DNA of 64,000 nucleotides. Origin: Melastoma dodecandrum (Eukaryota; Streptophyta; Magnoliopsida; Myrtales; Melastomataceae). Location: the NCBI GenBank assembly GCA_029817715.1, contig JARUPY010000371.1:310001-374000 (forward strand). Reading direction: 5' to 3'. A program made the translations under genes and the position numbers. Each line of letters opens with the position of its first letter. Positions within the stretch are counted from its first letter, which is position 1. Of the stretch, positions 1 through 64,000 are shown piece after piece. Below the pieces are notes generated by a model. The model was given only the letters and a program-made list of their open reading frames with translations. It did no database searches and was not told the origin of the DNA.

Positions 1-390
1 CTCGACGGCACCGTGGTAGGCGATCGGCCGCCGTCCTTCGCGTCGGAAGTCGGCACCCTTCGGCGTCTCCCAGACGCCGCTCGGGTCGACGTTGAGGAAA
101 CCATTGGCGACAAGAGCGTCGAAGATGGCCTCGTCCGTATGCGGTGGTGCCAAGCCGCCGAACCGATGCTTGATCGATGAGTGCTCGCGCGAGCTGAGTG
201 GCAGCTTCGAGCAGATGATCGATGCGTATTGCGCGGGCTCGTTCTTGAGCAGCAGACCTTCGCGCACGGCTTCGAGCCTGATCTTGTGCGGAAGGTCGCT
301 TTGATAGCCGCACATGCGAAAGGCATCTCGCATTGCGTTGCGGGCGCAGCGGTAGGAAATGCCGGAGAGAAGGTCGCGCTTGATGTTCAT
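1..390 (-). CDS. Partial hypothetical protein (runs off left edge)
   Basis: Reading leftwards from ATG at 388-390 there are 130 codons without a stop up to the window edge, so only the N-terminal part is present. I do not recognise the family; the product is basic and soluble-looking, with a cysteine-poor N-terminus. GGAG lies 11 nt upstream. The nearby upstream ATGs run straight into a stop, which supports this start. It is divergent from the gene at 552, so 391-551 holds the promoters of both; I see no further gene there. Confidence 0.75.
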   Translation of the reverse strand, partial: MNIKRDLLSGISYRCARNAMRDAFRMCGYQSDLPHKIRLEAVREGLLLKNEPAQYASIICSKLPLSSREHSSIKHRFGGLAPPHTDEAIFDALVANGFLNVDPSGVWETPKGADFRREGRRPIAYHGAVE

Positions 391-551
391 GCCATGAACA
401 TCTCCGACAAGCATTCGTCAAGGTCAACACATTTTTGACCAAAACCCGTAACCTCTGATTCCCATAGCCGACTGATCACTCAACCTTGAATCGTAGCCTA
501 TACTGCTGTTCGGATTGATCTTTCCGTTCCTGTCCCATATATGTTCCCGAA

Positions 552-1034
552 ATGGGTCTTCGGGGCACCACACCGTCTGCAAGACGTCACCACCGCTGCA
601 AAGCGTGTGGTCAGCCTTTGCGCGACCATTTTTCCACTACGGTCGCCCTCGGCGAAAAGTGCCGGATGAACGCCAAGGAGGAAGAATACCTCGACCAGAG
701 CAGGGACCTTTTCCGCCCTGCCGATCACGCGGACTATTCGTTCGAGGTCGTCCATCATGTCGTGTGCATCGAAGACAAGAACAGCGGACGGTCGGTGACG
801 AACGATGCTGACGCAGTGATCCAGCACGTTGTGCGAGAGCTTGGCGAACGCTTCGAGGGCATTGTGATCTACAAGGATTTGGCGAACATCTGGGATCAGA
901 TGCTGGTCACACGCCGCAGCCCGCGCGTCTTCGCTGGCTTCCGAGCCCTGTCGACCTTCGACAGATACGAGGCGATCAAGCTGGCGCTCAAGGCGACACA
1001 GCCCGCAAACCGCCTAGTGTGTCATTTGAAATAG
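552..1034 (+). CDS. Zinc-ribbon protein, DUF6011-like N-terminus
   Basis: 160 aa. Residues 16-38 carry a C-x2-C-G...H...G-x-x-C pattern (CKACGQPL ... GEKC) like the small DUF6011 zinc ribbons common in phages and actinobacteria. The rest is a mixed alpha/beta domain that I do not recognise. The zinc motif lies right after the first ATG, so I keep that start although no Shine-Dalgarno (SD) sequence is visible. The opposite-strand frame over 498-827 is a shadow. Function unknown; a nucleic-acid or protein adaptor is plausible. Confidence 0.7.
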   Translation: MGLRGTTPSARRHHRCKACGQPLRDHFSTTVALGEKCRMNAKEEEYLDQSRDLFRPADHADYSFEVVHHVVCIEDKNSGRSVTNDADAVIQHVVRELGERFEGIVIYKDLANIWDQMLVTRRSPRVFAGFRALSTFDRYEAIKLALKATQPANRLVCHLK

Positions 1035-1083
1035 TCAGTTGGGGTTGATTATGGCAGAGCGCCCCCATAAAGCCCGCGCCTTG

Positions 1084-1095
1084 ACGAAAACTCGT
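1084..1095. promoter_or_regulatory. Palindromic operator-like site ACGARNNYTCGT (copy 1)
   Basis: ACGAAAACTCGT, preceded by TTG so that TTGACGA could serve as a -35 box. It ends 7 nt before the ATG of the gene at 1103. One of ten copies of the same 12-bp inverted repeat found almost only between genes. Confidence 0.55.
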
Positions 1096-1102
1096 TGGGG
1101 AC

Positions 1103-1408
1103 ATGATGGGCGGCGAGAGAGAACCCATATACGATCTTACCGGGAAGACGTTCGGATATTGGAAGGTCCTGCGCTTCGTACGCGGATCGAAGGGGAAGTG
1201 GCTCTGTCGTTGCCGATGCAATCGCACAAAGGAGGTCTCGTCCTGGAACCTGCGCAACGGCGAGTCCAGGGCCTGCACGTTCTGCGGCCACTCCAGCGAC
1301 TTGCGGGGCAAGGATGTGCTCCCTGAGAAGGAGACAAAGGCGCTACCTCGTCGACATGCCATATCGCCGTTCTCCGGCGAACCAATCGCGGCGCGTGCTG
1401 GGCGTTAG
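1103..1408 (+). CDS. Small zinc-ribbon nucleic-acid-binding-like protein
   Basis: 101 aa. The N-terminus has the D-L-T-G-K-x-F-G-x-W-x-V-L pattern followed by C-x-C-x-C and a C-x2-C-G pair, as in the many phage zinc proteins that resemble the DNA-recognition part of AP2/HNH-type homing proteins but lack a nuclease core. The start may be 1103 or 1106 (tandem ATG). A palindromic operator lies immediately upstream. DNA or RNA binding is inferred from the family look only. Confidence 0.7.
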   Translation: MMGGEREPIYDLTGKTFGYWKVLRFVRGSKGKWLCRCRCNRTKEVSSWNLRNGESRACTFCGHSSDLRGKDVLPEKETKALPRRHAISPFSGEPIAARAGR

Positions 1409-1416
1409 AAATCAGA

Positions 1417-1446
1417 TTGACGGCCGAAGCAAGTATCCTGTATAAA
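1417..1446 (+). promoter_or_regulatory. Promoter of the threonine leader
   Basis: TTGACG (1417-1422), an 18-nt spacer and TATAAA (1441-1446) form a good sigma70-type promoter. The same -10 is part of TATAAATA, the T4-type late box, placed 5 nt before the leader ATG, so early and late use are both possible. Confidence 0.6.
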
Positions 1447-1453
1447 TAGGTTT

Positions 1454-1513
1454 ATGAGCACGACTACCACCACGACAACGACGACTGCTTCGGGGCTTTC
1501 CCCGTTGACGTGA
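1454..1513 (+). CDS. Threonine-rich leader peptide (attenuator)
   Basis: A 19-codon reading frame encodes Met-Ser, then nine threonines in a row (all four Thr codons used: ACG x4, ACT x2, ACC x2, ACA x1), then a short tail and TGA. It is followed by hairpin CGGGG/CCCCG at 1491-1504 and a strong terminator at 1542-1576. Three tRNA-Thr genes lie about 450 nt downstream and a ThrRS gene is elsewhere in the window. This is the layout of amino-acid leader peptides such as ThrL in enterobacteria. Translation of the leader is inferred. Confidence 0.65.
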   Translation: MSTTTTTTTTTASGLSPLT

Positions 1514-1576
1514 GGTGTTGTGCCTAGTGTCAGCGTCGAATAGCCCCGGCAGCGCAAGCTTCCGGGGTTTTTCTTT
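1491..1576 (+). terminator. Attenuator: competing hairpin and rho-independent terminator
   Basis: The terminator stem AGCCCCGG/CCGGGGTT (1542-1549 with 1562-1569) continues through an inner AGC-GCAA-GCT tetraloop and is followed by TTTTTCTTT. The 5' arm (1542-1548, AGCCCCG) is also perfectly complementary to CGGGGCT at 1491-1497 inside the leader frame, which gives a 7-bp antiterminator. A third fold, 1491-1495 with 1500-1504, competes with it. Ribosome position on the Thr codons could choose between the folds. Confidence 0.7.
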
Positions 1577-1600
1577 GTCCACTGCACGGAGGAGGCAGCA

Positions 1601-1954
1601 ATGGAATTGAATAGCTATGACTGGCTCGCAGTGCGCCGTGCGTATTGTGATGGGCCAGAGGGATGGAGCCTAATCGTCAACGATCTTCTCTTGGAGATCG
1701 ATGGCTTCATCGCGGGTACAGACGCGAAGGTCTCGGTTCTCCAGATCAAGGAGAAGTTTGGATCGCTTCGTTTCTACTATCGCGTCGAGGGCGGACCGGC
1801 ATGCCTCATCAACAAGATCGACGAGAAGGTAAGCGCCGCCGAACGTCGGTCGGAGGTGGCATGTGTAGAGTGCGGCGAAGCCGGGATTATCCATAATATA
1901 AATGGATGGATCAAGCCGGTATGCGATATTCATAAGGAGAAGAACGTACAGTAG
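1601..1954 (+). CDS. Conserved phage/proteobacterial hypothetical protein
   Basis: 117 aa, strong SD (GGAGGAGG) 8 nt upstream. The middle reads Q-I-K-E-K-F-G-S-L-R-F-Y-Y, followed by an amphipathic helix and a C-x2-C-G ... W-I-x-x-x-C-x-x-H cysteine/histidine cluster. This is a pattern I know from many uncharacterised phage and proteobacterial proteins. Probably zinc binding at the C-terminus. It lies between the threonine attenuator and the tRNA-Thr cluster, so read-through would express all of them together. Confidence 0.8.
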   Translation: MELNSYDWLAVRRAYCDGPEGWSLIVNDLLLEIDGFIAGTDAKVSVLQIKEKFGSLRFYYRVEGGPACLINKIDEKVSAAERRSEVACVECGEAGIIHNINGWIKPVCDIHKEKNVQ

Positions 1955-1960
1955 AATTTC

Positions 1961-1976
1961 GCTGCGGTAGCTCAGT

Positions 1977-2009
<33 letters not shown>

Positions 2010-2036
2010 CCGGTTCAAGTCCCGATCGTAGCACCA
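1961..2036 (+). tRNA. tRNA-Thr (anticodon GGU)
   Basis: 76 nt cloverleaf with encoded CCA. The anticodon stem CTTCC/GGAAG encloses loop TTGGTAA, so it decodes ACC/ACU. The acceptor GCTGCGG pairs with TCGTAGC with two G-U pairs. The T stem has two mismatches, so it is slightly degraded or carries sequence errors. Confidence 0.9.
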
Positions 2037-2037
2037 T

Positions 2038-2113
2038 GCTGGCATAGCTCAGTCGGTAGAGCGCCGGATTTGTAACCCGGAGGCCGGGGGTTCGATCCCT
2101 CCTGCCAGCACCA
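2038..2113 (+). tRNA. tRNA-Thr (anticodon UGU)
   Basis: Perfect acceptor stem GCTGGCA/TGCCAGC, D arm GCTC/GAGC, anticodon loop TTTGTAA, T loop TTCGATC, encoded CCA. Decodes ACA (and ACG by wobble). It starts 1 nt after the previous tRNA, so they are co-transcribed. Confidence 0.93.
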
Positions 2114-2133
2114 TTATTCTTTGTTACACTTTG

Positions 2134-2208
2134 GCCCACGTAACCTCAGTGGTAGAGGCATCCCTTCGTACGGGATATGCGCGCGTTCGATTCGTGCCGA
2201 GGGCTCCA
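2134..2208 (+). tRNA. tRNA-Thr (anticodon CGU)
   Basis: Acceptor GCCCACG/CGAGGGC with one A-A mismatch, D stem CCTC/GAGG, anticodon stem ATCCC/GGGAT with loop TTCGTAC, T stem GCGCG/CGTGC, CCA encoded. Decodes ACG. There is one extra base between acceptor and D stem. With the two preceding genes it completes coverage of all four Thr codons. Confidence 0.75.
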
Positions 2209-2248
2209 CACTCATCCGAACATCACCCAAGGTGCGTCTGCACGGGAA

Positions 2249-4795
2249 ATGGACGTCGCGCTGCGAGTCCTGTACGAAAACTGGTGCAGAAACCAAGAGG
2301 GTCACGTGTCGGGGTGTAGGATCGAGCAGGCACGGACGGCGCTGTGCGCCATCGCCGTCGCTTTCGGAATTAGTGTCCTCATCGGCTGGCAGCTCGACAT
2401 CCAAGCGCTGAAAGCGCTGTTCGCGATCCATGCCACGATGAAGGTGAACACCGCGATCGCGATCATCAGCCTCGCGGCGTCGGTCCTCTGCATCGATCCA
2501 GGCCGTCCATCGTGGCGTACCTGGATGTCGGCCGCCCTATCGTCGTTCGCTATCATCATCGGCATGGCGACCATCGGCGAGTACGTTTCTCACACGAGCT
2601 TCGGCATCGACGAGCTGTTCTACAAGGATAGGATCAGCAACCACTATCCCTACCCAGGGCGCATGTCTGCGATCGCTTCCGTATCGTTCGTGTGTCTCGG
2701 GCTTTCGAGCCTCGCTATGCTGTTCGAAGACAGGCCGCTTGCGGTGAAGTTTGGCCAGGGCATCGCCATTCTTCCGTTGGCGGTCGGCTATCTGTCGTTC
2801 GTCTCCTATCTGTATGGCACCGAGAACCTCTACGTTTTTGGTCCCTACATCACCATTGCCTGCAACACCGCGCTTTGCCTCGTCTTCATCGGAGCGAGCA
2901 TCATGATGACGCGCTACAAGGAAGGCTTTCTCGCGGAATATGTCGGTCGGCCAATCGCGATCGGCGTGCTCATCAACTCCATCGTCCGCGCGGTCTTCGT
3001 CCCAACCGTCCTGGGATTCCTGATCGTCCTCGGCGTGCGCAGCGACTACTACAACAATCTCTTCGGCCCTTCGCTCTACGCGCTTGGGACCGCCCTCGTG
3101 CTGCTCTGGCACGCCGTTCAATCGAGCCGCACGGTCTGCTCGGCTGAAGACGCCGTTATGGCTGCGTCGGCCGAGATCAGCCGTCAGCGCGAAGCTCTGC
3201 GCCTCAGCGAGGAGCAGTTCCATACCGTCGCCGACGCCATGCCCAACATCATCTGGGTCGCGGACCCGGACGGCGGTGTGACTTGGTACAATCGCAGGAC
3301 CATGGAGTTCTCCGGCCTCTCGATGGAGACGCTTTGCGGAGAAGGCTGGGCGCACTTCGTGCACCCCGACGACGTCGGTCACACCCGCACGCGCTGGAAT
3401 AGCGCGAGGCTGGCAGGCGTCCCCTACTTCAATGAAATCAGGCTCAAACGCTACGACGGCACCTTCCGCTGGTACATCGCCCAGGCGGAGCCGATCCGGA
3501 CCAAGGGCGGCGAACTCATCCGCTGGATCGGCGTCAACACCGACATCACCGATCAGAAGGAAGCCGAGATCGCGCTGGAAAAGCGCATCGACGAAGCGGC
3601 CCAGGACAAGACTCTGATCGAGGATCAGCTCCGCCAGTCGCAAAAGATGGAGGCGGTGGGTCAGCTGACGGGAGGGCTGGCGCACGATTTCAACAATCTG
3701 CTTGCTGCGATCTCCGGGAGCTTGGAGCTGATCGATCGTCGCGTCGCGAACCAGAAGTACGACAAGATCGACCGCTACGTGCAGACGGCCATGCAGGCGA
3801 CCTCACGTGCCGCGACGCTGACGAACCGGCTCCTGGCCTTCTCACGCCGCCAGACGCTCGACCCGCACAGCCTCGTCATCAACGATCTCGTTGCGAACAT
3901 GACCGATCTGGTGACGCGTACGGTCGGCCCCGGCATCAAGGTCAAGGTCGTAAAAGGCGACGAGCCGTGGCTTGCCTTTGTCGACGCCAATCAGCTCGAG
4001 AACTCGCTGCTGAACCTTTGCATCAACGCCCGCGACGCGATGGCGCCCGACGGCGGCCGTCTGACGATCGAGGTTCTCAACCGGAAGCTCACAGTCTACG
4101 AGGCTCGGCTCCTCGACCTTCCCACGGGCGAATACATCAAGCTTCGCGTGTCCGACACCGGCACTGGCATGTCGCCAGACGTCAAGGCGCGGGCTTTCGA
4201 TCCATTCTTCACGACAAAGCCGATGGGGCAGGGTACCGGCCTCGGGCTATCGATGGTCTACGGTTTCGTTCGCCAGTCAGGCGGTCGCGTCCGCATCGTC
4301 TCTGAGACCAATCACGGCACCCAGGTGACGATCACCCTGCCGCGCGAGAGCAAGTCTACCCTGGTGGTCGATGCAGCACATGCCGTAGTCGCTCAGGCGG
4401 CAATTGCAGCGGCCGAGAAGACGGTGCTGATCGTCGAGGACGAGCCCTCCGTGCGGATGGTGGTTGTCGAGCTGCTCGAAGAACTCGGGCATCGCGTGCT
4501 GGAGGCTGAAGACAGCCAGACCGGCTTGCGTATTCTCCAGTCGGCGGTGGCGGTCGATCTTCTCGTGAGCGACGTTGGTCTGCCTGGGGGCATGAACGGC
4601 CGCCAGATGGCCGATGCGGCGAGGTCGACGACGCGACCTGACATGCGCGTGCTCTTCATCACCGGCTATGCTGAGAAGGCCGCGATCGGCGACACCGGCC
4701 TGCCGGTCAACATGGCGGTCATCACCAAGCCATTCGCCCTTGACGTCTTGGGCACAAAGATTACTGAAATGCTTTCAGAGGACTACAAATGGTAA
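2249..4795 (+). CDS. Membrane hybrid histidine kinase (7-8 TM, PAS, HisKA, HATPase, receiver)
   Basis: About 848 aa from ATG 2249 (the start is uncertain; an in-frame ATG at 2177 lies inside the tRNA). Residues ~25-305 form seven to eight membrane segments of the kind found in rhizobial sensors. A PAS domain follows at ~322-435. The HisKA phospho-acceptor His is near 479 (A-H-D-F-N-N), the ATP-binding boxes N-A-R-D-A-M, D-T-G-T-G-M and G-T-G-L-G-L follow, and a receiver domain ends the protein with phospho-Asp near 775 (L-L-V-S-D-V-G-L-P) and the conserved Lys (T-K-P-F). All catalytic residues are present. A complete hybrid kinase is exceptional in a phage. The likely role is rewiring a host phosphorelay from the inner membrane. 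It follows the tRNA-Thr cluster and is translationally coupled to the next gene. Confidence 0.9.
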   Translation: MDVALRVLYENWCRNQEGHVSGCRIEQARTALCAIAVAFGISVLIGWQLDIQALKALFAIHATMKVNTAIAIISLAASVLCIDPGRPSWRTWMSAALSSFAIIIGMATIGEYVSHTSFGIDELFYKDRISNHYPYPGRMSAIASVSFVCLGLSSLAMLFEDRPLAVKFGQGIAILPLAVGYLSFVSYLYGTENLYVFGPYITIACNTALCLVFIGASIMMTRYKEGFLAEYVGRPIAIGVLINSIVRAVFVPTVLGFLIVLGVRSDYYNNLFGPSLYALGTALVLLWHAVQSSRTVCSAEDAVMAASAEISRQREALRLSEEQFHTVADAMPNIIWVADPDGGVTWYNRRTMEFSGLSMETLCGEGWAHFVHPDDVGHTRTRWNSARLAGVPYFNEIRLKRYDGTFRWYIAQAEPIRTKGGELIRWIGVNTDITDQKEAEIALEKRIDEAAQDKTLIEDQLRQSQKMEAVGQLTGGLAHDFNNLLAAISGSLELIDRRVANQKYDKIDRYVQTAMQATSRAATLTNRLLAFSRRQTLDPHSLVINDLVANMTDLVTRTVGPGIKVKVVKGDEPWLAFVDANQLENSLLNLCINARDAMAPDGGRLTIEVLNRKLTVYEARLLDLPTGEYIKLRVSDTGTGMSPDVKARAFDPFFTTKPMGQGTGLGLSMVYGFVRQSGGRVRIVSETNHGTQVTITLPRESKSTLVVDAAHAVVAQAAIAAAEKTVLIVEDEPSVRMVVVELLEELGHRVLEAEDSQTGLRILQSAVAVDLLVSDVGLPGGMNGRQMADAARSTTRPDMRVLFITGYAEKAAIGDTGLPVNMAVITKPFALDVLGTKITEMLSEDYKW

Positions 4796-5055
4796 TGAAG
4801 GTAATTGGAGTAACGGAAGACGGCAAGCGCGTCGTCAGTGGAGTATATGAATTCTTTTCGACTTACGGTCTGCCAATCGATATTATTGCTGTCGAGTTGC
4901 AAGAGCACGACATGGTCATCGGTTGGGATGCGTTCTACGCCGAGGCGGCTGAGGCCGGTGTTGGCTTCCGGAGCATCGTGACCCGCATCGGCGAAGTGAT
5001 GCCGTCGCAGAACCACATCGACGTCCTGCGCGAACTCTGGAACAGCATCCCCTAA
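4795..5055 (+). CDS. Small hypothetical protein coupled to the kinase
   Basis: 86-88 aa. The start is either ATG 4795, overlapping the kinase stop as TAATG, or ATG 4789. Residues 10-70 are predicted helical, with a central I-D-I-I-A-V-E-L stretch and a W-D-A-F-Y motif. The protein is soluble, with no cysteines. The family is not recognised. Tight overlap suggests co-expression, perhaps a partner or output of the histidine kinase; that is inference only. Confidence 0.75.
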   Translation: MKVIGVTEDGKRVVSGVYEFFSTYGLPIDIIAVELQEHDMVIGWDAFYAEAAEAGVGFRSIVTRIGEVMPSQNHIDVLRELWNSIP

Positions 5056-5063
5056 GGAGAAAA

Positions 5064-7022
5064 TTGCTCAGAAAGATAATGACCGCGTTGCGCGGGATGT
5101 TTTACAAAAGACCTATAATTGATACTTTGGACATTACAGCTTTGAGCGAAACAGATTTGACGGCGCTTGTCGAGAAGAATGTCGGCGCCGCGCCCAAGAC
5201 CAAGAAGCCGCGAGAGCCAAAGGCCCCGGCGTTCATCATCGAGTTCGGCCGGTCCGGCGAGGTCGTGATCCCCACGAGGGATTCCAACTTCGCGAAGGTC
5301 CTCTTCGATTGCCTGCGTTACTCGCATTCGGCGACGCGCATCCGCAATATGGACGGCGTCTACAGTCTCGCGTGGCTGGTCGGTCAGGCCGACCAGATCA
5401 GGAGCTGGGCAGCCTGCTCAAACGCGGGGACGAAGGCGCTCTTCGCACCTCTTCTGAAGGTGATGGAGGAACGCGAAGGCGAGTTGCGGCAGGAGAGCCT
5501 GCAACGCATCGCAGACGGCGTCATCATCTTCAACGACCTACCCCTCCTCCTCACCAAGGGCGTCGAGATCATCGTCGATGAAGGCGAGAAGCAGGGCGCC
5601 ATCGTTCACAAGACGGAGATCAAGCAGACGATGTTCGGGCAGTACTGCCTGATCAACGCCGACATCATCACGGTCGATAAGAATAACGATCCGGTCCGCA
5701 ACCGCGTGGCTTACTCCATCGACCCGTGGGATGGTTTGATCCCAGTCGATAGTGGCTCGATCCGTCGCATCACCGACGAGGAGAAGGCGGAGCTTACAGA
5801 GCGCGGTGCGATCTTCCGTTCCATCGGGACGACGGTCAGCCACGTTCACAACGATGGCTCGCTCTACGTCCCGAGCTGGGGCGGCTTCCGCGAGCACGCA
5901 GCAACCGGTCGCGTGATGATCGACTGCAACGCGCTCAACCAGATCGATCCCGACCTCCTCCGCAGCCTGATGATCTCCGGCTCGCACGTCGAGGACGACG
6001 ATGACGATGACGATCTGGATTTCCTTGATACGGCGTTGGACGCTGACGGCGACGAGACCGATGTCATCGAAGATACGATCTCGGACCGCGATCTCTGGCT
6101 GACCGTCCCCTACCTCGTCGGCTTCTCGCTGTCGTCGAAGCGCTGGGGACGCCTGCTCGTCAAGAATCTCTCGCAGATCAAGTGGCGCGAGGATGCCTTC
6201 GCCAAGCTCGTGATGAACGAGGATGACAAGGAAGTCATCCGCTCGCTCGTCGAGTACAGCAACGGCTCCTTCAAGGACCTGATCGACGGCAAGGGCGGCG
6301 GCACGATCATGCTGCTGCACGGTGAGCCGGGGCAGGGCAAGACGCTTCTCGCTGAGACTACGGCAGAAACGCTCCAGCGCCCGCTCTACACGATCAGCGT
6401 CGGTGAGCTGGGTATCAACCCGGATCAGCTCGAAGAGCGCCTGCGCAATGTGCTTGAGCTGGCAACCACCTGGAACGCGGTTCTTCTTCTCGACGAGGCT
6501 GACATCTTCCTGGAGGCACGTAACGAAGAAGATATCGTGAGAAACGCGATGGTTGGAGTGTTCCTTAGGAACCTCGAATACTTCAATGGCCAAATGTTTT
6601 TGACCACGAATCGTGTGAACAACATCGACCCGGCGTTCTTCTCTCGTATTGCCGTCGCGCTTCGCTTCGACGAAGCCGATGAGGCCAAGCTCCGTTCGAT
6701 CTGGACCAATCTGCTCAGCGCGGCTGGCATCGAACATGTCGATGCGGACGATCTCGCCCGCACCTACAGCGATCTCAATGGTCGCCAGATCAAGAACTCG
6801 ATCCGTCTGGCGCAGACTCTTGCCCGCGCCCGTGGTGAGGAGATCGTCACCAAGGCGCATCTCGATCGTACGATCGAGCTTGGCACCCGCTTCCTTCGCG
6901 AGACGAAGAAGCAGGAGCCGCGCGGCTCGGTGAAGAACAGCTTCGACGTCGTTGTCGAGGATGTGTCAGCCAAGTCGCAGGAAGAAGCTGAACTCGAAGC
7001 CTTCATGGCACTTTACGGATAA
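5064..7022 (+). CDS. AAA+ ATPase
   Basis: 652 aa from TTG 5064 with AAGGAG 5 nt upstream (alternative ATG 5079). Residues 1-~370 are an unrecognised N-terminal region ending in an acidic run of aspartates (~310-320). The AAA+ module follows: Walker A G-E-P-G-Q-G-K-T near 420, Walker B L-L-L-D-E-A-D near 475, a sensor-1 T-T-N-R near 515, and a C-terminal lid. The order resembles classical AAA proteins (BCS1/FtsH-like module) without a protease domain. It may remodel a protein or membrane complex. No partner is obvious; it lies in the same direction as the kinase and the phosphoesterase. Confidence 0.9.
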   Translation: MLRKIMTALRGMFYKRPIIDTLDITALSETDLTALVEKNVGAAPKTKKPREPKAPAFIIEFGRSGEVVIPTRDSNFAKVLFDCLRYSHSATRIRNMDGVYSLAWLVGQADQIRSWAACSNAGTKALFAPLLKVMEEREGELRQESLQRIADGVIIFNDLPLLLTKGVEIIVDEGEKQGAIVHKTEIKQTMFGQYCLINADIITVDKNNDPVRNRVAYSIDPWDGLIPVDSGSIRRITDEEKAELTERGAIFRSIGTTVSHVHNDGSLYVPSWGGFREHAATGRVMIDCNALNQIDPDLLRSLMISGSHVEDDDDDDDLDFLDTALDADGDETDVIEDTISDRDLWLTVPYLVGFSLSSKRWGRLLVKNLSQIKWREDAFAKLVMNEDDKEVIRSLVEYSNGSFKDLIDGKGGGTIMLLHGEPGQGKTLLAETTAETLQRPLYTISVGELGINPDQLEERLRNVLELATTWNAVLLLDEADIFLEARNEEDIVRNAMVGVFLRNLEYFNGQMFLTTNRVNNIDPAFFSRIAVALRFDEADEAKLRSIWTNLLSAAGIEHVDADDLARTYSDLNGRQIKNSIRLAQTLARARGEEIVTKAHLDRTIELGTRFLRETKKQEPRGSVKNSFDVVVEDVSAKSQEEAELEAFMALYG

Positions 7023-7046
7023 CATTAGTCGCAAAGCATAGTTGGT

Positions 7047-7589
7047 ATGATTTACTTTACTTCAGATACGCATTTCTCGCACAAAAACATAATCAAGTAC
7101 TCCAAGCGCCCTTACAAGGACGCGCAGGAGATGAACGAGAAGCTCATCGAGAACTGGAACGCTCGCGTTGGCGCGAACGACGACGTCTACCATCTCGGGG
7201 ACTTCGCCTTCGCCGACTCCGCGAAGGTCGAAAAGTATCTGGAGCAGTTGAACGGCAACATCCACCTCATCTTCGGCAATCATGACGACGATGAGGTGCG
7301 AGACCTCCCGCTGTGGGCCTCACAGGGAGACTACAAGGAGCTGACGGTCGACGGCCACAAGGTGTGCCTCTCCCACTATGCGATGCGTCGGTGGAACGGC
7401 AGCCACAAGGGCTCCTACATGCTCTTCGGCCATACGCACGGCTGGCTGGAGCCGATCAATCGGTCACTCGATGTCGGCGTCGACAATGGCTGGTGCAATT
7501 ACGCGCCGGTCACGTTCGGAGAAATCCTGGCGAAGCTCGGCGAGCTGGGGCTCAACAATCCTCCTCCTCCGCTGGATCGCGTCAAGTGA
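7047..7589 (+). CDS. Calcineurin-like metallophosphoesterase
   Basis: 180 aa. All metal-binding motifs are visible: D-T-H-F-S-H at residues 8-13, H-L-G-D-F near 50, F-G-N-H-D-D near 77, a His near 105 (L-S-H-Y) and F-G-H-T-H-G near 125. This is the short phage/bacterial phosphoesterase family. Substrate unknown (nucleotide or RNA end are usual guesses). It overlaps the next gene by 4 nt (GTGA), as in an operon. Confidence 0.92.
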   Translation: MIYFTSDTHFSHKNIIKYSKRPYKDAQEMNEKLIENWNARVGANDDVYHLGDFAFADSAKVEKYLEQLNGNIHLIFGNHDDDEVRDLPLWASQGDYKELTVDGHKVCLSHYAMRRWNGSHKGSYMLFGHTHGWLEPINRSLDVGVDNGWCNYAPVTFGEILAKLGELGLNNPPPPLDRVK

Positions 7590-8137
7590 TCTCGCCCATC
7601 GAGAGAGCCTTTCTCGATGGACATAGAAGTGGACAATGGCACGCTCTGAACCGTATCTTGGACTTGTTGAGTACGTTTGAGACCAAAGTGATTGACAAGA
7701 CCGACCTTTATGAGCAGGTCCATGACTTGCGCCCTGCGAGCCTCGATCCGAGCGTTCCCAGCTTCACAATTCCAATTGATCGTCTGGTCGTTGGCAACCT
7801 TGTGGCCCCCTGGATGACGTTCAGTGGCGCAGGTGTGTCCATCAACACGACGACCGGAGAGGTGAAGGTCGAGGAAGGTCGCGATCTCGACGAGGTCGCG
7901 AAGTCCTTCTGGGAAGCCGTGCAGCGCTTCACTGGCGCACGCCATGAGCCGACGTTGCCGACACGCGAGGAGCTGGCCGAGGAGATGTTCTCGTTTTTCA
8001 AGCTGTCGAGCAAGTGGAACTTCGTGTTCCGGCCGGATTGTGGAGACATGGACGATGTCGTCTTGGACGGAACCTTCGACCTTCTGAAGCTGTCTGACGC
8101 GGTCCTCGCCAAGGTGGCCCGCTCCAGCGATGTCTAA
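7586..8137 (+). CDS. Hypothetical protein
   Basis: 183 aa from GTG 7586, overlapping the phosphoesterase stop; the frame is open further upstream but that part would lie inside the previous gene. The N-terminal half resembles a helical bundle followed by a beta-rich segment. No motif is recognised. The end overlaps the start of the Pth2 gene at 8130, so it belongs to the same transcription unit. Confidence 0.75.
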   Translation: MISPIERAFLDGHRSGQWHALNRILDLLSTFETKVIDKTDLYEQVHDLRPASLDPSVPSFTIPIDRLVVGNLVAPWMTFSGAGVSINTTTGEVKVEEGRDLDEVAKSFWEAVQRFTGARHEPTLPTREELAEEMFSFFKLSSKWNFVFRPDCGDMDDVVLDGTFDLLKLSDAVLAKVARSSDV

Positions 8138-8529
8138 GAAGGACAAGCAGGCTGACACCGAGCTTAAGACGTGGTGCGCGGTTCGCAAGGACCTCGACAT
8201 GCCGCGTGGGAAAGCTCGCGACCCAGGCAGGCCACGGCTATTGCGGGGTCCTCGTCACTGCGCTCGCCGAGAAGCCAGAGCTAGCCAAGGCCTACCTCAA
8301 AGGCGCGACACCGAGGATCACGGTCGCCGCCCACAACGAGGATGTTCTGCTGAAGATCGCCAGCACGGCGAAGGAGGCGGGCATCATCTCGTATCTCGTC
8401 CGCGACGCGGGCCGCACCGTGTTCAACGAGCCGACCTATACTGTCTGCGCATTTGGCCCGTGCCTGCGTAGTGATTTGCCGTCCTATCTAGGGCGCCTAC
8501 AGCTTTTGAAAGACGAAGAAGATGTTTGA
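8130..8529 (+). CDS. pth2: Peptidyl-tRNA hydrolase, Pth2 type (frameshifted)
   Basis: Pth2 enzymes cleave peptidyl-tRNA released by stalled ribosomes. The archaeal/eukaryotic-type signature is present: V-R-x-D-L-x-M-x-x-G-K at residues ~18-28, A-T-Q-A-G-H-G directly after it, D-A-G-R-T near 105 and the C-terminal A-F-G-P. The two halves are in different frames; the switch lies in the G/A run near 8205, where one base is off. Elsewhere the reading is clean, so a sequencing indel is likeliest. Pth2 is rare in phages. Here it keeps company with seven tRNAs and ThrRS, which suggests a role in protecting the tRNA pool. Confidence 0.8.
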
Positions 8530-8530
8530 T

Positions 8531-8692
8531 ATGTCAGATAGCAAGTTTGAAGGTATTTGTTGGGTTGCGATCATTGCGACGGTCGTCCTCTCGCTCCTAG
8601 TCGGTATCAGCCTCTACAACTTTCAGCGGTATCATGCTCTCGAAGTCTGCCTTCAGAGCCCGGCCGCATCACAATGCTTTTCGAGGCTGTAA
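8531..8692 (+). CDS. Small single-pass membrane protein (paralog A)
   Basis: 53 aa. Short N-terminus, one membrane span at ~10-30, then a tail with H-A-L-E-V-C-L-x-S and a second Cys near the end. The stop overlaps the next ATG (TAATG). The tail pattern H-A-x-E-x-C-L-x-S ... Q-C recurs in the next protein, so the two are tandem paralogs. A Cys pair beyond the span suggests a periplasmic tail. A lysis or superinfection role is possible but not shown. Confidence 0.7.
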   Translation: MSDSKFEGICWVAIIATVVLSLLVGISLYNFQRYHALEVCLQSPAASQCFSRL

Positions 8693-8871
8693 TGAAGGAA
8701 GTTGAGCCGGAGAAGGTCTTCTTTGTCTGTGTCGCAGCGTGCATTATTACGATCGTCCTGTCTGTGCTGATCTTCAAGACAGTCGAGCAGCTCGGTAACG
8801 ATCACGCTTATGAAACTTGCTTGGCGAGCAGGCAGGCGTTGCAGTGCAATGAATTCTGGAAGGCGAACTGA
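8692..8871 (+). CDS. Small single-pass membrane protein (paralog B)
   Basis: 59 aa, start ATG 8692 inside the previous stop. A charged N-terminus is followed by one membrane span at ~9-30 and a tail with H-A-Y-E-T-C-L-A-S ... Q-C. This matches the upstream protein in size, topology and the two cysteines. No known family. Confidence 0.7.
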   Translation: MKEVEPEKVFFVCVAACIITIVLSVLIFKTVEQLGNDHAYETCLASRQALQCNEFWKAN

Positions 8872-8872
8872 G

Positions 8873-9091
8873 ATGCTTGCCAATAGTGTCGTCGACAAGA
8901 TCGCCAAGACGTTGTGCTTCGCAAGCCGCGTGAGCCAAGCGTCGTTGTACTGCCCTATGTGCGAGAATGGGAAATGCGAGCCGCAGATGTGGACGAGTTT
9001 TCGTCCGGAGGCTGAGGCGGTGCATAACATGATGAAGCGCGAGGGTCTTCTCGGCGCCCCGAAGCTTATGCTGCCAGGGCTTGGCGGCTGA
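8873..9091 (+). CDS. Small Cys-rich hypothetical protein
   Basis: 72 aa from ATG 8873, 1 nt after the previous stop. It holds a Y-C-P-M-C ... K-C cysteine cluster around residues 26-36, suggestive of a zinc knuckle, and no membrane span. Function unknown; same operon as the membrane protein pair. Confidence 0.65.
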   Translation: MLANSVVDKIAKTLCFASRVSQASLYCPMCENGKCEPQMWTSFRPEAEAVHNMMKREGLLGAPKLMLPGLGG

Positions 9092-9112
9092 TGCCCGGCT
9101 GCGCATGGAACG

Positions 9113-9385
9113 ATGATCCTGGCGTACTCGTGGAGACCCTTGGAACGGTTTTTCGTCGTGCGAAATAAGGAAACCAAAGCACTCGTGCTTGGGGCCGCAA
9201 CGCCATTCAGCTCGCGGGCATCGGCCTTGTCGTCGCTTCGCAAAGAGGTAGCGCGCCAGATCATGAAGCGGGAAGGGTGGCTCTACAATCGCGCAATCTC
9301 GAAGCAAGAAGTGGCGGAAGAGATGGAGGGGTTCGAGATCGTCGAGCTGGCGTACTTGGAATTCGCGGTGATCGATCCCGCATAA
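9113..9385 (+). CDS. Hypothetical protein
   Basis: 90 aa. An N-terminal beta-rich half (R-F-F-V-V-R-N ... L-V-L-G-A-A-T) is followed by a helical half. The family is not recognised. It is the last gene of this run; an operator and promoter follow at 9392. Confidence 0.65.
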   Translation: MILAYSWRPLERFFVVRNKETKALVLGAATPFSSRASALSSLRKEVARQIMKREGWLYNRAISKQEVAEEMEGFEIVELAYLEFAVIDPA

Positions 9386-9391
9386 GCGGTG

Positions 9392-9403
9392 ACGAATTCT
9401 CGT
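9392..9403. promoter_or_regulatory. Palindromic operator-like site (copy 2)
   Basis: ACGAATTCTCGT inside the longer perfect repeat GTGACGA-ATTC-TCGTCAC. It lies about 70 nt upstream of the operon that begins at 9474, just before a possible -35 TTGACC. Confidence 0.6.
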
Positions 9404-9473
9404 CACAGGGCCTCTTGACCCTCTTCTATTCTCTGATACTCTGCATCGGCATTGCTGGTATTGGGAATATCCG

Positions 9474-9782
9474 ATGACGAAAATGTCTGCTGCGTGCTTG
9501 CCGCCCATCCAACCTCCGGTCACGTCGACCGACAAGCTGCACCCTCGCTATGCGGAATATGCTCGGGATCGCGCTTCCTATGCGGCTCAGTTGGTGACAG
9601 CGCCGTCCTTCGAGTCCTGGCTCAGGCAGACAGAAGAGCACGAGGCGCCGAAGACCGTCGTGTTCGAGGTCAAGCCCGGCGCGGAGATGGCTCCGGGATG
9701 GTACGTCCATCGTTTCGCGCCCGGCCACGTCCTCATCGCGCGTCACGGTCCCTTTAAGACGAAGGCCGAGGCTTCGGCCTGA
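9474..9782 (+). CDS. Hypothetical protein
   Basis: 102 aa (ATG 9474 or 9483). The N-terminus is proline-rich, followed by a helical R-Y-A-E-Y-A-R-D region and a beta-rich end with P-G-W-Y-V-H-R-F. Not recognised. First gene of a five-gene overlapping operon; TGATG couples it to the next gene. Confidence 0.7.
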   Translation: MTKMSAACLPPIQPPVTSTDKLHPRYAEYARDRASYAAQLVTAPSFESWLRQTEEHEAPKTVVFEVKPGAEMAPGWYVHRFAPGHVLIARHGPFKTKAEASA

Positions 9783-10153
9783 TGCTCTACAACGATTTCC
9801 TCAACGCGGTAATCGACGACGGGATCGCCGAGATCGAGGTCGAGTACCTGCGGCCCGATCAGCGCACCAAGCGAGACGGCAGTATCGCGGGCTTCAACGC
9901 CTGTCGCGGGAAGACGGAAGAGCAAATCGTTGCCGAGCACAAGAAGGCGGAGAAGGGCGTCGACATAGGGCGAGAGATTCCTGACGCGCACGACGAGTAC
10001 TGGTATCGCCGCTGCTACGTCCTGCAAATCGAATGGGTCTTGAACGTGCTCTCCGCCTATCGAGTGATCCAGCTTGAGCCGCCTGTGGGCGAGGTGACAT
10101 GGCGCGGGTTCAAGAAGGCCCGGATGATCCTCGGGATACAGGAGGCGGCATGA
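9782..10153 (+). CDS. Hypothetical protein
   Basis: 123 aa, start overlapping the previous stop. Mostly helical, with a charged E-E-Q-I-V-A-E-H-K-K stretch and W-Y-R-R-C. No family recognised. It overlaps the next gene by 4 nt (ATGA). Confidence 0.7.
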   Translation: MLYNDFLNAVIDDGIAEIEVEYLRPDQRTKRDGSIAGFNACRGKTEEQIVAEHKKAEKGVDIGREIPDAHDEYWYRRCYVLQIEWVLNVLSAYRVIQLEPPVGEVTWRGFKKARMILGIQEAA

Positions 10154-10410
10154 GCGGAACGGGAGTGGGCTGGTCGGAGGCTTGGGCGACCTACCAGCAG
10201 ATGTCCGCAGACGTTCCTGCGCCCCCTGTGGCGCTGTCGAGCGGGTTCAAGATCGCCCGCAAGCCGCATGTGTGCGACGGCGTCGCTCGGGTCTGTACGG
10301 GCATCGAACCAGGGCAGCGCTATCGCCGCGACGTCGATGTCGTCGATCGCAAGCTCGTCGTGACGCGGTTCTGCGAACCTTGCCTCGCCTTCGACTGGTG
10401 CAAGCCTTGA
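10150..10410 (+). CDS. Zinc-cluster protein (tandem paralog 1)
   Basis: 86 aa from ATG 10150. The C-terminal half holds A-R-K-P-H-V-C-D-G ... C-x(6)-P-G-x-x-Y-R ... F-C-x-x-C, a pattern repeated in the next protein (A-R-K-A-H-R-C-D-I-C ... P-G-E-K-Y). Such K-x-H-x-C-x-x-C phage proteins are thought to bind zinc. Function unknown. Confidence 0.7.
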   Translation: MSGTGVGWSEAWATYQQMSADVPAPPVALSSGFKIARKPHVCDGVARVCTGIEPGQRYRRDVDVVDRKLVVTRFCEPCLAFDWCKP

Positions 10411-10703
10411 GCGAGGACTGGGAGCCGGACGAGGGCCCCGCCTTCTGCAAGGGCAAAGAGCGTACGGCGCGCAAGGCGCACCGCTGCGATATCTGCCACT
10501 ACGGTGGCATCCTGCCTGGAGAGAAGTACACCGAGATCGTGACGATCGACAGCGGCCACTTCAAGGTCGAGCGACACTGCTCGATCGATCATTCAGGGCG
10601 GGACTGCCCGCGAGCCCAGGCGGTAATCGAAGAATCGGTCAAGGCCGATGAAGCGGCACAGCGCGAGCTGGCTCGCGAAGAGCAAGAAAATCACATTATC
10701 TAG
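10407..10703 (+). CDS. Zinc-cluster protein (tandem paralog 2)
   Basis: 98 aa from TTG 10407, overlapping the previous stop as TTGA. H-R-C-D-I-C-H and a later H-C ... C form the zinc site. The C-terminal 30 residues are a charged helix. Clearly related to the preceding gene, so a tandem duplication that has diverged. Confidence 0.65.
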   Translation: MSEDWEPDEGPAFCKGKERTARKAHRCDICHYGGILPGEKYTEIVTIDSGHFKVERHCSIDHSGRDCPRAQAVIEESVKADEAAQRELAREEQENHII

Positions 10704-10717
10704 CGGGAGACGGTTTG

Positions 10718-11275
10718 ATGCTGAAGGTTTGGGGCGCGGCGATCGCGCTGATGCTGGCGGTCGCGCCCTGTTACGCGGACGACTCGGATACGGACCGCGC
10801 CCTTCAAGCGTTGGTGATGATCGCGACCCCTCGGGATGCGATCAAGGACGATCACCAGTGCACGATGACGGAGACGGTGGACTATACCCGCTACCTGTCG
10901 GAAATCGAGACCTTTCGGAACGGCGGCGTCCTCAGCAAGGATTATAGCGTCGACTGGTTTGCGAACCACGGCAAGCAAGTGCTGAGCGTCGTCTTGATGA
11001 AGTTCTTGGCTTATGTCGTAACCCGCGCCACTTACGATGATGAAAATGCGCCAAAGACAGATTGCCACTTCGCGATCTACGTCTCGTATCCTGACAATAT
11101 GGGTCACGACCAAACCGTAAAGGTTGTGACCTGGGCCTTCACCAACGACATGGCGAAGGAAATGAATTGGGACAAGGCAAACCCGGCTCACTTCGACTCG
11201 GTTGCGAAGGACTACATCTTCACGCCTGAAGCCGAGGTTTGGGCATCCGACGAGCCGTCGATCGCCGATCACTAG
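10718..11275 (+). CDS. Secreted protein, paralog family N-domain
   Basis: 185 aa. Residues 1-20 are a signal peptide (hydrophobic core followed by A-P-C-Y-A-D). The mature part has C-T-M-T-E-T-V-D-Y and a C-H-F-A-I-Y-V-S-Y strand, then T-N-D-M-A-K-E-M-N-W. The same sequence order recurs in the next gene (C-N-V-E-A-T-I-D-Y ... C-H-F ... T-N-E-I-A-A-K-L-N-W). Probably periplasmic, with one disulfide. No known family. Confidence 0.8.
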   Translation: MLKVWGAAIALMLAVAPCYADDSDTDRALQALVMIATPRDAIKDDHQCTMTETVDYTRYLSEIETFRNGGVLSKDYSVDWFANHGKQVLSVVLMKFLAYVVTRATYDDENAPKTDCHFAIYVSYPDNMGHDQTVKVVTWAFTNDMAKEMNWDKANPAHFDSVAKDYIFTPEAEVWASDEPSIADH

Positions 11276-11309
11276 GCCGCCAGCGTAGATAGGTTTGGGG
11301 AGGAATTGA

Positions 11310-12293
11310 ATGCGTAATGTCATGGCTGCGGCGATCGCGCTGATGCTGGCGGTCGCGCCTTGCCGCGCCGATGGCGTCCCGCAGGCGCCGGGCACCACGC
11401 CCGCTTCGCCAACCCCTCCAACAACGACCCCGACGTCGCCACAGGGAGGCCAAGACAAGCCGCACACGATCTACGACACCATGTTCGACACGCTCTCTGA
11501 GCAACCGAAATGGGATATCGACGACAGCAAGTGCAACGTCGAAGCGACGATCGACTACGACAAGTACTTCGACAAGCTGCCTGAGTTCCGTCATGCGTGG
11601 CTCAACGAAGACTACACACTTGAAGACAATCGCCACCACGCTCGGCAGCTTCTCGATCTACTCATAATGCGCCATATGGCCGCCGCCATGACCTATGGCG
11701 TCTATCATTCGTCCGAGGTCAAACCCAAGACGGTCTGCCACTTCACGGCCGGGATTTCCTATATCGACAAGTATGGTCAGAGCCAAAGCTTCAACGCCAT
11801 CCATTGGGACTTCACGAACGAGATAGCCGCCAAACTCAATTGGGAGAAGTACGACGAAGGCCGGTTTAACGAGATTGCCGAAAATTGGGCCTATACGAAA
11901 GGCACAGACGACTTCAACCAGCTCGAACAGCCGCTTTCGACAGATGGAAAGTACTATCCGCTGCACCGAGAAGAGAAGGCAACAACAACGACGAGCAACT
12001 TCGACAAGAAGTTCGAGATAGACGATACGTGCACCGTCTTCCTGTACAATATGAACGCCATGTTCATTCGTTCGACGACGTACTGCCGTCAGGACTTTAT
12101 GGACACGCGAGCTGGCAACATTGCGCTGGAGAGTGCGCGAGCCTGCGCGAGGATCAACGATGAATCGACGCTGAAGGAGGTTGCCGGGGAGGCGATGAAG
12201 AAGCTGGATGCTCTCGTGCGGCAATCGGGTCGACGAGGGGTGTGCTCTGTATTGGTCGAGATGCAGCGCGAGATCGTAAGGGGGAAGAGATGA
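11310..12293 (+). CDS. Secreted two-domain protein (fusion of neighbours' domains)
   Basis: 327 aa with SD GGAGG. Signal peptide at 1-21, then a Pro/Thr linker, the N-domain shared with the upstream gene (~55-210), and a C-domain (~245-327) beginning C-T-V-F-L-Y-N-M-N-A that matches the whole mature part of the downstream gene (C-S-E-F-L-F-N-A-N-A). Here both domains sit in one chain, while the neighbours carry one each. Likely periplasmic or envelope-acting. Overlaps the next gene by 4 nt. Confidence 0.8.
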   Translation: MRNVMAAAIALMLAVAPCRADGVPQAPGTTPASPTPPTTTPTSPQGGQDKPHTIYDTMFDTLSEQPKWDIDDSKCNVEATIDYDKYFDKLPEFRHAWLNEDYTLEDNRHHARQLLDLLIMRHMAAAMTYGVYHSSEVKPKTVCHFTAGISYIDKYGQSQSFNAIHWDFTNEIAAKLNWEKYDEGRFNEIAENWAYTKGTDDFNQLEQPLSTDGKYYPLHREEKATTTTSNFDKKFEIDDTCTVFLYNMNAMFIRSTTYCRQDFMDTRAGNIALESARACARINDESTLKEVAGEAMKKLDALVRQSGRRGVCSVLVEMQREIVRGKR

Positions 12294-12637
12294 TGCGCAA
12301 TGTTCTTGGAGGGATGGTTGCTCTCATCCTGTCGGGCGCTCCGGCCGCCGCCGATGGTATTCCACCTAACACGTGTAGCGAATTCCTGTTCAACGCAAAC
12401 GCGGTTTTCGGTCGTGCGACGTCGATCTGCCACAAGGATTACGTGACGTCGAAGGCGGGCTTCATTGCGTCAGAGGCCGCCACGGTCTGCGGGACGATCA
12501 TGACGCCCGACTCGATCCGAGAAGGCGCTTTGTGGGCGAGGGGCAAGTTCGACAAGTTTGCTAAGGACACAGGGCGTCACAACGCCTGCGTTTTCGCGGA
12601 CGAGATGCAGCAGGCGGTAGAGGGCGGTAAGCGCTAG
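12290..12637 (+). CDS. Secreted protein, paralog family C-domain
   Basis: 115 aa, ATG 12290 or 12293. Signal peptide to ~22 (A-P-A-A-A-D-G), then the Cys-containing C-domain also present in the upstream protein. It resembles the small periplasmic Rap1a/Tai-like fold in its pattern of helices and spaced cysteines, but I cannot confirm that. Convergent with the gene ending at 12634. Confidence 0.75.
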   Translation: MMRNVLGGMVALILSGAPAAADGIPPNTCSEFLFNANAVFGRATSICHKDYVTSKAGFIASEAATVCGTIMTPDSIREGALWARGKFDKFAKDTGRHNACVFADEMQQAVEGGKR

Positions 12638-12870
12638 ACGCAAAACGACAAGACGAGCGACGAAGCGTTCGGATATTCACGCTTGGTATGCGTAACGATC
12701 TCGGCCAGCGTGGCGCTGGCCGGGAATGTCGTTTCTACATCTCCCCAACGATCACCACCCGCGAGGTTGATCGTGACCGAGATGTCGGACCGCACCGAAG
12801 GTTCGTCGCGGCCCTTCTCGAAGTTGTCTCGTAGCGTCTCGGTGAGCGCTTCTTCGGTGCTTGATCCCAT
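12634..12870 (-). CDS. Small hypothetical protein
   Basis: 78 aa. The N-terminus is an acidic helix (T-E-E-A-L-T-E-T-L), followed by a beta-rich part. Last gene of a leftward operon that starts at 13483. Convergent with the secreted-protein operon; the stops overlap by 4 nt. Confidence 0.6.
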   Translation of the reverse strand: MGSSTEEALTETLRDNFEKGRDEPSVRSDISVTINLAGGDRWGDVETTFPASATLAEIVTHTKREYPNASSLVLSFCV

Positions 12871-12900
12871 AACTTCTGCCTCGCGGTGATCTGCTCTAGG

Positions 12901-13146
12901 TCACAATCTCGCAGGGTCGAACGTGCGCCCCAACTCGGCGAACTTAGCCTTCACGAAGTCCAGGTCGACGGGGAAGCAGCATTGCGTAGCGTATAGCTTA
13001 CCCTCCACGCGTTCGTCGGCAGGCGGAGGAGCCTGGACGGCCCGCCAGTAGAAGTCGCCGTCCGGGTCTTGCTCGATGCATTCGTAATCCCCGCGCACGG
13101 GGAAATTACGGTTGGTGAGGATGCGCTTCCAGGCGGTCTTGGCCAT
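12901..13146 (-). CDS. Small hypothetical protein
   Basis: 81 aa. Contains Y-E-C-I-E-Q-D-P-D-G-D-F-Y-W and a tandem C-C. Soluble. Family not recognised. Same leftward unit as its neighbours. Confidence 0.65.
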   Translation of the reverse strand: MAKTAWKRILTNRNFPVRGDYECIEQDPDGDFYWRAVQAPPPADERVEGKLYATQCCFPVDLDFVKAKFAELGRTFDPARL

Positions 13147-13151
13147 GGCGC

Positions 13152-13483
13152 CTACTTCTGCTTCGCGATGATCTGGCTGCTGATGCCCGAGTAGACGTTC
13201 GCCGGGATGATCTTGCGGTTCACGAGATCGTCCTTCCCGTTGTATGGGCGACCGGCGATGATCTGGTTGGCGCGCGCCGGGCCGATGCCGCGCAAATTGG
13301 CGAGTGTCTTGGCGTCGGCATGATTGATGTCGATGATGCCACCGGCAGCCGGGGCGGCGGCTCGCGACGTTGTGCTGGTGGTGGTCGAGCGCGCTGCACC
13401 CGACGAGTTCGTGTTATCGAATGCGAATGCGGGCAGCGAGAGCGCGGCGAGAGGAACGCGGCGAGCAGGAGTGTCTTCTTCAT
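13152..13483 (-). CDS. Secreted helix-hairpin-helix protein, ComEA-like (frameshifted)
   Basis: ATG 13483. An N-terminal signal peptide is broken by a one-base shift near 13445. After it a Ser/Thr/Ala linker leads to I-D-I-N-H-A-D-A-K-T-L, then L-R-G-I-G-P-A-R-A-N-Q-I-I and a C-terminal V-Y-S-G-I. This is the ComEA/PulK helix-hairpin-helix order that binds DNA in the periplasm. In a phage it might bind incoming DNA or an envelope partner. The stop TAG at 13152-13154 fits the second frame. Confidence 0.7.
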
Positions 13484-13529
13484 GATGTCGTCCTCTTCAT
13501 GGAATGAGAGGAGGCGAGCTACCTTGTCG

Positions 13530-13541
13530 ACGAATTCTCGT
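13530..13541. promoter_or_regulatory. Palindromic operator-like site (copy 3)
   Basis: ACGAATTCTCGT. On the minus strand it follows TTG, giving a -35 TTGACG, with TAGCTC 17 nt further, upstream of the ComEA-like gene. Confidence 0.6.
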
Positions 13542-13555
13542 CAAGGAGGAGGACA

Positions 13556-13846
13556 TCACCGACCTTCGTTCTTTTCTACGAAAAGGTGGCCATAGCTGAT
13601 CGCAGCATGCCTGATAGAGAAATAGCGCGCAGCATGGAACTTCTTCGCCTCTAGATCACCATCTTCTGCTTCAATAACGTCCCGCACCAAGCCGTCGAGA
13701 TCGTCTTCCAGCATGTCAGCAGTAAGGCTGAATCGATGATCTGACCTCAGAAGTGTGACGACGTTTCTAATCCTGTCGATGCGCTTCTGGTCGTCGGGGG
13801 TAATCTGCATCCGTCCATCGTACGAGTGATACCTCGTCGGCGTCAA
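13556..13846 (-). CDS. Hypothetical protein
   Basis: 96 aa from ATG 13846, or 84 aa from ATG 13810. Helical and charged, with R-I-D-R-I-R-N-V-V-T-L-L-R and a D-L-E-A-K-K-F segment. Not recognised. Confidence 0.6.
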   Translation of the reverse strand: MTPTRYHSYDGRMQITPDDQKRIDRIRNVVTLLRSDHRFSLTADMLEDDLDGLVRDVIEAEDGDLEAKKFHAARYFSIRHAAISYGHLFVEKNEGR

Positions 13847-13858
13847 ATACGGATGGCG

Positions 13859-14674
13859 CTAGGAGATGACGATCTTCTCGACGCCGGGGCATGCTTCGAG
13901 CTGCTCGATCGTAGCGTCTTTGAATTCATAGCGTGCGAGCGTCGGCGATGCTACGACCTTGTCGATCTTCCAGCACGCGACGGGTTTCACTGCCCCCTTG
14001 TGCGCGATCTTGCTGCCGCAGACGACAAGTTTGGACTTTAGCTCATCGGGCATGAACTTCAGGAGCTTCTTACCGACCGGTGCATAAACCATGATACGAT
14101 CGTCGTATCTAGCGCTTTCATATTGCTTCGGCGTCAACACCCTGCGAGCTAATGCTTCTAGTTGATGACAAAGATCGTAATCTGCAACGACGGCGGCGAG
14201 AAAAGGATAGTACTTATAGGAATGAGGGTTTAATAGCTCCAAGCCCTGTGATCTTTGATAGTTGGCTGACAGCGCGTGATGGACAGCTTCCCCAACATCA
14301 TCTTCGTCGGGTTGAACTTCTTGGAGGTCCGCTCCTGTTACAGCAAAAATATAACCAGTCGGGCCGTATGTATCGAGCGATTTCTGAGCCTGCTTCGGGT
14401 AGTATCCTGCGCGAAGTACGGCTCTGCATGCGTAGAACGCTGCTGTGCGGATGTCCGTTGTGAAGTACGACATGTCTGCGGCAGGCTTGAGACGCCCCTT
14501 TGGCCTGCCTGTCGCATCAGAGTCTGGCTGGTAGGCGATGCCACTTCGCATGATGGCCATTGCACCCGCCTTTGTCGGCGTGCCGTGGAAGAATACTGTC
14601 TGTGAAATCTCAGATGGCGCGGAGACGGTCTCGTCAACCTCCTCGGCCTCCACGATGTTGATCCAGTTTCTCAT
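13859..14674 (-). CDS. Tagged ADP-ribosyltransferase-like protein (type 1a)
   Basis: 271 aa. Residues 1-9 are the recurrent tag M-R-N-W-I-N-I-V-E, with an [I/L]-x-E cleavage-like end. The core then has F-F-H-G-T near 30, Y-F-T-T-D ... A-F-Y-A near 75 and an acidic E-V-Q-P-D-E-D, the spacing of H-Y-E type ADP-ribosyltransferases. It is a full-length paralog of the protein at 35548 (shared G-K-K-L ... M-P-D-E-L-K-S-K-L and A-C-W-K-I-D-K). The late box CTAAATA ends 4 nt before the ATG and no SD is visible. Likely a head-packaged effector; the enzymatic activity is inferred. Confidence 0.8.
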   Translation of the reverse strand: MRNWINIVEAEEVDETVSAPSEISQTVFFHGTPTKAGAMAIMRSGIAYQPDSDATGRPKGRLKPAADMSYFTTDIRTAAFYACRAVLRAGYYPKQAQKSLDTYGPTGYIFAVTGADLQEVQPDEDDVGEAVHHALSANYQRSQGLELLNPHSYKYYPFLAAVVADYDLCHQLEALARRVLTPKQYESARYDDRIMVYAPVGKKLLKFMPDELKSKLVVCGSKIAHKGAVKPVACWKIDKVVASPTLARYEFKDATIEQLEACPGVEKIVIS

Positions 14675-14678
14675 CGCG

Positions 14679-14685
14679 TATTTAG
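14679..14685 (-). promoter_or_regulatory. Late promoter box CTAAATA
   Basis: T4-type late -10 element 4 nt before the ATG at 14674; it implies a nearly leaderless mRNA. Confidence 0.6.
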
Positions 14686-14691
14686 ATGATT

Positions 14692-14766
14692 TGGCGCTCC
14701 CAAGGGGAATCGAACCCCTCTTCCCGGCTTGAAAGGCCAGTGTCCTAACCGATAGACGATAGGAGC
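14692..14766 (-). tRNA. tRNA-Glu (anticodon UUC)
   Basis: Acceptor GCTCCTA/TGGGAGC, typical Glu TCGTCTA D-arm start, anticodon loop CTTTCAA, T loop TTCGATT, encoded CCA. Decodes GAA/GAG. Last of three co-directional Glu tRNAs. Confidence 0.92.
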
Positions 14767-14774
14767 GTAGTAGA

Positions 14775-14851
14775 TGGCGCTTCCATGGGGACTTGAACCC
14801 CAGTTTTCCCGCGTGAGAGGCGGGCGTCCTAGACCGCTAGACGATGGAAGC
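14775..14851 (-). tRNA. tRNA-Glu (anticodon CUC), copy 1
   Basis: 77 nt, acceptor GCTTCCA/TGGAAGC perfect, anticodon loop CTCTCAC, T loop TTCAAGT, CCA encoded. Decodes GAG. Confidence 0.92.
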
Positions 14852-14863
14852 AGATAGTAGAGT

Positions 14864-14938
14864 TGGCACCCCCAGAGAGAATCGAACTCTCCTTTCAGGC
14901 TTGAGAAGCGTGCGTCCTGACCGATAGACGATGGGGGC
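14864..14938 (-). tRNA. tRNA-Glu (anticodon CUC), copy 2
   Basis: Acceptor GCCCCCA/TGGGGGT, anticodon loop TTCTCAA with one mismatch in its stem, T stem GAGAG/CTCTC type, CCA encoded. Decodes GAG. First of the three in transcription order; a terminator lies 12 nt upstream. Confidence 0.85.
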
Positions 14939-14950
14939 AGAGTAAGGGCA

Positions 14951-15042
14951 AAGAAAAAGCCCCGACCAAACGGCGGGGCTCCGGTAGAGATTGCTCTCTA
15001 GACACGCAGCGACCGCCATCAGGCGATCGCATGACTATGCGA
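14951..15042 (-). terminator. Attenuator-like terminator and competing hairpins before tRNA-Glu cluster
   Basis: On the minus strand AGCCCCG/CGGGGCT (14980-14974 with 14964-14958) is followed by a T-rich run, a proper terminator between the Glu leader and the tRNAs. Between leader stop and terminator two perfect stems exclude each other: GATCGCAT/ATGCGATC and GCGATCGCC/GGCGGTCGC share the GCGATC segment. A TAGAGA-GCAA-TCTCTA stem follows. GGCGG of the second stem can also pair with CCGCC of the terminator. This is classic attenuator logic. Confidence 0.7.
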
Positions 15043-15093
15043 TCACCTTGAGAAGTGTTCCTCTTCGCGTTCGATGCGTGCGATGGCGATCAT
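15043..15093 (-). CDS. Glutamate-rich leader peptide (attenuator)
   Basis: 16 codons from ATG 15093 to TGA 15043. Codons 8-12 read Glu-Arg-Glu-Glu-Glu (GAA, CGC, GAA, GAG, GAA). AAGGA sits 10 nt before the ATG. The terminator and three tRNA-Glu genes follow. The layout mirrors the Thr leader with its tRNA-Thr genes, with the codon identity matched again. Translation is inferred. Confidence 0.62.
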   Translation of the reverse strand: MIAIARIEREEEHFSR

Positions 15094-15142
15094 AGCCGTG
15101 AAATCCTTGCGTTGGCTGCCCTTGCAGCCGATGACAGTCCTA

Positions 15143-15171
15143 TTTATACAACGAGTTCTCGTCGCGTGCAA
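15143..15171 (-). promoter_or_regulatory. Promoter of the Glu leader
   Basis: TTGCAC (15171-15166), 17-nt spacer, TATAAA (15148-15143). The -10 is part of TATAAATAGG, identical to that of the Thr leader. Operator copy 4 lies inside the spacer. Confidence 0.7.
15151..15162. promoter_or_regulatory. Palindromic operator-like site (copy 4)
   Basis: ACGAGTTCTCGT between the -35 and -10 of the Glu-leader promoter and upstream of the divergent gene at 15189. A bound protein here would block the promoter. Confidence 0.65.
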
Positions 15172-15188
15172 CATTATTTTCGAGGACC

Positions 15189-15560
15189 ATGGACGGCGGC
15201 TATGACATCCCGGAGCGGAACTGCCCCTATTGCGGGCACAAAGCGTTCGCCGACTGGTGTGACATCGGTGTCGGCTATCAGCAGGCCGGTCCGTTTCACT
15301 GCATGAGCTGCGGCGCCTCGGAGATCGGGCCATATGACAAGGAGCGCGCGCTGACGGCAGAAGAGAAGCGCACCGGATGGTACGCGCCCGGCGCCGAGCC
15401 TGGATCGTCAGCGAACGTTATCGACGGCAAGATTGTCGACCACGAAACTATGCGAGCAGCCTACCACGACGAGTTCGCTGGCAATCCCCGCTACGCGGAA
15501 CCGGGTGCCGTCGAGGACTGGTTTCTAGAAGTTCGAAAGCCCTCGGAACCGGGTAGCTAG
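15189..15560 (+). CDS. Zinc-ribbon hypothetical protein
   Basis: 123 aa. N-C-P-Y-C-G-H-K-A near residue 10 and F-H-C-M-S-C-G-A near 38 form a two-knuckle zinc ribbon of the type seen in phage restriction-alleviation (Lar-like) and other small proteins. The C-terminal part is unrecognised. Divergent from the Glu leader. Confidence 0.75.
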   Translation: MDGGYDIPERNCPYCGHKAFADWCDIGVGYQQAGPFHCMSCGASEIGPYDKERALTAEEKRTGWYAPGAEPGSSANVIDGKIVDHETMRAAYHDEFAGNPRYAEPGAVEDWFLEVRKPSEPGS

Positions 15561-15596
15561 CGCCCCCGCTCGCACCCCAACAAGGACGTTGATGTC

Positions 15597-15921
15597 ATGG
15601 TTCTCAGACTGACGACCTACGTGCTCTACGGTTTCGTCATGCCGCTCCCGAAGGAAGGCGAGCAAGAGGACGACTTCTACGAGCACATGGAAGATTCGAG
15701 CGACAACATCGAATGCCTTGTCGGCGAAGGAAGCGATGTCTGCGCGTTCGTTCGGCTTCGTTGCGGCATCGTATTCCGAAGACCAGGAGACAAAGGCGTT
15801 CATGGCCGAGTCGGTGCCCGACAAAGCCACTGCCGATGATTGGGAGAAGCTCGCCGCGATCCGAAAGCTCTGGTCGGGAACAGGTGATCCACGCTGGTGG
15901 GTCATTGGCCTTTGGTCATGA
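15597..15921 (+). CDS. Hypothetical protein (frameshifted)
   Basis: The N-terminal frame (V-L-Y-G-F-V-M-P-L) and the C-terminal frame (S-A-K-E-A-M-S-A-R-S-F-G-F-V) join near 15715, where one base is off. Together about 107 aa with an acidic helix and a Trp-rich end (W-W-V-I-G-L-W). Not recognised. A single indel is the simplest reading. Confidence 0.6.
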
Positions 15922-15964
15922 CCTACGCAGAAGCCGAGACTGCATTATGAGAGCAAGAGAATAA

Positions 15965-16420
15965 CTACGCGACGCGCTTGAAGCGCTGTGTATTTCGCTG
16001 GCGGATCAGGATGCATTCGGTAAATGCAATGGTTTGCAATGCGATAGCATCGCACGACAATGCGCAGATGTGAGAGAACACACCGCACATCGTAAGAGCC
16101 AAGCATATCGTGCATCTCTTCATGACAAGCGACATGCTCGCTTCCGCGCGCTTATTTACGTCGTCTATCCGCCCGGCCGCTTGATCACTGTTGTCGACGA
16201 TCGACCTAGACCGACCTGCCGTCAACAAGCTCCACGTGAAAAGACCTAGAGGTATCCCCAGCATCTTGTCGATGCGTGTCGGCCCGATGGTCAACATCAT
16301 CAGAGCGCACGTGGCAACGAAGACCGATCTCCGATACTCGCCGATGCGCACACCGAAACGATCGAGCAGCCAGAGGTATAGCGCTTGGTTCACAATGAGG
16401 AACATCATCACCACCGGCAA
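15965..16420 (-). CDS. Multi-pass membrane protein
   Basis: 151 aa from TTG 16420 (ATGs exist a few codons in). Three to four hydrophobic segments (~1-17, ~30-50, ~55-70, ~105-135). It starts 2 nt after the stop of the HD gene, so it is the last gene of that leftward unit. Function unknown. Confidence 0.6.
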   Translation of the reverse strand: MPVVMMFLIVNQALYLWLLDRFGVRIGEYRRSVFVATCALMMLTIGPTRIDKMLGIPLGLFTWSLLTAGRSRSIVDNSDQAAGRIDDVNKRAEASMSLVMKRCTICLALTMCGVFSHICALSCDAIALQTIAFTECILIRQRNTQRFKRVA

Positions 16421-16421
16421 T

Positions 16422-17052
16422 TCATCCTAGATCGCGCCCGGAGCTATGGAGGATACGGGCGCTCGTCCGGTCCATGTTGCCGACGAACGCGCATAGCTCA
16501 TTCATAACGCGGCGATCGTTGCGATAGTCGTTGCCTTCGCCGTGCGTGTACGTGACCGCATTCATCTCAGGATCGGTGAGATGGAAGCCGTATTTTGCCC
16601 CGCCAAGAGAGGAGAATGAGCCACTTCAGGTTCTCCTTCGTGTCCTTCAGCGAGGCGTCTCCTTCCACCGTGTCGAGGTACTCGGCAACGCGCGGGTCGG
16701 AGCGACTCCCGTAGACGAAGATTTTCTCGACGTCGTGGCTCCAGATGACGACCTGCGCGCTCCCAAGCGTGAACGGCAGCTTCTCTCCGCGCGAAGCCAC
16801 CAGCCGCTCCAGGAGGGCGTAGCTTGGAGGCGCGAGCCTGTACATGTCAGCAAGGTGGTCGGCGAGGCCGCCTTCCCAGACCTGATGATTATGCGAGCTG
16901 CCAGGGTGCTTGTGGAAGAGGTCCTCGTGGTCTCGGTAGATTTGGAGGATGATGTCGCGACGAGGATCGTCGATCTGCTCAAGGTAGTTGACGAGCCGCA
17001 TTTGCATGTCGATCATCTGATCGACGAGGGGCGCGATGTCCATGGGATTCAT
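16422..17052 (-). CDS. HD-domain phosphohydrolase (frameshifted)
   Basis: Residues ~48-75 hold H-N-H-Q-V-W-E-G-G-L-A-D-H-L, and W-S-H-D-V-E-K follows near 105, the metal ligands of the HD superfamily (metal-dependent nucleotide or cyclic-nucleotide hydrolases). The C-terminal ~70 residues continue in another frame after a shift near 16605 and end at TGA 16422. The start ATG overlaps the stop of the upstream gene (ATGA). Nucleotide metabolism or anti-signalling would fit a phage. Confidence 0.8.
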
Positions 17053-17483
17053 CCGCGCTGCGCGATCTCGGCCAGCCTACGCTTGTCGTGTTCGATGAGA
17101 GGCGGCTCTGTCGAGAATTCAAGGTGATGGCGGATCACAGTGCGATCCCGCTGGAATTCGAGGAGCATCTTCTTGTTCGTGTAGCGCAGCTTGAACGTCA
17201 GCAGGTCGCGTGACCTCGGTCCGGTGTCAATCTCATCCTCGACGTCGAGCGCGATCCGCATGAGGAGCTTGTCGCGAGCGGCGGCCGTTTTCTCAGACAT
17301 GGAGATGTTGGCAAGCTGCTCTTCGACAAGCGCCTCGAACATCGGCTGAAAGGTCCGTCGCCAGAGCTGGTAATTGTCGATGAAGGTCGTTGCGCCAATG
17401 TAGTCGTCTATCAATCGCACCAGCTTTTTGCGGCGCGCGCCGTAAGTATCGGTATTGTTTGCCTCCAGCACGTCGACTGCCAT
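17049..17483 (-). CDS. Hypothetical protein
   Basis: 144 aa from ATG 17483 with SD AGGAGG. Largely helical, with L-I-D-D-Y-I-G and a charged K-L-R-Y-T-N-K-K-M-L-L-E-F segment. Not recognised. First gene of the HD operon, preceded directly by operator copy 5. Confidence 0.75.
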   Translation of the reverse strand: MAVDVLEANNTDTYGARRKKLVRLIDDYIGATTFIDNYQLWRRTFQPMFEALVEEQLANISMSEKTAAARDKLLMRIALDVEDEIDTGPRSRDLLTFKLRYTNKKMLLEFQRDRTVIRHHLEFSTEPPLIEHDKRRLAEIAQRG

Positions 17484-17498
17484 CGTTCTTCCTCCTGA

Positions 17499-17510
17499 AC
17501 GAGCTTTCGT
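17499..17510. promoter_or_regulatory. Palindromic operator-like site (copy 5)
   Basis: ACGAGCTTTCGT directly before the SD of the leftward gene at 17483 and 78 nt before the rightward gene at 17588. Confidence 0.55.
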
Positions 17511-17587
17511 CGAAAATTGCCAGATGGTCAAGACGACTTCTCTCCGCTACAAGAGAGGGTTCCGAGACCATACAAGGCGGAAGGTAA

Positions 17588-17992
17588 ATGACAGCGTCAT
17601 CCAGGCAGGAGTTCACGGTCGCGGCGGCGGCCAAGGAGCTGGATGGAATCCAATATGGGGAGCAGCGCCCGGAGTTCTGGAAGAAGCTCCTCCAGCACCG
17701 CTTTGTGGCCGTTTCCGGCTATAGCGACGATGTCATGGAGATGGTAGGCGCCATCACCGACGAGTTCGGCATGAAGGCCTACCTCACGAAGCACGGCATC
17801 CTCTCGAACCAGTGCGAAAACGACGACTGCCCCTACCATCGCGAGGAGAAGCAGTTCGCCGTGCCGATCGAGGCGAAATTCGGCGCCCCTTGGACGTTCC
17901 AGACCGAAATCCCGCACCAGACCTTCAAGATGATGGAAGGCGACGATGTCTATGCGATCGGCATCGTGTTCAGCCTGGACGATGTCCCGTGA
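17588..17992 (+). CDS. Hypothetical protein
   Basis: 134 aa. The N-terminus is helical, the middle has a C-x4-C-x3-H cluster (C-E-N-D-D-C-P-Y-H), and the end is beta-rich. Family not recognised. Confidence 0.7.
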   Translation: MTASSRQEFTVAAAAKELDGIQYGEQRPEFWKKLLQHRFVAVSGYSDDVMEMVGAITDEFGMKAYLTKHGILSNQCENDDCPYHREEKQFAVPIEAKFGAPWTFQTEIPHQTFKMMEGDDVYAIGIVFSLDDVP

Positions 17993-18026
17993 TCAACCGG
18001 CGCAGGCTGATTGCGGCTACCGCATA

Positions 18027-18521
18027 ATGGCTGAGCGCACGTGCGGCGAATGCAGGATGTGCTGCAAGCTCCTGCCGATCCTGGAGCTGAAGAAACCCGC
18101 TGACCGCTGGTGCAAACATTCGAGCCATGCCAAGGGCTGCACGATCTATGCGAACCGCCCGAAGGCTTGCGTCGACTTCGAGTGCATGTGGCTCTACGGG
18201 CCGCTACCGGAAGAGCTACGTCCGGATCGTTGTCGCGCCATCATGATTTCCGCGCCCAACGGCAAGGATTTGCAGCTCAACTGCATGCCGAAGGACTTCG
18301 ACACCATGTGGCGGCGGCCGGAGATCATGCATGTCATCGTCAACGTCTTGAAGAACGGCGCCCAGGTGTTGATCAGCGATGGCAAGCGAAGGCGATTCAT
18401 GCGGGCGACGCCTCGCGGCTGGGAGATGTGGTCCATGCGTGACGTTCGGCGGGATGAGGAGTACAGCCCCTTCACCTTCGCCGAAGCAGTTAGCGTGATC
18501 GCGACCGGCCGATTCGCCTGA
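18027..18521 (+). CDS. YkgJ/CxxCxxCC-type metal-cluster protein
   Basis: 164 aa. Starts T-C-G-E-C-R-M-C-C-K and continues W-C-K-H ... C-x-I-Y-x-x-R-P-x-A-C-x-x-F-x-C, the cysteine-cluster pattern of the YkgJ (zinc/iron-chelating) family. The role of the family is poorly known (flagellin-methylation associated or metal scavenging). No SD visible. Confidence 0.8.
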   Translation: MAERTCGECRMCCKLLPILELKKPADRWCKHSSHAKGCTIYANRPKACVDFECMWLYGPLPEELRPDRCRAIMISAPNGKDLQLNCMPKDFDTMWRRPEIMHVIVNVLKNGAQVLISDGKRRRFMRATPRGWEMWSMRDVRRDEEYSPFTFAEAVSVIATGRFA

Positions 18522-18686
18522 TCACTTTGGTGCGCAGAACGCCACGATCTTGCGATCGGGGAAGATGTTCCGCGCAACGATCTGCCGCTTGACGGCATCG
18601 CAGCGAGCTGCGGACGAGAAGTCATGGAAGCTGACGGCGGGGTTACCGCCAGCCAGCGCCACGATGACGGTCAGAACATAGATCAC
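18522..18686 (-). CDS. Small secreted/anchored protein
   Basis: 54 aa from GTG 18686. Residues 1-14 form a hydrophobic signal or anchor; the rest contains two cysteines (R-C-D-A-V ... F-C-A-P-K). Its stop abuts the convergent gene. Too short for family assignment. Confidence 0.55.
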   Translation of the reverse strand: MIYVLTVIVALAGGNPAVSFHDFSSAARCDAVKRQIVARNIFPDRKIVAFCAPK

Positions 18687-18697
18687 TTCTTGCTATC

Positions 18698-18898
18698 CTA
18701 CGGTGCTTTCTTCGGCGCTTCGTACTCGTCACAAACGAACATTGTCATCGGCAAAAGCATCATGTTGCCATTCCCGTCGATCGGCATCATCTGGATGTAG
18801 GTCTCGGCATGCGACCGCACGCAGCGTCGGTTGTCGCAGGCGCCGAGGGCGAGCGCCGCCAGGATTAGCGGCGCCCACTTGATCAGCGAATATCTCAC
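18698..18898 (-). CDS. Small lipoprotein
   Basis: 66 aa from GTG 18898, overlapping the stop of the solute-binding gene (GTGA). Residues 1-19 end in a lipobox L-A-L-G-A-C. The mature part has two more cysteines and a hydrophobic M-M-L-L-P-M-T-M-F-V. Probably an inner- or outer-membrane lipoprotein co-expressed with the periplasmic binding protein. Confidence 0.7.
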   Translation of the reverse strand: MRYSLIKWAPLILAALALGACDNRRCVRSHAETYIQMMPIDGNGNMMLLPMTMFVCDEYEAPKKAP

Positions 18899-19854
18899 TG
18901 CTCGCTCGCGGGCTTCCAGTCGTGCGGCATCTTCGTGTCGCCGAGGATCGAGGCCTGCGCATCGTCGATGGCCTTCGCCAGAACGTTTGAGGCCTTGGGC
19001 CCGGTCGGACCCTCGCGCCACCCGTTGCCCGCGATTACGACGGCATCGACGGAGATCGTCCGGGTGTCGTGGAACAGACCCGAGGCGATGGTGACCTCCT
19101 GGTAGAGCTTCTTACCGTTCCAGTCCGTCAGCGCGTAGAAGTCGCTGTTCGCGCGGATGTCGAGAAACTTGAAGAGCGGCTTGCCGTTCTTGTCGACGTT
19201 CGCCTGGAGCTTCGCGATCGCATCCGAGCCCGGCGCGTCCATGAAGAAGAAGCCGGTGAGGCTGCCGTCCAGGATGCGCTGCGGCGCGGTGTCTTCGCCG
19301 TAGTAGCTCGTGTCGACGACGCGCTTCACCGAAGGCATACGCGACAGCAGGATGCCAAGCGTCGTCTGACCGCCTGAGCCGTCCTTACCGGCTGCTATGG
19401 TGAGGTGCTTGCCCTCAGGGACCGAGGAGACCATACCAGACAGGCTGTTGTAGGGCGCATCTGCGCGCACGACCAGGAACCCATAGTAGCCGTACAAGGG
19501 CGAACCAATGGTGTCGTACTTGCCGACGCAGTCGGTGCTCTTGCCGACGATCGCGAAGGCATCACGCTGGCCGATTGCCGCATCGGTCGCGCCAGCGCAG
19601 ACGCCGTTGGCCGACATCACGGAGCCCTCGCTGTCGTCGGGGGAGATCGAAAGCCCCTTCGGCACGCTGTGCTCGGCGATGCGCGGAAGAACCTGGGCGC
19701 AGTTCGACTTGTCGAGCTTACCGCAGGCCATGTGCATCTCGGCCTTGAAAATCTGCTGCTTGGCGCGGAGCTTGTCGGCAAGGCTGTCGGCCTGGGCGAT
19801 GCCCGTCAGAGCGATCGATGCAAGCATGGTGGTGGTGAACAGAAACGTCTTCAT
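18895..19854 (-). CDS. Periplasmic solute-binding protein (PBP2/TAXI-like)
   Basis: 319 aa. Signal peptide to residue ~22 (T-G-I-A-Q-A-D). The mature part has a G-V-C-A-G-A-T-D-A-A-I-G segment, two alternating alpha/beta lobes and a G-K-D-G-S-G-G-Q-T-T loop, like type-2 periplasmic binding proteins of TAXI/phosphate type. Complete and uninterrupted. No transporter gene is nearby. A phage could use it to feed a host transporter or block a signal; that is inference. Confidence 0.75.
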   Translation of the reverse strand: MKTFLFTTTMLASIALTGIAQADSLADKLRAKQQIFKAEMHMACGKLDKSNCAQVLPRIAEHSVPKGLSISPDDSEGSVMSANGVCAGATDAAIGQRDAFAIVGKSTDCVGKYDTIGSPLYGYYGFLVVRADAPYNSLSGMVSSVPEGKHLTIAAGKDGSGGQTTLGILLSRMPSVKRVVDTSYYGEDTAPQRILDGSLTGFFFMDAPGSDAIAKLQANVDKNGKPLFKFLDIRANSDFYALTDWNGKKLYQEVTIASGLFHDTRTISVDAVVIAGNGWREGPTGPKASNVLAKAIDDAQASILGDTKMPHDWKPASEQ

Positions 19855-19913
19855 CTCAATTATCCTTGGTTGTAAAGGTTTGGTTCAAACGGGTTTAAAG
19901 ATTCGGAAGGGTG

Positions 19914-20687
19914 TTAGTAGACGTAGGCTTCTGCCTCTTCCCTTGTGACGAAGTAGTTGATGCCAGAGCCGCAGACAAAATCGCCGCCGTCGAACTTCTG
20001 CGTCGGACGAACTCGCTCTCCAACTCGATACTCGAAGGCGGGGTCATGCAGGCTGTACGCCTTCTTGCCGCGATCGATGGCAATGACGTCGGCAAATTCG
20101 GCGCGGCATTTGCGGCTTCGCCCACCGTTTACTCGCGCAGCCTCTTCAGGAATACGAAGTGTGACGATGACATCCTTGCCCTTTGCGGTGACGCACTTCT
20201 TGTAGACGATGAGGCTGCCCTCGCACGATACACGCGTTGCCGCGATGTACGGCTTGAGCACATCATCCGCCTTGACGCGTTCGAATAGCGCACCCGCAAA
20301 ATTCATGCTCCTCGTGCACTTATTGTCTTCCCAGATTGAGTACGAGAGATCGGCTCCATTGAAGTCGCAGTGTAGAAACCGGCAATTGCGAAATTCTGCC
20401 TGCGTGAAAGATGCGCCGGAAAATTGCGTTCCCTGGAATACGCAATTGTTGAACACAACACTGTCGAAGCGAGCACCTGCGAATCTCGCATAGGAAAACG
20501 TGCAATCGTCGAAGGTGCTCAGCGGGAACCCTTCGTAGCCACTGTAATCATCGGCTAGGACAATGTTCTTGAGCGGCATACCTGCATGGATTGCCAAATC
20601 CATCAGGTGAGACGCGGACCGTGCCTTGGCCGAGAACCTCTCGATGTACGGCTCGCATTGCATGATGGAGCGCTTTATCTCGCTCAT
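19914..20687 (-). CDS. Pentapeptide-repeat protein with DUF5758-like C-domain
   Basis: 257 aa from ATG 20687. Residues ~60-125 show repeating F-x-x-x-x-F / A-x-F units (D-D-C-T-F-S-Y-A-R-F-A-G-A-R-F) of a right-handed quadrilateral beta helix. The C-terminal ~110 residues match the phage DUF5758 look (Y-I-A-A-T-R ... C-R-A-E-F-A-D-V-I-A-I ... E-Y-R-V-G). Such proteins are frequent in phages; DNA mimicry against gyrase is known for other pentapeptide proteins but is only a guess here. Confidence 0.85.
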   Translation of the reverse strand: MSEIKRSIMQCEPYIERFSAKARSASHLMDLAIHAGMPLKNIVLADDYSGYEGFPLSTFDDCTFSYARFAGARFDSVVFNNCVFQGTQFSGASFTQAEFRNCRFLHCDFNGADLSYSIWEDNKCTRSMNFAGALFERVKADDVLKPYIAATRVSCEGSLIVYKKCVTAKGKDVIVTLRIPEEAARVNGGRSRKCRAEFADVIAIDRGKKAYSLHDPAFEYRVGERVRPTQKFDGGDFVCGSGINYFVTREEAEAYVY

Positions 20688-20689
20688 GA

Positions 20690-21415
20690 TCAAGCCACCT
20701 TCTTCTTCGCTGCGACGCGCTTGTTCTTGCTGAGCGTCTTCTGAATGCGGCTCTTCGGGAGTGCCTTCATGGCGGGCTCGGCGGCGATCGCGACGACGGG
20801 CGCTGCGAGCTGGAGCGTCTCGATCTTCTTCTGCGCCTCGATCTCGCGCTGCATGCCATCGGAGATGTGCATGGCCATCTCCTGGAGGCGCTCCAGGCGC
20901 ACCCTCGGCGAGTAGATGTTCTTGCAGAGGAGATCGATGATCGCCTTGCCGAACGTGCCCCAGTTTTCGCCGACCGCGCCCGCGATCTCGGGCATCATCG
21001 GAAGCGCGAGCTGCGACTCGATCTTCTTGTAGGGGACATTGCCCTTGTAGGCTTCGGGAAGCTTGTGGAACCACCTCGGCCGACCGCCGCAATTGGTCGG
21101 GAGCGCGATCTTCCCCGTTGCGCCGAGCCACTGTCCGATGTCGGTGTGCAGCAGCACTGCTGAGATCATCGAGGTCTGCTCGGTGATCTTGTCGCTGTAT
21201 TCGAGGACGGTGAAGCCGGGATTCAGCTCGATATAATCGAGGATCACCTTCGTGCGCGGCGAGACGGCCTGCGCTATGGGGCGATCGGGGAACTTGTTGT
21301 CTTCGGCGATGAACTCGACGGGCGGAAGCGTCACCGGAGCGGTCGACTTGCGCTGGCGAAATTGGCGCTTGGCGGTGGACGCGGCTTTGCCGGTCCCCTT
21401 AAGGGCAACAACCAT
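20690..21415 (-). CDS. Hypothetical protein, basic C-terminus
   Basis: 241 aa. Basic N- and C-termini (K-K-K at the end). The centre has a winged-helix-like stretch (L-E-Y-S-D-K-I-T-E-Q-T-S-M-I-S-A-V-L), which may bind DNA. First gene of a leftward unit with the pentapeptide protein; promoter and operator copy 6 are upstream. Confidence 0.7.
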   Translation of the reverse strand: MVVALKGTGKAASTAKRQFRQRKSTAPVTLPPVEFIAEDNKFPDRPIAQAVSPRTKVILDYIELNPGFTVLEYSDKITEQTSMISAVLLHTDIGQWLGATGKIALPTNCGGRPRWFHKLPEAYKGNVPYKKIESQLALPMMPEIAGAVGENWGTFGKAIIDLLCKNIYSPRVRLERLQEMAMHISDGMQREIEAQKKIETLQLAAPVVAIAAEPAMKALPKSRIQKTLSKNKRVAAKKKVA

Positions 21416-21461
21416 CTGAAAAGTCCTTTAGAAAACGAAAATCTATGATCGAAACACCGTC

Positions 21462-21490
21462 TGGATAGGTGAACGAGTCCTCGTCGTCAA
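21462..21490 (-). promoter_or_regulatory. Promoter with operator copy 6
   Basis: Minus strand: TTGACG (21490-21485), 17-nt spacer, TATCCA (21467-21462). The spacer holds the palindrome ACGAGTCCTCGT at 21473-21484. Confidence 0.65.
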
Positions 21491-21559
21491 TCACATTGTT
21501 TTATGGACACGGCGACAGCGAGAGTGCTACGCGCGCGCTTTCCATATGTCGTTTGGATG

Positions 21560-21571
21560 ACGAAAACTCGT
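21560..21571. promoter_or_regulatory. Palindromic operator-like site (copy 7)
   Basis: ACGAAAACTCGT upstream of the MGS-amidohydrolase gene; only 75 nt from copy 6, so the two flank a divergent regulatory region. Confidence 0.55.
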
Positions 21572-21608
21572 TTCAGAGTCTTGCGTGTGCGCTGCGGGCT
21601 GCCGTATG

Positions 21609-23081
21609 GAGGCAGAAAGTCACGGGGATGGACGAAAACCAGTGCAAAGGCCGTCGCTCGAACTGCTCAATTTCAATCTCAAGATGCTCGGGAGGAAGCA
21701 TCGCAAGCGCATTCTGGTCAGCGCCGGGCGGCAGGCGCACAAGGAGCAAATCCTCCCGTCGATCGCGCAACTGGCGACAACCGAGGTTGATCTCTTCGCG
21801 ACCAGCGGCACGCATGCGTTTCTGAGCGATCACCAGATCGAAAGCACCGAGATATTCAAGGTCAGCGACAATCGCGTCCCGAATATCGGCACCTTTCTCG
21901 AAACGAACAGCTTCGATCTCATCGTCAACATCCTGACAGGCGACCTCGACTACGACGAAGCTTCGGATGCGAAGCTGATCAGGCAGCTCGCCATCGAGAA
22001 TCGCGTTCCGCTCATTACCGATCCGGACATCGCTGTCTCAACCATCGACCAGATCGTCGAGGACGTGCGCAAGGGCACCTATGCCTACCGCGTCGGCGAC
22101 GAGACGCGACCTTGGGACCTCCTGTCCTACATCTCCGATAAGGTTCGCGCGGCGGGCGGCTGGCGCAACCACCATGCTCATCTCGACAAGGCCTACCTGA
22201 TTTCGCCGCAGACGCTGGCGGTCGGTCATATCGACATGGAGGAGAAGTGGCGTATCTATCGCGCTCTCAAGGAGAACTACACGCACGACGATCTCGTCGA
22301 GCGCATGATGCGCGGGATCATGCGCATGGCAGAGCAGGGCGCCTGCTACTGCCGTACGATGGTCGACGCGGATAGCATCATCGGCCTCAAGGGGATCGAG
22401 GCGGCGCTCTTCGTCAAGAAGATGGTGGCAGACATCATCGAATTTGAGATTGGCGTGCAGCCGCTCGAAGGCGTGCTCGACGGTCGCACCTGGGAAATCT
22501 ACCAGGAAGCGTGCGTGCTTGCCGATTTCTGCGGCGGGCTGCCATCCAAGGATCGGCCGCAGGAGGCCAAGCACCTCGATCGCGTGCTCTCTCTCGCAAA
22601 GGGCCTCGGCAAGCCTGTCGACGTCCACGTCGACCAGCAGAACAACCCATATGAGAACGAGACCGAGCTGCTGGCGCTCAAGACCATCGAGCACGGCATG
22701 CAGGGGATGGTATACGGCGTGCACGCCATCAGCGTCGCGGCGAAAGACGAGAGCGAGCAGAATCGCATCATCGACCTGATCCTCAAAGCCGACATGGGGA
22801 TCATCGTATGTCCCTCGGCGGCGCTCAGCATGCGCCAGCTCCCGATGCTCGGCCCGCTGCACAACTCGATCGCTCCGTTCGTCAAGATGCAGAAAGCGGG
22901 CGTGCGACTCTATTTGGGGATCGACAACATATCCGATCCTTTCATGCCGATAGTCGACGGAGACTTCATGTTCGAGACCCGCATGCTTATGGAGGCAGCT
23001 CGATACTACGAGGTCGAAAACATCGTCGATTGGGCGACACGATCGGTGCGCCGTCCGGTTCATATCAAGGAGGCTGCGTGA
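21609..23081 (+). CDS. Fusion of MGS-like domain and cytosine-deaminase-like amidohydrolase
   Basis: About 490 aa (start 21609; GTG 21585 and ATG 21684 are alternatives). Residues ~30-150 form a methylglyoxal-synthase-like (MGS) domain: F-A-T-S-G-T-H near 62, V-N-I-L-T-G-D near 105. The rest follows the amidohydrolase order of CodA-type cytosine deaminases: H-x-H-L-D (N-H-H-A-H-L-D), V-H-V-D, a V-H-A-I-S and a late G-I-D-N-I-S-D-P. Where CodA has catalytic Glu after V-H-x-D, this protein has Gln, so the reaction may differ or be lost. The MGS domain normally regulates or ends pyrimidine/carbamoyl-phosphate enzymes, so a nucleobase role is likely. Confidence 0.82.
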   Translation, partial: EAESHGDGRKPVQRPSLELLNFNLKMLGRKHRKRILVSAGRQAHKEQILPSIAQLATTEVDLFATSGTHAFLSDHQIESTEIFKVSDNRVPNIGTFLETNSFDLIVNILTGDLDYDEASDAKLIRQLAIENRVPLITDPDIAVSTIDQIVEDVRKGTYAYRVGDETRPWDLLSYISDKVRAAGGWRNHHAHLDKAYLISPQTLAVGHIDMEEKWRIYRALKENYTHDDLVERMMRGIMRMAEQGACYCRTMVDADSIIGLKGIEAALFVKKMVADIIEFEIGVQPLEGVLDGRTWEIYQEACVLADFCGGLPSKDRPQEAKHLDRVLSLAKGLGKPVDVHVDQQNNPYENETELLALKTIEHGMQGMVYGVHAISVAAKDESEQNRIIDLILKADMGIIVCPSAALSMRQLPMLGPLHNSIAPFVKMQKAGVRLYLGIDNISDPFMPIVDGDFMFETRMLMEAARYYEVENIVDWATRSVRRPVHIKEAA

Positions 23082-23323
23082 TGTCGTCGGAAGCGATGTG
23101 CAGCGAGCTGCGTCGGGTGATCCCATCGCTGGCGCGAGAGCCGATCAACTTCTCAACGCGCAAGGAACCGGTACGCAGCGTCGAGGAGATCACCGAGGAC
23201 CGCATGCGCCGCGATGGCCAGCTCACCGACAGCCCTCTCGAAGATGCCGTTCGCTTCCTGCTGCTCCGTCATGGCACGGTGGAGGCGAAGGTTCTTCTGA
23301 AGCATCTGGACGACAAAACGTGA
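23081..23323 (+). CDS. Small hypothetical protein
   Basis: 80 aa from ATG 23081, overlapping the previous stop by one base (TGATG). Charged and helical, ending in L-L-K-H-L-D-D-K-T. Part of the amidohydrolase operon. Confidence 0.65.
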   Translation: MSSEAMCSELRRVIPSLAREPINFSTRKEPVRSVEEITEDRMRRDGQLTDSPLEDAVRFLLLRHGTVEAKVLLKHLDDKT

Positions 23324-23754
23324 CGGAGCACATCCTCCCGAGTTGCTATGCCGGGCTGCGGTTCATGCATCGCGATCTCGACCCGGCCGACATCACCACG
23401 ATCCTGCGGACGCGACCGACGCTCGCCTACACCTTTGGCGAGACGAACTTCAGGCGAAGCCCGAGTCGAACGGGGCTTTGGCTCTATTCGACGCGTGAGC
23501 TTCTGGCTCCAGGCATCTCGATCGAAGCACATCTTGAGGTTATCGCCGGGGTGCTCGTCGACACTCCCGAGGTGCGCGAGCTGGTGAGGGCCTATCAGAC
23601 TGACATCCAGGTGTTTTGGTACGGGGCGAAGGGATCGAGCTTCCCCGAGATCGAGGAGCACCCGCTTGCCCGCCGTGTCCGCGAGATGGGCGGCAACTTC
23701 GAGACAGATTTTCACCGGGAGGTGGCGACCAAAAAGATATCGACGGCGGGGTGA
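23320..23754 (+). CDS. DUF4279-like protein
   Basis: 144 aa from GTG 23320 (GTGA overlap). D-P-A-D-I-T-T-I-L-R-T-R-P-T, a Gly-containing turn, G-L-W-L-Y-S-T and E-A-H-L-E-V-I-A-G-V-L follow the order seen in DUF4279 immunity-like proteins of bacteria. No function is known for phage copies. Confidence 0.7.
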   Translation: MTEHILPSCYAGLRFMHRDLDPADITTILRTRPTLAYTFGETNFRRSPSRTGLWLYSTRELLAPGISIEAHLEVIAGVLVDTPEVRELVRAYQTDIQVFWYGAKGSSFPEIEEHPLARRVREMGGNFETDFHREVATKKISTAG

Positions 23755-23801
23755 CCGATAGCCTACTGGTTCGGACATCAACGATTTAGGTTTTTCAGCA
23801 A

Positions 23802-24734
23802 ATGAATTTCAGTCTCAAGCAGATTGCCGCTGGCGTGGCGTACGGTTTCGTTGGCCTTCTTGGCCTCAGCGCCGTTCTCGGCAGCTTCTACACTGTGAAC
23901 CAGACCGATCGCGTCGTCCTTCTTCGCCTCGGCGCGGCCCAGGATGGCTTCGTCGGCCCCGGTCCCCATTTCAAGACGCCTTTCCTCGACAGCACGCAGT
24001 CGGTCGAGGTGACGCAGCAGACCGTCCGCTGGGATGTCGCGCAGGACCATGACTGGCGCCAGGAAGCCTATAGCTCCGACCAGCAGCCCGCGAAAATGTC
24101 GATCAGCGTCCTCTGGCACGTCCCCGAGGCCCAGGTCGTCGCGCTCTACGAGAAGTACCGCAGCGTGGAAGGCGTGAAGGACAACCTGATCTACCGCCGC
24201 ATTCCGCAGGCCGTGAAGACGGTGTTCGGCCAATATACGGCCGTCTCCGCGATCCAGGACCGCGCAAAGCTGAACGCCGACATCATCAAGGCGATCCAGA
24301 CCGATCCGGAGATCGCACAGGCGCCGGTCATCATCGACGGCGTCCAGGTCGAGGACATCACCTTTTCGCCCGCCTACATCGAGTCGGTCGAGGCCGCGAT
24401 GCGGGCGCGCGTCGAGGTCCAGAAGATCGAGCAGCAGAAGCAGCAGCAGGAGATCAACGCGCAGATCACGGTGATCAATGCGAAGGCCGCTGCCGATGCC
24501 CAGGTCGCCCAGGCGACCGCAGAGGCGACGTCGACCAAGCTCCAGGGCGAGGCGCGCGCCGCGCTGATCAAGCTGAACGGCGATGCCGAGGCGGCGGCGA
24601 TCAAGGCCAAAGGCGACGCTTTGCGCGACAACCCGCAGCTCGTCGAGCTGACGAAGGCCGAGAAGTGGAACGGCGCTCTGCCGACGACCATGATCCCCGG
24701 CTCCACGGTGCCGTTCATCAGCGCAGGGAAGTAA
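23802..24734 (+). CDS. SPFH/band-7 (prohibitin, HflC-like) membrane protein
   Basis: 310 aa. One N-terminal membrane anchor (~7-28), then Y-T-V-N-Q-T-D-R-V-V-L-L-R-L-G and P-G-x-H-F-K-T-P-F, the SPFH start, and a long coiled coil rich in Q, A and E from ~205 to 285. Cytoplasmic or periplasmic ring-forming proteins of this family guard FtsH and membrane microdomains. Phage copies might protect against FtsH or superinfection (inference). tRNA-Val follows. Confidence 0.9.
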   Translation: MNFSLKQIAAGVAYGFVGLLGLSAVLGSFYTVNQTDRVVLLRLGAAQDGFVGPGPHFKTPFLDSTQSVEVTQQTVRWDVAQDHDWRQEAYSSDQQPAKMSISVLWHVPEAQVVALYEKYRSVEGVKDNLIYRRIPQAVKTVFGQYTAVSAIQDRAKLNADIIKAIQTDPEIAQAPVIIDGVQVEDITFSPAYIESVEAAMRARVEVQKIEQQKQQQEINAQITVINAKAAADAQVAQATAEATSTKLQGEARAALIKLNGDAEAAAIKAKGDALRDNPQLVELTKAEKWNGALPTTMIPGSTVPFISAGK

Positions 24735-24774
24735 GCAACAGGCGGGGCGCTCGGCGCCTCGCCCCTCACCAGAT

Positions 24775-24849
24775 GCGGACTTAGCTCAGCGGAAGAGCGT
24801 CTCCTTTACACGGAGAGGGCCGGGGGTTCGATCCCCTCAGTCCGTACCA
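24775..24849 (+). tRNA. tRNA-Val (anticodon UAC)
   Basis: Anticodon stem TCTCC/GGAGA with loop TTTACAC, T stem GGGGG/CCCCT type with TTCGATC, acceptor GCGGACT/AGTCCGT closed by a G-U pair, CCA encoded. No leader peptide is visible upstream, unlike the Thr and Glu clusters. Confidence 0.93.
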
Positions 24850-24856
24850 TCTACCC

Positions 24857-25609
24857 TCAATGACGCTTGATGAGCTTGATGATCCTGGGATCGAAGACGA
24901 CATAATTGTGCGTACCCTTCTCCCCTTCACGGCTATTCCCGTCGAGGTACTTCACACCGAGGATGCCCGCAGCCAAAAGATCGTTGGATGATTGCTTGTT
25001 GGGATTAGGGCATTTGCGCCTGTTCGTATTGAAGTTGCGCATCATGACGTACAGCACGTCGCCGGTATCATTGTCTTTGATCGCGTCAGGGACATACGAA
25101 GTGTAGGTTGCGGTCAAAGATTTGAGAGCCTTTTTGACAAACGGCGACTGGTTCCTGAAAGGAACATCATTTAAAAGAAACTTGCTGTCGTCTGGCAGTT
25201 CGACCTCATAGAGATGGCCACCAGAGAAAACGACGTCATCTATGTCGATGCTGTCCACGAGCTTTGACCATGCAGGGTCTTCGATATGAACCTGCTCTTC
25301 GCCGCGCCACTCCCAATCGCCATATTGCTGTTTGGTTCTTGTCTTATCCCAGTCGAAGTCGAGAAGAAGAGAGATAGCTTTCTGCGTCTCCTTGTCGAGC
25401 TTCTCGAATGGCACGCCGTTGTATGAGATATCAGAAAGCTTTTTGCGATAGTACTCGGCAACTTTGCGTTCTTCAGCAAAGTAAAGGCCGTATCCATAGG
25501 CGTCATGCCCTTCACCGGTTCCTATCTTGGCGATCTTGAAGACCGTAAAGCGGTGACGGCTTCCATGCCATACCGTTGCTTCATTGACGATGTCGAGCCA
25601 TTTGCGCAT
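24857..25609 (-). CDS. Tagged ADP-ribosyltransferase-like protein (polyvalent/MuF-associated type)
   Basis: 250 aa. The tag M-R-K-W-L-D-I-V-N-E is followed at once by V-W-H-G-S, then G-T-G-E-G ... Y-G-Y-G-L-Y-F-A-E near 40, and near the end G-V-K-Y-L-D-G-x-S-R with N-Y-V-V-F-D. This whole order is typical of the ART-like domain found in MuF and large polyvalent phage proteins. Late box ATAAATA 4 nt upstream. Probably packaged and injected. Confidence 0.82.
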   Translation of the reverse strand: MRKWLDIVNEATVWHGSRHRFTVFKIAKIGTGEGHDAYGYGLYFAEERKVAEYYRKKLSDISYNGVPFEKLDKETQKAISLLLDFDWDKTRTKQQYGDWEWRGEEQVHIEDPAWSKLVDSIDIDDVVFSGGHLYEVELPDDSKFLLNDVPFRNQSPFVKKALKSLTATYTSYVPDAIKDNDTGDVLYVMMRNFNTNRRKCPNPNKQSSNDLLAAGILGVKYLDGNSREGEKGTHNYVVFDPRIIKLIKRH

Positions 25610-25612
25610 GCA

Positions 25613-26533
25613 TTATTTATGACCATCGGCCAGCGGGTGGAGGTCGGCCACCATCGACATCTTCCGTCGATCGAGAACGTGCAGGTAGCCTTCCGTGGTC
25701 CCGATGTCGGCATGCCCGAGCAGCTCTTGCAGCGAGCGTAGGTCCTGCCCGTTGGCCAGCAGATGCGATGCGAAGGCGTGGCGCAGCTTGTGGGCCGACA
25801 ATCCGATTCCCGCCAGTCGAGCCGCGCTCTTCATCTCCAGGTCGACGGCTTGACGTGTCAGCGGCCTCCCTGGATTGCGCATCGAATGGAAGACCCACTC
25901 GCGCGGGCCCGGATCGTAGGCTTGGGAGAGATCACGCCAAAGCTCGATCGACGCGAGGGCGCGATCGTGAAGCAGGACCATCCGCTCCTTCGAGCCCTTA
26001 CCCTTGATCATCACCGCCATCGAGCCGCGCAGGTCCTTGGGCTTCAGCCGGAGGGCTTCGCTGATACGCATCCCAGAGGCGTAGAGCGTCTCCAGGAGGG
26101 CGGCGCGCCTCGCCAGTATCGCACGACCCCGAAGCTCAAGATCGCCGTCCTGGGCCCGTTTGTGGGCATCGTCGAGCACCTGGGCGACGATCTCTTCGGA
26201 GAGGCTCTTCGGTACACGCTGCGTACGGCGCATTGGATCAAGGAGATCGCTGGGGTCACTCTCGGCGCGCCCCTCCAGGAGGAGGAAGCGGCACAAGCCA
26301 CCGATCACAGCACGGCGATGCAACACAGTGGCGTCAGACAAATGTCGAAGGCTGTCGAGATACGCGACGATATCGTGCCGCGTCAGAGAGGGCAGGGCGA
26401 TGCCGTTCTTGTCGAGGAAGGCGAGGAAGCAACGGAGGTCGTTGCGATAGGTCTGGGCGCTGTCAGCGACGATCGAGCCTTCGGCAAGCGAGGCCTCGAT
26501 CCAAAGGTCGGCGAGCTGAGCGTTGGTCGGCAT
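25613..26533 (-). CDS. Tyrosine recombinase, XerC/D type
   Basis: 306 aa, intact. N-terminal SAM-like core-binding domain (~1-95). The catalytic domain has Arg in G-M-R-I-S-E-A-L, Lys in K-G-K-G-S-K-E-R, H-K-L-R-H-A-F-A-S-H, G-H-A-D-I-G-T-T and the Tyr nucleophile in G-Y-L-H-V. It could resolve genome multimers or insert cargo cassettes at a recombination site. No att or dif-like repeat was found next to it. Confidence 0.92.
   Translation of the reverse strand: MPTNAQLADLWIEASLAEGSIVADSAQTYRNDLRCFLAFLDKNGIALPSLTRHDIVAYLDSLRHLSDATVLHRRAVIGGLCRFLLLEGRAESDPSDLLDPMRRTQRVPKSLSEEIVAQVLDDAHKRAQDGDLELRGRAILARRAALLETLYASGMRISEALRLKPKDLRGSMAVMIKGKGSKERMVLLHDRALASIELWRDLSQAYDPGPREWVFHSMRNPGRPLTRQAVDLEMKSAARLAGIGLSAHKLRHAFASHLLANGQDLRSLQELLGHADIGTTEGYLHVLDRRKMSMVADLHPLADGHK
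25614..25620 (-). promoter_or_regulatory. Late promoter box ATAAATA
   Basis: 4 nt before the ATG at 25609; it overlaps the stop region of the upstream recombinase gene. Confidence 0.6.
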
Positions 26534-26567
26534 GGCGGCATGGTGCGCCGCCGACCTTAAGATGGTC

Positions 26568-27257
26568 TTAGAGGTACTTCAGGAGGAACAGCATAAGCGG
26601 AATCAGGCGCTCCATGTCGCTCTTCAGCTCGGAGGCGAGAACCAGATCGTCATCCTCTTGGTGCCAAGTCATCTCGTGCTGATCGGCGAGGCGTTCGATG
26701 GAATGCACCGCGATGATGTAGGTGCCGAGCTTCGACGGCACAAACTGCCGAAGTTGATGTCCGGTCTCATTTTGAAGCTGGAGGAAGCTCAGGTACGCGC
26801 TGTCCTCGACAAACCCATAATCCGAGACCGGGTCTTGATCCGGCACGTAACCATTGTTCTCGCGCCAATGCTTCTGATACTCCACCTCAAGCCGATGCGT
26901 TTCTGACGCATACTCGAAGCTTGTACCGTACGTCTTGATTTCCGCGAAGAAGGCATCCGCCAAATCAGCAAGTACATACTTGGTATCGAAGTCGCCGATA
27001 TCCTCGGGGAAGGCGCTGCTCGGATCGCTGAGCCTTGCACGCTCGGCATCGTGCTCGGCTCTCTTTTGCCTGAGCGTGTCGACGATTCTATCGATCCACT
27101 CGCCTGACGGCTTCAGATTGAAGTTGCGCATGCTCGCGGCCTTCGTCCAAACGTCGTTGATCTTCTTGATCAGCTCGTTCTTGTCGACGGGTTTTTGGTG
27201 GCGCGGCCTTGCGAGGACGGCCTTCATTGATGATATCGAGTGCGCTTCTGATTTCCA
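26568..27257 (-). CDS. Tagged hypothetical protein (frameshifted)
   Basis: ATG 27257 is preceded by TATAAATA and opens with the tag M-E-I-R-S-A-L-D-I-I-N-E. A one-base shift near 27190 moves reading into the main frame, which is helical and charged with V-D-T-L-R-Q-K-R-A-E-H. No known domain in the ~200 residues that follow. The tag and the promoter together identify the true start; a start further upstream in the main frame would be false. Confidence 0.65.
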   Translation of the reverse strand, partial: WKSEAHSISSMKAVLARPRHQKPVDKNELIKKINDVWTKAASMRNFNLKPSGEWIDRIVDTLRQKRAEHDAERARLSDPSSAFPEDIGDFDTKYVLADLADAFFAEIKTYGTSFEYASETHRLEVEYQKHWRENNGYVPDQDPVSDYGFVEDSAYLSFLQLQNETGHQLRQFVPSKLGTYIIAVHSIERLADQHEMTWHQEDDDLVLASELKSDMERLIPLMLFLLKYL

Positions 27258-27262
27258 TGAGG

Positions 27263-27270
27263 TATTTATA
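27263..27270 (-). promoter_or_regulatory. Late promoter box TATAAATA
   Basis: Full 8-of-8 T4 late consensus, 5 nt before the ATG at 27257. Confidence 0.65.
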
Positions 27271-27339
27271 AGCATATCCACGTTGACGTCGAGATGAAAA
27301 TCACGTATGTGTTGTGCTTTAGTTCCCAAGAGGATTTCG

Positions 27340-28144
27340 ATGTCATTTGAGATCGTCCCGGCCGAGCGGGCCAACGGCAGCATCGGTGGAGCCCTCTATG
27401 GGTCGTCGGTGCGTGTCCTGGCGCGCTCGCCGGATAAGGTGCTGTTCTCAGGCTGCAACGGCATCCACGTCTTCGCCGACCGGGCGAATACGCGAAACGC
27501 TTGGTCGCACAATCACCATCGCGTCGCGAACGGTCGCGTCTCGACCGCGACGATCAAGGACGCTGCCGCAGGCATCGATCGCTTCTTCGAGGCAGGGGTG
27601 TCGACGCTCGTCGTGGAGGCTTGGGGCAAGAAGGGCACCCTCCTCATCAATGGCGGCGGCCTCCCGATGGAGAAGCCTCGCGTCGAGAGACAGAGGGACT
27701 ACGAGGCGGCCTATACGCAAAAGACCTGCGCGTGGTCGGCCGATTTGACCGGCCGCTTACCCATCTGCAAGCAGTGCGGCAAAAGCCTCGAACCGTACTT
27801 GCAAGGTCACGGCTTCAACTCGCACATGGGTGATGATCACCCGAAGACCTCTGGCCGACTGCCAGAAGCTGACGAACCACGAGATCGTGCAGATCAGAGG
27901 GTATAGCTCCATCGAGCGTGCCCACTTTGTGGAGCACTTCTTCACCTGGGACGGCGTCAGCACGGAGAAGGAGCACTTCTGCTCCGACAGATGCGCTTTG
28001 AAGTATGCGCGCCGCGCCGTCGAGGAACTGCCGCCGCTGGAGGTGGGGAAGGAGCCGTCGAAGCCGGTGAGGCGCGAGTATGTGAGCAAGAGCTATGGGC
28101 CCGAAAGGCCCCCGCTGACGACCATGCCCGGCTATGAGACCTAG
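27340..28144 (+). CDS. Zinc-containing hypothetical protein (frameshifted)
   Basis: ATG 27340. The N-terminal ~120 residues are beta-rich. C-x2-C (C-K-Q-C-G-K) with two His follows, then near 27850 the frame changes and continues L-A-D-C-Q-K-L-T-N-H-E-I, ending in a second cysteine pair (F-C-S-D-R-C). Both frames are open over 74 nt; they could be two overlapping genes, but the H-P-x-T-x-A-D-C-Q-x-L-T-N continuity favours one gene with an indel. Confidence 0.6.
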
Positions 28145-28428
28145 GCTTGCGCAGCCTTCAGGGCTTCGATGCCCGCCTTGCGGGTGATCAGCTTAAAGCC
28201 GCGAGCCTCGGCAATGCCTTCGAGAGCACGGCGGGCTTCAGCGAGGGTCGCGACGCCGGTCGCCATGGCATTCTCCTCGGCCTCGGTCAGCTTGATGCTG
28301 CTACCGACCGAGAAAGAGAAGGTACGACCGCCATATTGGGGCTTCTCAATCGAGCCGATGTACGATTCTGCGTCGATACCGGCGAGGACGACATCATACC
28401 AGAAAACGATGCGATCGGTCAAAAGCAA
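28141..28428 (-). CDS. Hypothetical protein
   Basis: 95 aa. Beta-rich N-terminus followed by a helical, alanine-rich C-terminus. Not recognised. Convergent with the zinc-containing gene. Confidence 0.65.
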   Translation of the reverse strand: MLLTDRIVFWYDVVLAGIDAESYIGSIEKPQYGGRTFSFSVGSSIKLTEAEENAMATGVATLAEARRALEGIAEARGFKLITRKAGIEALKAAQA

Positions 28429-28548
28429 GCCTCACGAGCAATTTGATCACAATACAGTATATCTCAGGATTGTCAAGCGGCGCCAGCACGCTTACGGCCC
28501 TCCATTTATGAGCTTGACTGAAAGCAAATACCTGCTAGTATAGCCGAA

Positions 28549-28803
28549 TTGCCGATGGAGATTTTCATGGAAGACATTGAGATCGAGACCGTCAAGGACC
28601 TCAAGGCATACATCAAGAAGGCCAAGACCGTTGTTGTTCAGGTTCGCTTCGGTCTCAGTGAAAGCTGGATCAAGATCGCCAAGACCGAGATTCCTGCGCT
28701 GGTCACGGGCTTCACCAACAAAACGACGCCCGAAGAGATGGAAATGTACTCGGGCCGCTTCGGCACCTACAACGAGGCCGATTCGATCCTTTATCTCGGC
28801 TAG
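28549..28803 (+). CDS. Small hypothetical protein
   Basis: 84 aa (starts at 28549, 28555 or 28567 possible). Alpha/beta, with D-L-K-A-Y-I-K-K-A-K-T-V-V-V-Q-V. No family recognised. Confidence 0.65.
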   Translation: MPMEIFMEDIEIETVKDLKAYIKKAKTVVVQVRFGLSESWIKIAKTEIPALVTGFTNKTTPEEMEMYSGRFGTYNEADSILYLG

Positions 28804-28838
28804 GCGCTTTACCTCCAACTCAAGACGAGCACCAACGT

Positions 28839-29138
28839 ATGGCGAAGATCAAGTTCACGTCCGCACAACTGCGGAAGCTCCGCAGACTCGCGGATCAGAC
28901 CCAGGCCGCGTTCGAGCAAGCTCGCGAGATCGCCGCCGATGCTCGCGACAAGGCCGACGCCACAGAAGAGAAATACGATCAGCGTTCGGAGCGGTGGCAG
29001 GATAGCGAGGCGGCCGAGAATGCGCGTGGAGAACTCCAGGATTTCCGGGCCCTCTGCGACACGATCGAGCAGTTCGCCGACGACGCCGAGAACGCGCAGC
29101 ACGACCTGGATTCGATGCTTTCCGATCTCGGATCGTAG
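28839..29138 (+). CDS. Coiled-coil protein
   Basis: 99 aa, almost wholly helical and charged (A-A-D-A-R-D-K-A-D-A-T-E-E-K). Probably a coiled coil. Function unknown. Confidence 0.7.
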   Translation: MAKIKFTSAQLRKLRRLADQTQAAFEQAREIAADARDKADATEEKYDQRSERWQDSEAAENARGELQDFRALCDTIEQFADDAENAQHDLDSMLSDLGS

Positions 29139-29141
29139 CGA

Positions 29142-29621
29142 TCAGCTTCGGCTGAACCACCAGATGGCGGCGACGGTCAGCGCTGCAAAAGCCAGCAGCG
29201 CCACCGTCCCAAATGGCTCCCATGGCCTGCGCTTCGCTTCGCGCTCCTGAAGGACGCGTTGCATGCGCGGGCTGTCTTCCATGCTGAGATATCGAGCATC
29301 GGGAAGCCGCTTCGTGCCGCGCCCCAGGAGCCGGGCGCAGGGCAGGCACCACTGGACCTTCGTGCCGCCCATCGAAGCGATGCGGCAGAGATCGAGGATG
29401 TAGTCGCTGTCGTGCTCCAGGCTTGCCATGTGCGGCACGGACACCGCCCAGGTATCCTCCGCCTGCATCTTGCCGCAGGACGAGCATTTGAAGCGCGTGA
29501 CGGCGATGTACGGGCGCAGTCCCGCGTTCAGTCCTAGCAGCCGACCAACGATGTCGATCGGCAGGTATGACGGGTTGCTGGACAGCATCTCCCGGAAGTC
29601 AGAAGGCGCGGTTTCGGTCAC
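29142..29621 (-). CDS. Zinc-site protein with C-terminal membrane anchor
   Basis: 159 aa from GTG 29621, overlapping the thrS stop. C-S-S-C-G-K near 46 and W-C-L-P-C near 91 form a zinc site; the last ~22 residues are a membrane span (tail anchor). Co-transcribed with thrS. Function unknown. Confidence 0.7.
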
Positions 29622-31570
29622 ACCTGCATCTCCTCGTAGCGACGCTTGAAGTCCGGCGCGCGCGCCTCGCGCATGAGCAGCTTGATGGCTTCGCTCGCCT
29701 TCATGCTCGTCGTCGCCTGCTCGCCAAGCCTGCGGATCGAGACAGTCATCTCCTCGACCTCCTTGCGGCCGACGACGAAGAGGATCGGCACCTTGGTGAG
29801 CGAATGGTCGCGGACCTTGGAGTTGATCTTCTCGTTGCGAAGGTCGACCTCTACGCGGAGCCCCACACGCCGCGCCATGCCAGCCACCTTATCAGCGTAT
29901 TCGTCGGCGTCGCTGACGATCGTCGCAATGACGACCTGGACCGGCGCGAGCCACAATGGAAGCTTACCGGCATAGTGCTCGATCAGGATGCCGATGAAGC
30001 GCTCCATCGAGCCGAGGATCGCGCGGTGCAACATGACCGGCGTCACCTTCTCTGAGTGCTCGTCGATGTAGAAGGCGCCGAAGCGGGTAGGGAGGTTGAA
30101 GTCGATCTGCGTTGTCCCGCACTGCCATTCGCGGCCGATCGCGTCGCGCAGCGTGTATTCTAGCTTGGGGCCGTAGAAGGCGCCCTCGCCCGGATTGACG
30201 TCCGTCTGGATGCCGCTTGCCTTGATGACGTCGATCGCGTGGAAGAGGGCGGTCTCCGCCTTGTCCCAGGCTTCATCGCTTCCCACGCGCTTCTCAGGAC
30301 GCAGGGCGAGCTTCACCACGATGTCGGTGAAGCCGAAGTCGTGGTAGATCGCCAGGATCAGCTCGTTGATCTTCAGGACCTCGTCCTGAATTTGATCTTC
30401 GGTGCAGAAGATGTGCGCGTCGTCCTGCGTGAAGGCGCGCACGCGCATGATGCCGTGCAATGCGCCGCTCGGCTCATAGCGGTGCACGATCCCGAACTCG
30501 GCGATGCGGATCGGAAGGTCGCGATAGGACTTCAAGCCGTTCTTGTAGACGGCGACGTGGCCGGGACAGTTCATCGGCTTCAGCGCGAAGACACGATCGT
30601 CCTCAGTCTGCGTGACGAACATGTTCTCGCGATAGGCCTCCCAATGGCCAGAAGTCTCCCACAGAGCGCGATCGAGGACCTGCGGGGTGTTCACCTCGAT
30701 GTAGCCTGCCTCCTCCTGCTGGCGGCGCATGTAGGCGATCAGAGACTGGAACAGGGTCCAGCCCTTCGGGTGCCAGAAGATTGTCCCTGGTCCCTCCTCC
30801 TGGAAGTGGAACAGGTCCATTTCCCGGCCGAGTCGGCGGTGGTCGCGCTTCTCGATCTCTTCGAGACGACGAAGGTAGGCGTCGAGCGCCTCCTGGGTCG
30901 CGAAGGCGGTCGCGTAGATGCGCTGGAGCTGTGGCTTGGTGCTATCGCCGCGCCAGTACGATCCTGCGACCTTCATGAGCTTGAACGCCTGACCTATCTT
31001 GCCGGTAGACGTCATGTGCGGCCCGCGGCAGAGGTCGATCCAATCGCCCTGCTTGTAGATGCGCAGACCTTCATCCTGAGGGATCGACGCCACCAGCTCG
31101 CACTTGAAGCCTTCGCCTTTGTTGGCGAAGAACTCGGTCGCCTTCTCGCGCGACCAGTGCTCGACCACAAATGGGCTGTCCTTCGCGATGATCTCCCGCA
31201 TGCGCTTTTCGATGGCCGGGAAATCCTCGGGCGTGAACGGCTGCTTCGTGTGGAAGTCGTAGTAGAAGCCGTTCTCAATGACCGGGCCGATGGTGACCTT
31301 CGTGCCGGGGAACAGCGATTGTACAGCCTCCGCCATGACGTGCGCCGCATCGTGCCGGATCAGTTCGAGGCAGCGCGGATCGTCTCGCGAGAGAAATTCG
31401 ATCGCGTAGTCGCCGTCGAGCGTCGAGTCGAGATCGACCACCATCCCGTTGATCGTCATGGCAACGGTTCGCTTCAGCAGGGAAGGGGAGATCGACTTAG
31501 CGATGTCGACGCCCGAGACGCCGGGCTCGAACTGGCGCTGCGCGCCATCGGGGAAGGTGAAGGTGTTCAT
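29618..31570 (-). CDS. thrS: Threonyl-tRNA synthetase, full length
   Basis: 650 aa, uninterrupted. It attaches threonine to tRNA-Thr. Order of domains: TGS (~1-62), N2 editing domain with H-x3-H (H-D-A-A-H) near 74 and C-R-G-P-H near 180, class II catalytic core with zinc Cys in M-N-C-P-G-H and motif 2 around R-Y-E-P-S-G, motif 3 G-S-M-E-R-F, and the C-terminal anticodon-binding domain (P-V-Q-V-V-I-A). Both catalysis and editing residues are kept, so it should be active. It resembles alphaproteobacterial enzymes and was presumably taken from a host. The window also has three tRNA-Thr genes and a Thr leader. Confidence 0.95.
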
Positions 31571-31639
31571 GCGCGCGCCATAGCATGCGCATTTTCGCTC
31601 GCCTACGGATTTTCGTCGGAAATCCTGCGCATGCGACGA

Positions 31640-32240
31640 CTACGAGAAGGGGTCGGTGATGACCGGCGTGTCGCCGCGTAGCATGATATTCTCGCTATGA
31701 ATGTCTAGGTTGACCTTCTTTTTCAACTCCGCAATGTCGTTGAGGATGTCCGTGTAGCCGGGGTATTTTCTATCGAACATGTCTCGGATCAGGTACCGAT
31801 GCTCATCGAAAGTCGAGTCGTCCAGGTATTCTAAGGTCTTATCGACAATCCAGAAATCCGACTGTGGAAGCGGCTCTAGGCGCTCCATGCGGACCATGTA
31901 GAAAAACCGACCCAGCTTGATGAACTTACCTCGGAACTTCGGCACGTAAGGACTGTCTTGATGACCAAGGCAGTAGCGGACCCAGGCAATATAGGACATG
32001 TCCCATTCGAAATATCTTGATAACATCGTTCGACGACGGCGCGGCAAACACAATGCCGAAGGTGCCTTGCTGGCCGAGACGCTGGAAGCCTCGCTTGCGC
32101 AACTTGCCGTAAACGTACGCGAGGAACTCATCGTTGTCGACCAGCTCATCGTCGGCCAAACCCTTGAGGTATTCCAAGTCCTTGTCGGCCTTGTAGCCTG
32201 TAAGCTCATTGATGATATTGATCGATTCGCGTATCTGCAT
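31640..32240 (-). CDS. Tagged protein-kinase-like protein 1 (frameshifted)
   Basis: Tag M-Q-I-R-E-S-I-N-I-I-N-E, then a helical N-part and a kinase-like core: glycine loop G-T-F-G-I-V-F, V-I-K-I-F with the usual Lys, catalytic-loop-like D-I-H-S-E-N and metal Asp in V-I-T-D-P-F at the C-terminus. One shift near 32005. First of three tandem paralogs (31640-33521), each with its own late box. Likely a head-delivered kinase acting on host proteins. Confidence 0.75.
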
Positions 32241-32244
32241 CCTT

Positions 32245-32251
32245 TATTTAC
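32245..32251 (-). promoter_or_regulatory. Late promoter box GTAAATA
   Basis: 4 nt before the ATG at 32240. Confidence 0.55.
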
Positions 32252-32299
32252 TGATCGACAAGAAAAGATCGGCGAAGATCGGGCGCCTACATCAAGCTG

Positions 32300-32891
32300 T
32301 CAAATGAAGGGATCGGTGATGACCGGCGTGTCGCCGCGCATCATGACGTTCGATTGATGTAGATCGATGAAGAACTTGCCGCGCTGGGATCGGATGTAGT
32401 CTAGGATATCGACGATACCCGGCAGATATTCGGCCGCCTCGCGACGATCGCGGACGAACCATTTTTCCAGGTCAGGGGGCACTAACATATCCTTCGATGA
32501 ACTTGAAGATGCGATTGTGGCGATACATGACTGGAGATAGCTCTTCCATGCGCACCGCGAAGAGATGATCCGTGAGCTGCACGAACTTGCCACGAAACTT
32601 GGGAACGTATGGGCTGTCCTGATGCGCAAGGCAGTAGCGCACCCAGGCGATATACGGCGCGTCGTTGAAGAACACCTTGATGACGTAGTCTCCGCCCGGC
32701 GCCTGGAAAACAACCCCCTTCGCGCCCGCCTCGCCCATCATCTCAAAGCCCTGGTCCTGAAGATAAGCTTCGATGCGATCGATGTAGTTGCCAGCATCAT
32801 CGTTTGCGATCTTCTTCAGCCGGGCCAACGTATCGTTGGATTTGAAGCCAGTTAGCTCGTTGATGATGTCGAGAGATTCACGGATGTCCAT
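32300..32891 (-). CDS. Tagged protein-kinase-like protein 2 (frameshifted)
   Basis: Tag M-D-I-R-E-S-L-D-I-I-N-E. Same order as its neighbours (V-I-K-V-F, Y-V-P-K-F-R-G-K-F, D-L-H-Q-S-N, V-I-T-D-P-F), but the loop reads G-A-K-G-V-V-F. A shift near 32487 breaks the middle. Confidence 0.75.
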
Positions 32892-32895
32892 ATCG

Positions 32896-32902
32896 TATTT
32901 AT
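32896..32902 (-). promoter_or_regulatory. Late promoter box ATAAATA
   Basis: 4 nt before the ATG at 32891. Confidence 0.6.
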
Positions 32903-32906
32903 GGAT

Positions 32907-33521
32907 TCAGACTGCAAATGGATCGGTGATGACGGGTGTGTTGCCACGCATCATGACGTTATTCGAATGGATGTCGTGATAGCCGCGCTCGCTGTTCATG
33001 ACGATGATCTCGTCGAGCACCTCGGACAAACCTGGATACTTTCGCTCGATAGCGCTCCCGAGCTGGTCTCTTTGCTCCTCAATGTCGTCGCAGTAGGTGA
33101 CGAAGTCATCATTGACATAATCCGTGATCATCTTGACGATGCTCTCGTCCTCCAGCGGCGATAGACGTTCCATCCGAACCATGTAGACGTACTTGGCGAG
33201 CTTCGCGAACTTGCCTCGGAACTTCGGTACGTACGGGCTGGTCTGATGTTGCAAGCAGTACTTCAGCCACTCGGCGTACCCACCATCGAAGCGGAAAACC
33301 TTGATGACATAGTCGAGGCCCGGCTTCGTGAATACGATTCCGTAAGTGCCCGCGCCGAGGGCCTCATAGCCGTTCTTCCGGAGGTGGCCGTAGACCAGCT
33401 TGATGAAGTCGTCGTTGTCGACCATCTCGTCCTCGCCGACACGCTTGACGTCGGCGAGATCAGCATCATTGTGATGGCCAGTGAGTTCATTGATGATGTT
33501 GAGAGCTTCGCGAATGTCCAT
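32907..33521 (-). CDS. Tagged protein-kinase-like protein 3 (intact)
   Basis: 204 aa, uninterrupted. Tag M-D-I-R-E-A-L-N-I-I-N-E, then G-T-Y-G-I-V-F, V-I-K-V-F, Y-V-P-K-F-R-G-K-F-A, D-I-H-S-N-N and V-I-T-D-P-F. It serves as the reference for the two broken neighbours. It is about 70 residues shorter than ordinary protein kinases, lacking a clear activation segment and C-lobe. It may be a minimal or pseudo-kinase. Confidence 0.8.
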   Translation of the reverse strand: MDIREALNIINELTGHHNDADLADVKRVGEDEMVDNDDFIKLVYGHLRKNGYEALGAGTYGIVFTKPGLDYVIKVFRFDGGYAEWLKYCLQHQTSPYVPKFRGKFAKLAKYVYMVRMERLSPLEDESIVKMITDYVNDDFVTYCDDIEEQRDQLGSAIERKYPGLSEVLDEIIVMNSERGYHDIHSNNVMMRGNTPVITDPFAV

Positions 33522-33525
33522 CGAA

Positions 33526-33532
33526 TATTTAG
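33526..33532 (-). promoter_or_regulatory. Late promoter box CTAAATA
   Basis: 4 nt before the ATG at 33521; a divergent box ATAAATA at 33546-33552 serves the next gene. Confidence 0.6.
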
Positions 33533-33545
33533 AAGGGAGTGCGTC

Positions 33546-33552
33546 ATAAATA
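33546..33552 (+). promoter_or_regulatory. Late promoter box ATAAATA
   Basis: 5 nt before the ATG at 33558. Confidence 0.6.
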
Positions 33553-33557
33553 TCGAA

Positions 33558-33977
33558 ATGCGAATTCATGAAGTCGAGGGGACACCCCCACATGGTTTGG
33601 TTCCAGTAGATGGCAAACCTGATTTCTTCCACAACCCGCTGCCACACGATCTTAAGACGTGGCATGGCCACTATGTAGCTCGGCAGGCACGACAGGCCAG
33701 CGCTCGCGCGTGGAATGCCCTTCTGGATCGTGCGCACAAAGCCATACGCCGTGTCTCGCTGCGGATCGCCGACCTTGTGCTGATCGAGGACGAGATCGGC
33801 GTTCGCGCTCTGACCAGCCCGAAGTCAGAGCCGCCCTTGGTGGAGAAGCTAGGCGGCGTCTTCTACGTCGCCAACGGCAACCATCGCGTCGTCGCGGCGC
33901 ACCTGCGCGGCGAGACCGAGATAGAGTGTGATCTCGTCGACATCGACGCCGAGCTGGCTAAAGAAGAAGGCAAATAG
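33558..33977 (+). CDS. Tagged ParB/sulfiredoxin-like protein
   Basis: 139 aa. Short tag-like start M-R-I-H-E-V-E. The C-terminal half has V-L-I-E-D-E and V-A-N-G-N-H-R-V-V-A-A, the G-x-H-R motif of ParB/Srx-like nuclease or kinase domains. It lacks the helix-turn-helix of chromosomal ParB. A CTP/ATP-binding or nicking activity is possible. Confidence 0.7.
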   Translation: MRIHEVEGTPPHGLVPVDGKPDFFHNPLPHDLKTWHGHYVARQARQASARAWNALLDRAHKAIRRVSLRIADLVLIEDEIGVRALTSPKSEPPLVEKLGGVFYVANGNHRVVAAHLRGETEIECDLVDIDAELAKEEGK

Positions 33978-34027
33978 CTAGGTCGCGGAGCGAGTGCTCT
34001 CGCCCGCCAAGATGACCTTTTTGACGA

Positions 34028-34034
34028 CTAAATA
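34028..34034 (+). promoter_or_regulatory. Late promoter box CTAAATA
   Basis: 4 nt before the ATG at 34039. Confidence 0.6.
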
Positions 34035-34038
34035 TGAC

Positions 34039-34733
34039 ATGCGCTATCGAGAGATCATGGAGACGGCAAGCTTCCCGCCAAATAGCACATCCGTCAATCC
34101 GCTCTTGCTCACGTCTCAAGAGTATCATGCGCTGCTGGGCGGCAGGAAGCGTCATCCGGATGACGCCTATGAAAGCACCCTAACCGATCTCAATACGCCG
34201 GGCGAAGCAGAGAAATACGCGCATCCTTTGAAGACGGTCCGGCTGGACGGCAAGAGGTTCATCTTCAAACTAGCCGCGAAGGAAGATCGACTATCCGCAG
34301 CTCGACGCCTACTCGCTACCGGTCCGCGACGAGAATGGGAAGGTGGTCCTTCGCTCTGACACCGATCATCTGCGGCAGTTCAATTACGCCGTCGCGGCCT
34401 TCAACGAAGACGATCAGATCGTTGCGGTGGCGCGCGACGAGATGGACTGTCTGGTGATCTCGGTCGCCAACGAGTATCGCGGCTTCGGCCTTGGCGTGAT
34501 CCTGGGTCAGATTGCGCGCCACTTCGAGCCGAGGAAGGACGCGGGAGGCTTTACGCGGGCTGGCTCCAGGAAACATGTTCCGCTATCACCGCGAGATGGT
34601 TCGAGACGCGCTCGTAAACGGGACCTACCGCAAGATGATCGCGGCAGGGGAGGTCAGCGTCGAGCGCGTCCGAGAGATCGTCAAGAGCGCCAACCTGCGT
34701 ATCAAGCCGAGGAATCGCCCGCTATCGTTTTAG
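34039..34733 (+). CDS. Tagged GNAT-acetyltransferase-like protein (two frameshifts)
   Basis: Tag M-R-Y-R-E-I-M-E. After a ~75-residue N-part with several charged loops the frame shifts near 34280, continues through a beta-rich part with V-S-V-A-N-E-Y-R-G-F-G-L-G, the acetyl-CoA loop (R-G-x-G-x-G) of GNAT enzymes, and shifts again near 34550 before a helical end. Likely modifies a host target if delivered. Confidence 0.6.
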
Positions 34734-34748
34734 GCGAGCCCGATCTTC

Positions 34749-35489
34749 TTAGGGCCATATGATCTTGAAAGCGGCGCCATAGTCTTTTGCTTTTGCGTAC
34801 ACGGACATATCGCTGTCGCCATTCACGGTCTTGAGAACATTGTTCTCCCACCACGCGGCGACCGGCCCGTCACCGGAGTCGCCATCGACAGAGTAAATCA
34901 AGTAGGCGACGTCATCGGCGAGATGCACACCCTCCCAAACCTCAATGCGGTCGAAGGTGTTGATGAAACCACGACGTACCCAACGTCTACAAGAGACGGG
35001 TTCGCAGTCGAACGTGCAGATTTCGGATCGGTAGAAGTGGTTGCCGGAGCGTAGATAGCCCATGACTTTGCTCGATACGAAGAACCTGTTTGCCGTCGCC
35101 CGCCGTGTTCGTTGAGCTATGAGATTCGCCTTACGAGACACCTCGATCGGCAGACACGCCCACCATTCGCTTGCGGTCTGGTAGTCAGGGTAAGCTGTGA
35201 ACTCGCTCGCCGTCAGAGTCTGTAGAAAAGCATCTTCGGCAGCCTCTACTGAAGCAAAATCGACAACACTGTCGCGACAATCAACTCGACGGACAGACAA
35301 TGATGCCGACTTAGCATAGAACTTAGCATAAAATAGTTTGAAGAATTCTTGATATTCCTCGTCATTATACAAGTACTTCGGGCGCTGTTTGAGGGGCTCA
35401 GTCTGCTGTATCGGTTCTGTGCTCACAACTCGGGAGATAAATCCGGGCTGAACGGGGGCGTGCAAGATAGGAGAGGAGAAGGTCGGCAT
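34749..35489 (-). CDS. Hypothetical protein
   Basis: 246 aa. Pro-rich N-terminus, then an aromatic Y-Q-E-F-F-K-L-F-Y-A-K-F-Y segment and a beta-rich C-terminus. No tag and no late box. Not recognised. Confidence 0.65.
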   Translation of the reverse strand: MPTFSSPILHAPVQPGFISRVVSTEPIQQTEPLKQRPKYLYNDEEYQEFFKLFYAKFYAKSASLSVRRVDCRDSVVDFASVEAAEDAFLQTLTASEFTAYPDYQTASEWWACLPIEVSRKANLIAQRTRRATANRFFVSSKVMGYLRSGNHFYRSEICTFDCEPVSCRRWVRRGFINTFDRIEVWEGVHLADDVAYLIYSVDGDSGDGPVAAWWENNVLKTVNGDSDMSVYAKAKDYGAAFKIIWP

Positions 35490-35536
35490 CTGCCATGATG
35501 TCCACTTGTCAACCTCTGCGGCAATATTCTATCGAT

Positions 35537-35543
35537 CTAAATA
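35537..35543 (+). promoter_or_regulatory. Late promoter box CTAAATA
   Basis: 4 nt before the ATG at 35548. Confidence 0.6.
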
Positions 35544-35547
35544 TTGG

Positions 35548-36285
35548 ATGCGTTACGAAGAAATTATTGCAGAGAAGATTGCGCCACCGTCCGGTCTACC
35601 CCAGGTCTACTACCACGGAACATCGAATGAAGCTGCCGCACAGGCCATTCTCCAGCACGGTGTCCAGCCACAATGCCAGATCAGCATGGGGCGCAAGAAG
35701 AACGGCGCCATGACGCCGGTTGCCGAGATGGTGTATCTCACACCGTCGATCTCATACGCCGCGATCTACGCCATTGGCGGCGTTTTCCTCGGTTCCGACA
35801 TGGGTCGGTATTTGGAGGGTAAGGACCCCTATGGCTACGTGTTTGGCTTCGACAGCTCGATCTTCTCGTCGATCCAGCCTGACGAGGACGAGGTTGGAGG
35901 CGCGACACGGGCAGCATATCGATATATCAAGTCTGGCACGAAGCCTGTATCCGAATACTCGACCAACCCGGTATTCGACAACGCTGTCGCCAACGACACG
36001 CTCGTATGGCACCAGCTCGTAGGTCTAGCTGAGAGGGTGCTCACGCCTTTGCAACGCAATAAGCTAGCGACCGGCTACGAGATGTCCCACGAAGCGCAGC
36101 TCGGCAAGAAGCTTGTCGCGCGCATGCCCGACGATCTCAAGGCGAAGCTCATCATCATGGGCTGCCACATCGCGCATCACGGCGCGCTGATGCCCAACGC
36201 TGCTTGGAAGATCGACAAGCGGCGCACGATCGAGCTGAATCGGGATGGCTCCAACTTCTTCGAGGTCGCGGAGCGGGTGCTCTAG
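35548..36285 (+). CDS. Tagged ADP-ribosyltransferase-like protein (type 1b)
   Basis: 245 aa. Tag M-R-Y-E-E-I-I-A-E, then Y-Y-H-G-T near 21, V-Y-L-T-P ... A-I-Y-A near 65 and I-Q-P-D-E-D, all aligned with the protein at 13859. The C-terminal third (M-P-D-D-L-K-A-K-L, A-W-K-I-D-K) also matches. Two full-length copies 21 kb apart on opposite strands suggest an old duplication and spread as cassettes. Confidence 0.8.
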   Translation: MRYEEIIAEKIAPPSGLPQVYYHGTSNEAAAQAILQHGVQPQCQISMGRKKNGAMTPVAEMVYLTPSISYAAIYAIGGVFLGSDMGRYLEGKDPYGYVFGFDSSIFSSIQPDEDEVGGATRAAYRYIKSGTKPVSEYSTNPVFDNAVANDTLVWHQLVGLAERVLTPLQRNKLATGYEMSHEAQLGKKLVARMPDDLKAKLIIMGCHIAHHGALMPNAAWKIDKRRTIELNRDGSNFFEVAERVL

Positions 36286-36289
36286 CTCG

Positions 36290-36412
36290 CCCAGCCTTGT
36301 ATCAGCCGTTCCGCCATGGTAATGCCTCCGGCTTAGGGTTGTGGTCAATCCTGCGCTGTGAAGATAGGTTCGAGTCCCAGACCGAACGGGTTCGATCCCC
36401 ACTCGGGCAGGT
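36290..36412 (+). other. tRNA-like degenerate segment
   Basis: Two GGTTCGA-N-CC T-loop-like elements lie within 45 nt, a 6-bp stem AGGGTT/AATCCT encloses a GTG-containing loop (His-like anticodon), and the ends GCCC ... GGGC could pair. No consistent cloverleaf can be folded. It may be the remains of one or two tRNA genes, or a tRNA damaged by sequence errors. Confidence 0.25.
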
Positions 36413-36517
36413 GCAAAACAGCGGACTACGGGAGCCGGGGCAGGCAATGTCTCGGCTCTTCGCGTATCTGAGGCGCTGATACTTTACTTGACGAAACACC
36501 GATTACGCGCGTGGCTG

Positions 36518-37423
36518 TCAGTACGATGCTGGGAACCCCAAGCGCTGGATCGCCGGTTGCTCCAACACGCCTTGCCCCGGTAGAATGCGGACTCCGTCAA
36601 CCACCGGCTCATCGTCGTCCACACCCCAATCGTCGTTAGGCTCGAATGGATCATCGTGCTCGTCGAGGAACCACAACGAGTAGAACTGGCCAAAGTCGAA
36701 GCCCAGTTGATTCGCAATTGCGATGTGGTTTGCTTCAGTACCATCCCAGATGTAGAGTTTTCCGTCCGATCCGACGATGCCGCGCACGCCAAATGATGTT
36801 CGTGAGATCGCTTGCTTGATGTCTTGCATTGAGGGCGAAATGACCACCGTTGTCGAGACCTTCTGGCCGAAGCGTGTTGTGAAATCGAGCTTCTCGGCGC
36901 GCGCTTCTGCGACGATCTTCTTTGCAGCCTCTTTCATCGGAACAGCCCTCGGTGCACGCCTCACGCACGCACTGGCCATGGCGCGATAAGCGACCTGAGG
37001 GTCCATGAAGGAGAGCTGCTTGGCATTGGCATTCACACTCGTCTTCCCGTCCGCATCGACTGCGTGCACTTCGAGGAGAATAAACTCGACGATGTCCATT
37101 TGCACAAGGTAGCGCTTGAAGGCTTCCACGGTCGGCTTCGCAAGAGGTGTCCCCGCCATCTCGACATAGAGCTGCCTGCCGAAGGACTTTGTAGTAATCC
37201 GAAGCCAACCATGCTCGATCGCCGCACGAGACCCGCCAATGTGGTAGCAAAGCTCTTCGTGCACCCCGTACTTCATAATGTAGTCGACTTGCGTCGGCGT
37301 GATCCAGAACTTAAACTCTTCCTCGTCATGGATGCGGTTAATGAACAGCTCAACAGTACGTTGGTCGTCGTGGGCACCCCATGTCTCGGTGAGGGTGTCG
37401 GCGATAATTTCGATATAACGCAT
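36518..37423 (-). CDS. Tagged hypothetical protein
   Basis: 301 aa from ATG 37423 with tag M-R-Y-I-E-I-I-A-D followed by T-L-T-E. No known domain; alpha/beta with an acidic segment (D-E-H-D-D ... N-D-D-W-G-V-D-D-D-E) at ~250-275 and many His and Trp. The late box sits 5 nt upstream. Confidence 0.75.
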   Translation of the reverse strand: MRYIEIIADTLTETWGAHDDQRTVELFINRIHDEEEFKFWITPTQVDYIMKYGVHEELCYHIGGSRAAIEHGWLRITTKSFGRQLYVEMAGTPLAKPTVEAFKRYLVQMDIVEFILLEVHAVDADGKTSVNANAKQLSFMDPQVAYRAMASACVRRAPRAVPMKEAAKKIVAEARAEKLDFTTRFGQKVSTTVVISPSMQDIKQAISRTSFGVRGIVGSDGKLYIWDGTEANHIAIANQLGFDFGQFYSLWFLDEHDDPFEPNDDWGVDDDEPVVDGVRILPGQGVLEQPAIQRLGFPASY

Positions 37424-37428
37424 ACCTA

Positions 37429-37435
37429 TATTTAT
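37429..37435 (-). promoter_or_regulatory. Late promoter box ATAAATA
   Basis: 5 nt before the ATG at 37423. Confidence 0.6.
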
Positions 37436-37519
37436 GGCTGACGATATTCTCCTGCACCCTAGACAAACATAGCGCGGTGCGCTCGACACTGTCGACGATC
37501 TGTAGCAACGCATAGGCCG

Positions 37520-37526
37520 ATAAATA
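37520..37526 (+). promoter_or_regulatory. Late promoter box ATAAATA
   Basis: 6 nt before the ATG at 37533. Confidence 0.6.
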
Positions 37527-37532
37527 CGGCGC

Positions 37533-38111
37533 ATGCGTAACTGGATCAATCTTGTCGAGGAGGCTCAGCGAGCATTCTCGGACAGCTTCACCAACTGGTT
37601 TCGGGACGACCCCGAGGTCTGCTACCACGGCTCGCTGACTGACTTCGCCGAGTTCCACGCCGGATCGCATTTCGAGGAAAACGACAGCGCAGGCGCCGCG
37701 TGGCATGTAGATCATCTTGCCCCGATGAAGGCTTGGTATCGACCCGCAGACGGTACAGTGATCAAGGTCCCATTCGAATCAAGTCATTACACAGCGAAAA
37801 TGCACAACATAGATGTCATGGGCTTACCCGACGAGGGAGCCAATTTGTATGACTATGGTTGGGTGCGCATCGCGAATGTCGACGAGAATACTTTGCAGGC
37901 GCCCGGTTACGTGACAGCGGGATCGGCCGCAGATGCCCGCGCCGCGCTTCTCTGGATGCGCCGGAGCGGCACCTTACCACGAGCCATGTACGTGGAGATC
38001 GAAGGCGAGGGAACGACGACGCAATCCTATTTCATTGAGGGCGGCAAGCTGCGAGACTTTGTAAGAGGAAGCCACCTCAGGATGAAGAACGTCGGCGGAC
38101 GTTCATTTTAG
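37533..38111 (+). CDS. Tagged ADP-ribosyltransferase-like protein (type 3)
   Basis: 192 aa. Tag M-R-N-W-I-N-L-V-E-E. V-C-Y-H-G-S near 30 and G-S-H-F resemble the first strand of H-Y-E ARTs. The later motifs are less clear (M-Y-V-E-I-E-G-E-G), so the assignment is tentative. Intact frame. Confidence 0.65.
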   Translation: MRNWINLVEEAQRAFSDSFTNWFRDDPEVCYHGSLTDFAEFHAGSHFEENDSAGAAWHVDHLAPMKAWYRPADGTVIKVPFESSHYTAKMHNIDVMGLPDEGANLYDYGWVRIANVDENTLQAPGYVTAGSAADARAALLWMRRSGTLPRAMYVEIEGEGTTTQSYFIEGGKLRDFVRGSHLRMKNVGGRSF

Positions 38112-38157
38112 TACCGCGATCGTCCTGTGCTTTGATATTGACCCGAGCGTGTTGCGC

Positions 38158-38547
38158 ATGGATCATCAAGCCATGAGATACAAAGTCAACATAGACCGGC
38201 CGCAAACTTCAGAGGACAACGCTAAGGTCATATCGATCGTCGAAAGCTTCGGCGATCGTATCCAAGTAAATGGTCTTTACGACTTTAACAGTCAGGTTGA
38301 CCAACCCGTAGTCGGGGGAGGATTGTACAACTTTTGGTTCGACGACCGCGCGGATGCAGAATCTTTCTACACGCTGACTGAAGCATTCCACTTCAAGCTA
38401 AACAATGTTCCGGAGAAGGATAGCCCGGAATACAGGGAACTTATCGCGAAGAATCCGGAACTGGAAGAGATCGTCGAGAGCCTGAGGCGATACAATGCGA
38501 CGATTATTGCGCGCAAGCTCTTGCCTGACATCGAAGAGGTCGACTAG
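38158..38547 (+). CDS. Hypothetical protein
   Basis: About 129 aa (ATG 38158 or 38173). Alpha/beta, acidic C-terminus ending E-V-D. No tag, no late box. Its stop abuts the convergent gene at 38548. Confidence 0.65.
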   Translation: MDHQAMRYKVNIDRPQTSEDNAKVISIVESFGDRIQVNGLYDFNSQVDQPVVGGGLYNFWFDDRADAESFYTLTEAFHFKLNNVPEKDSPEYRELIAKNPELEEIVESLRRYNATIIARKLLPDIEEVD

Positions 38548-39046
38548 CTACGCCTTGAGATACGCCGCCAACCACTTCCCGGCCGTGACGCTGGCATCCT
38601 TGACGTGCTGGCGCAGCTCGCCGGTCTTGTAGTTCGACTTGTAGCGTGGATCGCTCACACTCGTGATGATGACCGGCTCGTAGCCGAATTGGTCGGCGGT
38701 AATGTCGACGATCGTGCCGCCCTTGACCAGCCAATAGTGCGACTTCCCACTCGCCGCGTGGCGTGAGCATGCCGCCGTCCATGTATCTGGGTGGCCAGGG
38801 CGAGCCGCCCTTGATCGCCCAAATCTCGTTCAGCTCGGTTTTGAGGACGCCCATCAGGAAGATGCAGGAGAACCGGCACATGTTCGTTGAGCCGGACATG
38901 CCATAAGGGATGTCGGATGTCTGCTTGGCGGCGGCACCAGCGTGCCATGCCTCCCAGCGATCGACCAAGAAGGCCCGAGCGTGTTCCGCAACGTCCTGCA
39001 ATGTCAGAGGAATATCTGCCTCAACGATGTCGATCAATTCTCGCAT
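38548..39046 (-). CDS. Tagged papain-like-fold candidate (frameshifted)
   Basis: Tag M-R-E-L-I-D-I-V-E. Cys in M-C-R-F-S-C near residue 75 and, after a shift near 38755, H-Y-W-L-V followed by I-V-D-I-T-A-D-Q-F: a Cys ... His ... Asp order like papain-fold or transglutaminase-like enzymes. Deamidase or protease activity is a guess. The stop is TAG at 38548. Confidence 0.65.
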
Positions 39047-39050
39047 CCAA

Positions 39051-39057
39051 TATTTAT
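39051..39057 (-). promoter_or_regulatory. Late promoter box ATAAATA
   Basis: 4 nt before the ATG at 39046. Confidence 0.6.
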
Positions 39058-39126
39058 GGAGGAACACAACCAACGTGGCCTGCTCTGCGGCGGCTGTCAA
39101 CACTCAGATTGGCGCCCTGCCCCGTC

Positions 39127-39155
39127 TTGACGAAACGCAAAACGTCGAGTATAAG
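39127..39155 (+). promoter_or_regulatory. Sigma70-type promoter
   Basis: TTGACG, 17-nt spacer, TATAAG, 37 nt before the ATG at 39192. The -35 again reads TTGACGAA as in the operator family, but the right half-site is absent. Confidence 0.7.
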
Positions 39156-39191
39156 CTAGACGATATTCTTGCTTTCATTTCCGGAGAGACG

Positions 39192-39557
39192 ATGAAAAGG
39201 TCCAGGCTGAGTGAAGTCGACGTCGTCGCTCTAAGGGAAATCAAGCGGTGGGTGGCAGGCGCCGAGAAAAGCCGCCACGACGGTCCCGGAAGCAATGCTG
39301 CCTTTCTACGCGAGCTGGCCGCGCGCGAACAGGCACTCCCCCAGGGCGCCCGCGAGGCATGGTATTCGTGGCGCAGAGATGACCTTCGCCGAGAGCTGTC
39401 GCACTGGCGTCACCAGTTCTTCATCGAGAAGACGCGCCAGGGCTATCGCGTTTACCGCTGGATCACGAACCGTGGCGAGTACGCCCGTCGTGCTCTCAAG
39501 GCGCGCCTCGACGAGACAGGCGTTGTGCCCTATCGTGGCAGCCTGATCAGGGTCTGA
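39192..39557 (+). CDS. Basic hypothetical protein
   Basis: 121 aa with SD GGAGAG. Very basic and helical (R-R-D-D-L-R-R-E-L, W-R-H-Q-F-F). Likely nucleic-acid binding. Untagged; served by an early-type promoter, unlike its tagged neighbours. Confidence 0.65.
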   Translation: MKRSRLSEVDVVALREIKRWVAGAEKSRHDGPGSNAAFLRELAAREQALPQGAREAWYSWRRDDLRRELSHWRHQFFIEKTRQGYRVYRWITNRGEYARRALKARLDETGVVPYRGSLIRV

Positions 39558-39565
39558 CCGGCGCA

Positions 39566-39572
39566 ATAAATA
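39566..39572 (+). promoter_or_regulatory. Late promoter box ATAAATA
   Basis: 4 nt before the ATG at 39577. Confidence 0.6.
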
Positions 39573-39576
39573 TCGG

Positions 39577-40194
39577 ATGCGAGAGTTCATGAAGATCATT
39601 AGCGAAGCGGGGAATCTGTTCGAAATGCCGATGCTGGTTTCGGGCAGTGTTGACTTTGGCCTGTCCGATGCCGCGTTCAACCGCAAGGAATACGAGCGCC
39701 TCGCCGACAGCGACTACAAGGCGATCGAGGAGAACGATCGCTACCTGCTGGCGACGAGCTACGATCGTGAGGATAACCGCTTCGAAATCTTCCTTCTCAA
39801 CTACAAGGCCCGCAGCCTCGCCTACTACGTCGAGTATGTGCCCCATCAGGTCCCGCAGATCGGCATGTGCGCGACGCAGGTGATCCTGTGGCGCCTGTCG
39901 GGCGCTGGCGTGCCCGGCGTCACCTCCAAGGTCTTCTACGACGTTCTACTCAAAACGTTCGCTGGCGTCGTCTCCGACCAGACTCAGACCGACGATGGCC
40001 GCCGCTTCTGGATCGATCGCATGGCCGAAGCCGTGCACCAGGGCTTCGTCGTAGGCCTGCTGGACGAGGGCAAGATCACCTCGATCTACGATCAGACGCG
40101 GCCCTATGAAGAGTGGCTTGCCAACAATGACGGCTGGGGCCATGGAGAGGGCTACAAGTCGCTCCGCTACTTCATCGCAAAGAAGGTCTCGTAG
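39577..40194 (+). CDS. Tagged hypothetical protein
   Basis: 205 aa, intact. Tag M-R-E-F-M-K-I-I-S-E, the copy that aligns residue by residue with the T4 internal-protein leader (Glu at position 10, then Ala). The body is alpha/beta with W-I-D-R-M-A-E-A-V-H-Q-G-F; no known domain. Confidence 0.8.
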   Translation: MREFMKIISEAGNLFEMPMLVSGSVDFGLSDAAFNRKEYERLADSDYKAIEENDRYLLATSYDREDNRFEIFLLNYKARSLAYYVEYVPHQVPQIGMCATQVILWRLSGAGVPGVTSKVFYDVLLKTFAGVVSDQTQTDDGRRFWIDRMAEAVHQGFVVGLLDEGKITSIYDQTRPYEEWLANNDGWGHGEGYKSLRYFIAKKVS

Positions 40195-40197
40195 CCC

Positions 40198-40330
40198 GTG
40201 CCGGACAGGCAGTTGCCCGACGAGCTTGACTCCAAGATAACAGCGTCCTGGTGGTCGCCCTTTCTGGCTGTCCGCGATGCTGCTCGCCATGCTGATCCTC
40301 TCCTTCGTCGCAGGGATTCACAGTCACTGA
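40198..40330 (+). CDS. Small membrane protein (frameshifted)
   Basis: GTG 40198. About 22 polar residues, then, after a shift near 40270, a single hydrophobic span rich in L, A and M and TGA at 40328-40330, 1 nt before the next ATG. Too short to classify. Confidence 0.4.
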
Positions 40331-40331
40331 A

Positions 40332-40688
40332 ATGCAGCTCATCTTGAAGTCCGAGGCAGGCCTAGCCGAGCACATTACCAACGATTACGTCGCGCTCGGT
40401 CGCCTGCCCGATGGACGCATCTGCGGCGTAAAGCGACTGATGTTCCACTACACGATGCACATCGATCTGGGGGACACCGGCTACGATGGGCGGTACTGCA
40501 TCGACACCCTGCCCCACGCGCTGATCTCGCTTGTCTCCTATGACGGCACGGATCACCCGCCGTACTGGCACAAGTACTATCCACCGTCGTACGCCAGCGC
40601 GAAGTCGAAGACCGGCAACAAGACGATCCGCAATCCTGCCGACCCATTCCCTGAGGCGTCTCAGGAGCCTCTGACAATAGCGCGCTGA
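40332..40688 (+). CDS. Hypothetical protein
   Basis: 118 aa. Beta-rich, with R-L-P-D-G-R-I-C-G-V-K-R-L, then a Y-W-H-K-Y-Y loop and a polar C-terminus. Not recognised. Confidence 0.65.
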   Translation: MQLILKSEAGLAEHITNDYVALGRLPDGRICGVKRLMFHYTMHIDLGDTGYDGRYCIDTLPHALISLVSYDGTDHPPYWHKYYPPSYASAKSKTGNKTIRNPADPFPEASQEPLTIAR

Positions 40689-40739
40689 GTACAGGACGTC
40701 CCAGCGTCCACCGAATTTTCGGATAAACGGTTGCCTTAA

Positions 40740-40751
40740 ACGAACTTTCGT
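40740..40751. promoter_or_regulatory. Palindromic operator-like site (copy 8)
   Basis: ACGAACTTTCGT, 46 nt before the ATG at 40798. Confidence 0.55.
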
Positions 40752-40797
40752 ATTAGAACGGCGTATACGATTATCTGTTGATGGCGAAGGTTTTAGG

Positions 40798-41103
40798 ATG
40801 GGTTTCGGTGCGCACGACATCCTCGCTCACAAGGTCGAGCCGATCGTCGCGAAGCTGAGCATCTGGCAGGACGGCTTCTACTTCGGGCGGCTCCGCTCGT
40901 CGGAGATCGTTACCCTGGTCAGCGCCGGATATCGCGCACACAAGCGCTCCGAGGGGCACCAGGAAGCGGCCTTCCAGGCTGTCGCACGCTATGCCGAGGG
41001 CGACTACATGCCCCCGGACAGGGATCACACGTGGTGGTTCTATGTGGCGCCCCCGCCTCGCCATATCCCGGAACTCTCGTCAGAAGCGCTAGGCCGCGCT
41101 TGA
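40798..41103 (+). CDS. Hypothetical protein
   Basis: 101 aa. Alpha/beta, with a W-Q-D-G-F-Y-F-G segment and a Pro-rich tail. Its last 60 nt overlap the convergent gene ending at 41040. Confidence 0.65.
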   Translation: MGFGAHDILAHKVEPIVAKLSIWQDGFYFGRLRSSEIVTLVSAGYRAHKRSEGHQEAAFQAVARYAEGDYMPPDRDHTWWFYVAPPPRHIPELSSEALGRA

Positions 41104-41321
41104 GGACCAATCTCCCGGCCCAGGTCGACGATGTCGTCGCCCTCGGGCTCGCGTACCGGGAGCCCCTCGTTGGCCTCCTTGATCGCCCTGTTCGTCATTG
41201 CGAGCATCCGCTTGGCGTACATGGTCTGGGTCGGAGACTTCGCTCGCGCGATCATGCCCTGATATCGGGCGCGCTTGCGCTCAAGCTGCGGCACACTCTT
41301 CTTCTTCGTTGCCAGTGCCAT
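41040..41321 (-). CDS. Small basic hypothetical protein
   Basis: 93 aa from ATG 41321 with SD AAGGAG. A lysine/arginine-rich N-terminal half (A-T-K-K-K-S ... L-E-R-K-R-A-R-Y) could bind nucleic acid. Operator copy 9 lies 60 nt upstream. Confidence 0.65.
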   Translation of the reverse strand: MALATKKKSVPQLERKRARYQGMIARAKSPTQTMYAKRMLAMTNRAIKEANEGLPVREPEGDDIVDLGREIGPQARPSASDESSGIWRGGGAT

Positions 41322-41381
41322 CTTCTTCTCCTTGTCCTGGCCCACACGTAGTTCGAGAATGATCGCGGGGCAACCCTCCTG

Positions 41382-41393
41382 ACGAAAAGTCGT
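41382..41393. promoter_or_regulatory. Palindromic operator-like site (copy 9)
   Basis: ACGAAAAGTCGT upstream of the leftward gene at 41321. The region 41394-41569 otherwise holds at most a 26-codon frame (41492-41572) without support. Confidence 0.5.
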
Positions 41394-41569
41394 TATAGAC
41401 GTTCTGTACTCGATTGGATTTTGCAGATGTTTGGACGTGGATATTTGACGGTGCGCCCTGCCCTTTCTAGCCTCAATCCATTGCGAGGACCTATGGACAA
41501 GCACGAGTTTTCATTTCTAGGCCATCGCAGACCTCCCAGATCGTCCTCGCTGAGCACACTCGCTCATGA

Positions 41570-41576
41570 ATAAATA
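41570..41576 (+). promoter_or_regulatory. Late promoter box ATAAATA
   Basis: 5 nt before the ATG at 41582. Confidence 0.6.
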
Positions 41577-41581
41577 CTCGC

Positions 41582-41821
41582 ATGAATGACATTCGATCCA
41601 TTATCAATATATTGGTTGAGACAATGACAAATTATCAGTACACCGAAGTCGATTTCCGTGGAGAGCAGATGGAAGTCACCTGCAAGATGTACGGGGACGA
41701 GATCGAAGAGTGGTGGTTTACCAAGCTGGGTACATCGGAACACACCGAGCTTAACATTACCCAGGACGAGCGACAGGATATTCTTGAGCAGCTCGCCGAT
41801 AATCTTGAGCCTGCGTGGTAA
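41582..41821 (+). CDS. Tagged small protein
   Basis: 79 aa. Tag M-N-D-I-R-S-I-I-N-I-L-V-E, then a small beta-rich domain and an acidic helix (Q-D-E-R-Q-D-I-L-E-Q-L). After tag removal about 66 residues remain. No known family. Confidence 0.75.
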   Translation: MNDIRSIINILVETMTNYQYTEVDFRGEQMEVTCKMYGDEIEEWWFTKLGTSEHTELNITQDERQDILEQLADNLEPAW

Positions 41822-41895
41822 CTCGGAAATATTACAACGCAGAGCTTGCATTCCTTCGTGAATGTGGTATTGTGTCTGTGTTGAGGAGACGTTGA

Positions 41896-42174
41896 ATGGC
41901 CCTGGGTTCCGCTAAGGTCGCTGAGATGATCGCCGCTGCCAAGGCGAAGAAGCAGCGCATCTCGGAAGGCGTCGAGGCGGCCGAGCCCTTCGTCGACCCG
42001 TTCCTCGCGATCGAGGCCGAAGAGGCCGCTCGCGATCAGGCCTGGATCGAGAACTTCATCGCAGCCCATGGCGGCTATGAAGCCATGGTGGCCCAGTTCG
42101 AGAAGGACCTGTCGACGGCCACCGTGTACAACACGGTCGACGAGTTCATGCAGCGTTTCTTCCAGAAAGCCTGA
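41896..42174 (+). CDS. Acidic helical protein
   Basis: 92 aa, almost all helix, acidic, with W-I-E-N-F-I-A-A-H-G-G-Y-E. Not recognised. Located directly before the polyvalent tagged gene. Confidence 0.7.
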   Translation: MALGSAKVAEMIAAAKAKKQRISEGVEAAEPFVDPFLAIEAEEAARDQAWIENFIAAHGGYEAMVAQFEKDLSTATVYNTVDEFMQRFFQKA

Positions 42175-42185
42175 GCATTTCGGGT

Positions 42186-42192
42186 CTAAATA
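42186..42192 (+). promoter_or_regulatory. Late promoter box CTAAATA
   Basis: 7 nt before the ATG at 42200. Confidence 0.6.
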
Positions 42193-42199
42193 ACCCGAA

Positions 42200-44071
42200 A
42201 TGCGAATTCGTGAAATCGAAACTCCCCTCCGTAGCGTTGTTGAAACAAACCGATTTCGAAGAGACTTCGATGCGGAGGCGGTCCGTGATCCCTCGCTGAT
42301 CACCGACTTACGTGACTTCTTAAAATTCAAGCAGGAGCATGGCTCTACCCCGTATGGGGCAAAGGATGCTCCGTTCCATTACGGCCCGCGCAAGGGCTAC
42401 TGGCACTGTCATCTTCGCCACGGCAGGCTGATCGTCACCTATAAGATCGACGCGCGCCACATCTACCTGACGGCCTTCACTGATCACAAAGCCTACGACG
42501 GCAAGGTGCCGAAGATCGGCGCCTTCCTGAGCGGACTCTCGCCCAGCGACTATTCGGCCTATGATGAGCCGGTGACCAACAAGCCCCCTGCCCCGGTCCA
42601 GGAGAATCCGCTGCTCGGCGAGCTGCGCGAGCTTGCCTACGGAATGGCCAGCGATCCGGCCGAGCGAGCTGATCTCATGAAGGTCGCGCGTGGCGATGTC
42701 TCGGGCTTCAAGGTGTACCTCGAAATGCTCGGCGTCACGGGCCAGGACGTCGCCCAGGCCTTCGGGTCTCGTGCCGCCATGATGGCCTTTGCGAAGAAGG
42801 TACTGGCCGACACAGCCGTCAAGGAAGCCGTTTCGGAGGCCGTGCAGCCCAAGACCTACCTGCATGTGTCACCCGGCGATCGCTTGCCGTCCCTGGCCGC
42901 CAAAGGCCTCGTGGCGAACTACAACGCCGAGTACGACGGCATGGGTAACTACGACGGCGACTGGCAGAGCCTGGAAGGCATCTACATGACCGATCAGACC
43001 GATCTGATCAGCCACATGATGACCGCTCGACCCGATCTGGAGGCGCCGGTCGCGATCGCGATCATCGAAGCTGACCCGTCGAAGCTGCTGCCCGACGAGG
43101 ACATCATCAACATCGTCATGGGAGACATCCACGACACGATCGAAGGCGGCGACGAGCCGGAAGACGACGCGGATCGCATCAGAATCGTCAAGACGCTGGC
43201 AAAGCGCTTCGCGGAACGTCTCGGCGAGAAGCCGAACAAGGTTCACCTGGAACTCGCCGATGGCTGGCTTGCACATTGGCTCGGCGAAAGCGACGCCAAT
43301 TACGAATGGTGGGCGAGCATCAAGGACAGGTTCGTCCGGTCCCACCCGACCCTGAGCAAGGACAAGAACGCGCCGCACTCTGTCCGCTATCCCGGCAGCA
43401 TCGGCTTCACCGGTTCGCCACGCATCGCGACGCTCGTCGAGTTGGACGACCGCTGGCAGGTGAAGGTGGTCAAGGGGAAGCTCACAGCGGCCGGGAAGGC
43501 CCTTCTCGACCGACTTGGTGCCATCACAGCCCCGGCGCAGCCGAAGGCCCTCGACGGCCAGCGCAAGGAACTTCTGGACCTCGCCTCGCGGGTCGTATCC
43601 TGGCGTCCTCAGTCCGAGCTGATTAAGATCATCTCGAAGATGAACGACGCCGAGGTCGCAGAGCAGATCAAGGTGGCGAAGGAGAAGCTCGCCAAGCCCA
43701 TCGCAGAGAGCGTGGCCCTGGCGCCAACGCTGTATCACGGCACCTGCGCATCGAACGCAGAAAGCCTATGCAAGAACGGTTGGGCGCCGCGTACAGGCGG
43801 CATGGGCGGTAACATGGGGCAGTCCCGCTACCTCTACCTCACGACCGGCCCTGAGGACGCTCTGTGGTTCGCGCAAGAGAAGGGTTGCAATACCGTACTG
43901 GAGATCGTCGGCGTGCCGATGGCGGCGCTGATCGTCGACCCTGAGGACGGCATGGCCGATAACGTCGCAGACGAGATCAAAAACGCCTTCGGCCTACCGG
44001 GCAAGGTGGCGCTCACCGTGCCGCTTGGGCCTGAGCACTTCCGGCCGTACAAAGGCACTTTCTCCCTATGA
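42200..44071 (+). CDS. Tagged polyvalent protein: RelE-like plus two ART-like domains
   Basis: 623 aa, intact. Tag M-R-I-R-E-I-E. Residues ~17-110 follow the RelE/YafQ ribonuclease-toxin order (basic helix, then H-L-R-H-G-R-L-I-V-T-Y-K-I, then L-T-A-F-T-D-H-K). A first ART-like part begins near 215 (Y-L-H-V-S-P ... G-I-Y-M-T-D-Q) and a second one near 515 (L-Y-H-G-T ... Y-L-Y-L-T-T ... A-L-W-F-A). Such multi-enzyme chains are typical of phage polyvalent proteins injected with DNA. All activities are inferred from motif order. Confidence 0.78.
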   Translation: MRIREIETPLRSVVETNRFRRDFDAEAVRDPSLITDLRDFLKFKQEHGSTPYGAKDAPFHYGPRKGYWHCHLRHGRLIVTYKIDARHIYLTAFTDHKAYDGKVPKIGAFLSGLSPSDYSAYDEPVTNKPPAPVQENPLLGELRELAYGMASDPAERADLMKVARGDVSGFKVYLEMLGVTGQDVAQAFGSRAAMMAFAKKVLADTAVKEAVSEAVQPKTYLHVSPGDRLPSLAAKGLVANYNAEYDGMGNYDGDWQSLEGIYMTDQTDLISHMMTARPDLEAPVAIAIIEADPSKLLPDEDIINIVMGDIHDTIEGGDEPEDDADRIRIVKTLAKRFAERLGEKPNKVHLELADGWLAHWLGESDANYEWWASIKDRFVRSHPTLSKDKNAPHSVRYPGSIGFTGSPRIATLVELDDRWQVKVVKGKLTAAGKALLDRLGAITAPAQPKALDGQRKELLDLASRVVSWRPQSELIKIISKMNDAEVAEQIKVAKEKLAKPIAESVALAPTLYHGTCASNAESLCKNGWAPRTGGMGGNMGQSRYLYLTTGPEDALWFAQEKGCNTVLEIVGVPMAALIVDPEDGMADNVADEIKNAFGLPGKVALTVPLGPEHFRPYKGTFSL

Positions 44072-44072
44072 C

Positions 44073-44936
44073 CTAAAGCGCGAAGACCTTACCGCGTGCC
44101 GTGGCGAAAACGCCCTTGGCACGATGATTGACGATCACCTCCAAGTGCTCGATGTCATCATTGGCAACCTCGACGTAGTCGGTCGGATCGCTACCCGCTT
44201 GTAGCCGCTATCGGACACGCGATTGAAGGTGATCTCGCCGCGCACGAGATACTGGGTCAGCATCTCGACGAAGAACTCTCCTGGCCGCTTTCGTAGAGAG
44301 CCCTCGCGCGCGCTGCGCATAGTGCCGATGATCTCGCCCACTAGACCGAGGTGCTGCTTCCAATTCGCGGCAGAGAAAAGGTTGGAGTATTTGGGAAGAT
44401 GCAGGAGGCTTCGAGCGATGTCTTCGCTATCTCGCCCCACACGATCAAAGATCGCGTCGGCTTGCGGATTGCCTGATTGAATGATCGAGTGGCAGATGCG
44501 GTGGGCGAGAATCCAGGAGGTCAACGGCATGCGCTCATCGCCCTCGTTATCTAGCAGCAGGACCGATATGGTGTTGCCGTCGTTGACAAGGGGCTGACCT
44601 AGCAGTGTTTCTGCCTCGGCATAGCTGATCTCGCCATTGAAACCGCCCTTCTCAAGATGTTCGAGTTCCCTTGCGTTGAACTCTCCTTTGCCCGGCACAC
44701 TGAATTTACCATCCTTGCCATTGTAGAGGTAGACGTTGAAGATAAACGGCGTGCGAGAGAAGGCGTTACGGACCTTCAACTGCCAAGCCGGGTTCTTGAT
44801 CGCGCGTAGATCGCTGGCGCGGAAACGAGCCTTCATCCTCAGTGTCGCCATGGAGTTCGAGATCGCCGATCGGCGCCTCATCAAGCTCTTCAGATTCTGC
44901 AAGGGCTTGGTTGATGATGTTGAGGAATTCGCGCAT
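44073..44936 (-). CDS. Tagged hypothetical protein (two frameshifts)
   Basis: Tag M-R-E-F-L-N-I-I-N-Q-A-L-A-E. Shifts near 44850 and 44195; stop TAG at 44073, 1 nt after the convergent stop. The main frame has L-A-H-R-I-C-H-S-I, which resembles a degenerate H-E-x-x-H site, and a long helical region. Function unknown. Confidence 0.6.
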
Positions 44937-44940
44937 CCAA

Positions 44941-44947
44941 TATTTAT
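44941..44947 (-). promoter_or_regulatory. Late promoter box ATAAATA
   Basis: 4 nt before the ATG at 44936. Confidence 0.6.
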
Positions 44948-45003
44948 TGACCGCGAAAGTCTGAGACGCGCATTCTGAGCCTACATTTTTGAGGACTGAT
45001 TTT

Positions 45004-45390
45004 ATGAGTGACATTACTGCCGAGAGCCTGATTGCCGCCGAGGTCGCCCGCCAGGATCGCATGTGGGGTACGCTGAATGAGCGCGCCGACTCGACCGATC
45101 GCCAGCTCCAGGATGCCGCCACCGCCCAGCTTATCGCCCTCATGTACAAGCAGGAAGGCGATGAAGAGGCGTTCGAGACAGGCAGCGACGGCTCCGCCTA
45201 CTACCCGAACGACTGGTCTGGCTTCCGTGACTATGGCTCCGACGTCGCCAACCTCGTCGTCGCCACGGCCTACCTCACCCAGGAAATCCGCCGTCTTCTC
45301 CGTGCCGGTGCCGACACCACGCGTACCTCGCGCAACGTCGAAACGCAGCCCTACGCGAAGACGACGACGCCTTTCGTCATCGAGGCGTGA
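45004..45390 (+). CDS. Hypothetical protein
   Basis: 128 aa. Mostly helical, with R-Q-D-R-M-W-G-T-L-N-E-R and W-S-G-F-R-D-Y-G, a pattern I associate with small phage proteins of unknown role. Stop overlaps the next start (GTGATG). Confidence 0.7.
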   Translation: MSDITAESLIAAEVARQDRMWGTLNERADSTDRQLQDAATAQLIALMYKQEGDEEAFETGSDGSAYYPNDWSGFRDYGSDVANLVVATAYLTQEIRRLLRAGADTTRTSRNVETQPYAKTTTPFVIEA

Positions 45391-45569
45391 TGGCCGACCA
45401 GGAGGTCGTCTTCCGCTCCATTCGGCTCCCGGTCGCGCTCGACCAGGAGCTGAGCCTCCATGCCCAGAAGCAGAACGTCTACCCGATGGACCTCATGCTT
45501 ACGCTGATCGAGGAGGCATTGGCGAAGCGCGCCAAGGATGCGGGTCGCAGTAGCATTCGCGCCGGGTAA
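45390..45569 (+). CDS. Ribbon-helix-helix-like DNA-binding protein
   Basis: 59-60 aa (ATG 45390 or GTG 45387). S-I-R-L-P-V-A-L-D-Q-E-L is the ribbon strand and first helix; L-M-L-T-L-I-E-E-A-L is the second helix of Arc/MetJ-type repressors. It is a candidate for reading one of the palindromes in this window, either ACGARNNYTCGT or the TGTTTAC sites. Confidence 0.65.
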   Translation: MADQEVVFRSIRLPVALDQELSLHAQKQNVYPMDLMLTLIEEALAKRAKDAGRSSIRAG

Positions 45570-45586
45570 CAACGAGCCTTTAGCAG

Positions 45587-45593
45587 ATAAATA
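45587..45593 (+). promoter_or_regulatory. Late promoter box ATAAATA
   Basis: 18 nt before the ATG at 45612 with GAGGAG in between: the one tagged gene with an ordinary SD. Confidence 0.55.
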
Positions 45594-45611
45594 TTTGCCG
45601 AGGAGACTCTA

Positions 45612-46506
45612 ATGACATCTATTCGGCAATGGATTAACGTTCTAACGGAAGCAGCCGCGATCGACTACATGTATGGCGGCTGCCACGTATTCGCACTTGC
45701 TGTTGAAGAGCTTACCGACTGGAATATGGTCGCTCTGTTGTCGTACGGCGGCGAGCGAGTCTGACGATGACGATTTCGAAGACAACGATGACCTCGACGA
45801 GAGTGATGAACCGGAGGATGACACATTCCATGGCTTCAGTGATGTAATCCACATCTTTTGTGTTACGCCCGAGGGGCGCCGTTTCGATGCGTACGGTCTT
45901 AGTGGCCCTGTTGATCAGTATGTCTATGAGCGCGAAGTTGAACTAGGCGAGGACCTGTCGACGATGCCTGTAGACAAAGACGATATCGCACAGCTCGTCG
46001 CTATGGGTTGGCTCAGCCCTATCACGCCTGCTGAAGCAGCCGAGGCAAGAGCAGATGCTCGCCAAGCGCTTGAGGATGAAGAAATACAGTTCGATGCCTC
46101 TAATAGTGAGCTGACAGAGACGGCTAAACCATTTCATGTCGACGGCTACGAACCACATTCCTCATTGTATGAGATACATGGGCGAGGCGATATGAGGTAT
46201 CTTCTTCATGGCTCACAGTTCAATCTACTTCGAGCATTGTTGCTTGACGGAGGTCGGGTGCTTGCATGGGACGCCTACTATTCCACCCATGAAGAGATGT
46301 TGAATCGTATTGAGAAAGCCGGTGCCGACATACCGAACGCCAACTTTATCTATTTGACACCGGAAGGCGTTGCTGCTGGCCCTCGTGCAGAAATACAAAC
46401 GAGCGCCCCACTGCGCAGAGCTTACGGAACACCTGTGCCTACCGTTCCTCTTCCAGAGCTTCCATCCGACGATGAGGAAGAAGACAGCGATTCATACGAC
46501 GAATAG
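45612..46506 (+). CDS. Tagged protein with Cys-His start (frameshifted)
   Basis: Tag M-T-S-I-R-Q-W-I-N-V-L-T-E. Next comes M-Y-G-G-C-H-V-F-A-L-A, a Cys-centred helix like the start of papain-fold domains, then a shift near 45760, an acidic run (D-D-D-F-E-D-N-D-D) and a long mixed domain ending in another acidic tail. A later domain with Y-L-T-P-E-G resembles an ART strand only weakly. Confidence 0.65.
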
Positions 46507-46534
46507 CCCGTGCGGCATCTCCGAAAATAGCGGC

Positions 46535-46572
46535 TTGACAACCTCTTACGCAATGTTTACAACGTAAACATT
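46535..46572 (+). promoter_or_regulatory. Promoter with overlapping operator AATGTTTAC-AAC-GTAAACATT
   Basis: TTGACA (46535-46540), 17-nt spacer, TACAAC (46558-46563). The perfect 9+9 inverted repeat at 46552-46572 covers the -10 box. The half-site recurs at 46954-46963. Confidence 0.75.
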
Positions 46573-46591
46573 GAAGCGAAGGAGGTCGGAC

Positions 46592-46879
46592 ATGGAAGGC
46601 ATCACGGTCAGGAAGAACGGCGAGGTCGGCATGATCAGCGGGGTCGACGGCATGACCCTCATGCGGGTGGTCACGTTGCGGTCGGGCATCGAGATGTGGC
46701 GGAAGCACAAGATGATCCCGACGCGTGGCGCGACCATCGGATACATGCTGGGCCAAGCCACCGAGTACACCGGCCAGACCTACAAGAAGACGCCTGGGGA
46801 TTACGCCAGGGCCGAGCAGGACCTGACCGTCTGGATCGAGACGATGAAGTCCGCGATTCCCGTTCACCACGAGAAGTAA
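46592..46879 (+). CDS. Hypothetical protein
   Basis: 95 aa from ATG 46592 with SD GGAGG. Alpha/beta, with D-L-T-V-W-I-E-T-M near the end. Tightly repressible promoter upstream and its own terminator downstream; a one-gene unit. It may be the regulator of the TGTTTAC operators, though no helix-turn-helix is obvious. Confidence 0.7.
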   Translation: MEGITVRKNGEVGMISGVDGMTLMRVVTLRSGIEMWRKHKMIPTRGATIGYMLGQATEYTGQTYKKTPGDYARAEQDLTVWIETMKSAIPVHHEK

Positions 46880-46883
46880 CGAG

Positions 46884-46912
46884 GAGGGGCCTTCGGGCCC
46901 CTCTTTCTCTTC
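46884..46912 (+). terminator. Rho-independent terminator
   Basis: GAGGGGCC-TTCG-GGCCCCTC perfect 8-bp stem with a UUCG-type loop and TTTCTCTTCT tail, directly after the gene at 46592. Confidence 0.9.
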
Positions 46913-46949
46913 TGATAGCCGGTGATTATCGTAGAACGGAAATTTCTAT

Positions 46950-46964
46950 GTGTAATGTTTACAC
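46950..46964. promoter_or_regulatory. Operator-like palindrome GTGTAA-TGT-TTACAC
   Basis: Perfect 6+6 repeat sharing AATGTTTAC with the operator at 46552. It lies 55 nt before the gene at 47019; two hairpins (GCCCTA/TAGGGC and GGGCGG/CCGCCC) fill the space between. Confidence 0.6.
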
Positions 46965-47018
46965 TGTACGGCCCTATATGTATTAGGGCGGGCTCCTCCG
47001 CCCTTGGAGGACATCGAC

Positions 47019-47297
47019 ATGAACAAGAAGTTGCGTGCGCAGATCGAGGCGTTCCTGCGCGAGCCCTGGGTCATCTTCATGATGTTCTGGGCAACCGTTA
47101 TGGGCATCCCCGCTGTTGCCTTTATCGAGCGTGACCTGGAACGCCGATTTGGCGCCAGCCTCTTCACCGATGGCAACAAGCGGGCGATCGGTGCGATGGT
47201 GCGCCGCGTGCTTGCCGACAACAACATGGTGATCGCTCGCCAGGGCGTGCGGGGTTGCGGCGGTCACTACAAGACCGGCACTGTCTACGGCTTCTGA
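47019..47297 (+). CDS. Small membrane-associated protein
   Basis: 92 aa from ATG 47019 with SD GGAGG. One hydrophobic segment (~17-38, V-I-F-M-M-F-W-A-T-V-M-G), then a basic C-terminal part. A GC-rich hairpin follows at 47308-47339 but without a T-run. Function unknown. Confidence 0.65.
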   Translation: MNKKLRAQIEAFLREPWVIFMMFWATVMGIPAVAFIERDLERRFGASLFTDGNKRAIGAMVRRVLADNNMVIARQGVRGCGGHYKTGTVYGF

Positions 47298-47401
47298 TCT
47301 AACCCGAAAGGAGGCGGGGTTTCTTGCCCCGCACTCCTTCGTAGCGTAGATATATTCTTGCAATATTGAAGGTATAGAATGCGGCGTGGTCTAATTGACC
47401 A

Positions 47402-49099
47402 ATGCCGCATTGTATATTACGCATTACAGATCAAGTAAACTGCAAGTTTGAGAATGTAGACCCGGCTACACGTCGCGTTCTATGCGAGGCAGCGAAGTAC
47501 GACGTCCCCTATGCGCGCCACACGCCCCTCTACAAGATGGGACGCTGGGATGGCAAGAAGCACTTCTGCACGACTGGCGGCGCGACCTACATCAACCTGC
47601 TGCCGCAGCTTCTGCCTGTGGTCTACGATGCCGGATACGACATCGAGCTGATCGACGAGCGCCCGCCGTTCGACATCGAGCTTCCTGAAGTTCACGAGAA
47701 CATCCTCTCCCACAAGGTCTGGCCGGAAGGACATCCGATCGCGGGCGAGCCGATCGTCCTGCGCGACTATCAGGTCCAGGCGATCCAGAACTATTTCAAC
47801 AACCGGCAGTCCATCCAGGAGATCAGCACAGGCGCTGGCAAGACGTTAATTTCCGCCTCGATTTCGTATCTAGTCGAGGGCGCCGGGCGCACGATCGTGA
47901 TCGTCCCCTCGAAATCGCTGGTTGAGCAGACTGAAGAGGACTTCATCAACCTGGGGCTCGACGTCGGCGTCTACTACGGCGACCGCAAGGAGTATGGCCA
48001 CAAGCACACGATCTCGACGTGGCAGTCGCCCGGCCAACTGTGGAAGCAGTCGCGTATGGGCGCCGCAGAAGTGCCCCTGAAAGACTTCCTGGAGGGCGTG
48101 ATCTGCTTCCAAGTGGATGAGGGCCACTCCGCCAAGGCAGACGTCCTAAAGGACCTCCTGAGCGGCCCTATGGCCAAGATTCCGCTGCGCTGGGGCATGA
48201 CCGGCACGCTGCCGCCCGAAGATTTCAACTTCGCGACGATCCTCTGCACGATCGGCCCCTGCGTCGGCTACATCCGCGCCAAGGACCTCCAGGACCAGGG
48301 CGTCCTATCGAAGTGCCACATCCACATCGAGCAGCTCGACGACTCGCCCTACGAGTTCGTGGAATACGATGCCGAGAGCAACTTCCTGTCGACCGACGCG
48401 CTACGCCTCACGTGGCTCGCTTACCGTACGATGGAGATCGCCGAGTCGGGCAACACGCTGCTCCTCGTCAACAACATCGAGACGGGCAAGTTCGTGCAGC
48501 GCCTGATCCCCGACAGCGTGTTCGTCAACGGCTCGGTGAAGACGAAGAAGCGTCGTGAGGAGTACAAGGAGGTGCAGACCGCAGACAACAAGGTCATCAT
48601 CGCCACCTACGGCGTCGCGGCGGTCGGCATCAACATTCCGCGCATCTTCAATCTGATGCTGTTTGAAGCGGGCAAGAGCTTCATCAAGGTGATCCAGTCG
48701 ATCGGACGCTCGCTGCGTACGGCAGCAGACAAGGACTTTGCTGATGTCTACGACATCTGCTCTAACCTGAAGTACTCCAAGAAACATCTAACTGAACGCA
48801 AGAAGTACTACAAAAAGGCGGAATATCCCTTCGATCTGGCCAAAATCAAGTATAGAGACGGGAACAAGCTGATGGCTTCGTCGACATTCCAAGCCGTTCC
48901 GGAGACGCTTGAGGCGGCCTCAGAGGACAACCGCAAGCGAGTCGCCTACGAATACGCAGGCTTCAGTTTCGAGATGATCCTCGACGACACGGACACGGCC
49001 GTCGATGCTATTGCGGTCGATGGGCAGCACAATGCCGCCTACAAGGATAAGCATCGGATGAACGCGATTCAGCAGTACAACGACGAGCACGAGGCGTGA
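47402..49099 (+). CDS. uvsW: UvsW-like SF2 helicase
   Basis: 565 aa. In T4, UvsW unwinds branched DNA and R-loops and switches origin-primed to recombination-dependent replication. Present here: an N-terminal ~110-residue domain, L-R-D-Y-Q-V-Q-A-I (Q motif), Walker A S-T-G-A-G-K-T near 145, D-E-G-H (DExH) near 238, S-G/T-G-T-L motif III, and motif VI Q-S-I-G-R-S-L-R. Length matches the family. Intact. Confidence 0.92.
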   Translation: MPHCILRITDQVNCKFENVDPATRRVLCEAAKYDVPYARHTPLYKMGRWDGKKHFCTTGGATYINLLPQLLPVVYDAGYDIELIDERPPFDIELPEVHENILSHKVWPEGHPIAGEPIVLRDYQVQAIQNYFNNRQSIQEISTGAGKTLISASISYLVEGAGRTIVIVPSKSLVEQTEEDFINLGLDVGVYYGDRKEYGHKHTISTWQSPGQLWKQSRMGAAEVPLKDFLEGVICFQVDEGHSAKADVLKDLLSGPMAKIPLRWGMTGTLPPEDFNFATILCTIGPCVGYIRAKDLQDQGVLSKCHIHIEQLDDSPYEFVEYDAESNFLSTDALRLTWLAYRTMEIAESGNTLLLVNNIETGKFVQRLIPDSVFVNGSVKTKKRREEYKEVQTADNKVIIATYGVAAVGINIPRIFNLMLFEAGKSFIKVIQSIGRSLRTAADKDFADVYDICSNLKYSKKHLTERKKYYKKAEYPFDLAKIKYRDGNKLMASSTFQAVPETLEAASEDNRKRVAYEYAGFSFEMILDDTDTAVDAIAVDGQHNAAYKDKHRMNAIQQYNDEHEA

Positions 49100-49104
49100 T
49101 GCGC

Positions 49105-49518
49105 TCTAATCTCCACGGGCCAATTCGATAAGCGCCTTCGATCACGCTGCGCGCGGCCTCAAGATCAGACCGCATCCCTTCGATTGCCCCGCACACCCTG
49201 GCTATTCTCAGGAGCTGCTGGCGGTTGACGATCTCCGTGTCTCCAGGAACGCTAATGATGCCCTGATAGTCGATCGCAATATGCTGGCAGATGGCAAATG
49301 CATGGTTCTGCCTCGCACTCCAACCCAACTCGGCTTCGATGCCGTGCTTGACCAGCACGCCGACGAGCATGATCGCCATCGCGAAGCATCCGCCTTCTTC
49401 GAAATAGAATCCAACTCGGTGATTGTCGGCCGACTGGCTTAGGCAGTGCACAAAACTCCGGCAAGGGCCCGCTGCTTTCGACAAGCCGAACGAGAGTGTG
49501 AAACGATGGCGCTTCCAT
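49105..49518 (-). CDS. Tagged papain-like-fold candidate (frameshifted)
   Basis: ATG 49518 follows GTAAATA. Tag M-E-A-P-S-F-H-T-L-V-R-L-V-E. Shifts near 49448 and near 49130; stop TAG at 49105. The core E-G-G-C-F-A-M-A, then H-A-F-A and I-D-Y-Q-G, again gives a Cys-His-Asp order. Related in plan to the tagged proteins at 38548 and 45612. Confidence 0.6.
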
Positions 49519-49522
49519 CGAC

Positions 49523-49529
49523 TATTTAC
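49523..49529 (-). promoter_or_regulatory. Late promoter box GTAAATA
   Basis: 4 nt before the ATG at 49518. Confidence 0.55.
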
Positions 49530-49549
49530 TGTATTGTAGGTTATCTATA

Positions 49550-50128
49550 TTGTGCATAGATGGAGCGATTGTATATACTTCAAATTGTAACAGCTCTATT
49601 TTCGAAGGGACCAGAGCCATTTTTATCCTCACGCCCGAAAATAGATCATACAATATGAATGAGCTTCCGGTGGAAGTCATCGACGATCTACGCTACTTCG
49701 TATTGGATTACTCCAATCCGAAGGAGAACGTCGACTTCTTCGCCATCCCTCTTTTCTATCTGGACCAGTTTCCGCGCCCGGCCGCCGATCTCAAGATCGG
49801 CGACTTTCGCATTCAGATGCCGCTCGATTGGAGCGTCGTCATATCGGACATCGACCTGGGTCACCTGGAGATTATCGAGCTTAAGCATTTGAATGATCGA
49901 GAATTTTCCACGTTCGTCATGAACCCGATCACAAGCTACATGCCGAGCTTCCTCGATATCACGATCGAGAACGTCTTCACCGACGTGACCTGGAGCGTGC
50001 CGCGCCTCAAGCACGGCCACATCCTAGCCGTACCGCTGATGGTCGGCGAAAATCCACCCTGTGCCTTCTTTGTCAAGGACATCAACAAGATCAGCGACTC
50101 GCTGGATATTAGCAAAGTATTTTCATAG
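49550..50128 (+). CDS. T4-type phage hypothetical protein
   Basis: 192 aa (ATG 49550, or 49655 for the conserved-looking core). Beta-rich, no membrane span. I associate the E-V-I-D-D-L-R-Y-F-V-L-D-Y style with a conserved but unnamed protein of T4-type jumbo phages. Function unknown. Confidence 0.7.
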   Translation: MCIDGAIVYTSNCNSSIFEGTRAIFILTPENRSYNMNELPVEVIDDLRYFVLDYSNPKENVDFFAIPLFYLDQFPRPAADLKIGDFRIQMPLDWSVVISDIDLGHLEIIELKHLNDREFSTFVMNPITSYMPSFLDITIENVFTDVTWSVPRLKHGHILAVPLMVGENPPCAFFVKDINKISDSLDISKVFS

Positions 50129-50135
50129 GAACATC

Positions 50136-50879
50136 ATGACCAACAAACTAATTGAAGAAGCTCTAGAATCCTTTGTCTCTGCCTCAGCTCGCGGCGCCCA
50201 TCACATTGCTAACGGTCATCTACTCACGATCATCAAAAGCCTGCTGGAGAAGGGCGTCTCCAACGATCATTCGATCACGACCGGGGTTAAGACCGGAGTC
50301 ATTCCCACGGAAAATCTCCAGATCGGTGGCGACATCAACGCGGGCTCCATCTCGTCAAACTCCCTGACGACCAGCGGCATGTATAGCGGGATCACGTTCG
50401 GTGACCGCACCACGGATGGATCGACGATGCTCTTCCGCGCGAGTGGGGTCAGCTACCTGACCGACTCGAAGGGCGGCAACGTTTTCTCAGTCGACGAGAA
50501 GGGCTTCGTCACGTTCGGCAACCGCGCCATGTTCTGGTGCGACGGCACCTCCCTGCATGTGCTCGCCAAGCCCGGCTCTGCGCCGAGCGGCGCTTACACA
50601 GAGGCCCGCCCTATCCAGATCAACCTGGACGACGGCTCGGTGACCATGGCCAACGGCAAGCTGCACATTGCGGCGAATGGCGATATCACGGCCCAGGGCA
50701 ACCTTGTCGTCACCGGCAACCTCGTAGTCGCAGGCGAGATCAACTCGCCGAGGCTAGCCGTTCCGCCAGAGCAGGTCGTCACTGCGCTCACAAGCGTCGT
50801 TGGCAGCGATTCGGCCGCCCCCGTCGCCGAGGACAAGAAGCCTCGGGGCAAGAAGGCCAAGGACGACGCCGCAGAATGA
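50136..50879 (+). CDS. Probable virion protein (fibre/baseplate-like)
   Basis: 247 aa. Starts with a 30-residue helix, then many short Gly/Ser/Thr-rich beta repeats (N-L-V-V-T-G-N-L-V-V-A-G-E-I) as in beta-helical fibre or baseplate parts, and a Lys-rich tail. Followed by a strong terminator. Confidence 0.65.
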   Translation: MTNKLIEEALESFVSASARGAHHIANGHLLTIIKSLLEKGVSNDHSITTGVKTGVIPTENLQIGGDINAGSISSNSLTTSGMYSGITFGDRTTDGSTMLFRASGVSYLTDSKGGNVFSVDEKGFVTFGNRAMFWCDGTSLHVLAKPGSAPSGAYTEARPIQINLDDGSVTMANGKLHIAANGDITAQGNLVVTGNLVVAGEINSPRLAVPPEQVVTALTSVVGSDSAAPVAEDKKPRGKKAKDDAAE

Positions 50880-50886
50880 TATCGAC

Positions 50887-50916
50887 ATAGGGGGGCTTCG
50901 GCCCCCTATCGTTTTT
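50887..50916 (+). terminator. Rho-independent terminator
   Basis: ATAGGGGG ... CCCCCTAT stem with a TTCG loop and GTTTTTC tail after the virion gene. Confidence 0.9.
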
Positions 50917-50938
50917 CTAGGCATTTCAAGGAATTCAT

Positions 50939-51154
50939 ATGTTCAAGGCTATCAAGGAAGCTTCCGACAATCTCTTTGCGTCATACGACAACTTTGCCAT
51001 GGAATATTGGCTCGCCGTCGTCGGCGCCGTAGCAATCGCCGGGATGCTGTTCTGCCCCCTCACGATCGTGAAGGTTGTGAGCGTCGTCATCGTCGCCGTC
51101 ATCGTGGCTTGGTTTCAGACGGTGGCCTCGGAGAACAATGCCAATCGCGATTAA
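50939..51154 (+). CDS. Small two-span membrane protein
   Basis: 71 aa. Helical N-terminus, then two adjacent membrane spans (~27-42 and ~45-62). Size and topology would suit a holin-like or ion-handling protein, but no lysis genes are nearby. Confidence 0.7.
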   Translation: MFKAIKEASDNLFASYDNFAMEYWLAVVGAVAIAGMLFCPLTIVKVVSVVIVAVIVAWFQTVASENNANRD

Positions 51155-51253
51155 CCTGCCAGACTGGGACGACCCTTTCCTCCAATTTTACCTCTTCACG
51201 GGAACAGTAAAGATGACCGGCACCAATGGTGCTCTTAGTCTCTCACACGAGAC

Positions 51254-51406
51254 GTGGAAAACCACAGCTATCAGATCAGCAAGCATGTCGGCGACAAGTA
51301 CGTCGTGACGTTGCTCGACGGTCAGCGAATCTTCTTCAATCCATACAACGTTGATTGGGAGCAGGTGGCGCGCACGATCGCGACTTGGGAAACGCTACAT
51401 GCGTGA
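51254..51406 (+). CDS. Small hypothetical protein
   Basis: 50 aa from GTG 51254. V-T-L-L-D-G-Q-R-I-F-F-N-P-Y and W-E-Q-V-A-R-T-I-A look like a folded small domain. No family. Confidence 0.55.
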   Translation: MENHSYQISKHVGDKYVVTLLDGQRIFFNPYNVDWEQVARTIATWETLHA

Positions 51407-51411
51407 TTGCT

Positions 51412-51515
51412 CATAAAAGAAGAAGCCCTCAAAGTACTGTCTCTGAGAGCTTCTCCTGAGCAAACCTGGACCGGGTGGGAAGTTCGGTCTCGGCGTATCA
51501 TTGGCACCGTGCCAT
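51412..51515 (-). ncRNA. Candidate late small RNA
   Basis: On the minus strand a perfect late box TATAAATA (51528-51521) precedes about 100 nt without a sensible gene (the ATG at 51515 gives a 5-codon frame). The region folds into GGCAC/GTGCC, GACCG/CGGTC and a 10-bp terminator stem GAAGCTCTCA/TGAGGGCTTC (one G-U) ending in TTCTTTT. Promoter, stems and terminator together suggest a discrete RNA, partly antisense to the end of the small gene at 51254 if read through. Confidence 0.5.
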
Positions 51516-51520
51516 GCCTT

Positions 51521-51528
51521 TATTTATA
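51521..51528 (-). promoter_or_regulatory. Late promoter box TATAAATA
   Basis: Full consensus; the transcript start expected near 51515. Confidence 0.6.
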
Positions 51529-51545
51529 GTTGGATCACGTATTTC

Positions 51546-52019
51546 ATGACGCATAAGCTCGATATTTTCGAACTCCTGGAGCGCCTCGACAAGCGTGATA
51601 GCCGGTTTTTCGAAGGCCTGAGCGACGAGCAGAAGAAGGGTTTCGCCCCTATCGTTGCTCTTCGTTGGATGAGCGCAGCGCGCGATGACGACGGTATCCT
51701 GCTCTTCATCGTCAACCAGATCGCCAACACCAACTTTTACGATCTCTACGATCACCCGGAGCTTCAATACAAGCTCCTAGCCGCGTGCGGAGGCGGCTAC
51801 AAGCGCCGTCACGAGTGGATACCCATGGCGAAGGTGCCCGGCCGTCAGGACCCGGTTACAGACTTCATACAGGGCCTCCATCCCGGCGCCAACGACTTCG
51901 AGATCGGCCTCGTCCGCTCGCAGCTCGACGCCGCCTCCTTCGCAATTCTCCTCGACGAGTGCGGCGTGCTCCCGTCAGACAAGAAGAAGCTTCTCGATGC
52001 CTTCAAAAAAGAAGCCTAA
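51546..52019 (+). CDS. Possible gp62-like clamp-loader subunit
   Basis: 157 aa from ATG 51546. All-helical, with W-M-S-A-A-R-D, H-P-E-L-Q-Y-K-L-L-A-A-C-G-G-G and R-R-H-E-W-I-P, which recalls the small clamp-loader subunit (gp62) of T4-type phages, where a similar Y-x-L-L-x-A-x-x-x-G-x-x-R-x-x-W-I-P stretch occurs. No gp44 or gp45 is visible here, so this stays tentative. It overlaps the next gene. Confidence 0.55.
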   Translation: MTHKLDIFELLERLDKRDSRFFEGLSDEQKKGFAPIVALRWMSAARDDDGILLFIVNQIANTNFYDLYDHPELQYKLLAACGGGYKRRHEWIPMAKVPGRQDPVTDFIQGLHPGANDFEIGLVRSQLDAASFAILLDECGVLPSDKKKLLDAFKKEA

Positions 52020-52711
52020 GGTCCCGGAGAAGCCTTCCTTCACGTGCGAGTACTGCTCGAAGACGTACGTCCGCGAAGTCACCTTCCTCAACCATGTCTG
52101 CGAGCGCAAGCGCCGCCACCTGTGCAAGGACGACAAGGTCGTCCGCACGGCCTTCTTCTTCTTTCAGAAAATCTGGAAGATGAACACGCGCAACCGTAAG
52201 CGCGAGATCACCTACGATGATTTTGCATCGAGCCAACTCTACACAACACTCGTCGAGTTTTCTAAGTACATAAATGATCTTTACGTCATCCGGCCGGAGG
52301 ACTTCGTTGACTTCCTCATGAAGGCCGAGATCGAAATCGACAAGTGGAAGAGCCCGCTCGTATATCAGAGGTACGTCCGCGAGCTGAGCAAGAAGGAGAC
52401 TCCCTCGGCGGCGCTCGAACGCAATTTCCTGCTCATGCAGCAGTGGGCGCAAGACAACGAAGAGGAATGGACCGACTTCTTCCGTAAGGTCTCGACCAAT
52501 CAGGCGACGATTTGGATGATCTCCGGCCGCATTAGTCCATGGGTCTTCTACACCGCGCCGTCAGCCTCGCAGCTTATGGAGCGATTCACCAGCGAGCAGA
52601 TTCGAGATGGTCAAGTCGGCCATCGAGCCGAAGTTCTGGTCGATCAAGCTGAAAGCCAATGCCAAAGAAGTCGAGATAATCAAAAGCGAATTAGAAAAGG
52701 CCGGATTGTAA
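51997..52711 (+). CDS. T4-type zinc-finger protein (frameshifted)
   Basis: N-terminal C-E-Y-C-S-K-T-Y ... H-V-C-E finger (~residues 16-36), then a long helical domain with R-T-A-F-F-F-F-Q-K-I-W and E-I-D-K-W-K-S-P. A shift near 52605 separates the last ~35 residues; the stop is TAA at 52711. I believe this is a conserved T4-type replication-region protein but cannot name it. Confidence 0.65.
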
Positions 52712-52712
52712 G

Positions 52713-52995
52713 ATGAGTGAAGAACTTAACGAAGACTTGTATAGCCGTATGTACGGCGCAGATGAAAACATGGTCGATGCGATCGTCGCTTCGCACCACA
52801 ACGAAAAAGCCTCCGGAGAACGCTATCGACGTCCCGCGCACGCTCCAGAAGCAGCGCGAGGTCGCCGACACGCAGCATCGCGAGATCGTCCAGTTGCGCC
52901 GCTCCGTGGCGAGGCTCTCTCAGACCGTGCGTAGCCTCGAACGAGACGTCCAGGAACTCTATCGAGAGCTTGATCGCAGGGTGGTGATCAGATGA
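52713..52995 (+). CDS. Coiled-coil protein (frameshifted)
   Basis: ATG 52713, 1 nt after the previous stop. About 93 aa with a shift in the A-run near 52803. The C-terminal half is a clear coiled coil (V-A-R-L-S-Q-T-V-R-S-L-E). Overlaps the next gene by 4 nt. Confidence 0.6.
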
Positions 52996-53442
52996 GCGGC
53001 TACGTGACGTCGGTCGTCATCAACTCGACGCAGGCGGACACAAGGCGGATGCTTCTCACCGAGGAGATGCGCAGCTCGATGACGCGCCAATGGACCGAGC
53101 CGAACAGCCTTCTTCTGCGCATGAATCACCTGCCCTGGCTCGCAGGCGCAAAGAGCTGGTCCGACGTCGGCAGGGCGGAAATCCAGACGCTCATTGCGCT
53201 CCAGATCACGGTGCGCAACGATCACCCTGAGCACGCCGACATGGTCGACATTGGCATCACGCAGGCGATCCTCGCCCTTATCCGTCAATCTGGAGTCGGA
53301 TTGCGGATGGGTGCAGTTCCTGCGGATCAACCACATGGGCACGACGCACATCGAGGTCGATGCGTCGATGACGCTCGGCGCGCGGCTGGTGCCGGAGGAG
53401 CCGAAGCGACCGTCGTTTCAGATCATCGCTTCGAACGATTAA
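52992..53442 (+). CDS. Hypothetical protein (frameshifted)
   Basis: About 149 aa with a shift near 53285. Helical N-part with R-M-N-H-L-P-W-L-A-G-A, and a C-terminal M-G-T-T-H-I-E-V-D strand region. Not recognised. Confidence 0.55.
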
Positions 53443-53457
53443 GTCGACAGGGTAAGG

Positions 53458-54102
53458 TTGCATATCGTACCATCAGGCATGCTCTCCTCTACCGACATCG
53501 ACATCGATCTAGCCGACAGAGAGACGGCTCGAAACAGCCTCACCTGCATCCCAGCCGTTCGGATGAACGACGAGACGAAGCAGCACGAACGGCATCAGTC
53601 AGGGGTCTACTTCCAGAACATCCCGATCGACCCGCGCACCGACACGGCGTCGATCGACTTCAAGACGGCCGCCAAGCTCGGCTACTTCAAGGTCGATTTC
53701 CTCTCGATCACCATCTTCGAGAGCGTCGAGAGCAACGATCATCTCGACGAGCTGGTCGCGCGCGAGCCCGACTGGAAGATGCTGGAGCATCGCGAGATCG
53801 TCGACATGCTCTACCACATCAACGGCAAGTTCGGGATCGTCCAGAGCATACGGCCGCAGTGCGTCGCGGACCTCGCCGTCGTCCTGGCTCTGATCCGCCC
53901 CGCCAAGAAGCATCTCATCGGCCAGCCGCGCGAGATCATCGACGAGCAGATTTGGATTCTGGACGACAAAGACGAGTACGCCTTCAAGCGTGCGCACGCA
54001 TACGCCTACGCGCTAACGATCGTCGCGCAGATGAATCTTATATGCGAGCAGATGGCGAAGCAGATCGAGGCCGGGGAAGGCCAGGATGAGGTTTGGGATT
54101 AG
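53458..54102 (+). CDS. DnaE (Pol III alpha)-like protein fragment
   Basis: 214 aa, intact. D-I-D-I-D-L-A-D-R-E near the start, then H-Q-S-G-V-Y-F, T-A-S-I-D-F-K-T-A-A-K-L-G-Y-F-K-V-D-F-L, a G-K-F-G-I-V-Q-S segment and A-L-I-R-P-A-K. The order follows the palm/fingers part of bacterial Pol III alpha. It is far too short to be a polymerase. Such short DnaE-like proteins occur in T4-type phages; their role is unknown. It ends convergent with the next gene. Confidence 0.65.
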   Translation: MHIVPSGMLSSTDIDIDLADRETARNSLTCIPAVRMNDETKQHERHQSGVYFQNIPIDPRTDTASIDFKTAAKLGYFKVDFLSITIFESVESNDHLDELVAREPDWKMLEHREIVDMLYHINGKFGIVQSIRPQCVADLAVVLALIRPAKKHLIGQPREIIDEQIWILDDKDEYAFKRAHAYAYALTIVAQMNLICEQMAKQIEAGEGQDEVWD

Positions 54103-54476
54103 ACCTCGGGGTTGCGCACGAGCGTGACCTGACGCTTGCGGACGCGGCGTGCAATGGCCTCCTGCAACGAGACGCTCGGTCCGGCATGCAGGACGAAGTC
54201 CTTCGCGGAGAAGTGCTTGAGGCACGGACGGAACACGCGGAAGCGCGTACCGAGGAAGATGTTGATCGGGAGCTGGCGGTTCGACTCCCACCACCACGTG
54301 ACGCCACAGTCGAGGAACTCGGCGCGGAGCTTTTCGTCCGGGATCATGTCGAGCACGTACATCGAGACAAGCTGGCTGTCGCTGTTCTGGATGATGCCCA
54401 GGTACGACGTCTCCTGCATTGTCCCGTAGCTCAGGAACTCGAACTTCTCTAGAATCTCTCTTATTGAATCGTCCAT
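54099..54476 (-). CDS. T4-type conserved protein, possibly tagged
   Basis: 125 aa from ATG 54476 (GTG 54488 possible). M-D-D-S-I-R-E-I-L-E resembles the tag, but the late box CTAAATA (54501-54507) is 24 nt upstream. The body has Y-L-G-I-I-Q-N, W-W-W-E-S-N-R and G-P-S-V-S-L, a pattern conserved in T4-type phages; a baseplate or neck role is possible. Confidence 0.65.
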   Translation of the reverse strand: MDDSIREILEKFEFLSYGTMQETSYLGIIQNSDSQLVSMYVLDMIPDEKLRAEFLDCGVTWWWESNRQLPINIFLGTRFRVFRPCLKHFSAKDFVLHAGPSVSLQEAIARRVRKRQVTLVRNPEV

Positions 54477-54500
54477 GCCAATAAACACTGTGGTTTATTG

Positions 54501-54507
54501 TATTTAG
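54501..54507 (-). promoter_or_regulatory. Late promoter box CTAAATA
   Basis: 24 nt before the ATG at 54476. Confidence 0.5.
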
Positions 54508-54546
54508 TATGACAAAAACGCATAACTTAATCGCGGATGGCTATTT

Positions 54547-54972
54547 TCAGCCGAGTTCCTCGATATCGACGTAATAAACAGGCTTTTTTGCTAGAATGGC
54601 CGCGACGAGGTGGTGATTGCCGTCGAGCACTCGGTTATCCGACAGTACGATGATCCGCTCATCGTCGAACATCTTCATCTTGTGCTGCACGAGCTTCTTC
54701 TGGTCTTTCGATGCCTTCTTGTAGGCCTGGAGTATCGGCATATCATGTCCCGCTACAACCTTGACTGCCTCCTCTGGAGACATAACGTGCACGGTAAGTG
54801 GCGTGTCTAAATCGTCCCAATGAATATGCTGAGTAAGAAGCTCCCCCTCGTCCATCAGGCTGCTATCGTCAGCGTATATCTGATTGAGCGTCAGCTTTTC
54901 GCCCGGCTGATAGCTCTCGGCGACTGATGACTCGATCTCAGTGAGGAGGTCAAGTGTTTCACGAATGTCCAT
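54547..54972 (-). CDS. Tagged ParB/sulfiredoxin-like protein
   Basis: 141 aa, intact. Tag M-D-I-R-E-T-L-D-L-L-T-E, helical middle, then I-I-V-L-S-D-N-R-V-L-D-G-N-H-H-L-V-A-A, the ParB/Srx strand-helix with His-His instead of His-Arg. Second ParB-like tagged protein after 33558. Confidence 0.78.
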   Translation of the reverse strand: MDIRETLDLLTEIESSVAESYQPGEKLTLNQIYADDSSLMDEGELLTQHIHWDDLDTPLTVHVMSPEEAVKVVAGHDMPILQAYKKASKDQKKLVQHKMKMFDDERIIVLSDNRVLDGNHHLVAAILAKKPVYYVDIEELG

Positions 54973-54977
54973 AGCAC

Positions 54978-54984
54978 TATTTAC
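54978..54984 (-). promoter_or_regulatory. Late promoter box GTAAATA
   Basis: 5 nt before the ATG at 54972; head-to-head with the box at 54987-54993. Confidence 0.6.
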
Positions 54985-54986
54985 GC

Positions 54987-54993
54987 CTAAATA
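54987..54993 (+). promoter_or_regulatory. Late promoter box CTAAATA
   Basis: 5 nt before the ATG at 54999; serves an untagged structural gene, showing that the box is a general late signal. Confidence 0.6.
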
Positions 54994-54998
54994 TAGTC

Positions 54999-55769
54999 AT
55001 GTCAGCCGTGCAAATCTTCAGCCTTCCCCAAGTCGTGATGCTATGCACGGGCATTGGAGCCACGACCTTGAACTTCCCGCTCAACCGGACCGACTTCAAA
55101 ATCTTTCAGGGCATCGACAATCCGATTCAGGTGCTCATCCGCGACGTCGACCGTGCGCCGGTCACCTTCGCGACGGGCGTCACGCCGATGGTCAACATCT
55201 TCCAGAAGGAGACGAGCAAGCTCATCTTCACGAGCCCGCTGACCCTTGTCGACCAGACGCAGTCGCTATGGACCTTCACAGCCCCGGCCGCCGCGATCGC
55301 AGACTGGAGCGTCGGCTGGTGCACCTACACGATCACCACCGTCGACAGCTCAGGCACCCGCTTGGCGCTCTACATGAATCGCGGCTACGGGCTCGAAGGG
55401 CAGGTCGAGATCGTCGCCGGGCCCTACATCCCGGCTGTCTCTGCTACCGTCCTCCAGGCCTCAGATTTCATCACTGCGGACGGGAATCTGGTCGGCGGCT
55501 ACCTCCCTGGGGCTGCGCAGGTCGGCAACCTCTCTGGCCTGCATATGGCGGCGATCTACGGCACCGGCTTCACCGGCACCGTTCAAGCGCAGGTCATGCT
55601 CGACCCGATGATCTCCTACAACAGCGACCAGTGGATCACGGTCGCCACGGCAACCCTCACGAACCTCACTGGCATCCAGACGATGACCTTCGAGGGGAAC
55701 TACTACTGGATTCGGTTTGTCGTGAACCAGACCAGCGGCTCGTTCGATCAGCTCCTGTCGAGGAGCTGA
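54999..55769 (+). CDS. Probable virion structural protein
   Basis: 256 aa, intact, beta-rich, with Thr/Ile/Val strands and no cysteine cluster; similar in style to tail-tip or baseplate proteins. No tag. 55770-55946 behind it holds only operator copy 10 and no gene. Confidence 0.65.
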   Translation: MSAVQIFSLPQVVMLCTGIGATTLNFPLNRTDFKIFQGIDNPIQVLIRDVDRAPVTFATGVTPMVNIFQKETSKLIFTSPLTLVDQTQSLWTFTAPAAAIADWSVGWCTYTITTVDSSGTRLALYMNRGYGLEGQVEIVAGPYIPAVSATVLQASDFITADGNLVGGYLPGAAQVGNLSGLHMAAIYGTGFTGTVQAQVMLDPMISYNSDQWITVATATLTNLTGIQTMTFEGNYYWIRFVVNQTSGSFDQLLSRS

Positions 55770-55821
55770 TCCCCAGCGTCATAAGACATAGTGCGCCCTG
55801 CCTAAGAGTATGAGGCGATTA

Positions 55822-55833
55822 ACGAATCCTCGT
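55822..55833. promoter_or_regulatory. Palindromic operator-like site (copy 10)
   Basis: ACGAATCCTCGT, 113 nt upstream of the LOV histidine kinase. Confidence 0.55.
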
Positions 55834-55946
55834 TCGTCCCCAGCATTTTAGGACAGGATGTCGCAGGGATTATCCTTCTAAGTCGTGGACAATCGTTATG
55901 GACTCGCTAAAGCCATGCCCAAACGATGGGATGAAAGCGACCAAAC

Positions 55947-57560
55947 GTGACAGATACGCTGAACACGGCCAGACGAGCACCCGCTGTAAAATCGCATGGC
56001 GCAACGGCTTTTGACGATACCGGCTCTGACATCTTCTTTGCGGCAGTCGAGACGACGCGCATGCCGATGATCGTGACCGATCCTCGTCAAAAAGACAATC
56101 CTATCGTCTTCGCCAACGCCGCGTTCCTGACGATGACGGGGTACAGCACGGAAGACCTCGTCGGCCACAACTGCCGCTTCTTGCAAGGCAAGGAGACCGA
56201 TCGCGAGACGATCGCGATGGTGCGAGAAGCAGTTGCGGAACGTAGAGAAATCGCCACGGAGATACTGAACTACAAGAAGGATGGCTCGACCTTCTGGAAT
56301 GCCCTGTTCATCTCTCCGGTCTATAGTCCCGAGGGTGAACTCGTGTATTTCTTCGGATCGCAGCTCGACGTCTCACGTCGTAGAGACGCCGAGGATGCAC
56401 TGCGTCAGTCGCAGAAAATGGAAGCTGTCGGCCAGCTCACCGGGGGTATCGCGCACGACTTCAACAACATCCTGCAAATCATCATCGGCTACATCGATCA
56501 GATCAACGCCTATATCGGTGATGATGTCGACGCGCGGGCAAAACGAAGTCTCGTTCAAATCGAGCATGCCGCTCAGCGTGCGGCAACTCTTACGGGCCAG
56601 TTGCTCGCCTTCTCGCGCAAGCAGCACCTCAAAGGACGAGTGCTCAACCTCAACGACTTGGTGGAGAACATGTCGACGATGGGTGAGCGCACCCTCGGCG
56701 AACAGATCACTCTCGTCACGCACACCGACAGCTCTCTTTGGATGGCACGCATCGATCCCATTCAGGCCGAGACCGCTCTCCTCAATCTCCTGCTGAACGC
56801 TCGTGATGCCATGCAAGGCGGTGGCACCCTCACAGTGACCACCAGCAATGTCGAGATCACAGGCTCAAGCGATACGGTCGGAGCGGTCGAGCCGGGTAAG
56901 TACGTTGCGATCGAACGTCAGCGACGACGGATGTGGAATGTCGCCAGACATCGTGGCTCGGGTTACCGAACCCTTCTTCACCACGAAGGAAGAAGGCAAG
57001 GGCACCGGGCTCGGGCTGTCGATGGTGTACGGATTCGTCAAGCAGTCCTGGTGGGTCGCTCCGCATCAAGTCCGAGGTCGGCATCGGGACGACGGTTAGG
57101 CTGTACTTCCCGGCCACGTTCGCCGAGCGCGGGAAGAACACACATTTGCCTGCGGCGCGCACAGCAGAGCAGCGTGGCACCGAGAGCATCTTGCTCGTCG
57201 AGGATCGCCAGGAGGTGGCGGAGCTGGCGGCAACAACTCTCAAAGAGCACGGCTACAATGTCATCGTCGCATCGCATTCGCGCGACGCGCTCGATGTCAT
57301 TAAAAGCAACCGCAAGCTCGATCTTCTCTTCACCGATCTCATTATGCCGGGCGGCATGAACGGCGTATCGCTCGCGCAGGAGGCAAGGAAGTTGCGTCCG
57401 CAGATCAAGATTTTGCTGACCACCGGATATGCCGAGTCGTCCATCGATCGAACGGACAGCAGTGGCGTGGAATTTCGAGATGATCAACAAGCCCTACAGG
57501 CGGCGCGAGCTTGCACAACGCGTCCGATCGATCCTCGATGGCCCGGATGGAGTCTCTTAG
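55947..57560 (+). CDS. LOV-domain hybrid histidine kinase (frameshifted C-part)
   Basis: GTG 55947. Residues ~25-145 are a LOV (light-oxygen-voltage) PAS domain with the flavin-binding G-H-N-C-R-F-L-Q-G, Cys at ~76. HisKA His at ~170 (A-H-D-F-N-N) and N-A-R-D-A-M follow. Then the frame shifts near 56910 and 57045: D-D-G-C-G-M and G-T-G-L-G-L-S sit in the second frame. The third frame carries a receiver with phospho-Asp at 57335 (L-L-F-T-D-L-I-M-P). Another shift near 57475 leads to the end at 57560. All key residues exist. A blue-light kinase on a phage is very unusual. No membrane segment, so it is cytoplasmic. Confidence 0.8.
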
Positions 57561-57566
57561 GCCCAC

Positions 57567-57596
57567 AGGGACGCCTTTATTGAAGTAGGCGTCCCT
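57567..57596. terminator. Inverted repeat, possible terminator
   Basis: AGGGACGCCT/AGGCGTCCCT, a perfect 10-bp stem with a 10-nt loop, right after the kinase stop. No T-run follows, so termination is uncertain. Confidence 0.45.
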
Positions 57597-57633
57597 CATA
57601 GTCTAGTATCGGTAATCAGCTAAACCGATACAG

Positions 57634-58651
57634 ATGAACGCTTTTCTCGAAAAAATTGCCACGACAGACTTTCTTTGGAATGTGATCTCCGATCGTATTT
57701 CGGGTCGCGGGTCTATGTCGCGCACGGGCTACATCAACATTCGATGCCCGATGTGCCTCGACTATAAGCCGCGCTGCGGCATTAAGAACGACGGCAGCAA
57801 GATCGAGGTGAATTGCTACAACTGCGAACGGGCACGTGCTCGTTGGCAGGTCGGCGAGCTGTTGAGCGAGCGCATGCGCGGGTTCTTGTCCGCGCTGGGC
57901 CTCAGCGACAACGAAATCCATAAGCTGAACTACGAGGCCTTCCAGAAGCGAAGCTTCATCCGTTCGAGCCCCGATGCGATGCTTTACATCAAGGACTTCG
58001 CGACGCCGCAGTTCGAGTCGCACTCGCTCCCACCGCACGCAAAAAGCATGAAGCTCCTAGATGATCAGGGCTTCGACGACCCGGACTTTCCTGGCCGCCA
58101 AAGCCTACGTTCATGCGCGTGGCGCCGAACTCTACGATCAGTTTGACTTCCACTGGTCCCCGACGACGCACCACGACATGAATCGCCGGATCATCATCCC
58201 CTTCGTGCACGAGAAGAAGACGGTCGGCTACTCGGCTCGCGCGATCGATCCCGGTAACAAGCAGCGCTATCAGATGATCGCTCCGCCGAACTTCCTCTTC
58301 AAATGCGGCAGCGATGACCAAGCCGCGACGCAAGTTCGTGATCCTGACGGAAGGCGTGCTCGACGCGGTCCTCACTCGATTAGCGTCGGCCTCTGCGGCG
58401 CGCATCTCAATCCAGAGCAGATCGCCTGGATCAAGAGCTGCGGCAAGCAGGTCATCATGCTCGTCGACAGGGACCGCATGGGCCAGACGCTCGTAGACAC
58501 GGCGCTTGCTCACAACTGGCATGTCTCGTTTGCGGTCGGTGGAATTTCTAACTGGTGGGAGCCTGACGTCAAGGACGCCGCCGAAGCGTGCAGGCGTTAT
58601 GGCTCCCTCTGGACACTACAATCCGTCTTGGCGACGGCAACAAAACAATAA
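57634..58651 (+). CDS. DNA primase, gp61/DnaG type (three shifts)
   Basis: N-terminal zinc ribbon R-C-P-M-C ... C-Y-N-C (~residues 31-66), then a helical region, a frame shift near 58080, and the Toprim part: F-V-I-L-T-E-G-V-L-D-A-V lies in a third frame between shifts near 58312 and 58378, then V-I-M-L-V-D-R-D-R-M-G-Q. All Toprim acidic residues are present. Followed by the helicase, as expected for a gp61-gp41 primosome. An essential gene with several indels points to sequence error. Confidence 0.82.
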
Positions 58652-58690
58652 GATGCAGATCAACTTGCAAAGGAAAAAACTTCTATTACT

Positions 58691-60121
58691 ATGAATACCG
58701 AAATCGAATTCAACTACGACGTTCAATCCTATCTCATTTCCTACATGCTCTCAGAGGCCGATTGCTATCTGAAGTGCCAGAACATTCTGAAGGACAAATA
58801 CTTTGACGATCGGCTGAGGCCAGCCGTCCGCTTCATCCAGGATTATTCCAACGAGTACAAGTCGCTTCCTGACTTCAACATCGTCAAGGCTTCGACGGGG
58901 CACGTCTTCGAGCGACAGCAGACCTCCGACCAGACGACCAAGTTCTTTCTCGACGGTATCGAAAAGTTCGCTCGCCAGCGCGCGATGGAGATCGTCGTCT
59001 TCGAGGGCGCCGACCTCGTCATGAAGGGCCAGGGCGGTGAGCTGGAGCGTCGCTTCAAGGAGGCGATGTCCATCTCGCTGATGCACGACCTCGGCACGAA
59101 CTACTTCGCCAATCCAATCCAGCGCATCGAGAACATGAGGGACAATTCCTCCCTCTATTCGACGGGTTGGCCGTCGCTCGACGAGAAGCTGTTCGGCGGC
59201 TTCGTGAAGGGAGGCCTTAACATCTTCGCGGGCGGCTCTGGCGCGGGCAAGTCGCTGTGGCTTCAGAACCTCGCCGTCAACTGGGCGCTCGCGGGCGAGC
59301 ATGTCGTCTACATCTCGCTGGAGCTTTCCGAGGACCTCGTCGCGAACCGTCTCGATGCGATGTTCGCGAACGTCAGCACTAAGGAAGTCCTCCGCAATCC
59401 GAGCGACGTCGGCCTCCGGATCGCGATGATCGGCAAGAAGACGCCGGGCACGATCCAGATCAAGCGTCTTCCCGAGTCGACGACCACCGCGAATGACATT
59501 CGCGCCTACCTCAAAGAGTACGAGATCAAGACGGGTCGCAAGCCAACCCGTTTGCTGATCGACTATCTCGACATCATGGCGCCGGGCGCCAAGGTCGATC
59601 TCGGCAACCTCTCCGTCAAGGACAAGTATGTCTCGGAAGAGGTGCGTGCGCTCATGGACGAGTGGGGTCTGGTTGGCGCGACCGCCTCGCAGCTCAATCG
59701 TAGCTCGGTCGAGGCAGAGCTTTTCGACCACAGCCACATCGCTGGCGGCCTGTCGAAAATCCAGACGTCGGACTGTTCATTCGCCATCCTGGCGCCGCCA
59801 TCATTCAAGGAAAAGGGCAAGATGGAGCTACAGCTTATCAAGACCCGCTCCTCATCCGGTGTCGGCCACAAGATCACGTTTCCACTACGACATCGTCTCA
59901 ATGCGTATCACATCGATCACCGAGGAGGAGATCGAGCAGAAGCCGCAGACGAACTGCCGAAATCCGCCAGAGCGTTGCGAAGGAAGTCACTCGCGAGCCC
60001 GTCGTGTTGAGGAAGACAGAGAGCGACAGCGCGGAAGAGCCCACTGTTTAAGAAGCACGGGTTCGACATTCACGCGCTGATGAACAAGACGCGATCGGGT
60101 AAACGACATCTAACACGCTAA
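58691..60121 (+). CDS. Replicative helicase, gp41/DnaB type (frameshifted C-terminus)
   Basis: RecA-fold hexameric helicase. N-domain ~1-150, then G-G-S-G-A-G-K-S (Walker A, near residue 182), V-V-Y-I-S-L-E-L-S, L-L-I-D-Y-L-D (Walker B, near 293), S-Q-L-N-R and K-T-R-S-S motifs. The frame is clean to ~59880, then shifts near 59883 and 59953, so the true end is uncertain (TAA 60051 or 60121). Forms the primosome with the upstream primase. Confidence 0.88.
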
Positions 60122-60124
60122 ATA
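60118..60124 (+). promoter_or_regulatory. Late promoter box CTAAATA
   Basis: 4 nt before the ATG at 60129. Confidence 0.55.
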
Positions 60125-60128
60125 CGCC

Positions 60129-60422
60129 ATGCTTGTGGATGACGGTTTGACGCAAATGCGCGAATTTCTGACGTTGACGGAGGGGTTCAACATCTCTCTG
60201 TACAACGACGGCGCAACTGAGATGCCTACAGCGGAGAAGGTCGAGGAGGATGTTGCTTCCCCGATCATCGCCGACCTGGACGGTCTCGTCTTGAAGCTTC
60301 GTTCCTTCATGGAGACGTCCAGCGGCGATCGCGCGCTGGGGATCGAGGAAGGAATGCAGCGCGCCGCCGACATGATCGAGAACCTCATCAAGAGACATAC
60401 AGAGGGTACTTTAATTGGATAA
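60129..60422 (+). CDS. Possibly tagged small protein
   Basis: 97 aa from ATG 60129, or 88 aa from ATG 60156, which opens with the exact tag form M-R-E-F-L-T-L-T-E. The rest is helical (M-Q-R-A-A-D-M-I-E-N-L-I). Its stop overlaps the next start. It may be a T4-type head or core protein rather than an effector. Confidence 0.7.
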   Translation: MLVDDGLTQMREFLTLTEGFNISLYNDGATEMPTAEKVEEDVASPIIADLDGLVLKLRSFMETSSGDRALGIEEGMQRAADMIENLIKRHTEGTLIG

Positions 60423-60672
60423 GAAGACGAAGAGGATTGTTGAGGAGCTTGGTAATTACATTCCGATTAAGGATCGTGAGTTGTTTATCGAGTCGCGCGC
60501 TGTGCAGATCGTCGCCAGTGTCGCCAATCTCACCAAGCTGATCAACGAGAGCTTTGACGCCGATCTTGCCGACGAGCTTCAGCGCCGCCTGCTGAATTCG
60601 ATCAAGTCGAACGATAGCGGCAAGTTTACAAGAAAGATTCATCAGATCAGAGAAAGCAAGAAGAAGGACTAA
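60415..60672 (+). CDS. Small T4-type hypothetical protein
   Basis: 85 aa from TTG 60415. All-helical, basic C-terminus (R-E-S-K-K-K-D). Overlaps the upstream gene by 8 nt. Probably expressed with it. Confidence 0.7.
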   Translation: MDKKTKRIVEELGNYIPIKDRELFIESRAVQIVASVANLTKLINESFDADLADELQRRLLNSIKSNDSGKFTRKIHQIRESKKKD

Positions 60673-60673
60673 C

Positions 60674-62156
60674 ATGAGCGACGACATCAAGAAAGACACG
60701 CTTCTTGGTGGAGCTTTGGGCGCTCGGTCCTTCAAGGAAGCCGTCCTGGCCGAAGGTCCTGGCTTTCTGACAGACAAAAATGCACGATGCCTTCGACGCG
60801 GCAAAGAAGCGTCGCGCCGATGCAGCACATCTCGCATCCCAGACCCCCGAGGCCAAGAGGCAGGGCGCCAACTTCCGCGCTGACCAACTGGATCAAGCAG
60901 ATTACCGCCGATTGGACGGGCTATTCCGAGCTGCACGGCTATCAGCCGACTGCCTCGAACTTCGACGCCTTCGTGCAGGACAAGTACGGGATCAACCCGC
61001 AGGACGTGCTGCCTCCGCCGACGAACCCCAAGGCTTCCACCGCTTCGGCAGCGGCCCCGGCCGCCAAGCCTGCGGGCTCGCCAGCATCGGCGACCGTTGG
61101 TGCGACGTCTCCTGGCGCCTGGACTGCCTCAGCGACCGCTCAGGCCGCCCCTGCGGCTGCGGCAGCCCCTACCACTGCTCCGGCCCCGGAACAGGCTCCA
61201 CGTCCGCCCCTGAGGCTCCTACGGCCGCGCCGGAAGCGCCCGCTGCTACTCCCTCCCCTGCCGCCGCGCCTGCTCCGGCTCCGGCTCCGGCTCCCGCTCC
61301 TGCTCCTGCTCCTGCCCCAGCACCAACTCCTACCTCGGCACCCGCCCCTGCCCCGGCTGAGCGTCTCTCGAACCACGAAGACGTCGTCGCGAATGGCAGC
61401 AAGGCCGAGCGCCGCGCCGCGCACATGCGCAACGCTGCCGCGATCCGCGCCGGGACCAACGAGAGCCTCGAAGAGGATGTCGTTCGCGACCAGCACAAGC
61501 ATGTCGACGATTTGCCTTCCGAGGTGGATGGGCGTGACTTCCGGGACAAGTCCATGGTCGATACAATGCGTGATCTCGGCCTCTACGATCCGAAGAAGGA
61601 TCGCAGCCCTTCGGCCGAAAAAGACCTGACGCTGAACGAGCGCGATTCCGGCTCCTTGTCGCAGCCCGAGCTTGAGACGAAGATCAAGCAGGTTGCGCGC
61701 ACGATCCTGCGCAATGAGGCGATCCTGTATGCCTCCTCACGCTACAAGATCGGCACGTCCGACTACAAGGATGCCATCCGCGCCTATAAGCAGGCACACG
61801 GTCAGCAGAGTTCCGGCAACCGATCGTCTTCGTCTCAGAATGGTTCGTCGCAGCAACAGACGCAGCAAAATAGAGCGCAGCCGCAATTCCACATGGATTC
61901 GCCGCTTGGCCGCGCCATGAACGCGGACCTAGAACACGAAGGTTACAAGAACCCCTTCCAGAAAGCTTTCGCCGCATCCTATCAGAAGCCGGACGACATC
62001 GAGAACATCGTCAATGGGCTGAACCCGAGAGTTGCAAGAGCAATCGTCGCCGCGTTCCTCAAAGCAGCGGTAGGTGCCCCGAATAAATTAAGTCATCAGT
62101 TTCTTTGGATGACTTATGGCAATAGACGAAGTCGCGCAGCTACTAGTTCGACGTAA
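60674..62156 (+). CDS. Structural or scaffold-like protein with Ala/Pro linker (frameshifted)
   Basis: ATG 60674, with shifts near 60778, 60885 and 61195. Order: helical N-part, an N-W-I-K-Q-I-T-A-D-W-T-G segment, a long alternating Ala-Pro linker (~61130-61360), a charged helical domain (R-A-A-H-M-R-N-A-A-A-I), a Gln/Ser-rich stretch and a C-terminal helical part. The Ala-Pro linker suggests an extended virion or scaffold protein. The end overlaps the next start. Confidence 0.6.
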
Positions 62157-63733
62157 TATCGAATCGGCGCTCCCCGGAGCGCCGTCTTCTCTCGATCCGA
62201 TCGTGATGACGCCCGGCCTTGCGGTCGGCGAACTGTTTTTTGCGACCGACACCGGCCGCCTCTTCGTCGGCGACAATCCAGTGCCGGGAGATGCCAACTA
62301 CCAGCGCACCGACTTCCCCTACCAGAACATCGAGATCGTCACCGAGAACTCGGTCGAGTTCATCCGCACCTACGTGCTCTCCGCGACCCGCGACTACGGC
62401 AGCGAAGGCTTCTACAGCGCGACGCTGAACCCTACCTCCGCCCCGCAGCCGGTGATGATCGACACCTCTTCGTCGAGCACCGCGCAGTATCAGATCACTG
62501 GCATCAAGAGCCACGTCAAGATCGAGTACTACGTCTTCGCGCAAGACGGTTCGCCGCTGCTCCAGGGCACGATGCGAGCGGCGACGCAATACGCCAGCTC
62601 CGACGCCTACATCGTCCAGCAGACTCTCCTGTCGTCGCCCGTCGTCGTTCCGGTCAACAACGACCAAGCGGTGACCTTCTCGATGCAGAAGGCCGTGACG
62701 AATGGTGTGTATCACTACAATCTGCTGTTCGCGAGCACCTTCGCCAATCCGGTCAAGCTGCTGTTCCGCACTGAGCAGCCGGGCAAACCTCTTCCTGCCG
62801 AACCTCGGCTTCGTCGCCGATACCTACCTCTCGAACGGCACGAACGTCGGCTCCGACATTCGCTTCGACGGTCTCAGCTCTCTTTACGCCCCGGTCATGG
62901 CGAACTCCGATGGCGGCACCGCGATCGGCGCGACCGGACCTACGGGCCCGACTGGTCCGACCGGAAGCACTGGCGCGACCGGCCCCACCGGCATGCAGGG
63001 CCTCCCCGGCTATAATGGATTGAACGGCTCTGTCGGCGCTACGGGCGCCACTGGCGGCGTCGGCGCTACCGGCGCTACCGGACCCACGGGCGCCACCGGA
63101 CCCACCGGTAACGCGGGGCCCCAGGGCATCGCAGGAAGCCCTGGACAGGCGGGCACGCCGGGCGCCCAAGGCAGCCCCGGTCCGCAAGGGATGGTTGGGC
63201 CCCAGGGTCCCCAGGGATTGACCGGCTTGCCGGGCTCTGCCGGGCCTACGGGCGCCACTGGAGCCATCGGCCAGACCGGCCCCACCGGCATTGCCGGGCC
63301 TACCGGCCCGATGGGAAGCAAGGGCGATACCGGCGCGACCGGGAGCCAGGGCGGCCTTGGACCCACAGGCCCGACTGGCATGGTCGGCCCGACCGGCGTT
63401 GCCGGACCCACGGGCGCCACTGGCCCCACCGGACCGCTTGCACGCTACACCGTGGTCAAGCAGGCCTACAGCCCCTCCCCGTCCGAGATGCTGCTCGTCG
63501 ACACGAGCGGCGGCACCTACGTGATCACCCTGCCCCCGACGCCCATGACCGGCGACAGCGTGGCCTTCCGCGAGCGCCGTAACTCCTGGGCCGCGAACGT
63601 CCTCCACATCTATCCCGGCACCAACGCCATCGAAGGCGTCACTGGCGCAATGACATGCGACGGCACGACCGACGACAACTTCGACCTCGTCTACGTCGCA
63701 GACGGATGGGGCTGGAGCAAGGTCTCATACTGA
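62116..63733 (+). CDS. Collagen-like tail fibre/virion protein (frameshifted)
   Basis: ATG 62116. N-terminal ~220 residues are a beta-rich attachment domain ([16 protein letters not shown]). A shift near 62785 leads to a further beta part and then about 55 Gly-X-Y triplets (62930-63440, mostly G-P-T, G-A-T, G-P-Q), a collagen-like triple helix, ending in a globular C-terminal tip. Trimeric fibre by analogy. The stop overlaps the next ATG (TGATG). Confidence 0.8.
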
Positions 63734-64000
63734 TGTTCGAGTTCATCAAGGACCTCAATGAGAGCCGCCTCTTCCCGACCGTGCAAACGCTTCAGAAGAC
63801 CAGCGAGCGCGACATCGCCGAGTGGACGCTGGTCAGCCTGTGCTCGCTGCGCGTGCTACTCGCTATCGAAGGTTCGCACGATTGGGCCCGCGTCTATTGC
63901 CGCAAGACGGCGTCATATGGCAAATTCGATAAGTGGCGCAGCGACGGCACCGACCTCTATCTTCTCCTCCAGTCGATCAGCACGGTAGACACAGGTGACG
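63733..64000 (+). CDS. Partial hypothetical protein (runs off right edge)
   Basis: 89 codons from ATG 63733 without a stop. [12 protein letters not shown], then helices and Y-G-K-F-D-K-W-R-S-D-G-T-D-L-Y. I associate it with a conserved T4-type structural-region protein, not named. C-terminus missing. Confidence 0.75.
   Translation, partial: MFEFIKDLNESRLFPTVQTLQKTSERDIAEWTLVSLCSLRVLLAIEGSHDWARVYCRKTASYGKFDKWRSDGTDLYLLLQSISTVDTGD

Follow-up and report, generated by a model that had tools for sequence, protein, structure and literature searches.

The closest described counterparts of the genes reported here are IPI, IPII, IPIII and Alt of phage T4 (Tevenvirinae), in which unrelated bodies, an ART in the case of Alt, follow similar short N-terminal leaders ending in [L/I]-x-E, in a genome that also encodes gp21 and gp23. 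In the sequences compared, T4 IPII and IPIII start MKTYQEFIAE/A and the IPI leader contains ITE/A, the slash marking what we take to be the cut position in each. According to one account, gp21 cleaves after L/I-X-E and the CTS targets the internal proteins (PMC9026906).

In the giant phages phiKZ and SPN3US, another source describes a prohead protease that cuts head proteins after Glu, some proteins that are ejected with the genome, and N-terminal propeptides that are short in two cases (20 and 24 residues) and span 111–254 residues in the others (PMC10052503). The genes described here likewise belong to a giant phage and have a predicted cut after Glu, but in another phage family and behind a shared leader of about 10 residues. 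Polyvalent proteins, reportedly treated by Iyer and others in 2017, are said to carry ART, toxin and further domains that presumably go into the host along with the phage DNA. Among the genes here, 42200 has several such segments and 24857 matches the ART-PolyVal model, whereas most of the proteins are smaller, with one leader each, and cleavage between the domains of 42200 is possible. Packaging of ARTs in phage heads is described in a further source (PMC9503650). Agrobacterium phage Atu_ph07 (Polybotosvirus) also has tagged genes, including gp672, a homologue of 39577; unlike the genes here, its tagged run gp53–gp63 forms one tandem cluster. Keyword searches of CC-licensed PMC papers found no description, for giant phages, of a capsid-targeting-leader arsenal or of leaderless late cargo genes, and the terms 'capsid targeting' and 'prohead protease' are absent from the main text of a 2026 review of jumbo-phage biology (PMC13282480).

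Unlike T4, with about four such genes, the phage described here has dozens, and the scale of the tagged set is new relative to T4. From sequence and by analogy with T4, we consider it probable, at roughly three chances in four, that T4-type leaders cut by gp21 stand on late-made, head-packaged and probably injected proteins across these dozens of genes. If so, the short T4 leader would be a readable address label for giant-phage proteins delivered at the onset of infection, giving a testable list of host-takeover or anti-defence candidates among giant-phage genes and a set of natural leaders with which proteins could be loaded into phage heads; there would also be many T4-type late promoters that apparently work without an untranslated leader.

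The tagged gene set and its phage

The window, the 64,000-nucleotide stretch analysed, sits within a contig of approximately 584 kb from a giant T4-like phage; 264 kb of this contig are covered by the contig-wide counts below. The earlier note had ascribed a capsid-targeting tag to about 20 proteins; these are real, all 21 coordinates map to ORFs and the set is larger than claimed. The position that names a minus-strand gene is its low coordinate, the tag lying at the opposite end. All 21 have an upstream TAAATA; a slash marks the predicted cut.

13859..14684, minus strand: TAAATA at 14679-14684, tag MRNWINIVE/A, ART-like body, 271 aa, 37% identical to 35548
24857..25619, minus strand: tag MRKWLDIVNE/A, ART body, 250 aa
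26568..27268, minus strand: tag MEIRSALDIINE/G, ORF 27088-27258 (56 aa), distal ORF in another frame
31640..32250, minus strand: tag MQIRESINIINE/L, N-terminal part paralogous to 32907, frame apparently broken
32300..32901, minus strand: tag MDIRESLDIINE/L, N-terminal part paralogous to 32907, frame apparently broken
32907..33531, minus strand: tag MDIREALNIINE/L, T7 gp0.7-like protein kinase, 204 aa
33547..33977, plus strand (locus 33558): weak tag MRIHEVEG (only IHE, residues 3-5), 139 aa
34029..34359, plus strand (locus 34039): tag MRYREIME/T, 106 aa
35538..36285, plus strand (locus 35548): tag MRYEEIIAE/K, ART-like body, 245 aa
36518..37434, minus strand: tag MRYIEIIADTLTE/T, 301 aa
37521..38111, plus strand (locus 37533): tag MRNWINLVEE/A, 192 aa, HGS motif
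38504..39056, minus strand (locus 38548): tag MRELIDIVE/A, frame apparently broken
39567..40194, plus strand (locus 39577): tag MREFMKIISE/A, phrog_1349 body, 205 aa
41571..41821, plus strand (locus 41582): tag MNDIRSIINILVE/T, 79 aa
42187..44071, plus strand (locus 42200): tag MRIREIETPLRSVVE/T, YafQ-like domain and two ART-like segments, 623 aa
44073..44946, minus strand: tag MREFLNIINQALAE/S (56-aa ORF), body ORF 44135-44836 in another frame
45588..46506, plus strand (locus 45612): TAAATA at 18 nt, tag MTSIRQWINVLTE/A (50-aa ORF), then ORF 45673-46506, frame apparently broken
49105..49528, minus strand: tag MEAPSFHTLVRLVE/S, ORF 49252-49518, frame apparently broken
54099..54506, minus strand: doubtful member, TAAATA at 24 nt, phrog_11637 match
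54547..54983, minus strand: tag MDIRETLDLLTE/I, 141 aa
60119..60422, plus strand: TAAATA and ATG at 60129, tag MREFLTLTE/G from a second ATG at 60156

The alignment of 54099 with phrog_11637 begins at residue 9 (profile position 6 of 119), which leaves little room for an added leader, and 54099 was rejected as a clear tagged member on this ground. Seven of the 21 genes look frame-broken, with a short tagged ORF that gives way to one in another frame (27258, 32240, 32891, 39046, 44936, 45612 and 49518). Because the gp21 and gp22 frames on the contig look broken too, indels from sequencing or assembly are the likely explanation, and biological causes (programmed frameshifts, decay) were rejected; broken frames were left unmended.

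We defined a strict tag as ^M[RDEQ].{3,12}[ILV].E, with V accepted beside L and I, and also scored a looser form. In the window, the strict tag is far commoner on promoter-linked ORFs (16 of 20) than on other ATG ORFs (29 of 924; Fisher 1.7e-19), as is the loose form (18 of 20 against 117 of 924; Fisher 3.3e-14). Over the 264 kb, 26 of 46 promoter-linked ORFs carry the strict tag against 82 of 3558 others; [ILV].E is a short motif, and the loose form matches 409 of these 3558 controls. A pattern search throughout the assembly (373 Mb) has 12 matches, 10 on contig C31 and 2 on C570, against 4 in a reversed control. Most tagged proteins have leaders of 8–15 residues.

The head genes of the contig were located by profile matches:

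C31:11152-14500: gp21, gp22-like scaffold and gp23

The gp21 protease matches PF03420, gp23 matches PF07068 (E 7e-92) and the gp22-like scaffold matches PF25623 at E 1e-4, under that model's curated cut-off; TAAATA lies 42, 86 and 68 nt upstream of gp21, gp22 and gp23, respectively. The gp23 N-terminus reads ..KFLNE/QASFGATN, with a predicted cut FLNE/Q whose position we assume by analogy with T4 gp23, and this site is of the same kind as the end of the cargo tags ([L/I/V]-x-E). Four relatives of 500–607 kb have a gp23 66–79% identical to that of the contig, gp21 (4 of 4), predicted gp23 cut sites LNE/A, LLE/S, LME/S and LME/A, each ahead of GAT[NS], and 15–33 TAAATA-ATG-Arg sites per genome. 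The T4-like nature of the leader, as the earlier note had it, is well supported by the form of T4 IPI–III, by gp21, by the gp23 site and by tagged homologous cargo of other T4-like phages. Against named phages, megablast with window positions 1–25000 and tblastn with 42200 gave no match.

Putative late-promoter elements at start codons

TAAATA is the core of the T4 late promoter, TATAAATA, a single element without a -35. The window holds 26 copies, against 4.5 ± 2.3 in shuffled sequence, with the full T4 octamer at 4 of the 26 only. TAAATA-N4-7-ATG occurs 22 times (0.27 expected; 22 reached in 0 of 100 shuffles), and 20 of these sites lead into ORFs of 40 aa or longer. At 19 of the 21 loci the ATG stands 4–7 nt downstream of TAAATA (18 by listed start, and 60129 by its upstream ATG), the distance being 18 nt at 45612 and 24 nt at 54099; over the 264 kb, offsets peak at 4 nt (n = 27) and 5 nt (n = 15). 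Three T4 ip genes, unlike those here, have no TAAATA within 60 nt upstream. The coupling of the tag with a putative late promoter on the start codon is new and goes beyond the earlier note.

At 54978-54993 two TAAATA elements stand back to back only 4 bp apart, which leaves no space for -35 elements. They are the promoter of 54547-54972 and that of a contrast case:

54988..55769, plus strand: TAAATA promoter, untagged ORF 54999 of the virion structural family phrog_14467

In environmental T4-like phages, 80 loci near gp41-like helicases have TAAATA 4–7 nt before the ATG of 127 ORFs, 10 with a strict tag and 117 without. Since ordinary genes of these phages commonly have the start-codon promoter too, promoter and tag do not form a single unit, and the promoter alone was rejected as a mark of cargo.

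Putative cargo bodies and tagged relatives

Of the body types proposed earlier, the kinase holds up well (32907, phrog_15752, E 6.7e-19), the ART moderately (24857 against the ART-PolyVal model, E 1.8e-6, 29.2 bits, just under the Pfam cut-off of 31.2) and RelE/YafQ weakly (42200, E 1.3e-3, under cut-off); ParB and papain are unconfirmed, and GNAT appears only in a relative (L098), in a GNAT-kinase protein. Profile searches (Pfam, PHROG) gave no enzymatic match for most bodies. No assignment was obtained for the bodies of 33558, 34039, 36518, 37533 and 54547. A protein search with 13859 had no match at E 0.001, the search tool used found no relative of 36518 among viral contigs, and PDB sequence searches with A1, 54547, 32907, 42200 and 33558 gave no match; 45673-46503 matched designed proteins in the PDB twice (E 0.02 and 0.04), and both matches were discarded as weak.

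Five cargo families carry a differing tag in a relative: the ART family (L081), the C-terminal ART-like segment of 42200 (L141–L144), the kinase family (RHph_I1_18, LKSFSEHIAE/S, and L098), the 44135 body (a tagged gene in L103) and 39577 (Atu_ph07 gp672). Four of the five kinase homologues compared, 121Q included, have no tag. Gene numbers in Atu_ph07 are by count: gp672 has a 21-nt leader before its start, and gp53–gp63 are 11 consecutive genes starting M[RK]...L.E (for example MRWEQLTE and MKWHQLTE). CDS 31–76 of this phage (46, including gp53–gp63) account for 29 proteins reported from virions, the tagged ones not necessarily among them, and its whole genome has one TAAATA-N4-6-ATGCG site. 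Virion MS has also been published for the T4-like phage CBB. Among 20 MS-listed proteins of CBB, the MR-type tag occurs on CBB_299 (MRFSQITE) alone; an LxE-like motif lies close to the N-terminus of three others, and seven begin with a different common sequence, MLPFxR or MLPFSI. CBB was rejected as proof. The TAAATA-N4-6-ATGCG site is absent from CBB and occurs once in Phosso (gp23 70% identical), and MxW..L.E starts are absent from both.

Ahead of its ART-like segments, at 213 and 503, 42200 carries [VI]-x-E motifs that are possible internal gp21 sites between domains, a new point. Its C-terminal segment is 63–64% identical to tagged proteins of 122–123 aa (L141–L144), with 7 residues ahead of the segment against 6 in the free proteins. 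The middle segment was recognised by eye only, with no Pfam match, and no tag is evident in L145 and L146. The ART-like protein of L141 matched a Pfam model of a toxin catalytic domain at E 0.2, which was set aside as not significant.

Proposed delivery and competing explanations

On nearly every cargo gene the TAAATA distance would set the RNA start at the AUG or about 1–2 bases off, which makes it probable that the mRNA has no leader and is produced late, together with the head. As in T4, the leader would then draw the cargo protein into the prohead scaffold core, where gp21, given that protease and site are both present, would cut after [L/I/V]-x-E and free the body in the mature head. ART-like, T7 0.7-like kinase, YafQ-like RNase and other bodies would reach the next cell together with the DNA and target host functions or defences ahead of any phage gene expression. 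A more ambitious version, which we regard as doubtful, is that the 500–607-kb T4-like clade has a plug-in delivery regulon of dozens of small cassettes, each with a minimal start-codon late promoter (leaderless mRNA), exchangeable leader and effector body, with leaders and bodies swapped independently and at least one multi-effector protein, 42200, cut by gp21 between domains in the prohead, like polyprotein toxins; it is weakened by the spacing of 7 against 6 residues and by the many start-codon promoters on untagged genes.

It is unlikely that the tagged proteins are packaged and trimmed but act mostly inside the head, in the core, in DNA condensation or on head size. In T4, gp21 also has the core proteins gp22 and gp67 as substrates (PMC9026906), and most bodies have no enzymatic assignment, which would suit such a role; however, the bodies that could be assigned are of host take-over rather than scaffolding types, namely ART-like, T7 0.7-like kinase, YafQ-like (a weak match) and, from a relative, GNAT-kinase.

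Very improbably, the shared N-terminus might reflect a translation need, leaderless mRNA favouring certain first codons with the amino-acid pattern as by-product. Start-codon promoters do accompany tags in the contig, but tag residues 7–15 recur although the codons vary synonymously (Arg2 as CGC, CGA, CGT and AGA; Glu as GAA and GAG), so conservation acts on the protein; similar tags also stand behind normal leaders (Atu_ph07 gp672, the gp53–63 run and the T4 internal proteins), and 117 of the 127 environmental start-codon promoters serve ORFs without a strict tag. That the tag sends proteins elsewhere (membrane, host machinery or a phage compartment), with LxE incidental, is likewise very improbable, since by eye the tags have no signal-peptide or membrane-helix character and they resemble the leaders of the T4 internal proteins as well as this genome's own gp23 site.

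Coupling of tags to a start-codon TAAATA element

The earlier note had claimed that some 20 proteins of the window share a short N-terminal tag ending in [I/L]-x-E, and all 21 places that it listed are indeed open reading frames (ORFs), with minus-strand genes cited by their low coordinate. At 19 of these places the hexamer TAAATA, which the note did not mention, stands 4–7 nt before the ATG. The hexamer occurs 26 times in the window (58% GC) versus 4.5 ± 2.3 in shuffles, and TAAATA-N4–7-ATG 22 times versus 0.27 expected; it thus singles out the tagged set without any inspection of the proteins. Among the 20 promoter-linked ORFs of at least 40 amino acids in the window, 16 carry the tag in its strict form (M[RDEQ], 3–12 residues, [ILV]-x-E) and 18 in a looser form, compared with 29 and 117 of the 924 other ATG ORFs.

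Across 264 kb of the 583,598-base contig C31 (the window, which is 310001–374000, plus 1–100000 and 374001–474000) we found 103 TAAATA sites and 46 promoter-linked ORFs, 26 with strict and 32 with loose tags (controls 82/3,558 and 409/3,558; Fisher 3.7e-29 and 1.1e-19). The ATG offset peaks at 4 nt (27 cases) and 5 nt (15), all others up to 30 nt having at most 4 each. A stricter pattern has 12 matches in the entire 373-Mb assembly (reversed control, 4), 10 in C31, of which two at 493 and 500 kb lie beyond the surveyed 264 kb, and 2 in contig C570. In this assembly of 607 contigs, C31 probably comes from a phage and was assembled alongside something larger; C31 and C570 both probably derive from phages that infect bacteria present in the sample.

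Tag and promoter do not always go together: gene 54999, of a structural family, has the start-codon promoter and no tag. Tag codons differ synonymously between window genes, and therefore DNA-level copying alone does not account for the likeness of the tags. Seven tagged genes appear frame-broken, most likely through assembly errors; their sequence was kept unmended.

Promoter geometry and placement in relatives

The contig carries T4-type head genes:
C31 11.1–14.5 kb: cluster of gp21 (prohead protease), gp22-like scaffold and gp23 (capsid protein)

Here gp21 matches PF03420, gp23 matches PF07068 (E 7e-92) and the scaffold matches PF25623 at E 1e-4, under the cut-off. The gp23 is 70% identical to that of Sinorhizobium phage Phosso, 63% to GAP32/CBB and 66–79% to four IMG/VR contigs of 500–607 kb, all four of which encode gp21. 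Helicases in the window we take, by analogy, for UvsW and gp41.

According to PMC2988020, the T4 late element begins at −13 and a conserved −35 site is absent; the T4 octamer TATAAATA therefore ends at −6. The C31 sites keep just the last six octamer bases (full octamer in 4 of 26), and an ATG 4–5 nt past TAAATA falls at about −1 to +1 in T4 numbering, so that mRNAs of tagged genes would be leaderless or nearly so. For the head genes the distance is 42 (gp21), 86 (gp22) and 68 nt (gp23), with Shine–Dalgarno-like sequences present. In two divergent gene pairs the elements lie 15 bp (33526–33552) and 4 bp apart (54978–54993), a close spacing that agrees with single-element promoters.

TAAATA-N4–6-ATGCG occurs 26, 33, 21 and 15 times in the four 500–607-kb relatives, twice in a 354-kb contig, once each in Atu_ph07 and Phosso and not in CBB (reversed control, 0 or 1 per genome); with the 4–7-nt spacing, tag-linked sites were absent from the examined 50 kb of Phosso, 96 kb of CBB and 77 kb of Atu_ph07. 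At 30 loci selected by tag pattern, some of them near-identical, 11 strict and 17 loose tags were counted among 28 further promoter-linked ORFs, the 30 selecting matches being left out. As a control, environmental T4-like phages were examined at 80 loci (L001–L080; together 1.03 Mb) surrounding gp41-like helicases. There TAAATA stands 4–7 nt before the ATG of 127 ORFs with at least 40 amino acids, 10 of which have strict and 22 loose tags. The start-codon late promoter is thus widespread in environmental T4-like phages, mostly on non-tagged genes, and the peculiarity of C31 is the large number of such genes that bear the tag; leaderless late mRNAs may be common in these phages. Two further families, MRNLINIINEATIANYP (L086:3897, phrog_3560) and MRNLINIFEDPALKKQ (L085:5134), stand behind TAAATA in several viral contigs (L082–L110).

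Probable capsid-targeting leaders and their proposed cargo

The T4 internal proteins IPII and IPIII begin MKTYQEFIAE/A and the IPI leader contains ITE/A in the sequences compared, the slash marking what we take to be the cut in all three. The window tags MREFMKIISE/A and MRKWLDIVNE/A have the same form. According to PMC9026906, L/I-X-E is the gp21 motif, with cleavage after it, and its authors suggest that T4-like phages can load varied proteins into the head via the capsid-targeting sequence. The C31 gp23 reads KFLNE/QASFGATN, and its four relatives have LNE/A, LLE/S, LME/S and LME/A at the matching position. The tagged proteins would, by inference, be packaged, cleaved, injected and active.

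In Atu_ph07, 11 genes in a row (gp53–gp63, numbered by count) begin M[RK]...L.E and fall within CDS 31–76, a block for which, taken as a whole, PMC6102473, with 131 virion proteins in all, gives 29 proteins identified in virions. An M-x-W start pattern occurs 13 times in Atu_ph07 and twice in one giant contig (reversed controls, 0), and in none of five further records searched. For CBB, the N-termini of 20 of the 55 virion proteins listed by mass spectrometry (PMC5259590 Table 4) include one MR-type tag (CBB_299, MRFSQITE) and an LxE-like motif near the N-terminus of CBB_254, CBB_256 and CBB_298. Seven of the same 20 begin MLPFxR or MLPFSI, four of them with [LMI]-x-E at residues 7–9. The MR-type leader is therefore not general in Rak2-like phages. 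Seven listed proteins, CBB_536, 537, 548, 549 and 551–553 (L135:14368–24701), all begin with MLPF.....Y[GA]N, which may serve as another type of address label on virion proteins.

Homologous bodies occur behind different leaders. Those resembling ADP-ribosyltransferases (ART-like) follow MRYEEIIAE in 35548, MRNWINIVE in 13859 and MRYHEIIE in L081. The 32907 kinase (phrog_15752, T7 0.7-like) has homologues in 19 phage records; of five whose annotated starts were inspected, that of Rhizobium phage RHph_I1_18 is tagged (LKSFSEHIAE/S, TTG start) and those of 121Q, DLP_6, Milchi and Vibrio 1.170.O are not. In L098 the leader MREYINIVE/S precedes a GNAT-like domain and then this kinase, and an L103 gene with MRYHELVE matches the body at 44135, where tag and body frames differ in the window. 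Gene 39577 (MREFMKIISE) is 27% identical over residues 14–192 to Atu_ph07 AUZ95426 (gp672, counting on from gp671), which starts MRLIDLLEHTLTE and is preceded by TAAATA and then a leader of 21 nt that contains AGGAG.

Gene 42200 comprises a tag (VVE/T), a YafQ-like domain (PF15738, E 1.3e-3, missing the cut-off), an ART-like segment recognized by eye and a second ART-like segment. The C-terminal one is 63–64% identical to 122–123-residue proteins (L141–L144) that begin MRINEILTE/SSDVVTLYHGT behind TAAATA-N4-ATG in L141/L142 and MKISDLFHE/DNSTITLYHGT in L143/L144; in the L145/L146 homologues a tag is not evident. Within 42200 the two segments follow VSE/AVQPKTYLHVS (residue 213) and IAE/SVALAPTLYHGT (residue 503), the latter with seven residues from E to LYHGT versus six in the free tagged L141 and L143 proteins. 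42200 could be a polyprotein with internal gp21-type sites, which remains a proposal because [ILV].E motifs are common in it (14 versus 8.2 in shuffles).

Other genes of the window

The window also holds three tRNA-Thr genes (GGT, TGT, CGT; 1961–2208), a threonyl-tRNA synthetase-like protein named by eye from its N-terminus (29618–31570), a hybrid PAS histidine kinase with receiver domain (2249–4795; PF02518, PF00072), an NMT1-type periplasmic binding protein (18895–19854; PF16868, E 4e-7) and an MGS-domain protein, perhaps of purine metabolism (21642–23081; PF02142, E 5e-13). An integrase/recombinase-family gene (25613–26533; phrog_1, E 1e-44) adjoins a tagged ART gene, and a predicted protein at 62897–63733 has collagen-like GPTGPTG repeats close to its N-terminus.
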